Of a stretch of DNA of 64,000 nt, positions 1 through 64,000 are shown piece by piece. Each line of letters opens with the position of its first letter. Positions within the stretch are counted from its first letter, which is position 1. The notes beneath the pieces are model-generated. The model saw only the letters and a program-made list of their open reading frames with translations. It searched no databases and had not been told where the DNA came from. The position numbers and the translations under genes are program-made. The DNA is from Utricularia gibba (taxonomy: Eukaryota; Streptophyta; Magnoliopsida; Lamiales; Lentibulariaceae), in contig NEEC01000015.1 of the NCBI GenBank assembly GCA_002189035.1, positions 62,001-126,000 of the forward strand, in the 5' to 3' direction.

Positions 1-11674: not shown

Positions 11675-12597
11675 TCACTGACTGATTTTTGCGTGTTGGC
11701 TGATGTTGTTTTTGGGTTGGCGGAGAAGTCGCCGCGAAGAGGACCCGGCAAACATGGAACTAGTGTAAGAGTAGTAGGCGCGCGACCTGAGAGACCTGAT
11801 CTCCTCTGGGAGCAAAAGGGGGTGGGGGAGGCTCCTTCTCTTTCCTCTCTCTTAAAACATAAAATAGAAAAGTTTAAGGGATAAGGAACTTACGGGGGCC
11901 GGGTGCGTTACCGGTTAGCCTGGTCAAAATCATTTACAAACTAATTTCAAATCGTATTTAATATTTTTTTTAATTTCAAATCACGTAATGTAAATTATGA
12001 TGTTTTTGAAAAATTAATTATTTTAAGCATATAGTACAACATACGTTTAAAAAATTTAAAATTGTGTTTTAAGCAATTGTTGAATAAAACATATATTGAT
12101 ATGTTCATTAAAAGTATAATTTAATGTTGATTTGTGATAATGAACAAATGCGAGTACAGGCATATATTTGACCAATATCTTTAAAAACTAGGAATTTTGT
12201 CAAGTAATTTGACAATGGGACGTATTTTGGTAAATTTCTGCGTTCTCCCGCATATTTACGGGGTTCCGCTGCCGCTGCCACAGGCAATCTCGAAAATAAT
12301 ATTTAGGTGATAAACTCCAGCAGGCCAGGGCCAGTACTTTATCTTACCATGGGGCTTGGGCCGACCCACTAATAACAGAATGCGTCCCTTTTCCGCACTT
12401 GGGCTTTACGCCGCTGCTGGTGACAGCTTGCGCACCAAGTCCAACATCTCTCTGCAGCCTCCGCCCATAGCTCGCTCATTGTTTCGCTTCGCCGAGTTCG
12501 GAGAATCAAGAATTTGTTTATGTTTAACCTTTCGCTGCCGTCGAATTCCTCCCCTCTCTTAATTATTAATCCGGTTGCATAGATTTTTGAATCCTTG
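11675..12597. other. Intergenic region, AT-rich core at about 11930-12240
   Basis: After the tRNA terminator the sequence is ordinary, then about 300 bases are strongly AT-rich without open frames. A short inverted repeat (TTGTCAA, 5-base spacer, TTGACAA) lies at 12197-12215; it also gives two opposed W-box cores. I looked for terminal inverted repeats that would define a MITE and saw none. The last few hundred bases are the DUF1664 promoter. Confidence 0.55.
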
Positions 12598-14971
12598 ATG
12601 GCGCTTCCTCTGGCCAAGTTTACCTTCGTCCTCGGTGCCGGTTAGTACTTTATTGGAGGAATATTTGATGAAGTCTTGGTGCACCTTGTTCTTATCAACG
12701 GTTTTAGGGTGCATCGCAAATCCTAGCCTTCCCTCTCGGCTACCCTTTCCCCCCTCCTTCAGTCGCATTTTTTGTTGCTTTTTCTTATTCTCAATGTAGT
12801 GATGATAGGCATAACAAAATATGTAGGCTATTTGGGGACAGTTCTTGCTAAAGAAGGGCGCTTGTCTGATATTCTTTCTGGTGCGATTAAGGTAGTTTTA
12901 TACGTTTTCAATTACTTTAGTTCTCAATGGCCCGGACTCGAGTTTTGTTAACAATTTCTCAGCTTGAGTTACTTATTATTTTTCCTTGTACAAACAGATT
13001 GTCTTTAATCCACTTGACCGAGGTGATTCATCCGTTTCGAGCTCCAAGCCCAAAAATGAAGTTTTGATGCAACAGGTTGCAATATGTTTTCTTTTGGGGC
13101 GGGGAGGGGAGTGGTGCACTTTAATATTTCCTGATCATGAACATTTATGTATGCTTCTGTAGATTAATAGCTTGCGCAATGAGTTGCAAATCATCGCATC
13201 GTCGAACAGATGCTTAACCATTGTTACAGAAAATCGATCAGGTTTCTCCTAATCTCGGATAAACCAGGATGTGTATTTTGGCAAAGTCACACACTATCCA
13301 GAAACTTCCATTGATTTTTCTGTTGAACGCATAGCATCTTTAGGACGAATTCTCTGAATCTGTAATCCAGATTTTTTTTCTCGCTCCCCTTGAGTATGTG
13401 CTTAATAGTTCTAGGTTTCGGTTTTTATTTTTCTCATTTGCATTTATATATTGATTGTGATAGTTTATCCGAGCTATTGTTGACCTGCCATACGTTTTTT
13501 TAGGGTCTCGCAAGTTTGGTGTTGTAGTTCTCTTGGTGGTTGTTGGATCGGGCTACATTTGGTGGAAGGTAATTCGTCTTTCCTTCACTTGCTACAGTAA
13601 ATATCAACTTCCACGTACTTACATTATCTGCCTCTAGGGTATTAAATTACCAGATATGATGTTCGCGACAAGGCGTGGTTTAAATGATGCATGCGCTTCT
13701 GTAGCTAAGCAGCTTGAGAATGTCTATTCCTCACTTGCGGCAAGTTTATTTTTTTTTTTCAGATACAAATCATTTCATTTCATAAGTTCCTTGTTCATCT
13801 TGAGATAAGTGGACAGTTTTTGGTTTACACTTCTAATATGTGAACTGATAACCTATCACCTCATGTTATGCTTTTCTAGGCGACAAGGAAGCATCTATCT
13901 ACAAGAATTAATTTGGTTGATTCCAAAGTTGATGAATGCTTGGATAATACTTCTTCTATTAAAGAAGATGTGAGGCATCCTAGCTGATTCTTTGAGTATG
14001 GACACTTATTTTCATTGAGATCATTGCTTATTAAATCTTACAGGTTCCTCTTCTTCGAGGTGACCTCAACCAAATTGGGACCGACGTGCAATTCATTCAA
14101 AACAAAGTTCGATGTCTGGTGAATGATTTCTTTCCCTAATCTACCTTCCCTTTTTATGTGTTTACTGAATTGTAGACCGTGTTGCATTACACTTTTTTTT
14201 TTTTGTTGTTGCAGGAAACTACTATTAACAACATAGAAGGTCGGCAGGTAACACTTTTAAAATTGCATGTGTCTGCGGTTTTCTAGCATTTAATTAACCT
14301 CCATTCTGAAATTTGTTCAGGATGAGACACTTAACGGTTTGAAGAATTTGGTTTCCTTTACAAGGAATCTTGAATTTGATCGTAGGGCACAGATTGAGGC
14401 AAGGACATGCTCGATATTCATTTAATTTCATGTCGCTGTTGACATATTTGATATATTTATGAGAATGGATCATGTAGGGTGCTAGCCCAACCTCTTCCAG
14501 GCGTGCTATTGAATCTTTGGAAGCAACTCCTTCAAGGGTACGTTTAATGGATATACACACATATCTTGAGGTGATCATCCTCTAACCAATGGTTGAATGG
14601 GTGTGGGTGCTTTGCAGGCTCTGTCTTTGCCTGCTAGCTTATCTGCGGAGCCAGCATCCCCATCTCATTTGAATGGGCGCCAAAGGAGTCAGAGTGCCAC
14701 CCTGGGGTCGGGCTTGAAGGTGGTAGAGCATCCTGTTTAGTCTGTTTTTGTTGGTTCCCCCGAATTGCGTGGGAGATTGTTATCCTGTATCCATGCCTCT
14801 GAGTTACGTCCATGAGTTGTTGCTCTGTAGGGACTCACCGGAATATCTGAAGTCACAGAGAGTAGCTACCAAAGTCTGCCAATCGCTGAGTCGCCTGAAA
14901 AAGCTGCTCCAGCAGTGTTGGGAAGAAACTTGTCTGGTTTGTGGTCAGCGTTACCTCGCATTTACAAATAA
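12598..14971 (+). CDS. DUF1664 family protein
   Basis: Thirteen exons close in phase: 12598-12640, 12827-12891, 12998-13075, 13163-13241, 13504-13568, 13638-13739, 13880-13969, 14044-14118, 14215-14247, 14321-14398, 14478-14537, 14618-14719, 14831-14971. The product is 336 residues. Family marks are an N-terminal hydrophobic segment (LAKFTFVLGAGYLGTVLAKE), a second membrane segment ending SGYIWWKG, and a coiled coil (AATRKHLSTRINLVDSKVDE, then TINNIEGRQDETLNGLKN). The Ser-rich C-terminal tail is variable in the family. Function is unknown; database labels of 'bZIP' are unsupported by the sequence. Two introns use GC donors (13740 and 14399): reading on to the nearest GT either frameshifts exon 7 or meets a stop. 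The gene sits directly before a SEP MADS-box gene, as its relative does in Arabidopsis. Confidence 0.88.
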
Positions 14972-15717
14972 ACGTAGAACTATGGGGTTGCAGAGCAATA
15001 TTTTTGCGGCCGACATTTTTACTTTTGCCGTCGCCCACCTCTTGTTTCTTGTGGTGGGTGCTTGCTTAAAGCCATACGCCAAATCGAGCAATGAAATTCC
15101 AAAGAAGAGAAAGATGGTAAAACTAGTGCGCACTTGTCGCAGAGTAGCACGCAACAACTAATCTTTTTATCAAAAAGGTAGAAGTAGAGTTGGGTGGCAT
15201 TATCACTGAAGAGAAAGAAATCCAGCTGCACTCTCGAACACCTGGAAGCCCGCCTGCCTGCCTGTGTTCACATTTCACATTGGGACGGCGAAGGCAGCGT
15301 GCCGTGGTGGCTCCGTCGAGAATCTGAATTCCATTTCCATTTCTATTTCCCAAAGAGGTAGTGAGGGATATGGAGGGCCGAGATGGGTGCTTGTCGAATA
15401 TCCACGAAAGGAGGCCGTAATGGGGTGGGTCCGGTCCTTGTTGAAGTCATATGATAGATGTGGGCACGGCACCGGCACCGGCACCGGCACCGGCACCGGC
15501 TGGTGGGTGATGTGTGCGGAAGGCCCACATCAATCCGGGAAGGTGCAACGGTTGATTCCCAACGACTAGCCTCTGGGTACTCATCGCAATCCACAGACTC
15601 ACGAGAAGACCGGATCACTGCTCCGGTATTAAAAAAAGCACAAGTTGGATTGGAATTTAAAATTCATAATTACATACGTGGGAATGGTACGGTGACGCAT
15701 GAACAACACAGAAGGTG
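14972..15717. other. Intergenic region upstream of the MADS-box gene
   Basis: No coding region is supported. It holds the DUF1664 3' UTR, a hexanucleotide repeat and the presumptive promoter of the MADS-box gene. Confidence 0.6.
15468..15500 (+). repeat. GGCACC hexanucleotide microsatellite (5.5 units)
   Basis: Five and a half perfect GGCACC units stand in the MADS-box upstream region, about 260 bases before the start codon. Variable length between individuals is expected for such repeats. Confidence 0.9.
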
Positions 15718-15725
15718 TATAAATA
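15718..15725 (+). promoter_or_regulatory. TATAAATA box close to the MADS-box start codon
   Basis: A perfect TATAAATA lies only 33 bases before the ATG at 15759. If used, transcription would start about ten bases or less upstream of the ATG. Either the leader is extremely short or another start is used. Confidence 0.5.
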
Positions 15726-15758
15726 AGGTTGGAGGCGCCCCAAATCAGACGACACAAG

Positions 15759-18715
15759 ATGGGGAGAGGGAGAGTTGAGCTGAAGAGAATCGAAAACAAG
15801 ATCAACAGGCAGGTCACTTTCGCCAAACGGAGGGCTGGGCTTTGGAAGAAAGCTCGCGAGCTTTCCGTTCTTTGCGACGCCGAGATTGTAATGATCGTCT
15901 TCTCCAGTAGGGGGAAGCTCTACGACTTCTGCAGTAGCTCTAGGTATCAAAACCACACCACACATCACACCGCCTCTCTTCCTTGCTTTCTTTACTCGCT
16001 TACTTTCACTCATGGTTCCATAGATTTGTGGCTTGTTTGGCCCCAAAAAAGACACAAAAGCAGTTTTATCTCTTCTTGCCGTTTCTGTGATGGTTATGGG
16101 GCTCTGTGCTTGTGGGTTTGCCAAGATCCGCCACTCCAAAAAACCGCCACCGTATACCTTCAACGCTACCTTTCTCTTCCTTCTTTCTTTTGTCTCTTCA
16201 TCGTAAATCTCTGTTTTTGGAGATACAACATCCCATAACTACCAACAAAACACCTAACGGGCCAACGGCTGATCTTCTTTCTTCCCTTGTTCGTTGAGGA
16301 GAAGTAATGGCACAGTGCAATAGAATGAAAAACAGGCTTCCTAGGGTTTTCCCCACGTTTTCTTCATGGCAGAATCCCAAGTTTCAAGGGACATGCCCCA
16401 CCCCTTTTTTCAGACCTTGGTTTCCATATCTTTTTCAGCTTCGTCATCGGCTTCAAGTTACCCTAGGGAGTCCAGACTCTTCTCTCTCAGTTTTCTTCTT
16501 CTTTTCTTTTATTTTTCTTGGATTGCGCTGCAATTAGGGCTTCGTGTGGGAGGATGAACATCATCAGCATCTACTAAATTTTTGCGAGAAATTCTCTCTA
16601 TAATAAATGCCTTTTCGTGGGATTTAGCCCTAGGTTTTGGTTTGGGGATTGTGAATTGTTGCAGATAATCCTTTTTTTTTTTCGTTTGCGTCAGTCTTGT
16701 GTGTCAAGAATATTTTTTAATGATGGGTTTTCAGGCCAGTCTCTTAATCCAAGATCTTTTAAAGCTTCAAATAATTATTTGTGTAGTCACTGACAATCTG
16801 CAACAAACTTACCGTTGGGCAACGTTTAGGATGCGCAAATGCATGAATTACACTACGATTCCTCGATTTATCTCACGGAAATTTAGGAAGCTCGTCCATT
16901 ACAGACTCATGTTTATCTGTTCACGCAGCCTTTTTTTCCCGTCCGAACTGGTGACTGGGCAAGCTAGATTCCTTCTAACTCGTAGTAATCAATGTTTCTG
17001 GATTATACTTTTGTTTATTGCTTTTGCCTGAATCTCTCAGCACCATGCTCGAGACACTGGAAAAGTATCAGAATTCAAATTATGGACCACCAGAGACAAA
17101 TGTTTCCACCAGGGAGGCACTGGTAACCGTCACACATTCTTCTATGATTATTGCTTTTATTTTTTCATTTATCTGTTTACTGGCCCTAAAACTCTTGAAT
17201 TCCTTGCTTGGTTGATATTTATTATTGTCTAACAAGAAAGTAGTCTATAACCACAAGGGTGCTAATGTAGGTTTTTGTAATATTGCTTAAAACTTTCTTG
17301 GGGGCTAATATTTAGAACAAACAACACCAAAGTATTAAATAAAAATATTACCTTTCAGTTCAAAAATACTTTGTTTGATGCATGTCGAATGTATACAGTC
17401 CTACAGCTCTTCGTGGCTGAAATCATGCTTGCTCTTCCCTTTTCCGTTGATGCAAGATGAAAATGAAGATCACAATATATGTATAAGGAAGAGGTTTTTG
17501 TAATTTTTGTATGAGCTGTTCTCATTTGCTTTTATGTCAAATTTAGTGAAATAACTGTGAATAAAACGTTTGTTGACCCCCACAAAATATAGAATGTTTA
17601 TGTGGCAGAAGTTCCATTCGCTTTATTACTACATAGCCAATTATGTCTGAGCTTTTGAGGATTTCACCTGTGGATGTGATGACTAAGCATGTTTTCATTG
17701 TAAAATATTGATTCAGGAACTGAGTAGCCAGCAGGAGTATTTGAAGCTTAAAGCACGCTATGAAGCTCTGCAGAGAACTCAAAGGTTTTGTGCTTCTGTT
17801 GGGTTGTTTGTGATTCTACATTACAGTTACACCAAGATTTTTGCATTCATTTATTAAAGATAATATCGTGTTCTTGTTAAGGTACCAGGAATCATACACG
17901 GGTGATACGTGTAGCTGATTTTATTGCATTCTCAGGAACCTTCTTGGTGAGGATCTTGGCCCCTTGAACAGCAAGGAGCTCGAGTCACTAGAGAGACAAC
18001 TTGATGCATCACTGAAGCATATCAGATCAACTCGGGTTGGTACTGTTTATCTTGTGTTTGTCCCCGTGCTAATCGATTTTTTCCGAGGTTTTGGTTTGGA
18101 GTTACGCATAAATTTAACTTCTCGCAACAAAGTTCGAAGCTCATAAGAAGGTTTTTGTCAACACATTTGAGATTGCCTGCCATTTTTTTTCAGACTCAGG
18201 CAATGCTTGATACACTCGCAGACCTTCAGAGAAAGGTATCGTGAATCAGGGTTTCAAGTTCGTGCTATTTCAGCTAAGTATAACTTGTGTTTATATTGTG
18301 TTTATGATAAGGAGCACGCTCTCAATGAAGCTAACAAGAACTTGAAGCAGAGGGTAAAACATATTGGATATTTGGTGTATACCTGAATCGTCAGTGTTTT
18401 TCCCTCATGACTTGAAATAAAAAGAATTTTTCAATGGCTTTGCAGCTGATGGAAGGATGCCAGATAAGCCTTCAGTGGGATTCGAGTGCTTGCGATGTCG
18501 CTTACGGAGGGCAACCCCACCACCAGGCTCAGCCGGACGTATTCCTTCATCCTCTCGACTGTGAGCCGACACTGCAAATCGGGTAACATAACAAGCAGGC
18601 ATCCCTTCTCTTCCACACTGATTTCAAGCTTTTCTTAGTCTGTTTTGTGCTCAGTTACCAGAATGATCACCTAGCAGTTGCAGCTGGTCCTACCATGACA
18701 AGCTGGATGCTGTGA
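15759..18715 (+). CDS. SEPALLATA-clade MADS-box transcription factor (SEP3/AGL9-like)
   Basis: Eight exons close in phase: 15759-15943, 17041-17122, 17717-17784, 17936-18035, 18194-18235, 18312-18353, 18446-18582, 18655-18715. They give 238 residues. The exon lengths after the MADS exon match the usual MIKC pattern. The K domain reads [20 protein letters not shown] and [18 protein letters not shown], which is SEP-specific. The C terminus has the SEP motif [15 protein letters not shown] and ends SWML. SEP proteins form the E-function tetramers of flower organ identity in the nucleus. The MADS domain is odd: [12 protein letters not shown] at 26-37 where SEP proteins have NGLLKKAYELSV, and then [15 protein letters not shown]. 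Intron 1 (15944-17040) is long, as in relatives where it carries regulatory sites. DUF1664 lies just upstream. Confidence 0.93.
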
Positions 18716-18974
18716 CTTCTTCTCCAGATGCAACCGGACCAATTCATCTCTTGATTTTCAATGGAATCATCTCCTTGTGTGGTCCAATTATATTATACCT
18801 CCTTCCAACTCCGTTGGAACTCCTCGTGCGATGTAGTTATATATTGGTATGAAAATTGCCACGGAATAAATGTAAGCCAAGTGATCCCTCGGAAAAATCT
18901 TGACACATGTTTTGCAAAAAGGGTGTGATGACAATGAAGGCAGGACGTGAGGGGACTTCGCACAGAGAAGATAG
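18716..18974. other. Convergent 3' region between the MADS-box and F-box genes
   Basis: Only about 260 bases separate the two stop codons on opposite strands, so the 3' UTRs probably overlap or nearly meet. No gene is seen in between. Confidence 0.6.
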
Positions 18975-20981
18975 TCAAGGCATTGCAGCCAAAGAAGGTT
19001 CAAAGGCAGTGGAATAAAGGAGGAGCTGCCTCCGCTTAGCCTCCGGCCGGACAAAGCTAGGGGCTTTTACCCATTCACGAGTCTTTGCATCATAGGTGAC
19101 CAACCAGTTCATCTGCCGTGATCGCAGCGAAAGCATGAGCAAGCCTTTGTTCCCAAGGCAACCCATTCTAACATGCTTCCCATAAAACTCCCAGCACCAC
19201 AACCTTGGCATTCTGTCAACCTCCTTCCACAGCAAAGTCATCTTCTGCAGCTCCCATATGTAGATGCAACTTGCCGCGTTTCTTGTCAGCAACCCTACGA
19301 GGATGATCCTACTGCCGCAGACAGCAAGGATCTGATCACTCAAATGTTGAGGTGCAGGTATGGCAAACTGTTTCCAAATCCCATTTTCCACATCGTAGGA
19401 CAAAATTCCATCAGGATTATGACGCATAAAATAAACAGTTTTTTTGATACAAACTGCTTGCGACCTGCGATTTAGTGTAAGCGGAAGGCATGCAGATGGC
19501 AACTTTCCACGGCCAACCCAAGAGTTGTTAATGGAGTCATAGATCCCGTAATCCCCACTACGGAAAACCAATACGATCTTGTAACCCAACTGGGCAGATT
19601 GAGCGTTAAGAGTCATCCCAACAGATACCCGTGGCATGACTCCAACAGACAGAGGAGGCAGCTCCTTGTGTGACCGAGTTAAAGGGTTGCAAACGTAGAA
19701 AGCTCTCTCTCCAGTTTCAAGGAAGCAGATGAGCCCGCCTGCTGAAGCCACAGGCATAACTCTTTTTTTCGGCAGGAGCCCTGGTGTTGGATGGTACCAC
19801 CTCTTCGAGGAAGGATCATAAATCGACCCCATGTTTCCCTTTGTATGACTGATGGTGTAGAACCAAGTTTGAGATTGCTTCTTATGAGCACATTCTTGTG
19901 AAAAACTTGGAGAATTCAGCAACATGTTCCATTTCTGGCAGACTAATCGGAACCGGAAAAATGCATCTACAGGAAGCCTTGCTATTACGGCTTCAAAGAG
20001 GTCTTCAGGAAATTCTTTCCAGATATTCTCATCCATGATTTCAGACGAGCTTCCAGACAACAAATTATATGCACGGCTACACTCTTTTCGAGTTCTCTTA
20101 GTAGGAGGCTTACAGGGTTCCACAATTCTCATATTTTCAGAGCTTCCTACAGTCATTAAAAGATTACGGCAGCTGTATTTGAATATGCTAACTCCTTTAT
20201 CGTAGATGCCCCAACTGCAAAAAAGTGGAAATAGATTTCAAACGTTTGGGAAGAATAAGAAGCCATGCGTTGAAAATAACCATCGCGAGAGGGAGGAATC
20301 ACACTAAGATCGAAGCCATACATGGAAAAATAACAGATCCTCCACAAAATGATGACCAGAGAAGTAGAATTTTCACACAGACAACACAAATCCTACAACT
20401 GAAAGCGGCTGTGATGGAAACGCAATGACCATTGCCAAAAAAAAGTTACCGATTCAGTGATTATTTTCTAGACAGAAACAACGAGACACTATCATATCCA
20501 GAAGATCAAAAGTACATATCGTCTGGCTTGACCATGAAAGTAGAGACGGAAAACGGTTGATGGGGCACTAACACAATGATTAAGCCTCACTGGGACCATG
20601 CCGATGAGGTCGCTCAACAACATCGGAAAAAAGAACCATCCTTCCGTCAACGGTTCATTATAGTTCACTTTTTGCAGAAAGGGGCGACACTCGATGTTAC
20701 CAAATCGAAAGCAACTCAGAACCTAGTGTAAACGATACAAAGCAACACTTCAATTCAACACAAGAAGAAAAAAAAATCATTTTTCCCCATGGAAGGGGTC
20801 CAAAAAACGTGGAGGGAATCATTTTTCCCCCATTGATGAAGCAAATTACCCACCTGACGGAGCGTTCCCCCGAAGTGGGTTGCCTTGGAGCTTCAAGGCC
20901 ATTGAGGAAATCGAAAGAAGGCGCAGCTGAAGAACCATAAACCTCCAAAACCTCGTCCAATTCGCGGAAACGCTGCCCCAT
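18975..20981 (-). CDS. LCR: LCR-like F-box/kelch protein (F-box only protein 6 type)
   Basis: Two exons, 20981-20854 and 20214-18975, join in phase to 455 residues; Arabidopsis LCR (At1g27340) is about 467. Exon 1 starts MGQRFRELDEVLEVYGSS, like the short first exon of relatives. Exon 2 runs through IVEPCKPP, the F-box (IWKEFPEDLFEAVIARLPVD followed by FFRFRLVCQKWNMLL) and kelch-like repeats. Family members are substrate receptors of SCF ubiquitin ligases; LCR controls leaf shape and shoot-meristem stem-cell maintenance and is repressed by miR394. The miR394 site is present in the coding sequence at 19205-19224. An ATG at 20156 also opens the long frame, but conserved residues before it and the phase match to exon 1 favour the upstream start. 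Confidence 0.92.
19205..19224 (-). promoter_or_regulatory. miR394 target site in the F-box mRNA
   Basis: The mRNA segment encoding EVDRMP is complementary to miR394 as I remember it (starting UUGGCAUUCUGUCC) at 19 of 20 positions. The single mismatch is at miRNA position 14, away from the seed and the cleavage position 10-11. Recall of the miRNA is from memory. Confidence 0.85.
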
Positions 20982-22039
20982 GAACAATCCGCCTTCAGCA
21001 GTCTTCCCCTTGTCCCTGTAGACAACTCGCAACCCAGAAGGGGGGGTTTCTTAAATTTTTTTTTAAAAAAACCAAGAGACCGAAAAGCGGGGTTTGCATT
21101 TGAAGCAGTGGGATTAGTACACACGTCACACGTAGCGGCGTCCCTCAAATCAAACCCCCAATGACCGACCATGCTATGCATGTCCCCTCCGGCTCTGAAC
21201 ATCTGCTATTCTGGGCTCCGGTTAGTCTTAATATTACCCGATCGAGGAATTTTTGTTGTCAAGTGTACTTCGACAGGTTTGTACCCCTAAAAAAGTTACT
21301 GAGACCATAAAAAGTATTACGCTGGTTGAAAAACAGGTTGTAAGGGATCTTTCATCACTTCTCCTCCGCATAGGGAAGCAGCTACAGAGTACAGTCGTGC
21401 TCTCTCTCTTCTGTCAATAAGCAACTCCCGGGGTTCATGCGGACTGCCTCCTATTCATTGCCAAGGAATCATCCTCCCTCTCATTACAGAGCCGCCGGTG
21501 ACCCCGACCTACGGACTGGCCGAAGAAGGCTTGCCGGATATTTTTGTTTCAGAGAATCATCATTCATCAGCACAAGCACCACGTGAAGCTCAGGATTAGG
21601 AAAGCAGCAGCCGGATGCTGAGGGCACCTTATGAGCCCAAGCTGGGGTTTCTACTAACATAGTCCCCAAAGAACTGATAAAACCAGTTCCCAGTTTGTAA
21701 TTTTCAAAATTTTTGGGTAGACTTGGCCCTGATTTCAGATTCATTTTCAATTCCTCCTGTTCTGCTTCAAGGACCACGCCATCCTTGAAGCGTGATTCTT
21801 GAAGCAACTTGGTTGGTGCTACTAGTCACTCTTGTCTACGTTTGAAACAAACACCTTTGTGAATTCTATCACGCTGAAAAATGGGCAGATTCCACTCGAA
21901 CTCAGATTCATGCCATGAGTGTGCGCACTGGCTAAGATTCATTTCTTAATTTATCACAGCTACGCAAATACCTACACGGATTACAGGAGAAAAAAGGGAA
22001 AATGAGAGGACAGCAAACAATTCTTAAGGAATCCAATGG
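20982..22039. other. Intergenic region, F-box promoter and DUF493 3' side
   Basis: No coding region is supported. Short open frames on the minus strand (for example 21484-21807) match nothing known and are overlapped by frames on other strands. Confidence 0.55.
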
Positions 22040-23491
22040 TTACAAAAAGTATTTCATCCTATCGTCTCTTCTCATAGCGTTGTACACAGCCTGCACCTGA
22101 AAAATGAGCATAAATCATTCATTTAACAGCCACAGAGGAAGCACCTAAAATGCACCAACAGATCCAATGCTGAAAATTCTTATAGCTCCTTCAGTGTAGT
22201 TTAATTTGGTTTAGTTTCATCCAGTAACTAATACATCCTGGAGAACGAGAGCTCACCTGCTCACTGGAAACAACTCGAACCGGCCCAATGTTTACAGAGA
22301 CATACTTTCCCCCAGAAGAGATCTTTTGTTTCACTTTACCCTGTTGAGAAAACAAACCAGGCATCACACTCCCAGATATGCATCATCACATCAATATTGA
22401 CACTCCCAGATATGGTTTTGTGGGGATCCAGAGAGAGATATCGATCGTTCACTGATAAGGGTAAGACAAATGTTGGATTCCAAAAAGAACATCTGCATGA
22501 GGAGGAAGGCCGTGGGTGTTTGCCTTGAACTATCGAGGGGTTGTACAGCATCCAGGACTTAGTCATGTGATGTGGTACGATACAACTTAAAAGTTCTGTA
22601 GGACTTCGACTATGCTTACCTCCGGGATCTGGTATTGGAGTACTGATTCCACAGCAATGACCATGGCCTGTACAAAATCATCACCCCCTGTTCCAATAGC
22701 TGTAAATCTTCTGGCCGTCGGGTATGAGTTCACCTGTGAAACATGAAAAACATATTATCAAGCGATCATCCTAAGTTTGTGGCAAGCAGCAGTGATTAGG
22801 CTAAATGCCAATCTCTTAGACATGGGGGATCACAATCCTCGAATAGTCATCTAATAACAATGAAGATTTTCACTTTCAGGATACCTTCTGATCAAGAGTA
22901 AGCCACTCATTGTTTGCATCATCCGTAACCGTACCGCCTATAACTACATTTGTGGTTTGCCCCACTCTGCCTTCCGTCCTTGAAAGCTCTAGAAACAAGA
23001 ATCAAACATTAAGGGATGCTTTCGCCATCCCTCCGAAACATAGATATACAAAACCACCAACCAAATTGCGTAAGTGCAAGTGCTTTAAGTAAGCGGCTTT
23101 GCAGTGTCAACCGAACAATGTACAATGAAGAATAATTGACAAAAGTACATAGAATTAATGGTATTTTCATGAAAAGAGATCAATAAATACGACATGGAAA
23201 CGAAAATACTTCAAACTATATACCAGATATTGCCTTCAAAACGGCTTCCTGGGGCGGTCCATGCTCAGAGTCATCATCGAAGGGCAAGTAGGGGTTCTCA
23301 GTTTCGGAGCAATTTCTTCCAAGACGATAACTTTTGGCGTTAACCGACATTTGACACCCACAAATTGCACTAGATTTCGATACGTTCTTGCGATAGGAAA
23401 CAACGGGAGTCAGATAGCACGGTTTCTTGTTCATCAAAGGCAAAAGCATCCATGGCTCAGCTAAGAAAGTCCCCGTAGTTGTGCTGACCAT
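22040..23491 (-). CDS. Plastid-targeted DUF493 (YbeD-like) protein
   Basis: Five exons, 23491-23224, 22988-22885, 22733-22620, 22340-22257 and 22096-22040, close in phase to 208 residues. The first about 75 residues are Ser/Lys-rich and poor in acids until YLPFDDDSE, as expected of a chloroplast transit peptide. The conserved domain begins near NSYPTARRFTAIGTGGDDF and continues QAMVIAVESVLQYQIPE, SSGGKYVSVNIGPVRVVSSE and VQAVYNAMRRDDRMKYFL to the stop. That is the ferredoxin-like DUF493 fold of bacterial YbeD. YbeD has been suggested to be a small regulatory domain; the plant role is unknown. It is transcribed away from ALKBH1 with 317 bases between start codons. Confidence 0.9.
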
Positions 23492-23808
23492 TTTCCCAAT
23501 CACCGAGGAAAATCGCTTTAGAGTTCTCGTTCAATTGGGATTTGCTGTGAATTTTATTGTCAGGATTATATGGTCTGCCGTTTTCCAGCCGTTCATCAAA
23601 CGGAACCGAAGAGCAGTTTGATTTGAGCACACCTGGCTTTACTATTGCCAGAACGCTATTCGAGGAAAGGACGATTCTGTCCTTGTGACCGAGACAAAGG
23701 TGTAGCGGCGTATTCGTAAGCTGCGAAACACAGCTTCTTCTCCTCCGATCATCGTGTAAACCCTAGCATTTCGGTAATTCCCCTATAGTCGAATTTCAAC
23801 CGCTTTAG
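23492..23808. promoter_or_regulatory. Compact bidirectional promoter between DUF493 and ALKBH1 genes
   Basis: The two start codons face away from each other over 317 bases, so both promoters and leaders must share this space. A telo-box (AAACCCTAG) lies at 23758-23766, about 45 bases before the ALKBH1 ATG. Confidence 0.6.
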
Positions 23809-25428
23809 ATGTACGCATCAGATGCCGCCGGCGAGGAATTGGAGAGAACAGCTTTTCGAAAAGCTGAAAAGAAGTATAAACTTTATTATGACAATTCCAG
23901 AAGGTGTGGGCGTCCGTAATTTTTTTTGTACATGTATTCACGGCAAGAACGACTCACCCTTTTTCTGGTTTGATCAATTTCAGGAAGAAGGTACCAATGC
24001 CTGTTGACTTGTCTGAGGTTGTAGATTTTAAAGCAATTTTGGAGAATTATACTCGCAATGGTGAACTCCCGGGAGGGGTTTTATTGCTAAACTCAGGTTT
24101 TGATCGGCATGTCTTCTGCCTTGAAGACCGACCAGGTACGGAGGCTTTTTGCCGTATCTAAGGCGTTGGATCGGTGCGTTTTTGGGAATTAATTTTCTCT
24201 TTTAAATTTAGGTTTTTACTTTGTTCCTGGTGCATTAAGCGTTGAGGAGCAATGCCATTGGATAAAGGAGAGTCTGATAAGCTTTCCTCAGCCTCCCAAT
24301 CGAACAAACCATAATGCAATATATGGGCCTATAGAAGATTTGTTTACCTCAGCGACAACTGGGAAGGATTTAGTATTTGAAGAGAAAGCTCGAGATTGTG
24401 CTCATGTGGAGACTGATATTGGGCTAAGTTCTCCGGAGTGGAAAATTGTCGGTGATTTGGACGTTTCGAATGGGAAAGTTTTGCGAAAGTCTGCTTCTGT
24501 AATGCTGCGTAAGTTAAGATGGAGTACTCTTGGCTTGCAATTTGATTGGTCCAAGGTTTTTCTGGAATCCCTTTTAACTTGTTGCATTCTTGCTATCAAA
24601 TGACTTCGTTTTGTTCTGCCTTAATGATAAGTTGGCAACTGCGAGCACTTTATTTGGTTTTGTTTCATGTCGTCTTGAGTATTTAGCTTCCGTGTCAAAT
24701 AGAACATCCAGAAGTTGTTTTTTTCCATGCAGCGGAGTTATAATACTTCTCTCCCGCATAACAAGATACCTGATGCATTGTGCCTCCTGGCGCAAAGAAT
24801 GGCAGCACCTGCTATGCGACATGGTGATCAGTTCAAGCCCGAAGCTGCAATTGTGAATTACTTCGGACCAGGTTCATTTTGTTTCATGTAAATCTACCTT
24901 TTCTATTCTTTTGTATGGATGTTCTGATTTTCCATCTCTTCAGGTGATACACTTGGTGGTCACCTTGATGACATGGAAAAGGATTGGAGTAAACCTATTG
25001 TTAGCATGAGGTACGTTCTTGACTATAAAGAGTAATATGACCCCTGGTTGGTGTCTGATTCGTTGCGTGCGAATGATTTTCTTCGCTCAACAGTTTGGGC
25101 TGTAAAGCCATATTCCTTCTTGGTGGCAAGTCAAGGGTTTATCCACCGACTGCAATGTTCCTTCGATCTGGTGACATTGTACTCATGGCAGGGGAGGCGA
25201 GGGAATGCTTTCATGGTACTAATATTCTTTACCCTTCCCAGGATGCCTTTCAGTTGACAAAATGCTTGCAGGACTCATCTTTTTTGATATTTTGACAAAG
25301 ATGCATTCTTGACGGTTCTGACGCTGAATTCGTGCGCAGGTGTGCCTCGTATTTTTACGGATGAAGAACATGCCGAAATCACACATCTTAAATCACGGTT
25401 TGTGGAGAAGACGTTTGCCCTTTCTTAA
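23809..25428 (+). CDS. ALKBH1-type 2-oxoglutarate/Fe(II) dioxygenase, frameshifted 3' end
   Basis: Exons 23809-23903, 23984-24135, 24212-24555, 24733-24871, 24944-25010, 25094-25215 and 25340-25428 close in phase, giving 335 residues as read. The start MYASDAAGEELERTAFRKAE and the segments FPQPPNRTNHNAIYGP, LRKLRWSTLGLQFDWSK, GDTLGGHLDDME (iron ligands in HLD) and MAGEARECFHG (second His ligand) identify plant ALKBH1 (At1g11780 type). Relatives demethylate nucleic acids, including tRNA and 6mA DNA. The final exon meets TAA at 25426. The conserved tail YMRTSRININIRQVF, which carries the Arg residues that hold 2-oxoglutarate, follows at 25431-25478 in another frame. One missing base upstream explains it, most simply in the CCC at 25418-25420. 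As written, the protein would lack the co-substrate-binding motif. Confidence 0.9.
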
Positions 25429-25478
25429 ACTACATGCGGACATCCAGAATCAATATCAACATCAGGCAAGTTTTCTGA

Positions 25479-26910
25479 CCATTTTGCGTTGCACCTGAAC
25501 ATCATGCTGTGGTCACACATTGTTTATCTGGCAATCTGAAGACACATACAAGTTGAAACGATTTGTCAGTTGCCGGGTTCGAAGGCATTTGCACACATGC
25601 ATTTCGAAATCAAGCCCACCCAAAGCGCACTACTGACCCCGGATCCGCAAGGTGGTGAAAAGATCATCAAATGGCCCAGCTCCCGTATGCGCATGTTGGA
25701 ACCAGGCACCCATCATAACCAACATCGCCAATCTCCCGTTCTTGATCTCCTCGCGCGCTTGGGTATCCAACATTGATTCCGGTGAGGGGATTGCTCACTT
25801 GGGTATGTTGCAGTGCTGGATGATATCCGATCTGATCTTCGTTGCGGATGATGCAGTAATGGATCGAGAGAAAATGGGTGAAATCTGTCTCAAGAACACA
25901 CTTCGGACACTGTTAGAACACCTGGCAGTCTGGTTCACACCAAAATAAATTGACCCACAAGTCTAATAGCACCACGAAACACTTCAATCCCACACTGCGA
26001 AGCCGGAAGAAATGAAGCACCGCGGTAACAGATCCAGATGGGGTTAACCCGTAGTCCGCTCACCTCAAGAGTCACGCTCGATTGTATCTGCCACACCCAA
26101 TTCCACACACGGAGACTTGGAGTTGTCGGATACCTCCCAAAAAAACAAAAGCCAGAAAGTCCCCCGTTAGACGATTGGGCCGCCTTCAAGCTTGCTCACT
26201 AGTAACTGCATCATTCCCGCCAAGTGGAAAACCATTCCACCCCCAACGGCCGGAGGGAGTGGTAAGGGAACATATGGCGTAGATTGAAGACATCAGATGT
26301 GTGGAGGCCAGGAGATTGGCGAACTATAAGCATTAGAGTGAACCAGTTCAATCTGTCTGGATCGGATCCTGTTAACATTTCCCGATGGTCGAAATCGCCC
26401 GGAAGGCCACCGTGAAACCAAGCCGGCGAACTCCTAATAGCTCGGTCTGACTGGATTATGCGGAAGAATGGACGGCGAATTTTCCGATTCTGAGCTTTGT
26501 CGTTGGAAAGAAGACTTGGTTGCCCACATGGTTGAACTGCAACGAAAATGCAGTCAGAAGTTGGGGGTGAGCGAATAGATGGTGTTTTCGAATCCTCCCT
26601 CGGATGAATCCATCCCAAAAAGGAAAACGTTGTTTGGAACGTGAATTCACCGCCGCTTCGGACTCGCATGTGCGCCATGACTTGGTGCAATTTTGATCGG
26701 CCGGTTCACAGGCCCCCCGGCGCAGCGGATCTCAGACTATGATCTTATCGTCTTCAGGAAAATAGCAATGCAAATCTAATACAACGTTGGCAATAAGAGA
26801 TTGGGAACAAAAAACTCGTTTGATAGACGACAGAAGTCTTCTGAAACAAGACGATAACCCAGGAACACATCACATTAGAAGCTATTTGGCCTGAAGGAGG
26901 AAGATTATTT
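25479..26910. other. Intergenic region between ALKBH1 and RPSA
   Basis: Both genes end here, so it holds two 3' UTRs. A 159-codon open frame on the minus strand (26690-26211) shows no domain, no ATG-led homologous start and no match I recognise. I treat it as chance or an unrecognised relic. Confidence 0.5.
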
Positions 26911-28484
<1,574 letters not shown>

Positions 28485-28577
28485 AGCTGTTAGTGAGTAA
28501 CCCCGTTGCGGTGGCTTCCACTACAGATTTGGATCGTCGCCGGCCGTCTACAGAGAAAAACGTAGTGAAGTAGACGT

Positions 28578-28681
28578 AAACCCTAGATTATATATACTGT
28601 TGGGCTACCCATGATTTCCATGTTAATGGGCTCCAAGAAAATGGACAAACATTATGGATACGGGTTAGCCAACGAGGCCCA
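28578..28681 (-). promoter_or_regulatory. RPSA promoter: telo-box and site II-like elements
   Basis: A telo-box core (AAACCCTAG on the plus strand) lies at 28578-28586. TGGGCT is at 28601-28606 and 28627-28632, and GGCCCA (TGGGCC on the gene strand) at 28676-28681. The pairing of telo-box with TGGGCY site II elements is a known signature of plant ribosomal protein and other growth-coupled promoters. Confidence 0.75.
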
Positions 28682-29151
28682 TATTTTAGAGGGCTCCACC
28701 CTTTCTTACCATTAACTGATCTGTGTTTTTGCTTGATCGAGAGGAAAAACATACTGGCGATATGATCATTCAATCGCTCCAACAAGGGAGCAATTTCAAC
28801 AATATCAGCAGTGGCAATACTGAGCTCGAAGCAGCTACATCGCATGAGGATCACTGTGGAGCTAATGCCTTTGAAGGTTATCAAGAGCTGCCCTGCTCTG
28901 TGTTGCCAATGCTAGAACGGTGCAAGCCCAATTCTAATGTAAACAAAACTTGTCCTATCTATCTATCTATCCATCTCGTTGTTTGTGAGTCTAGACCTTG
29001 CACAGCAGTACGAAAACCGAAAAACAAAAAAAGCTTATCTACACAACGGAATGGAACAGTCGATATGAAATGATACACAGATTGGGTCCATGATCAACAA
29101 ACTCCAGGGGACACCTGGAGCAGCTTTAACGCATGTAAGCAGCACTCGTCG
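28682..29151. other. RPSA upstream region and remorin 3' UTR
   Basis: No gene is seen. The distal RPSA promoter and the end of the remorin transcript should lie here; a CTAT repeat stands near 28955-28970. Confidence 0.5.
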
Positions 29152-30418
29152 TTACCAGCAGCAAGACGGCAGCTTGTGGGAGAAACACCAGGGTAGATGC
29201 CCTGTTCTCCGTATATAATCCGCCCGTTCGGAGGTTTTCAGCGCCTTTTTGTTGAGTTTGGCTTCGGCATTTGCGCGCCCTTCCTCAGCTATTCTCTGAA
29301 CAGTTGCCAGTTTGGTTGCACATCTCTCCTGTGCCCGAGTTTTCAGCCTCTCCGCTTTCGCCTGAGCTCAAAAAAATTCGTTCTTGGGCTAATAACGCAG
29401 GTGTCCAATTTCAGACATTCAATACTCATGAATTACGCGAGTGCAAAGAGACAGAATCTGCACCTCAACTTTACGCATCTCCATCTCCGCCTTCATCTTT
29501 TGATGATTTTCCCATGCTTGAATCTTCATCTCTTCACGCTTATACCTGTAACTCCACAACCACAACATACTTGGCACAAAACTACTGTTGACTATAATCT
29601 TAAACAGTGTAAGCCTGCACTGAGACATGCAGCTTGCGAATAAAGACAGATGATTGGATTCAATCTCGTGGGTGTTTTCCCCACTCACCTAGCCATATAT
29701 TTGGCGCGCTCAGCCTCGTCCCAAGCCGTTGCCCTGGTTTCCAATGGATTCGCAATGCTGCTCTGTTGCAAATCAAGCTTGGTTCCCAGGTGCCTTTCAT
29801 TATTACTAGTCACAACAACATGTCGTGTCCCGTTAGCCCACAGAGCCTCAGCTCCCTTCTCAACATTTGAAGTCTTGATCGGAGTAGATGACCCTGAAGC
29901 ATTAGGACTCCGAGTAGCCGGAGTGGTAGCCCTTATCGGAGTCGCTGTTCTGGATGGCTCCTGGCTCCCAATTGGTGTCATCTCAGTCCCCATATCCCTC
30001 ACAGAAACGCACCCAAGTTGAGCCTTGGAATTATGCACCCTTTTGTTTATCCTCCAGATCGACTCTTCGCATTGCACATTCTTTGTCTCCATGGCTAACT
30101 GATCAACTCCAGTTGAAGAAGCGTCGCATCCCTTTTCAGCCTCCTCCCCAGTTTCATACCCTTTGGGCGGCGTTATCAATCTCCGGTCATCGGAGCTGGA
30201 GTTTCTCGGCGACGCTTTTGTAGGAGGATTCTTATCCCTCTAGACATATTCACCAGCCATTTTTGAGCATCATCCCATTTCGAGGGAGTCGTTTGTTTCC
30301 ATAACGCCGTCCTGGGTTGAGAAGAGCCACGGGTTGCTCCTTTGCTTCTATGAAAATCGAAGTTTATACAACTCGCCCCTGAAAATTCCTGAGTTGTCAT
30401 GCTTTTCTTCTCCTCCAT
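29152..30418 (-). CDS. Remorin (At1g45207 type) with a one-base frameshift
   Basis: Three exons, 30418-29689, 29545-29464 and 29361-29152, encode a remorin. The N-terminal part has SKWDDAQKWLVNMSRG. The middle has the diagnostic VSVRDMGTEMTPIGSQEPSR and TATPIRATTPATRSP. The C-terminal remorin coiled coil reads ETRATAWDEAERAKYMAR, YKREEMKIQAWENHQKMKAE and AKAERLKTRAQE. The C terminus KLPSCCW is the Cys-rich membrane anchor. Remorins organise plasma-membrane nanodomains and affect plasmodesmata and microbe responses. The WDDAQKWLVNMSRG part and the following DKNPPTKASPRNSSSDDRR are in different frames, joined at the GGG (minus strand) at 30236-30238. Exon 1 is 730 bases where 731 is needed for the downstream phase, which confirms one missing base. 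The start (30418) is the first ATG in the conserved frame; an upstream exon is possible. Confidence 0.88.
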
Positions 30419-31560
30419 CACCTGCTGGAGTTGCATAAGAATGCCCACATGAAACCGAGGAAAGGGGAAATAATGCAGCCTCACTCCGAGCAAGCACACA
30501 GCGAGGTTACCAACCTGAAACTCCTCCAGAAATGACGCTCAGATCCACCGACTGAAGGAATAAGGCATCATCACCCACCAACATAATCCTTACAAAAGCG
30601 AGGTGAAAAGGCAAGTACGGCAGAGCAGTAAAAAAGAAAAAAGGAAATTTATCACGAACAAGACAATCAATATAAAGTGTCGCAGTGGTTCACTTCCGGA
30701 CTAAAACTCGAAACTTAGTTGGCACAGCAGGTCACCACCCACATCAGGAATCCGACAGGGACACCCTGTCAGACAATTTATCATGAAGATGTGTTCCCGG
30801 GGGCTCTCCATTATCACTAATAGCAATTTAGATTTTTCCATCCGGGAGACGGGAGCCGTGCGCAGTTTGCGCATCTGGCCTAGCCATCCGTCACAGTTTT
30901 TCCTCCATCCGGACGAAGGATGCTGAGGAGAAACATACATAGATCGGAAACGGCGGGGGCGGGCAGTCACTATTCAATGTTCTAACTAATTTTCCGACAC
31001 GATCTCGGGAAGAGAGCCACACTATCGCCATCATCTCCATGAGGGAGGACTAGCACTAGCGCCCTGCAACCCAGTAATAATAATAGCACTGGGTATGGTC
31101 TGGGAGACCTGCGAGCAGCACTCGAGTTGAGGCAACATTTACTCATGTAAGCTGCTTTCTTTGGTAATAGTTCATTTCAGAAACGTGTAATAAAGTAAGA
31201 CTTTTGATGAGTTCTGGGCTGGGGACATCACATGTGCTCGGGATATGGGCATGTGCGGTGGCAGATGGGATTGGGAGTGGAATTTAATTTAGTTTTCCAT
31301 TTTTTTATTTGTTGTTTATTTACTCCCAAAATAGGCTCCATAAACTGGGCCTGGGGCATCAGAATCGCATTTAAAATCTCCGAGTGGGATAGGAGATGGC
31401 GACCGAAGCCTGCCAGATGCCAACCGGACAAGTCCTTGCAGCCCCGGCCCGGCCCACTCACTGCCAACCTCACGCACAGCTCACCCCAGTGGGGCCCAAT
31501 TCACCATAATTGGGCAATTGTTTCCGTTGCTGGAGCGTACAGAGCCGTTGACCGTCTGCG
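30419..31560. other. Divergent region between the remorin and EMB2421-like genes
   Basis: Promoters and leaders of both genes must lie here. A possible short upstream exon ends near 30516, but no splice to the remorin frame closes in phase, so I do not call it. Confidence 0.5.
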
Positions 31561-34500
31561 ATGGCGTTTCTTCGACGCGCGAGCACGATTCAGGGGTTCA
31601 ACAGCAGCAGGCGAATCCATGAAGCTGTGACTCTCTGCAACGGGCGCCTTGGGAAAAGGGGTTTTTCGGGTGGGAATGACGGCGATGACTCACTGCTGCC
31701 TGTGATGATCGTTGGCGCTGGCCCGGTGGGGCTGACGCTTGCCATACTGCTTACTAGATTGGGTGAATTTTTCTTGCTTCTGAACTGTGTGCTCTAACCT
31801 AGTTTTTTAATGTCTCTTGTCTCATTGGGTTTCGTTCACGTGACTCGTTTCGTTTGGAGGGCTTCCGATGCCCCCAGTAATCTTTACATCTTTCACAATG
31901 GCATGCTTCAGCATGTACTGCATTTATGAAGATTGTAATGGTTTTGGTTTTAGAATACTCGCAGGGGTGAAATGCGCGATTTTGGAGAAGAACACTGGGT
32001 TTTCGAGACATCCGCAAGCACATTTCATCAATAATAGATCGATGGAGGTCGATGGTATTTCCTTTTATGTCGGTTTCTGTATTTAACGTGGCTTTATTCC
32101 TTGAAGTGGAGCTTTTGTCTTGAGTAGATTATTCATGATAGGTGTTCCGAAAAATAAATGGCCTGGCTGATGAGATTCTGAGACATCAACCACCCGTAGA
32201 TTCTTGGAGGAAATTCATATATTGCAAATCCCTCACTGGCCCCATTTTCGGATCGGTTGATCACATGCGACCTGAAGGTTATTATGTTTGCATTATGATG
32301 TTGCAGTTAACCCGAAGGTTACTGTTGAAACCATTCTTAAATGATTCACAATGCGATCCCTTCTGTCTTCCTGAGTTTTTATTTTTATTTTCAGTTTCAT
32401 GCCCAGTATTTTTGTTTTATCTGCAGATTTTGACCAAAGCTGGAGTCCGGTTTCTGTTGCTCACTTTTCTCAATATAAGCTGATGGGATTGCTACTCAAA
32501 CAACTTGATAATATTGGTTTTTCTGTAAGGAGTGATTACTCATTGGATACTGGCAACTGCAAACTTTCGGGGCGTGAAATTTTGTTGGGTCATGAGTGTG
32601 TATCTATCTGTGATGGCAAGGATGCTGTAAGTGTGACTGCACGTTTAACTGAGGCAGGAAGGCGGATGGAGAAAGTGTTCAAATGCAAGTTTGTCGTTGG
32701 CACTGATGGATCTGCAAGTATGGTCAGGAAACTCATGGGAATAGGTATGAGCGGTGAGGGTAACTTGCAAAACCTCATAAGCGTGCATTTTATGAGCCAC
32801 GATCTTGGGCAATACTTGATGAATGAGAGACCTGGAATGCTTTTTTTTGTGTTCAACATTGACGCAATTGGCGTTCTTGTTGCTCATGATCTCACTGAGG
32901 GAGAATTTGTACTTCAGGTGGAGTACATGCTCTTCCTAGTTCATGAGTATGCATTCTTATCATCTCTTACATTGAAATTTATAAGTATTTCCTAAATGGT
33001 TGTTGCAGGTCCCTTTTTATCCGCCACAGCAAGAGTTCAAAGATTTTGGCCACAAGGTAAATCTAAATTTTAGTCCCTGTTATTATAAAATATCCGAAAC
33101 TAGGATTTTCTAGATCAGTTTGCTTTTGGCTGCTGCTAAATAGATCTTTTTGTTTTCATTTTCATTTACCGTAGGCATGTAAGGAATTAGTGTTCAAACT
33201 TGTCGGTAGAGAGCTAGGTGACATAAATGTCTTGGACATCAAACCTTGGGTGATGCATGCCGAGGTGGCTGAAAGATTCTTAGCCTATGATAACAGAGTG
33301 ATACTGGCTGGTGATGCTGCTCATCGTTTTCCACCTGCAGGTGGTTTTGGTAAGTTGCTCATCCAACCCTTTGCTTTTATGCATTGTAATTCCTGTTGTT
33401 AGGTAGTGACTTTTTGTGCCCGTCAAACTTCTCAGGAATGAATACCGGTATTCAGGATGCTCATAACCTTGCCTGGAAGCTGGCTTGTATCCTGACAGGA
33501 ATCACATCATCATCATTTCTTTCGACTTATGAAACTGAGCGCAGACAGGTTCCTCTTTTTCATTTTTTTGTTCCCTGTTTGTGTGTATCGTCTTCTCTTT
33601 CAGTGTTGATTCTTCTCTTTGTTAGATTGCCATATTTAACACGGCTCTGAGCGTTCAAAATTTTCATGCTGCAATGGCCATTCCAGCTGCTCTCGGTCTA
33701 GATCCTAATATTGCAAATTCGAGTAGATGCAACCTTCTCTTCTGCTTATTCTATTCAATTCGTGTTGTTAGAATAATCTGTTTCTTTTGTTTTACAGTCC
33801 ATCGCACTGTAAACAGCTTGTTGGGTGCTGTTTTACCAACCAAATTACAAAGGATGGTCCTGGATGGAATATTTAGAATAGGTCGTATGCAGCTATCGGA
33901 TTCTCTGTTGAATGAGAACAATCCGTTGGGATCTTTAAGGCTTTCGAAACTGAGACGGGTATTTGAAGAAGGCAAAAGTCTTCAACTCCAGTTCCCAGCT
34001 GAGGACCTGGGCTTTAGGTACTGCATGGTGTTCCTTTTTGACTGAAAATTTTTCTTTTGGGTTGAGGCTTTTGAACTCAGCTGTTGGCACTTTCGATTAG
34101 GTATTGTAGCGGAGCTCTAGTACCCGAAACAGATGATTTATCTTCGGTCTCTTGTGAAGTGTCCCCTTCTGGACGCAGGAAGGAGTACATTCCCTCATCC
34201 GTGCCAGGATCAAGACTACCTCATATGGAGATTCAGCTATCATCCCCCAACTCCCCAACACGGTTAGCTAGTGTAACATCAGCACTTCTGTTCGTCTAAT
34301 TTTTTGCATTTGGTCTGACATCATTCGTTCTCTTCTTCAGCAGAATACCTTTTCAACACACGACCTTGGATCCCTAGACAATATCGAGTTCCTGCTTCTC
34401 ATTGCACCATCCGCAGAATCCTACAAGTTAGCTCAAGCTGCATTTAAGGTGGCCAGAGAACATAATGTCTCGCTAAAGGTCTGCGTGATTTGGCAAAGAA

Positions 34501-34745
34501 ATGCAGCTGGAAATGGCCGAAGTAACGTAGCTCTCTCACCGTGGACCAACTTTGTGGATGTGATTGAAGCTGGAAGTCGCCCTACTTCATGTTCCTGGTG
34601 GGATATCTGTGGGATAACAGATAAAGGAGCTATTTTGGTGAGGCCTGATGATCATACCGCTTGGAGAGCAAAATCAGAAATCTGGGGTGATCCAGTTTCG
34701 TTATTCAAGCAGGTTTTCCACAATGTATTACGGCCATCGCTGTAA
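31561..34745 (+). CDS. FAD-dependent monooxygenase (EMB2421/At1g24340-like)
   Basis: Eleven exons: 31561-31762, 31965-32047, 32142-32277, 32427-32917, 33009-33056, 33175-33349, 33436-33548, 33626-33722, 33798-34017, 34101-34272, 34341-34745. They give 713 residues; the Arabidopsis protein is about 709. The FAD Rossmann motif is IVGAGPVGLTLAILL near residue 50, the DG motif is VVGTDGSAS, and the GD motif region is VILAGDAAHRFPPAGGFG followed by MNTGIQDAHNLAWKL. This is the PHBH/UbiH-like hydroxylase fold. A C-terminal thioredoxin-like domain ends with TDKGAILVRPDDHTAWR. The basic N terminus suggests mitochondrial or plastid import. Loss of the Arabidopsis gene is embryo-lethal; the substrate is unknown. 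The exon 10 donor is uncertain: the better site at 34263 would need one extra base upstream to keep frame, so I used the in-phase site at 34273. Confidence 0.9.
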
Positions 34746-35015
34746 ACTGAATGAACATTCCCGAAGAAATTGAAGGTGCACTTCCAGCAATGCCACAGTA
34801 GAGTGAAAAAAATAGCTGCGAACTCGATGGCTACAAAGAATGTAACATTTGCAGAAAGCAACAGTATATTGGCTTTTTCTATCAAGCGAATATAACAACA
34901 AGAATAGACATTTACAGGAGATTACTTCTAGTTAGTTTACCTTAGGAAACAATGGTGACAGACAAAAAACGAGTGCAGCTCTTCCAAACAGTATAAGAAA
35001 CAAACCTTGTCGCTG
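34746..35015. other. Convergent 3' region
   Basis: About 270 bases separate two stop codons on opposite strands. The 3' UTRs probably overlap. Nothing else is seen. Confidence 0.6.
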
Positions 35016-38000
35016 TTACATGATGGTGCAATTACACTTGGACACCATCTTTGGAGGCATATGGCTGTTGCTCATGCTAGCCGGGGACAAAACAATCCTG
35101 GGAGTAGATTTCCCTTCATTTTCAGCTAGTACAGACTGAGGAGAACTTTGTTCCATTTCCAATTCCCTCTTCTGGGATTTGTAGCTCTTTGATATGCATC
35201 TTCCCATGGTGCGTGAGCGTATCTGCTTTTTATCAGAAATGGTTTTCGAAGAAAATGGTATAGTTATCGGAAATCCAGCTTCCGAGCTTTCTTTGTTGAT
35301 CGCAATGTTTGCAGCATTGTATGCAATGTCATGAACAATCGAACTGCAGATCAGGATCACATCCGTAGCTTCTTCTAAAGTGAGGCTTCTTGTCGTATCT
35401 TCTGAAACAGTAGTGACTATTTAGTGAGTATAAGGAAGACGTTACTTGAAAAGAAAAACATAAATGATCCATACCAAGGAAAGCATTCTCAGTGGTTGAG
35501 ACATGCGGCTGTTCACAAGATGCAGTTATATGAGCATCCTGCACAGCTGTGACCTTTTCAACCAGGTCATTCATACAGCTCTCTGATTTTGTTGAATCCA
35601 ATTCCGACTGTAAAATGTGTGACATGGTCTCCATTGTGCCTGGCTGTGGAACCTGAGGCTCAGCATCAGCGTCATCACAATTTGAACTTATTTTAGTATC
35701 TCCTCCCGGACTATATATTTTCGACTTTAAGGTTGACGTTTCTTCCTGAGTGGAATCCTGAGGATTTCTACTCCACTTATTTCCTGTCTCAAGAGGTGAT
35801 GGCTCCTCGGAAGTAGAAAACGAGACTCCAGAATCTGTGGTCTTACAGATTATACTACTTCCTTTATCAGTAGTACTTGCTTCAGTATTCTCGGAATTCA
35901 GGGACAGATGATGAGGAGATTCATGGGGCGCTACCCCTCTTCCAGCACTGCTTTTCTTTTCTCTAATAATCTCGAAGCCATCTTCAAGTGACAATGAGAT
36001 GGAGCTTTGGTGAGATGTAGATTCCCCACATCTGAAATTCTCAGTATCGGAGTTCTGCACCCGAAGTTGTCCATGTGCATGAGCCTCATTCGATTTATAT
36101 GATCCCAAATCAAAAGATGATAAAGCAGACACACTGCTATGCCCAACAGAGCTTCTTAGACTCGTTAGACTATCTCTCATGAAGGAGAAGTCATCAATAC
36201 TAGTGTTGCTTGCCGTGTAGCTCCTGTTTGGGATAATATGTCCTTGAGCTCCACTTGACCTTTTGAGCAGGAGTGACAATCCTTTTAGTTCATGGATATC
36301 AAATTTTGAGCCCAAGTAGAAGTCAGCCAGAAACTTTCCTTCATGGCAAGGTACACCATCTATACAGGGTTCCGGCTCCTCAGTTGATGATGGAGCTACA
36401 TTTTGACCCTTATGGGGAATGCTCTCAAAATAGTTTGCTTTCGTTGCACCAGTCTGAGAAATTGATATCCGTTCCGGGACTGAAATAGAGTGCTCTAAAA
36501 TGTCGAGGGAAACTATCCTGGTACTATTATCAATTGCAGTAGAATTTGCCTCTGCCATAGCTGTTTCCTCAGGAATGAATGACGGAATAGAATCCAAAAT
36601 CTTACACTTATGACAAAGAGGTTCATCTCCCTCTGTAACAATTTCTGCAGAATTTAATCTCCTTTGGCATCTAGAGCATACTTCCATATCTGATGCTCCA
36701 TCTATATTTACACCGGAGTGCAAAAATGCAGTGCTGCTACTCTCAGCAACAACTAGCTCTGATAAACCTGCAGGTGAATCATCCCTTTCTGGATTATCAA
36801 TTATCATATTAGGGACATCTTCGATCGAAGCTGCAGCTTTGTCCATAGAGAACACTTCGTCAATTGTACCAGGATGTTGCTGTTCCAAAAAGTTTCTGCT
36901 CATATCATCTTGCTTCTCATCAACTTCATCGATATCAAGTGCACGAATAGTAGCACCATGATCACAATTAGCGTTACTGCTAGTTGTGATTGAAGAATTT
37001 TTGGATACCAGAGAGTGAGATGGAGTGCCTCCTTTTCCGACATAAAATGTGGAGCTTGAAACATTAGACATCAAAGGCCGGAACATATTGTGAGGGCCCT
37101 TCTTGTCCTGAAAAAGAGTACGGTATTATAGGCAGAAATATCAGCAAAGAAAATGATGAGATAGCATTACAGCATATATGAAATTATCATCAGACACCTA
37201 CCAATTGTCGAAGTGCAAAGCTTTTGGGAGCAGAATTAGAGAAAACTTTAGTTGGTTTCTTCAAAACTCCAGAGGATCTGTTGTTTGGTAAAGCACAAAT
37301 ATCTTGTGGAACTGAGTAATCCGAGCAGCTAACAGGATTAGATGGCAGTGAATCTATATCATCATCTCTTGATGATGCAACTGAACCTTTACTGTAAGAG
37401 CTAAACGGGTCAATCTCATGACTATTAGAGGAACTCACACTTCTAGAAGCCGCTGGAGACATAGACTGCCTGCCAGATCCGGAATTCCTTGATGCTGGAG
37501 AGGACCCTCTTACATATGATCCTGGCCTATTAGCCAGTGAGGTACGAAGATTCAGAGGTGCCTCACACGAGAACCCAGGGATATCTGATTGCCAAGCCCT
37601 TGTTTTTGGCGATGCAGAGTTACCACGACTTGTCTTGACCGGCGAGATTCCTCTCCTAGCCTGAGCAGTACTAGCAGAACCAGTACTCATCCTTCTAGGA
37701 GTCAGTGCACCTGATCTCACAGCTAGTGTCGCAAGTTTACTTGGTGGTGGAGACAGCCTTCTTGATGGAGAAGTGTGGGGAAATGTAGGTGGACTACAAT
37801 GAGAGGCAGATGAAGGCCTGCTTCTTGACTGCATTTTTGCATTATTGGAACGAGGAGATGGACTAGGACGACGAGGACTCGGACTGCCTCTAACACTCCT
37901 GCTGCTCTTCTCCACCTACGGTTGCAGATAGTTGAGGGTAGGAAGGTAGCATAGATTTTCATTTAGCATAACCAGGTGACTCAAATCTACCTTACAAACC

Positions 38001-38644
38001 TGCGGAATCGGAACAGGATGACCTCTCGTCATACCCCTCATTTCATAATGTAGCCTCTCATCATCCAATGAGGGAAAGAGTGGACTTTCAGGAGGTGTCA
38101 ATAGCCTGAGTTCATTAGTGTAAGGAGAGATAAATAATTACAACAAGAATCTCATAGCATGAGCAGGAAAAAACAATTAAATGAAATCAGTACAGAAATC
38201 AATCATCAATCCAGAAAAAGGAAAACATCAATAATTAGACATCACGAGCGGATGAAAAACGATCAACCAGTCATAATCATTTTTGTCCACTGCGTTGAGG
38301 AGGTCACTACTCTCTCCCGAGTAACAATCGCGAACCCCTTGTGATCAGATGACTGCTTTATTCTGGATGCTGCTAGAACAAAACAAGGGGCATTTGTCAA
38401 CCAGTGTAATGCTAAAAGCCCAAAAGAGCATCATAGAGAAAAGGAGCGAGAACTTACCAAAGATGTCATCCAAGTCACAATTTGATTGAAGCAAATAATT
38501 ATCCCTTTCTTTGTTCTTCACCTCGTTGAACAGCGCAAGATCATCTTCCTTGTCATCAAGGGCGATCCTACGTCCAAGACTACGCCCTCGTTTAGGATTC
38601 GCAGTCCTTAGCTCAGAAATTTTTGGATTAGGCGATGGAGGCAT
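35016..38644 (-). CDS. Ser/Pro/Arg-rich basic protein (At2g40070 type), one-base frameshift
   Basis: Six exons: 38644-38458, 38372-38268, 38105-38000, 37915-37202, 37107-35475 and 35401-35016. The product would be 1043 residues with one base restored. The start [14 protein letters not shown] and [20 protein letters not shown], then [16 protein letters not shown], a long Ser/Pro/Arg-rich part ([35 protein letters not shown]) and [18 protein letters not shown], define this plant family. The acidic, disordered middle is divergent. A conserved helix near the end reads [20 protein letters not shown]. The protein ends CNCTIM, which fits a CaaX prenylation box. Its function is not known to me. In exon 2 the frame [11 protein letters not shown] must change to [16 protein letters not shown]; one missing G in the run at 38316-38318 (minus strand) restores every downstream phase. 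Confidence 0.85.
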
Positions 38645-40018
38645 TTCTCGGACTCCCTGAACGGAGTCGTACGATGAACCCGATGCTCAACTACTTAATC
38701 ATGATCACTTCAAACATCATCGACAACCAAAAGACCCCAGATCCAATCTATCTCAACCATCAACCCAATTAAAACCGGGAAAGAAAATCCCAGTTTGAAA
38801 CTTCAGAATCCAAGGCAGCCACAATCCAGACGCTAATAACTGGAAAAAAAAAGCAGAAATTTTTCAGCAAACCCTTTAAATGAGCTGAAGTTGTGAGCAT
38901 CCACGTAGAGTGGATCTGCAGTGGGGTTGCGCAGATCAAGAGAAATCGCGGATCAGGAAATGGAAGACAGAACCAAACAGGAAAACACAAAATAGTTGAT
39001 AGAGCCCAAGAGATTGGAGGAAGGCAAAAGGGTAAAAATTGAAGAAAGGTGCAATAATGGTTCACGTGAGAGGTGGATTAAGAAGCCAGAAAGCGAAATG
39101 TGCAATGGGGGCACCACCAGCATCACCCCCAGTAGCGAAGATGATGAAAAAAGCTAAGACGCATAAAAGAAAAAGAAAATGGGAACTCCTCCTCACTCAT
39201 TCAGTAGCCCACGAGTAAAGTGACACACACAGTAAAAAGAATCAATCTTTCAGGGGTTAGTTCACTTTTCCCATCAAGTTCTTCTGTTTGCTTTCGCTGT
39301 GAGTTTGAGCAATCATAGGTAGATCGATCGCATAGCATACACGTAGATAACCCCTTTTCTACAACCGTTGCATCCTGGCAGTTGAGTATGGGCATTCAGA
39401 TGAATATTCAAAGGAGAGGAGACATACAGACTCACGTGCAGGATTAAATACATACCGGGTCATTTCAGATAAAAATAAAAAATCTAGTCTTTCTGTTACC
39501 TGCATTTACGTACAGCATTGAAGAAGACAATCGTTGATTTTTGGTGCTTCAGAGCCTTTTTTTATTAAAAATATGAGAGCATCTATCCAGTGTTTTCAGC
39601 TCACTTTCGTAAAAGACAGGCAGCACCAAGTTCTTGAAATCAGAGTTTGGCAGTAGGCTCGATTGACCCACGAAGAGTTTTCCTGGTTCACCCAGTCAAA
39701 TGGGTCGTAAACCCAGTAAAAAACATGTCCTGGTTCAAATTGGTAAGAACTGATGTAACCCTCCTCCAAACTTGAGATGCGCTGCTCGAAACTTGAAAGG
39801 AACCTGCCAATGGCCAAGTTTAATAAACTGGATGAAGAATGTAACCGTTGATTATGGAGAACAAATACTAAAAACAAACAACCGAGAAGACCAAACCTGC
39901 CTCCCTTCTTCGCAGTCCCCCCTGACAACAAGAGACATGCTCTGGCAATGTATTTGGAAGATTCTCTCATTAAAATTTAAACAGCTGAAATTTTACGCTG
40001 CGACAAAAAGTCTTAATC
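38645..40018. other. Upstream region of the Ser/Pro/Arg-rich gene, no further gene recognised
   Basis: The first few hundred bases are promoter and leader. A 124-codon minus-strand frame (39970-39596) has no domain or homologue I recognise and no convincing splice partners. It is left uncalled. Confidence 0.5.
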
Positions 40019-40092
40019 TGGCGTCGCCCGGACTCGAACCGGAGACCTTCAGTGTGTTAGACTGACGTGATAACCAACTACACCACGACACC
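40019..40092 (-). tRNA. tRNA-Val (AAC), second identical copy
   Basis: The reverse complement is base-for-base identical over 74 bases to the tRNA at 11601-11674, with anticodon AAC. It has a CAA triplet just upstream (within TTCCAATA) and a T5 run about 15 bases downstream as Pol III terminator. Flanking sequence beyond that is unrelated to the first copy. No coding gene overlaps it. Confidence 0.95.
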
Positions 40093-40552
40093 TATTGGAA
40101 GAGTTTTTTCTAGTTTTAAATGTTATTATTAGAGCGTATATTTATGCATTAAATTACTTAAATACCATTTTAAAATATGGATAAAATTGAAAAACGAAAA
40201 ATCTTATAAGATGAATATATTTAAATTCACTAGTTGATTGAATTTATATAAATCCATATCTATAAGTTAATGATGAGGTTATCTAAAACTATTGGGTAAA
40301 TTTATACTCATCAATAACCAAAGTAGCAAAAGTTGTTAAAATATTAAACCTATCGATAAATTTGACTAAACCTACAAACCAAACATATCGTAAAATGCAT
40401 ACGTTATTTGTTGACAATGGCACTTTTACTGGAAGCAGCTGAGATATAAATCTTACTGATTGTTCTACAATCATTCCAAATACTTTATTCTAAATCATTC
40501 TAATCGTTCCCACCCCACCACTTGAAAGACACCAAGGCAATGAGTTGCATTC
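40093..40552. other. AT-rich intergenic spacer
   Basis: Strongly AT-rich sequence without open frames fills 40110-40500. No terminal inverted repeats or target duplications are apparent. The end nearest 40553 is the 3' UTR side of the ABC transporter. Confidence 0.55.
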
Positions 40553-43500
40553 TTAGATTCCCCCAGCGGCCGATCTTCTCAGCAGCTCGACTAGACCAGA
40601 GAAAGCAGAGTTGCTGTCTCGAAGCAGACTTGATGGAGGGTCAAACTCAATAACCTTCCCTGCAAAAACCAACCAGTGTTTCATCATTCCTTTGCTTGTC
40701 TTGGGGTGGACACAGCACACATTTACAGCCTTACCATCAGCTAGAACCATAACCAGATCGTTGTCGATGACTGTGTGTATCCTGTGAGCTATAGTGATGA
40801 CAGTACATTCACTGGTTTCTTCCCTCAGAGTCATCTGTATCAGGTTATCTGTTGCTGTGTCAACTGAAGCCGTAGCCTCATCCATTACTAGTATTCGTCG
40901 TCGTTGTAGAAGCACCCTTGCTAGGCAAACGAGTTGTCTTTGCCCCAGGCTCCAGTTCTCTCCATCTTCAGCAACTGAATGCAACACTTACAAAATATCA
41001 GGAGCTTGACGAGACTGACAGGATAAACATTTTACATATACTGGCTTGAGACCTGGAGAATCAAGAAGCCTTTCGTCACCGTTCTGCTTTATGTTTTCAG
41101 CAAGATGGCATTTGCGTAAAACCTGTTTTTAATGCGAAACAATAAGCCAAAATGATCAATCAATGATGATGCAAAGATATAATGATATCATTGACTACCT
41201 CCCATAGCTCAGGGTCAGAGTGTTCTTGTAGAGGATCAAGATTCGTTCTCAATGTCCCCTGAAACAAAATTGGATCTTGTGGTATTATACTTAATCTAGA
41301 CCTCAGATCATGGAGACCAATCTTTGAAATGTCCAATCCATCGATCAAAATGTACCCCTCCGAAGGCTCGACAGCTCTGAAAAGCGCCTGAATTAGGGTA
41401 GACTTGCCACTTCCAGTTCTCCCGATCACAGCAATTCTCTTTTTACCTGGGAAAGTGCATGTGATTCCTTTTAGAACTCTCGGAAGTGAGGGACTAAACT
41501 GTATGTGAAGATTTCGGAATTCAATTCTTCCATCTTGTGGCCATTCGGGTTCAGGCCTGCTGTTCAGCAGAATCAATGGAGCTTCACTGGGTATACAGGA
41601 GAATTGAAGAATCCTCTCTACAGAGATCATCTTGTTTTCCACGTTACAAAGGTTCCATATTATCCATGCTTGAAGCACATTCAAGTTCAAGCCATAGGTG
41701 GCTGCAAGTCCGGCCAAAGCTGCCACCAAGTCAGCATCATTAACTCAAAATTTTGTTCTTGTCAGACTACTATACAATTTATTGTACGAGTATCAGTGCT
41801 TACTGCGATCAATGGCTGACCTTGGAAAGCAGACAAGGACGGTAAGAAGCAGAAAGAAGGCAATGTTGAAAAGAACGTTGATCCTTACGCAAAGCCATTC
41901 CATTGTTCCACAGTTGTGAAAGGCAACACGGGAGTAATTGTCAATGAGCTCAAGATTCTTTTCCCAAAACCGATCTTTTTGATTGAAGGTCCGAATTACT
42001 GTTGCCCCGGAAACTGATTCTGAAAAATGATGGATAACAGGAGCTTGTTGAACTGGGACCATTCTGGCTAATTCTCGTGCAGTGGAGATGTAGTATGACT
42101 GCCAGTATAAAGTAACAGAATATGATCGAGGATCTGCTGAAAGGAATTGATTAATTTGCAGGTACTAGAAGGATTCTTGCCTGATACCATATGGATATTG
42201 CAAATACAACGAGGAAGAGAAACAAAAAGTGCCAGGTGATCTGCGACATGAGCACAACAATGCTGAGAAGCTGAATAACTGCAAATGCCAGCCCAGCTAG
42301 CCTGTAAGCGATATCTGTATCGACTACACTTTGATCTGTGGAAAACTGATGATAGGAAAGCATAAATATAATTATAAGTACGCTTCAGAACATGAGGAAA
42401 ACAGAGAGGACATACATATACTGACCCGTTTAAGGATTCGACTGGAAGGTGTTGAGTCGAAGAAAGACAAAGGTGCCTGAAATATGGTCTTTATCATTCT
42501 GAGGAAGAGGCACTGAGCCGTCTCCATAGCTACAGTTGACAGCACAAAAGCTCGCACTAGAATAAAGAGAGAGCTACCACAAGAAAGCAAAGCAAAAACA
42601 ATGAGCAAGTGCATTTTAGTGACACTCTCTTCTTCTGATCCCCAAGCAATCCAGTAATTGCTAGCCATTTGCAAAATCTGGAATAGGATCTGACATAACA
42701 AAACGATTGGGACAAGAGAACCTTTGTATGCAGCTGTAATGAATTTTGCATAGACCTGCCATTTCACTCGGCCGCTTTCAGTTTTTTCGTTTTGATTTAA
42801 TGGACTATTGCAGAGATCAACAAGTTTTACTTCATTTTCATCTATCTGTTCAACCTGATGCTTACCCTTGGTTGAGCTGATGAACTTTCGAGGATTCACT
42901 TGATCTAAAGATTTATTGTGAGCCTCCACTAGATGTAACAGTTCTCCATTTTGTTTCACAATCAAATCTTGATATGTGCCCAACTCATTGATCCTTCCAT
43001 CCTTCATAACCTGCTTCGATCGTAAAGAAAAGTTTACACTGCTGTGTGTATAGAAAAAGCATTAACAGAGAGATTTGATAAAACATACCAATATAAAATC
43101 AGAAGCAGCCAGAAATTCTAGCTGATGAGTGACATAGACTACTGTCTTCTCGTGCAAGAGTTGCAATAGACATGTCTGCACATTGAATGAGATCATAAGA
43201 ATAGCTCCTAACCCACAAGATAATGGCCCTGCCCTGTTGCATTGACGCCACCATAGAATAACAAAAATATAAAAAACAAAAAAGGGTAGAGAGAAGCAAG
43301 AAAAAAAACCCGTAACAGAAGTACGCTAATGAATGCTGCAAAATGGATACAAAGAAGAATCCGTCTTGCCTTGAACATATGAGCCCCTGTATTTGCATCA
43401 ACAGCACTGAAAGGGTCATCAAACAAGTATATATCTGAGTTGTGATAAAGAGCTCTTGCCATTTGGATTCTCTGTTTTTGTCCACCACTCAAATTGAAGC

Positions 43501-45718
43501 CTCTCTCCCCTACGACATATAAATCTCCAGCATTCCACATTTCAATGTCGTGATTTAAAGCACAGGCTTTAATCACCTGACCGTAAAAAGTTTGATCCAT
43601 TTCCTTTCCGAACAACATATTATCTCTCACAGTACCTGTCTGTATCCAGGAACTTTGAGGGACAAAGGATTTTGATCCAGAAGTTCTGATACTCAACCCT
43701 GATACCAAGTGTAATTCTCCAATTATACTGAAAAGCAAACTTGTTTTTCCTGATCCAATGGAGCCACAAATAGCAATCTTGCTACCCCTTTTAATTTTGA
43801 GTTTCTCAGACAACTTAATTGTTGGCCTCTTTGTGACTCCACTGTGCCATGAAAACTCTCCAGCCTCAAATTCGATGGCAACCCCTGCTGTAGTATAGCC
43901 ATAACATTCTATTTGTTTCTTCTCATTTTGCTCCAGAATGAAGTTTTGAACTCGATCAATTGAAACTTTAGTCTGAGCAGTCGAAGAAATAAGCTCTGGC
44001 AGGTTATAGATTGGTTCTTGAAGAATTCGAAAAATAGCTAAAGCAGAAAGAACATTTCCTGATGTTAATGGTGTCCTGAAGACCATACTGACACCAAAAG
44101 TCACTAATGATACTAATGTTGGAGATGCCCAGAATAGAAAAGCAACAGTTGAGCAAGTATAGAGATATCGTCTGAGCCAAACTTTTTCCGTTTCCCGGAG
44201 CTGAAGCAACCTCTCCAAAAATTCTGTTTCCCATGAATACAACTTCAGTATTCGCATATTCTTTATTGTCTCTGAAGTTTCCTTTACCCTTGAATCCTTG
44301 GATTCCATAATCTTTCTGTGCAGTCTTTCTTGCACGTTAGCAAGTGGGGTGTTACATACCAACGCAAATGCAGCGGTGAAAAGAGCAGCACAAGCTGGTC
44401 CAACTCCTAAATTCTCGTATAGTAAAACAAGGGAAAAGGTAATCTGAACAGGAAGCAACCAAAAGCCATGGAAATACCAGCAGAATTCTCCAATCCTCTC
44501 AGCATCAACATTCAGAAGATTAATGATTTTCCCGTTGATTATACCACCATGCTTAATTGACAGAGATTTCTTATATACCAATGCCATCAAGGCTGCTCTC
44601 ACCCGGATACCAATCCTATGGGATCCAAAATACCATTGCCGCTGACATAATGACTCCACAGTCTTTGAAGCGAAAAAGATCAAAGCTAAAGTAACACCAT
44701 AAACCCAAGTTTGGTTTTCATCCTTTGTTAACAAGTTCACAAAGCTCCTTATCAATATAGGGCCCATACATGAAGCCATTGTATTTACCCCTGCAAAAGA
44801 GTTCATCATCTTCTTGTCAACAAAAGATTACAGTGCTAAGTCATTACAAAAATAAGTATGTTTAACACAGAGCTTGAAGTTTTTGGACGAAGAGCGAGTA
44901 CCAGCAAAAACGCCATTAATCACTAGAGGTTTCCATTCAGCATGAAGTATGGCTTTTGCAAGGTGACCTTTCTGCTTTCTGAGGGACTCTTCAAGCAGTA
45001 AAGCAGCTTCATGGGCACTATCACTTCGCGGGATTGGTGGTATGTCTTCGACTTCGAGTTTTTTACAGTAACCAATGCGAAACAGAGGATTCAGCCACCC
45101 AAATGTAAGCTTCTTCCATATTCCGGCACTAGAAAATCGAACCTTACCATACAATTGATCATTCCGGGACTGTTTTTCAAGCAAGGGCTCGGTGGCATCA
45201 CTTGACTCTTTTGCAGTTGTGCTACACAAATCATTGAAAAAGAGAACCAGAGACAACGGAAGAGAAACAAAATCAATCACATTGGATTGTGGAACTAGGT
45301 CTGTAGTTACCAAAAGCTTGAAATGTTGGCCAAGATAAACGATGGCAAAGAACAAATTAAATAGGCTGGAAAAACCCCACCACAGAGTAAGGACTAAGTG
45401 CCTCTTTCTTGGTGTCTTGATTGCTGAATGTATGGCAAGAATGCAAGAAAAACACCACGTTGTAGCGGATAAAATAGCATCAATATTGCTGATTCCACAT
45501 CTCCAAAACTCATATACACAGAAAGCCGTATAAGATAAGCAAATTATGATATTCAGTGAAGCAGAAATCCTGGTAACTGTTGGTTTTTCTCTTTGCGAAA
45601 GATGCTCCTCAGCATTTCTTTTCTTCGAGGCATCCAAAAAAACCCATACAAGAAACAGCAGACAAAATGCCAATTTGGCCAACTTCAGAATACTATCGAA
45701 TCCGAAATCAGGACTCAT
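40553..45718 (-). CDS. ABC transporter, subfamily C (MRP), ABCC8-like
   Basis: Ten exons: 45718-44902, 44790-43370, 43175-43089, 43010-42426, 42345-42181, 42098-41804, 41719-41199, 41122-41053, 40974-40735, 40659-40553. They close in phase to 1435 residues, a full-length ABCC. An N-terminal hydrophobic TMD0 precedes [22 protein letters not shown]1 has Walker [10 protein letters not shown], signature [16 protein letters not shown] and Walker [17 protein letters not shown]2 has Walker [13 protein letters not shown], a degenerate signature [13 protein letters not shown], Walker [13 protein letters not shown] and the His loop [13 protein letters not shown] proteins pump glutathione conjugates and other anions, often into the vacuole; the substrate here is unknown. 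Introns after exon 2 (43369) and exon 5 (42180) use GC donors. The start is uncertain: 45718 is the first ATG in frame, and an upstream coding exon may be missing. Confidence 0.92.
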
Positions 45719-47177
45719 AATACAAGCATTATGGAGCGCTTGCAGGCTGAAGAGAAGAGATCTTAAACCTCCCACAAACAATCACATGCAAGTTATATAA
45801 GACCAAAACATGACAGCCACACCAAGTTCGTGTCTTGAGTACATCAAGTTTGAATTTCATATAGATGTCACCATGTATCTCTCTACTACGCGTTAACAAC
45901 GTTTCAGAGAGCAGCACCAGGAAAGTGCGCAGTTTATGTATTATCCATTTATATAGTCCAGAACCTCATTACAAAGCTGGGAGCAGAAACAATGGAATGC
46001 CGACAAAAAGATGAATATATCATGCGCAGGCAGCATATTTCCTGTCGACACATTTTACCCCAAAGTGAAAACTATGAAATAGTTCATTCCATACGGATCG
46101 GAGAAGTCCCACAATGAATCACCCAATAAAAGCAAAAAGAAGAGGGACTGAGGAAAAGATTCACATCGATTAGGGGATGTTAGGCAGCAGTAATAAAGCC
46201 AATTAAATGGTCCGATTTGAGGGGGTTGGTCCCCGTTTTCATGACACCTCATTAAAGAACCGAATCGTGATGGAGCCAGCCAGCCACAGCAACTGGGCAG
46301 CCATTTACCGTATGAGTGCTGCAAGAATACCAGAGGCATGCACACTTCGACCACGTACACCATGCGCTGTAAAGCAATGGGGACAATGTGAAAAAAGAGA
46401 AAACGAGCCAAATATGTGGGTTGTCGTAGGGCACCCCCAGAATGAGTGGACGACATATTTTTATATACTGAATACCGACAATGTGGAGCCGCAGCATCAT
46501 GTACGGAGATAAGCGATATCAACTCAGATCATTCCTCTTATTAACACATGTTAAAAATGGCGTTGGCGGCCTGAACAAAGAAGTGGACTGAAAGGGCATA
46601 GCAGGATATGATTGAGAGGAAGCAGCGGGCTTGGCTGTTGGGAGTGATTTCTCTCAAGCCTGGATTGTCTGTGTTGAGACTTGAGAAGCGGACCTTTCAG
46701 AGAAGGAACTGGACTTGAATTTGGGCTTTTCGCAGCCCATTACTACTCATCCTAATTACTACGCTCCCCCAGTCCCGGCTGCGCCTTGTTTGTTCGCCGG
46801 AGACGGGTTTACTCTGGCATTCCTTTTATCCTGAAGTTACGCCGTTTCGATGTCGATATCAGTTTAAGGTGCTTCTGGAACTTGTAGTAGTATTCTTCCA
46901 TTCCTCTTCCATATAGTTTGAAATTTGGGCCTGATTTCACGACCTTCTCTCAGCTAATTCCGGGACTTGTTGTCGCATCGTGTTGTATGTTTTTGCTGCT
47001 GGGTGCTCTTAATTATTCGGCCGATATCAGGTTTGCGGTGGAATTGCAAACCTTGTGTTGCCTTCTCTATTGATTATGCATTTCCTGTTAGTAGATTATG
47101 CTGGGTAATGAATAACCTATCTTTGATTTTCCAGGGCTTTTCATTCTGTATATCTATCTGGGTTTGGTGGCTGAACT
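45719..47177. other. Divergent promoter region of the ABC transporter and YqaJ-type gene
   Basis: No coding gene is supported. A likely leader intron of the downstream gene ends at the acceptor at 47133-47134. Short frames near 46055-46522 have no recognisable content. Confidence 0.5.
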
Positions 47178-48104
47178 ATGACCAATGCCTGTGTCCCTCG
47201 GTTCTGTATTATTCGTAGAGTGACATTGCATTTGCCTCCAAGAAGCAAGTCCAGAGTAGTATACATGAGAAGTTATTACACTTGTGCTTCGCTCTCCCCT
47301 TCTTCATCCAGCCTTCATTTTCCCACCTCTTGTTTTGTATTGAATGCTCATCTTGCTGCTTCTGATACTCCACAAAGATCAGACCAATGGTTTGCCCTCA
47401 GGAAGGACAGACTAACTACTAGCACTTTCAGCACAGCTCTTGGATTCTGGAAAGGTAATCGCCGATATGAACTGTGGCATGAGAAAGTATATTCCTCAGA
47501 TGTTCAGTTGAGCGACAAAAATAAGAATGGTGCGATGGAATGGGGTGTTCAGAACGAGGCTGTGGCGATTGAGAAATACAAAAGCATCACCGGCCGTGAT
47601 GTTAGTGCATTGGGTTTTGCCACTCATTCAGAGGAAGAATTCGGATGGATCGGAGCTTCTCCGGATGGTCTCCTGGGATGCCCCCCTGATGGTGGAATAC
47701 TTGAAGTAAAATGCCCCTTCAACAAGGGGAAGCCAGAGACGATGTTACCCTGGTTGAGTATGCCATTTTATTACATGCCTCAGATACAAGGACAAATGGA
47801 GGTGATGGATAGAGATTGGGTAGATTTGTATTGTTGGACACCAAACGGGAGCACCATATTTCGAGTTTATAGAGAAAAAAGCTACTGGGATTTGATTCAT
47901 GGGATTCTGCGGGAGTTTTGGTGGGAGCATGTTGTTCCAGCTAGAGAATCAATCCTCTTGGGAAAACAGGAAGAAGCTGAGTTATTCAAACCAACTTCAA
48001 CACACAAGCAAACCGGGTTCATCATTCACAGAAGTTTGAAACTGGCTGAAGAAGCAAAGCTGCTCTGCAGGGAGATTGCTGGCCATGTTGAATTTTATCC
48101 CTAG
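47178..48104 (+). CDS. YqaJ-domain exonuclease-like protein (PD-(D/E)xK fold)
   Basis: A single exon encodes 308 residues. The first about 60 residues are rich in Ser and Arg and poor in acids, suggesting organelle import. The domain starts at RSDQWFALRKDRLTTS, a typical YqaJ beginning, and continues FGWIGASPDGLLGCPPDGG and ILEVKCPFNKGKP. The D of SPDG and the ExK of LEVKC are the catalytic triad of restriction-endonuclease-like nucleases. Then PFYYMPQIQGQMEVMDRDW follows, also conserved. Plant copies form a small nuclear-encoded family of 'restriction endonuclease type II-like' proteins (At1g13810 type). The bacterial and phage relatives are lambda-exonuclease-like recombination nucleases. 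The plant role, perhaps in organelle DNA, is unproven. A leader intron probably ends at 47134. Confidence 0.88.
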   Translation: MTNACVPRFCIIRRVTLHLPPRSKSRVVYMRSYYTCASLSPSSSSLHFPTSCFVLNAHLAASDTPQRSDQWFALRKDRLTTSTFSTALGFWKGNRRYELWHEKVYSSDVQLSDKNKNGAMEWGVQNEAVAIEKYKSITGRDVSALGFATHSEEEFGWIGASPDGLLGCPPDGGILEVKCPFNKGKPETMLPWLSMPFYYMPQIQGQMEVMDRDWVDLYCWTPNGSTIFRVYREKSYWDLIHGILREFWWEHVVPARESILLGKQEEAELFKPTSTHKQTGFIIHRSLKLAEEAKLLCREIAGHVEFYP

Positions 48105-48722
48105 CTGCCTTCATTGCTGTACTTAACTGATGTACTCTTTATCCTTGTTAAAGTTTTGATGCTATATAACAAAAGAAGCATTCATTGGAGATACGAAAAA
48201 TCTATTAAACAAGCAACTGTCATCAAAGCTGTTTAACAGGGGACTTGGTTTAATCAACAGAAAAATCATCAAGTAACAGAAGCCAAGTACTATCACATCA
48301 TCCATATCCCTTCTAACAGTCATCAATAGCAACATTACATAGTAATCTGGTAGTATGGCAATTAATTGTTAATAAGTCATATCACATAGAATAAAACATA
48401 TGAATAGAAAGCTGCAGCTCACCCAAAGAAAAATAAATATGACTTGGGTATCTGAGTCGTCTCTCTCAACAGTTTCGGTATTCCCCAATCTCAAGGAATA
48501 CTGAAGGATAAAGAGAAAGATCATTGTTCTCCAAGCACCATCACAGGGACTAGTCGCCAAGCAGTGAGCTGTTCACCGCACATATCCAGCATTCAAATTA
48601 TTTATTCCAAGGTTAGCTAAAGAAGCAGCTTTGAGAATCACAAGCAGTTTCCAGCTCCTCTGACCAAGATGATTGAAATGATAACAGCTTGGATAACTCA
48701 GAGACCGCGTGGAATCATGGTA
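48105..48722. other. Convergent 3' region between YqaJ-type and SKIP14 genes
   Basis: Both transcripts end here. No gene is recognised. Confidence 0.55.
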
Positions 48723-50412
48723 CTAAAGCAGCTGTCTGCAACAATCTGAACATAGCAACTCCAAGCAGAAAGTTTCTTCAAAAGCAGTATCATTGACACA
48801 CCTACCGCATTGAGCACACCGGGCTATGCAAAGAGTACATGCACGACAAGCTTGAGAGGGATCTTTAGTGCTACAACTCTCAGAAGGGCAGTCGTAGACC
48901 AATCGATATTTATCGCATCTCGGACATATATCAATATCTATAGCTCGATCATCTTCATATGGTAGATAAAAATTCCCACGGTGAAAAAAATATCGTTTGC
49001 AAGCACTATGGCAGTTACTGCCAATGCCAAGTAGCATCTTCAACTCTTCAAAATGTTCGTGGTCAACTCCATAAAGACCACCTATCCGAAGACGCTTTAT
49101 GCCTCCAACATTTTTTTGAGAATTAAATGCCCTGATGCTATCGACTACACATTCGATGCTGATCCTCGTACACCCAGGAATGGAGAGCTGCCACAGCCAA
49201 AAAAAATCCATGCTTATATGCATATACAATGTTTAAATATCAGCATTTCAACAAATCCAAACCGATAAATAATTGAATAGAGCTTTTACAGCATCCAATA
49301 ACATGTAAATAGCATTAGAAAATGAGCACTTTCAACCCGAAATAGCATTAGAGGAAGGGTGATAGACAACCAAGAAAACTGCAACGAAACACAACTAAAA
49401 ATCTGACCTTGCTTAGTTGTGGATTGGTTTCTAATATAAACCTTAGACCATCATCAGTGACTTTAGGGCAATCAACCAAGCTCAGGCATTGGAGTTTACC
49501 TTGCGCCCTGCTAGCCAATCTCAAAAGAACATCATCCGTGATCCTTTCATTAAGAGGTTGATCTATACGGATGGTTTTCCATAACCAGGGATCTGTTCGG
49601 ATGGACAAGAATAACGATTTGCAAACTCTTTCCAACGATAAAAGGTCTGTTAATCCCAAGTAGCTAAAAACCAAAGTGAACGCCCCCTCAAGAAATGAAG
49701 TTTCCTCCACTTGTTTTTCAGGAGAAAGAGGAAGAAAAACAGTGCTTTTATCATTTCCCCTCCCAGATCCAACAGCATCAAACGTACCACAAACGTGTAA
49801 GAAATGAGTATCACAAATATCCAGTTCGGACTCAATAGCTTCCTCCTTCACGGGTATATCTACAAGATTGGGTATTATCTTCTCGTGAAATGGAGCAGTG
49901 CCAGGGAAATCGTGCATGAATGGAACTTCATCAGCATTGAGATTGCTAGATGAACACGACGCATCCAAAGCAGGTATCTCAGTGAATTGAACAGTATTAG
50001 GAAATGGCTGGAAACTCAAACCATGATGCCACAAAAACCCCCATCTATCTAACACACTGTAATCATTTACACTGGTACTGCCATCATTGCTCCACGTGTA
50101 TCCATCACAGTTTACCTCCAAATCTTCTAGCCATCCAGTGATCGCAGTAAAAGTAGTCTGAATATCCATACCAAAAGGATCAGAGGGCAGCAGGTCAACA
50201 ATGTCATCAGAATCTGACTTTGATGCAAAAAATCCATAGTTTCTTTCCTTATCTTCATCAAGATTCGTACGCCAAACCCTCGAGCTGCTTTCCACAGTGT
50301 TGTCCGAAACACCTTCTACCAGGTACCCGTTCATGATTCCAAAAGGCGATATCAAAGTATCATCAGCAAGATGGGTAGAAAATAAATGTTGATGTAAATA
50401 GTTCAAGGCCAT
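48723..50412 (-). CDS. SKIP14: F-box protein SKIP14
   Basis: Two exons, 50412-49408 and 49187-48723, join in phase to 489 residues. The N-terminal 230 residues are variable. The F-box-like region reads LVFSYLGLTDLLSLERVC followed by SIRTDPWLWKTIRIDQPL. Leucine-rich repeats follow (KLQCLSLVDCPKVTDDGLRF, LSIPGCTRISIECVVDSI). The C terminus is Cys/His-rich: CPRCDKYRLVYDCPSESC, CRACTLCIARCAQCGRC and ELLCSDCC, probably zinc-binding and typical of SKIP14. It should be the substrate-binding part of an SCF ubiquitin ligase through ASK proteins; targets are unknown. The ATG at 50412 follows a splice acceptor at 50426-50425 (TTTGCAG on the gene strand), so the leader carries an intron. Confidence 0.9.
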
Positions 50413-51610
50413 CTCAATATCTCTCTGCAAACACTAGATTTTGTATTTTGACTTTCTTTTTTACCCACATAACCAATGGAAGAACAGTAAAAATTCTAAA
50501 AACACGGGAAACAATTTCTCCAACTCCTTTTCTTTTTCTTTTTCAGGGCTACTATATTCAAACAAGAAAACTCTCAATTTCCAATGGCATACTAAAACAT
50601 AGCACCAAAAATCTCACAGAGTTTTTCTTGGGACCAATCTCGCTACATGCAAGATTTGATTTTTGTTTTTCTTTTTTTAACTACTGCCAATCAGTTTAAC
50701 GAAAGCCGATCTGCCCTTCTCTTATGTACAAAAGAATCAAAGAATTCCCTAGGCAAAAACTACAAAATCGAGCATAAGGATGAATAAACCTTACTATCAA
50801 CTAACACAAGCTCATACACGCAAACAAACAAAAAAGGGATTATCGAAAAAAAGTAGCTATTTTCTTCCCAAACAGGTATCCTACCACCCGATTGCGAGAG
50901 ATATTGAGACCCTGAAGTGGGATTTTGTCCAGCAAACTGGAAAACCAGATGGGAGGGGAAAAAAAGACGATCTTCCACGCAATGTGAAAATGAAATTTCT
51001 CCTCTAGGAGAGGGGAAAATGGGGTGAAGGGGGAAGGGTAGTCCGTGAGATTTAGAAGTCACTTGACACGTGTGGGGCTTTCCCGGTGTATTCGGTGGCG
51101 TATGCGGGAATTCCTTGTGAGAATCACCTTATTTCTCGGTTTATTTTTTACCCTCCGTGCGGTGGAAAACGGCAGCTCAAAGCTTCAAAACTACAATCCA
51201 GTACATTTACCTACGTTACGCTTAACAAAAAAAATGAATCTTTACCACACAAACAGGTTTCTAAAATGCATTCAAGGATGAATAATTTACTCACCAATAG
51301 CGTATTACGAAAGCATTGGCAATAAGCATTCATTTTTCGAGGCTGTCTTGGTTACCGTTAATAAAGATTTGATCTTTATTCTTTATTGTCATTAGTCACA
51401 ATCGCGATAATGGAGGAGCACTTAATTATCTCATTTTTGGAAACGGCTATTGACTTAATATGCAACGTCTCGAACAACGTTATGAGGTTCATAAATGTTC
51501 AGTACAAAATAAGTTAAAAAAATCAATTCTTTCTTTCCCTCGCATTTGTCGCCCTTCGATAAGGCAGTGAAAAATCAGACGAGTAAGGGAACGGTCTGTG
51601 TGACTGTGGG
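50413..51610. other. Divergent promoter and leader region (SKIP14 / oligopeptidase)
   Basis: No coding region is supported. It includes the SKIP14 leader intron and both promoters. Confidence 0.5.
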
Positions 51611-54600
51611 ATGGAGGGCGAATCCAGAAGAGGAGTAGGAAATCTGGTGGCTTTGACGGGGGCGGCTGCTTTACTTGCCGTAGCAGTCAACTTTGCCATT
51701 GCTACACTCAACTCACATTTGAAGAATCGCAAGAAAAAAGGTATAAGCAGCGCAAACACTCAATCTTGATCGTGGGGCCCTATGTTCATGTTTCCAAAGG
51801 TGTCGCAGGTGGCCGCTATCTGTTTTTTAATCTTTCCAGATGTGGGTAACAAAAAAGGTTATTGAAACTTGTTGTCTAAAGAACCTGGCTTGAATGTAAA
51901 CGAGTGAGATCTCGAGTTTACTGCTTTCCCAGTGAAAATGTATCCCGGGTCTGTTTTTGGCCTGTTCAACGTAACTGAGGTATTATTCGAAACTTGAAAT
52001 TCGTGCATGATTCCTAGTAACATTTTAAAATTCTTAAAACTTTCAGGACTTCTGGGAACAAGTGTCCAAATAAACCTGTCGGCTTCCGAAATATTGAGGT
52101 TGGCAGATCACATTGTGGAAAAATCCAAGCAAGTTCATGATGCCGTTGCTACAGTTCCTCTCGGCAAGGTACTTAGTTTTCTTGAAGGAAGATATTGATA
52201 AAAGAAAGGGAGTGAATCTAGTTGCGCTTTGTGCCGGTTCTCTTATCATCTTTGCTCGTGTATTATTGCCATTATGATATAAGAGTGCATTTTTTTGTCT
52301 GCTGTTAGGTGAGTTATGCCAATTCAGTACAGCTACTGGCCGAATTAGAAGCACAACAGTTTCCTCTAATACAATCCTGTGCATTCCCTAAATTGGTGTC
52401 TGTTTCTGAGGATATTCGTAAAGCAAGCATTGAAGCTGAGCAAAGAATCGATGCCCATTTTTTTGCATGCAGGTTCTAATTTAGAGTCACTTTCCATTTT
52501 CTTCTATTTATGTGGCACTGCATTTGATAATTCCAAGGGATATACCATAGTTTTGTAAAAGAATCAGAATTACTTGTTTGATTTTCTAACATTACTCTTT
52601 TTTTGAGAATCATGCAGTAGACGTGAAGATGTTTATCGTGTTATTAAGGCTTTCACAAGACAGGAGAGCCAAAAAAGCTCTGAAGTCTATCGTTTTGCAA
52701 AAAGTTTGGTACGATCTGTTTAGCATGTCTTGGGTTTTGGTTACAATTTACTAGTTCTCCACGTTTGGTGGCCTATCTGTGGTAGAAACTTAGTATGTTG
52801 TCTATGCATGTACATGGCGTATCTCTGTGATGGCAACACTCCGTGCAATGTTCTTGATGCCTTGCATGAGTGATGTATATATGGGTCAAGTTTATATGTT
52901 ACAATGTTTAGTGACAGATTAAAGATTTTGTACGGAACGGATTGGATCTTACCTCCACCAAAAGGGAAGAGTTGCAGCGTCTGAAGGCTAAGATTGACGA
53001 GCTAAGCTTGAGATACATCAGAAATCTGAATGATGATAGTTCATTTCTCCATTTTGATGAAAAAGAACTGGAAGGTCTGCCCCTCGAGTTTCTCAAGGTT
53101 AGAGAATGTGATTCGTCTACTGATTCTACTCTAGCATACCAACATTTATATACTACTCATCAAAGATCCAGATGCCTTTTCCATTCGGAGTTCTCTTTTT
53201 TGGATTCCCATATTTTGCACCTTAGCACAATAAAAGTCCATTTGTTCCAGAGTTTGGACAGGGCAGAGGATGGAAGGTACAAAGTACTCTTAAGAAGCCA
53301 TCATGTTTCTCCCATCCTAGAGCTCTGCAAGGTTGGACCTTTTGAAACCATTTCTATATTTTTTTCCTTCTTAGATGAAGTAGTAATTTAATTTACATCA
53401 CTTTTTTGGTAACGTGACTCAAAATCATTGTCCCTTCTTTGTTGATGTAAACCATTTTTTCTCATAAGTATATTATCATTACGTAGGTGGGATCCACCAG
53501 GAAAACTGTTGCTGTGAATTATGGCAGAAGATGCGAAGTGAATGTTTCTGTCTTGAAGGCTCTGGTAAAGATTGCTCTTTAAGACTACTTTTATGCATCT
53601 TGTTTTGATTCAGTTTTATCAACTATGCTTTTCTGACATTTTAGTACACTGAAATTTAGTGATACTTGCATTTGTGTTGACGACTTGTTCTTATATATTG
53701 AAATTTCTGAATGCAAAGCAACTGTTCTTTCTTTTTTCTAGGTTCAGTGTCGTCACAAACTTGCCAGATTGCTCGGTTTTGCAAGTTATGCAGATTATGC
53801 TGTCGATTCTCGAATGGCAGGCAAATCTCAAAAGGTTTCTACTATCTGATAACAGTAGCTCCACATTTGATGCTGTGATTTCATGTAAAATTGGCCAGCA
53901 TAGTGCTCTTCTGGTCTGCTGATAAAAAGTGCAAGCTCTTCTGATGCAGCCCCCAGGGAACTATAAATGAGAGTTTCATTTGTGTATAAATTACATATCT
54001 TGCCTTGCTTGATCTTACATATACCCGTGTCTTTAAGGTTGTGGAGTTTTTGGAGAATATTTCAGCTAAAGTAGCGGGAATGGCATCCAAAGAACTTTCT
54101 CTTCTAAAGGAAGTCAAGGTTGGCATGTTATTGTTATCTTTTACCTATCAAGCACCCTCTGAAAATTGATTTTCGCGCTAAAGAGAAGCGAGGAGGGGGA
54201 TTTTCCTTTTGGGGTTGAAGACCTGCCATTCTATGTCAAGAAAATCAAAGAGCATACGCTTGGCATCGACTTCGGAGTCATCAAACAGCACTTCCCTCTA
54301 GATCTAGTTATATCTGGGATGCTCAAAATAACCCAAGACCTTTTTGGTAATTATATATATATTCTTCTGACGTAACTTATAAATGCATATTTGCACAACA
54401 GTCTGGATGAGGCATGTATACATCCTTCTAATGCTGAATAATGAATGAAGGATTAAGCTTCGAGGAAGTGCTTGATGCAGAAGTTTGGCACCAGGATGTG
54501 CAACTTTTTTCGGTTATAGACTTGCCTTTGGGTGAACACATGGGATACTTTTATCTTGATATATATGCCAGGTTTATTTGCTTAGTTCTCTCCATCAAGT

Positions 54601-56132
54601 CAAGTCAATCGTCTGTCACCTTGGAGATATAGTCATGCAATGCATTTCTTTGCATAGGGAAGGAAAGTATGGTCACACATGTGTTGTGCCTCTTCAAAAT
54701 GGTACATGCTCTAACAATATTCGACAGGTAATCTGATCGTTGAGTTCCTTTTGCTTGTTTAGATGGTCTATTTCTTTATCATTAGCCTGTTCTCTTTTTT
54801 TTTTCAGATTCCCGTGGCTTTGTTGATTAGTCAGTTACAAAAGGAAGCCAGTGGGCATCCCAGCCTTTTGAGATTTTCTGAAGTTGTGAATTTGTTCCAT
54901 GAGTTTGGTCATGTGGTATGATTTATATGCAGTGAATGCTTTATTTGCAATGCCTATTCGTTTCATCTATGGCCTAAGCTCATGAACAATTCTCATGGTG
55001 TCAGATCCACCATCTATGCAGTCGATCATCTTTCTCTAGATTTTCTGGCTTACGCCTTGATCCTGACTTCGTTGAGATCCCCTCACTTTTACTGGAGAAC
55101 TGGTAAGCATAACTGTTCAGGGTAATGTATCGTAGTCTGCTTACCAGCAATTTCTTCTCAGGTGTTATGAAAGTGAAGCTCTCAAACTGATCTCTGGCTT
55201 TCACCAGGTATTTTTATTAATGAATACTCATTTATTGAGATGTGTTTTCCTGGGAACTTTGAAGTGTGATGCAATCCTGTTCTAACAACTCTAGGATATC
55301 ACAAAGCCTCTGGAGGAAGAGGTATGCAAATCACTAAAGAGTTGGAGGTCCTACTTCTCTGCACTTAAAATCAAACAGGAAGTCCTCTATTGTAAGTCTT
55401 CCAGTTCACCGAACTCATAGTTTCTTCATTTCCTTGTTCACCTAGTTTCGAATTAGTACCGTGATCTGCAGGTCTGTTTGATCAGAAAATACACTCCACG
55501 GAGGATATAGACATGATTGAATTGTTCCGCGATCTCCATCCAAAGGTACTTCCTGCGCCTGCTGCCTGTTAGTTCTTGTATACAGAGTCCTGCATTGATA
55601 TCCTTATTCTTGTTTGTTGCAGATTATGCTGGGGTTACCGATGTTAGAAGGAACACACCCGGCGTCGTGTTTTCCACGAACAGCCATAGGCTATGAAGCT
55701 ACTTGCTATAGCCGGCTATGGAGCGAGGTCCGAGTAACAGCTTTTTCATTGCCAAGTCATCAAAATTTGCAGTCTTTGTTTACAATCTGCTAAAAAAGTT
55801 ACAAGAAGTTTGTGTGAAGGGTTGGTTGGTTACCTTTTGCTCCCCCAACAGGTGTTTGCTGCTGATATATTCTCAGCCAAGTTTTCAGATGGCATACTTA
55901 ACCAGAACGCTGGCATTGGGTTTAGGAACAAGGTAGGGGGCTGGCCCTCTGATACACTCTCGTTTCAACTAAGACTTTGTACAAGGAGGAGATCCCTCCT
56001 GCTAATTCTGATCCTTGTTCTGTCATTTGGAAGGTATTGAGTCAGGGAGGAAAAGACCCTTTAGAGCTTTTGTCTGATTTTCTTGGGAGGAAACCTTCTG
56101 CGGAAGCCTTCATAAATGATAGAGTTAGTTGA
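51611..56132 (+). CDS. Thimet oligopeptidase-like M3 metallopeptidase (At1g67690 type)
   Basis: Twenty exons close in phase and give 693 residues: 51611-51740, 52047-52168, 52309-52472, 52618-52708, 52918-53097, 53251-53331, 53487-53564, 53742-53834, 54038-54118, 54184-54346, 54451-54571, 54658-54727, 54808-54915, 55005-55102, 55162-55207, 55295-55391, 55472-55545, 55623-55727, 55852-55932, 56034-56132. The zinc site HEFGH is at residues 489-493 in VVNLFHEFGHVIHHLC. Substrate-channel residues include FPRTAIGYEATCYSRLWSE. It cleaves short peptides. Unlike the soluble organellar and cytosolic TOPs, it opens with a hydrophobic stretch (VALTGAAALLAVAVNFAIAT) followed by a basic KNRKKK, so it is likely an N-terminally anchored membrane protein. 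All introns are GT-AG. Confidence 0.94.
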
Positions 56133-56652
56133 GTCCCTGTTACTCGGCAGCTCAAGGTATTCAGAAGATTTTGTATTATTATTAGCATCGCCATTCGACG
56201 CCAAGAATACTTAATCTTGTACCAGGGGGACAAACACCTCTGTGCCTGAAAAATGCGCATGTTTCCTAAAATATATATGTATATTTATTCTACCGTATAG
56301 GATGCTTTGGGACGAAGTACATGCAATTTCGTAGAGCAACCAAACTGTACGTAGTATGTATGCATGCCTTGTGCCGATCTGTCGAAAATCCTTTTCGAAG
56401 GCTTGACATAGTGAAAGCGGCAATTGCTTTCCCGTCCCATCGGAAAAACAAAGCTGGGGTCTTTTGATTTATTACGACTGCGATGTCGCAAAAGACAGAC
56501 GGACATTCCAGCTTTCCCTCGGGGAGTATATATTATTTTACTACAGTTTTGGACCGAATTTTCCCATGTTTGTGTTATGTCATGCATTGATTGAAGCTTC
56601 TGCTTATCTTCTTCGGCTCAACTTAACTGCAGCGCCCTCCGTTCCTGGAGAA
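56133..56652. other. Oligopeptidase 3' UTR and KCR promoter
   Basis: A TATATATT run near 56527 could serve the reductase gene. An in-frame ATG at 56566 would add 29 residues to that protein; family comparison favours the later start. Confidence 0.5.
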
Positions 56653-57962
56653 ATGACGGCATCGTCATATTCGTGGCTGATCCCACTCCTCTCCCTCGTG
56701 GGTTTCATCTCCCTCCTCGCTCCCTCGGTTTCTTTCCTCAAATGGGTCTACACCAACTTCTTCCGGGCACCCAAAGATCTGAAATCCTACGGTCCATGGG
56801 CCTTAATCACCGGAGCGACGGATGGAATCGGTAAGGCCTTCGCCTTCAAACTCGCCTCCGCCGGCCTGAATCTCGTCCTCGTCAGCCGCGACCGCGCAAA
56901 ACTGGAAAGGGTCTCCGGAGAAATCCAGCAAAAGCATCCTCCAGTCGAAATCCGAGTCTTCGATATCGATTTCGCGGCAGACGACGCCGTTTCGAAGATC
57001 TGCTGTCTGGGTGATGCCGTCGAGGATATCGAGATCGGGGTTCTGGTTAACAACGTGGGGGTGACGTATCCTGGAGCCATGTATTTCCATCAAGTGGAGG
57101 AGGAAATCTGGATGAAGCTTGTGAAGGTTAATGTCGTGGGAACAAGCTGCGTGACCAAGATCCTTGTGCCGAGGATGGTGGCCCGCGGAAGAGGAGCGGT
57201 AGTGAACATCGGCTCCGGCGCCTCCGTCGCCGTACCTTCTCACCCCCTCTACGCCGTCTACGCCGCCACCAAAGCGTAAGTTCTCCGATCTCTCCGCACG
57301 CAACATTTATTGCAGCTGCCGCTGGGCAGCAGGCATGCCCATATGCAGCTCAACCCAGTTAACGATATACCGTGAAAAACAAAAGTAAAAATACTTTTCG
57401 GGGGAGGGGGGGTGGGGTGCATGCGTATATGTGAAGTTTTGAAAGTTGGGTGGTATATGCATGTGGGTACCTGCTGGCATGTTAATTGGTAGGGTAGGTG
57501 GCACGTGGACTGCGGTTGGTTTCCGATTTTTTGTACTTTGTGTGGCAGGTACGTGGATCGGGTGAGTCAGAGCATTTACGTGGAGTACAAGCGCTACGGG
57601 GTGGACGTCCAGTGTCAAGTAAGTACTGGTGTCGCCAGCCAGGCATTCATCGGGCTGCCCTGCTGAATGCTGATGCCTGCCTCTCTTGTCTGTCTTTGCC
57701 CGCCCAGGTCCCTCTCTACGTGTCCACAAAAATGGCCTCCCAAGTGGCGTTCAAGGGAAAGCCGTCCCTCTTCGTGCCCACGGCGGAGGGCTACGCGGAG
57801 GCTGGCGCAAGGTTCATTGGGCGTGAGCGGCGATGCACCCCCCACTGGGCTCATTCGCTGCAGTGCTTCTTGGCTTCGCTCTTGCCCGACGCCCTCCTCG
57901 ACGCCTGGAGGCTTTCCATTGGGCTCAAAAGGCGAGACGAGACGCACGCCCTGAAAATTTAG
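56653..57962 (+). CDS. Very-long-chain 3-oxoacyl-CoA reductase (KCR2-like SDR)
   Basis: Three exons, 56653-57275, 57549-57618 and 57708-57962, close in phase to 315 residues. An N-terminal membrane segment precedes WALITGATDGIGKAFAFKLA, the NADPH-binding TGxxxGIG motif. NNVGVTYPGAMYFH follows, then the catalytic Ser in NIGSGAS and the catalytic pair Tyr203/Lys207 in YAATK. VDVQCQVPLYVSTKMAS is the substrate-side motif of KCRs. The enzyme performs the second step of fatty-acid elongation in the endoplasmic reticulum, feeding waxes, suberin and sphingolipids. The sequence is closer, from memory, to KCR2 (At1g24470) than to KCR1; KCR2-type proteins have little or no activity in known assays. No classical KKxx signal ends the protein (it ends HALKI). 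Confidence 0.93.
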
Positions 57963-58349
57963 GCTACTTAAAAAATCATCGTCTTGTCTAAGATGCATGA
58001 AAATTGCTGCCTTCTTTCCCTGTGGACGGACAGTGGATATACGCAATATGTAACAGTATATGTGAGTTGTGACACGACACAACGCTTGTCAAAATGCATC
58101 TTTGGGATTCGTTCCGTCAACAAATGAATCTGAATATGTGTGATTGAGATGAGGATAATTGCAATCCAATCCAAGGGGTTCCGGTTTCGCAGGAAACACC
58201 CACCAAGGTGCGGTGCGGACTCGACTCGAGTCGAATTGGGCCCCGGATTGGTGATTCTGGGATTTCCCACGAATTCCTGGCTCAGCGCTTTGAGATTCTA
58301 GTGCTAGGTTTTGGGGGATATTTGGTAGAAAGTTGCTTTTCTGAAGCAG
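57963..58349. other. Short intergenic region
   Basis: No gene is seen. A 14-base perfect palindrome (TCGACTCGAGTCGA) lies at 58221-58234. Confidence 0.5.
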
Positions 58350-59276
58350 ATGGACGGTATGGGCGATGAGGAGAATGACGCCGTGCTGAGCGATGTGGAG
58401 GGGGATGATCCATTGCCTGTTGACACCAAGCCGTGGAGAATATCTCTGAGGAGAAGTTCCGGAAACTTTTACTTGAACTGATCGTGAGAGATTAGCCCGT
58501 GGGGCTGCAGAGAGGGCAAAGAATGACCTCCAGGTGTCGATGAATCGTCTTAAAGCGCTGTGCCATGAGGCTATCAAGAAGAGGGATGAGTCCTTCCGGA
58601 AGCGTGCTGAATCGTCTTAGTTACTCAATTTGTTGTTTTCCTAGCAGATTGAAGGGCTTCTGACGGATATTTCTACCGCGGAGGAAGAAATAGCACGATG
58701 GAAGGTGGCAGCACAGCAGGAAGCTGAAGCAGGAAAAGCAGTTGAACAGCAATGTGCATCACAGGTATGCCAATATTTACTAGAAGTTGGTCGTACAGAT
58801 AGATGGATGTCCTGATTTCAGCTAGTGGTCTGGAGTCGCAGTGGTACTTATTCATGATCCAGAGATGTTCTGGGTAGCATTCTTCCTCAACATCTTGATT
58901 TGCTTCCAATTATGTGATCCAGTTGGCGTCAGTGCGCCAGGAGCTTGAAGAGGCTCGACAAGCTGTGATGGAGGCGGAGAAAAAGCTTGAGCTCAAGGAA
59001 CAAACGGCAGAAGCAGCGATGGCAGCAAGAGATGCAGCTGAGAAATCGTTGAGATTGGCTGATACCAGAGCTTCAAAACTTTGGGATCGAGTCGAGGTGC
59101 TTACTCGACATCTGGAAGAGCTGGATGCCCGCGAAACGTCGAGATCTGGAGCTGCTAGGCCGAGGTACGTCTGCTGGCCGTGGCAGTGGTTAGGCCTGAA
59201 CTTCTTAGGGCCACAGCGCCCCGACACTCCAAGGCAAACTGCCAACGAGATGGAGCTCTCTGAACCGTTTCTTTGA
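58350..59276 (+). pseudogene. Truncated, frameshifted copy of a long coiled-coil protein (At1g24560 type)
   Basis: The 5' piece starts MDGMGDEENDAVLSDVEGDD, continues in a second frame (VENISEEKFRKLLLEL) and then a third (RERLARGAAERAKNDLQVS, MNRLKALCHEAIKKRDES). The breaks are near 58431-58436 and 58480; each is one missing G. It then stops at 58616-58618. Two intact 3' exons follow: 58648-58764 (IEGLLTDISTAEEEIARWKV) and 58923-59276 (AAEKSLRLADTRASKLWDR, PRYVCWPWQWLGL, ending NEMELSEPFL). Full-length relatives are about 700 residues of coiled coil; more than 400 central residues are absent here. The tail stays open and well conserved, so a short transcript is possible. Even if both one-base breaks are read errors, the internal deletion remains. 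Confidence 0.75.
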
Positions 59277-59990
59277 TTCTTTGTCGTGTGATGATACTTC
59301 TCAAGAAAAATAAATGAACTGTACAGAGCGTTCTGTTCGTTCTTTTTCATTACCACCGGCATCAGTTCATTCTCTTGGCATTATTACTATCCGTGTTTTA
59401 AATTTGATAATTGTAATCTTTTATATCCAATTTAATAAAAATTAAAAAACACGAAATTAAAATATATTTTTTTATTTTTCGTTTATAATAAGCCAAATTC
59501 GATTCTAAATCAATAAATAGTTTTAATATAATTTTAAAATTACAAATACGATATTTTTAGAAAGATAAATTTAATTTAATTTTTTAACCTCACGTGTCAC
59601 GGGTCCGTGAACTTTACCCAGCCGATTTCGGAACGCATTTGTCCTTTTCGATGGTTTCTTTGACCAAATTGGTGTCATCTCCTCCAGCTTCTTACCTTTA
59701 CCTTTGATAATAAGCGATGATCTCTTACCCAAATTTCTCATGTAATAAGGAAATTAGCAGAAAAGCCAAATGCACTTTTGCCTTGAGATGTTGAAGAGAA
59801 GCCAAATGTCGGTTTTCTTCCTCACGTTCAACACTTGACCGATTCTGCTTTGAGTTGCTGCGCCATTTGTTATCATCTTTCTTCTCTAGAAAACTGTAGG
59901 ACTAGTCTGCATAGCAACAACTGTGCAGTCAATCCATTCGGAGGAGACGTGGAATTCCATAAAACACAAGGAGCTTTGAAGAATCGGAAA
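59277..59990. other. Intergenic region with an AT-rich block
   Basis: Bases 59390-59590 are very AT-rich and lack open frames; no terminal repeats are seen. The rest is the promoter and leader of the GDSL gene. Confidence 0.55.
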
Positions 59991-61337
59991 ATGAAGGCAC
60001 TTATCACTGTTTTCGTTTCCCTGCTTTCACTGACCTCCTCATCTGCTTGTGAGTTTCCGGCGGTTTTCAACTTCGGCGACTCCAACTCCGACACCGGCGG
60101 CTTGTCGGCGGCCTTCGGTCAGGCCAGTCCGCCCAACGGCGAGACTTACTTTCATCGCCCCGCTGGGCGCTACTCTGATGGCAGACTCATAATTGATTTT
60201 CTCGGTAATGACCGCCAGTTTATTATGATTATTGCTTCCCGTTGTTTACCATTCTGACTGTTTCTGTGTCTGCATGCTTGCAGTGGAAAAGCTGGAGCAC
60301 CCACATCTGAGTGCGTTTCTTGACGCACTAGGCTCTAACTTCAGCCACGGAGCCAATTTCGCAACAGCGGGATCAACTATCAGACCCCAGAACACAACTC
60401 TGCATCAGAGTGGCTACAGCCCAATCTCACTCAACGTGCAGTACTATGAATTCAATGACTTCCATAGGAGGTCTCAGGTGATACGGCGTGAAGGCGGGCA
60501 AGCTTTCAAAGGACTGATGCCAAGGCCTGAGTATTTCTCGCAAGCTCTGTACGCATTCGATATCGGCCAAAATGATCTCACCGCTGGTTATTTCTTCAAC
60601 CTCACCACGGATCAAGTGAGAGCTCAGATACCCGATATCCTGGATCAGTTCAAGACCATTTTGAAGGTAAATAAGGGATAGATGATTTCCTTATTTAAAA
60701 GAGGCCTAATGATATCTCTGTGCAGTACATATATGAGGGTCATGGAGGGAGATCCTTTTGGATCCACAACACAGGGCCAGTAGGTTGCTTGCCTTATGTC
60801 ATGGATGGTCTCCCAGTCACTAAAGCGCAGCTCGACAAAGTCGGATGCGCAATCCCCTACAATGAAGTGGCTCGCTATTTCAACCTGAAACTTAAAGAAG
60901 CTGTGGTTCAGCTCAGGAAAGATCTACCATCAGCAGCCTTGACATATGTTGATGTCTACTCTGTCAAATATGAACTCATCAGTAATGCCAAGAAGCATGG
61001 TATGCCATGGCCCCTCTATCAAAAGAGCCTGTTTGCATTGGTTGGATACAAATAGCGTTAATGTGTTGATTCAAATGCAGGGTTTGTGCACCCATTACGA
61101 GCATGTTGTGGGCATGGAGGGAAGTATAACTACAACAGGAGGATTGGGTGTGGAAGGAAGATCAAGGTGAATGGAACGGAAATAACAATTGGATCATGCG
61201 AGGATCCATCTGTTATGATCAACTGGGACGGGGTTCACTACACTGAAGCTGCTAATAAATGGGTTTTTGAGCAAATTGTGATCGGAAACTTCTCAGATCC
61301 TCCAGTTTCCTTGACAAGAGCCTGCCACAAAAACTAA
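59991..61337 (+). CDS. GDSL esterase/lipase (FXG1-like)
   Basis: Four exons, 59991-60204, 60284-60666, 60726-60999 and 61081-61337, close in phase to 375 residues. A signal peptide (ALITVFVSLLSLTSSSA) is followed by the mature start CEFPAVFNFGDSNSDTGG with the nucleophile Ser. Block II is SHGANFATAGSTIR, the oxyanion Asn block is YAFDIGQNDLTAGYF, and the catalytic Asp/His pair is in NWDGVHYTEAAN. GPVGCLPY is also present. The protein should be secreted to the cell wall. Arabidopsis FXG1 (At1g67830), named an alpha-fucosidase acting on xyloglucan, is the closest I recall, but most relatives are carbohydrate or lipid esterases, so the substrate is open. Several N-glycosylation sites (NFS, NTT, NLT) are visible. 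Confidence 0.92.

Positions 61338-64000
<2,663 letters not shown>

What the first reader, a model, noticed from the sequence alone, without database searches (positions are those of the whole stretch)
25396..58481. Recurrent one-base losses next to G/C runs in conserved exons
In four genes (ALKBH1, remorin, Ser/Pro/Arg-rich protein, coiled-coil gene) the conserved protein continues in another frame, and adding one base restores it each time; the fifth break is the second one in the coiled-coil gene. Each site is next to a G or C run: about 25418, 30236, 38316, 58433, 58480. A sixth possible case is EMB2421 exon 10. All are losses and all fit G or C. Independent mutation of unrelated, normally essential or conserved genes in one small region is less likely than systematic consensus under-calling of G/C runs. 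If real instead, the region is decaying.
Basis: partly seen in the sequence, partly recalled or inferred. Interest (0 to 1): 0.62.

Follow-up and report, generated by a model that had tools for sequence, protein, structure and literature searches.

The report
Missing bases from sequencing, not mutations
Several plant genes in this stretch look broken because one DNA letter is missing from short runs of identical letters, and the same fault recurs across the whole assembled genome, so most of these genes are probably intact in the living plant and the sequence file is wrong.

Summary
The five frame breaks are in the sequence and all are one-base losses. The sixth case (EMB2421 exon 10) is an ordinary 68-base intron. 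The claim that all losses fit G or C fails: the whole-genome-duplicate copy on contig C375 shows lost A (SPR gene), G and T (coiled-coil gene), and a decayed copy suggests T for ALKBH1.

The broader idea, consensus under-calling, holds assembly-wide. In P450, GRAS and HSP70 genes elsewhere I counted 21 one-base losses and no uncompensated one-base gain. Restored G/C runs of at least four are enriched in GRAS (8/12 against 0.217 expected, P=0.001). Codons after the GRAS breaks are still under strong selection (dN/dS 0.06-0.18). Most directly, two contigs covering one 9-kb locus differ by one substitution but four one-base losses, all in G/C runs, two of which cut a 341-aa frame.

So the window is not a special decaying region, with one exception: the coiled-coil gene also lost about 1.65 kb and is a true remnant with a full-length duplicate. 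Organism and technology (Utricularia gibba, PacBio/HGAP) are inferred, not shown.

The parts
25340..25474 (+). ALKBH1 last exon with a one-base loss; lost base probably T at about 25399-25401 (TTTT to TTT), not C at 25418; the RININIR stretch lies in the other frame
29688..30538 (-). Remorin exon with a one-base loss at about 30236-30240 (GGG on the coding strand); lost base not determined, G fits
35332..38643 (-). SPR-rich gene; one-base loss at 38313 in exon 2, lost base A by comparison with the C375 duplicate; other exons open
58350..58606 (+). Coiled-coil gene first exon, one-base losses at 58431 (G) and 58480 (T)
58607..58628 (+). Junction of a deletion of about 1.65 kb relative to the C375 duplicate; middle of the coiled-coil gene is missing
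58629..59279 (+). Remaining last two exons of the coiled-coil gene, open and conserved (dN/dS 0.34 and 0.13 against the duplicate)
34273..34340 (+).

Best explanation
Most of the apparent frame breaks are residual one-base deletions in the assembly's consensus. Noisy single-molecule reads drop a base inside a short run of identical letters, and an unpolished consensus keeps the shorter run. This happens throughout the assembly, most visibly at G/C runs but also at A and T, and the window carries about its share. ALKBH1, remorin and probably the SPR gene are intact in the plant. The coiled-coil copy is a real duplicate being lost (1.65-kb internal deletion); its two one-base losses may be real or errors. 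Shown: the losses, their assembly-wide recurrence, G/C-run enrichment in the GRAS sample, continued selection beyond the GRAS breaks, and disagreement between redundant contigs. Inferred: the read technology, and that each individual window site is an error.
For: Four of four truncated P450 matches read elsewhere are one-base losses beside G/C runs. Nine simple broken GRAS genes carry 12 losses and no gain; restored G/C runs of 4 or more possible in 8/12 against 0.217 in simulated deletions, P=0.001, A/T runs not enriched. Four HSP70 genes carry five losses. dN/dS after the GRAS breaks 0.06-0.18, as before them. C376 and C413 copies of one 9-kb locus: one substitution, four one-base losses in G/C runs of C413, two of which cut a 341-aa frame; C316 against C412: CCCC to CCC cuts a 615-aa GRAS frame to 412. 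HGAP plus Quiver left 561 one-base homopolymer deletions in a bacterial genome (PMC4888979). SPR dN/dS of 0.28-0.41 in its large exons resembles intact pairs.
Against: At the window sites with a duplicate the lost bases are A, G and T (and probably T), so the G/C excess seen elsewhere is not visible here. No redundant contig covers the window sites. The coiled-coil copy is genuinely damaged, so its breaks could be real. Reads were not available, and organism and technology are inferred.
Confidence: 0.87

Rival explanations
1. Real loss of duplicated genes after whole-genome duplication: the window copies are decaying and the frame breaks are true mutations.
For: The coiled-coil copy has lost about 1.65 kb while the C375 copy has a long open first exon; SPR also has a duplicate; duplicates of other genes are reduced to scraps.
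Against: All breaks are one-base losses with no gains; ALKBH1 has no other close copy and is otherwise open; constraint persists in SPR and in broken GRAS genes; redundant contigs show the same losses between versions of one locus.
Confidence: 0.09
2. The lineage has a truly high rate of one-base losses in short runs, so the breaks are real, recent and spread over the genome.
For: The losses are genome-wide and run-associated, which a replication-slippage bias would also give.
Against: Three GRAS genes would independently have lost one C in the same GGPP stretch, and essential cytosolic HSP70 copies would be broken; one substitution against four run losses between C376 and C413 is unlike ordinary variation.
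Confidence: 0.03
3. The reading frame is restored during expression, by splicing or programmed frameshifting.
For: True for EMB2421 exon 10, where an intron explains the break.
Against: At the five sites the two frames meet within a few codons of one exon, too close for an intron, and the sites share no shift sequence; the duplicates are simply in frame.
Confidence: 0.01

Closest known systems
Residual one-base homopolymer deletions in PacBio HGAP/Quiver consensus (PMC4888979)
   Same: Single-base losses in short homopolymers, nearly no gains, spread over the assembly, breaking frames of conserved genes; similar density (561 in a genome of about 3.2 Mb there, about 0.06-0.25 per kb of coding sequence here).
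   Different: Reads and assembly records are not available here, so the technology is inferred; A and T losses are also seen.
Loss of duplicate genes (fractionation) after whole-genome duplication
   Same: The coiled-coil copy lost coding sequence while its duplicate is long and open; the ALKBH1 duplicate survives only as scraps on C375.
   Different: Does not explain one-base losses in single-copy or strongly constrained genes.

Membership tests
Residual consensus deletions of noisy long-read assemblies | Losses strongly outnumber gains | tested here: met
   21 losses, 0 uncompensated one-base gains in the loci counted; complex or intron-bearing loci left out
Residual consensus deletions of noisy long-read assemblies | Lost base lies in a homopolymer run | tested here: met
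   GRAS G/C runs of 4 or more 8/12 against 0.217; C376/C413 four of four; window sites are runs of only 2-4
Residual consensus deletions of noisy long-read assemblies | G or C at every window site | tested here: not met
   A at 38313, T at 58480, probably T in ALKBH1
Residual consensus deletions of noisy long-read assemblies | Two consensus versions of one locus disagree by run length | tested here: met
   C376/C413 and C316/C412; not available for the window sites
Residual consensus deletions of noisy long-read assemblies | Accurate reads carry the longer run | not testable with these tools
   No reads available
Pseudogenes from duplicate loss | Relaxed selection in the broken copy | tested here: inconclusive
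   Pairwise dN/dS for the window genes 0.13-0.41 like intact pairs, one short exon 0.69; recent loss cannot be excluded
Pseudogenes from duplicate loss | Further damage in the same gene | tested here: met
   Coiled-coil gene only: about 1.65 kb missing; not seen in SPR or in the ALKBH1 exons read
Programmed frameshifting | Shared shift sequence kept in the duplicate | tested here: not met
   The five sites share no motif and the C375 duplicates are in frame

The most novel reading that the evidence does not exclude
The plant lineage truly suffers frequent one-base losses in short runs, so that a noticeable share of conserved genes carries fresh frameshifts in living plants, perhaps heterozygous or somatic.
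Probability: 0.03. Interest if true: 0.75.

Novelty: already known. Interest (0 to 1): 0.17.

Why it matters
A gene-loss or pseudogene claim made from this assembly without short-read polishing may be wrong: roughly one loss per 4-18 kb of coding sequence in the families sampled, with GRAS regulators and cytosolic HSP70 genes among those that look broken. The duplicate regions and redundant contigs offer a check from the assembly alone.

Tried and rejected
The regional-decay reading was rejected because the same breaks occur at similar rates on other contigs. I first read the P450 table as free of breaks; reading the truncated matches showed four. Run-length counts in the window show no clear depletion of long G/C runs, so that test is uninformative at this error rate. 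Picking the single best-scoring insertion against diverged references gave odd bases, so a tolerance with a simulated null was used instead. UDPGT gave mostly partial matches and was not used. BAHD genes showed likely breaks (e.g. C412:535.87 kb) that were fetched but not analysed. L040, L055, L056 and L082 (complex, deleted or intron-bearing) and low-scoring GRAS loci were left out of the counts; L040 holds a compensated loss/gain pair and a two-base loss, L055 a 16-aa deletion. No redundant contig covers the window sites. An older SPR paralogue on C2 did not reach the break in the stretch fetched. The PNAS paper on the assumed assembly is not held.

Full report
1. What was checked. The window is G000:C412:62001-126000 of a 100.09-Mb genome in 516 contigs; C412 is 2.57 Mb. 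The gene content is that of a flowering plant. Size and contig number resemble the published Utricularia gibba long-read assembly (HGAP, 88x, contig N50 3.4 Mb; PMC5793159), but no tool names the organism, so this is inference.

2. The five sites. In ALKBH1 the last exon reads HGVPRIFTDEEHAEITHLKSR in one frame and NYMRTSRININIRQ in another; the PF13532 match ends in the second frame. In remorin KWDDAQKWLVNMSR continues as DKNPPTKASPRNSSSDDRRLI in another frame. In SPR exon 2 [10 protein letters not shown] continues as [15 protein letters not shown] after a shift. The coiled-coil first exon shifts twice. In each case the two frames meet within one exon, so splicing cannot explain it.

3. The duplicate region. 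Window 35-64 kb, and parts of 17-29 kb, are collinear with C375:3.06-3.12 Mb at about 70-88 percent identity, as after a whole-genome duplication. In duplicated coding exons of 35-64 kb nearly all gaps are multiples of three or compensated; the exceptions are three one-base losses, all in the window copy: A at 38313, G at 58431, T at 58480. A decayed scrap of the ALKBH1 last exon has TTTT where the window has TTT at about 25400, and no extra C at 25418. The scrap is itself damaged, so this is a pointer, not proof. The G/C claim is therefore wrong for two sites and probably for a third.

4. The sixth case. EMB2421 exon 10 ends at a GTAACA donor (34273), and coding resumes after CTTCAG (34340). 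The spliced reading is open to the stop.

5. Is the region special? No. In PF00067 about 71 kb of matched coding sequence was tabulated and four truncated matches were read; all are one-base losses, at GGGGCCC, AAGGG, TGCCCGG and TTGGG. In PF03514 (48.5 kb) nine simple broken genes carry 12 losses and no gain under a frameshift-aware alignment. In PF00012 (27.4 kb) four genes carry five losses (the C241 copy of the C304 locus is not counted again). That is roughly 0.06, 0.25 and 0.18 per kb. These are lower bounds with unequal search effort, and the window's handful of losses is of the same order.

6. What bases are lost. Random single deletions simulated in intact GRAS genes and passed through the same pipeline allowed a restored G/C run of at least four in 21.7 percent of cases; the 12 observed losses allow it in eight (P=0.001). 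A/T runs are not enriched (two of 12 against 25.5 percent). Four score tolerances gave P from 0.00016 to 0.0012 for this run length. The 12 losses are not fully independent: three are in one gene, two in another.

7. Real or error? In eight GRAS comparisons codons after the breaks have dN/dS 0.06-0.18, as before the breaks. The downstream part was therefore read in frame for most of the time since duplication, which excludes old breaks. For recent ones, redundant contigs help: C376:14001-23000 and C413:5397857-5406856 differ by one substitution and four one-base gaps over 9 kb, all four being shorter G/C runs in C413; two of them cut a 341-aa frame. C316 against C412 shows the same kind of loss in a GRAS gene (CCCC to CCC, 615 to 412 aa), along with other small indels. 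A true allelic or duplicate difference cannot be fully excluded, but four run losses to one substitution is not the usual pattern of natural variation (general knowledge). PMC4888979 reports 561 such deletions after HGAP and Quiver in one bacterial genome.

8. The coiled-coil gene. Besides its two losses it lacks about 1.65 kb between 58606 and 58629, and its first exon runs into a stop; the C375 copy has a long first exon without a stop. I take this copy as a true remnant, damaged recently because its remaining exons still show dN/dS 0.13-0.34. Its two one-base losses may be real or errors.

9. Site by site (judgement): probability of error about 0.85 for ALKBH1 and remorin, 0.7 for SPR, 0.5 for the two coiled-coil sites.

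10. Conclusion. The phenomenon is a known artefact of unpolished long-read consensus.

Noticed in passing
window 17.5-64 kb against G000:C375:3060001-3120000: Collinear duplicate region from a whole-genome duplication, with some genes kept in two copies and others lost from one side.
   Followed up: partly
window 58606-58629: Internal deletion of about 1.65 kb in the coiled-coil gene relative to its full-length duplicate.
   Followed up: partly
window 25385-25749 and C375 about 3101450-3101981: Scraps of a decayed ALKBH1 duplicate and of the sequence after it; window ALKBH1 appears to be the only close copy.
   Followed up: partly
window 11601-11675 and 40019-40095: Two stretches of 75-77 bases identical to one stretch of C375 (about 3082304-3082381), probably tRNA genes.
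   Followed up: no
G000 contigs C241 (31 kb), C316 (38 kb), C376 (30 kb): Small contigs nearly identical to parts of large contigs C304, C412 and C413: redundant or allelic copies useful for error checks.
   Followed up: partly
G000 contigs C1, C2, C505, C507, C409: Contig lengths are round numbers (8,500,000; 6,192,500; 3,452,500; 642,500; 2,492,500), unexplained.
   Followed up: no
L046, L048, L051 (GRAS genes): Three GRAS genes share a one-base loss in the C-run of the same GGPP stretch, a good marker site for the artefact.
   Followed up: yes
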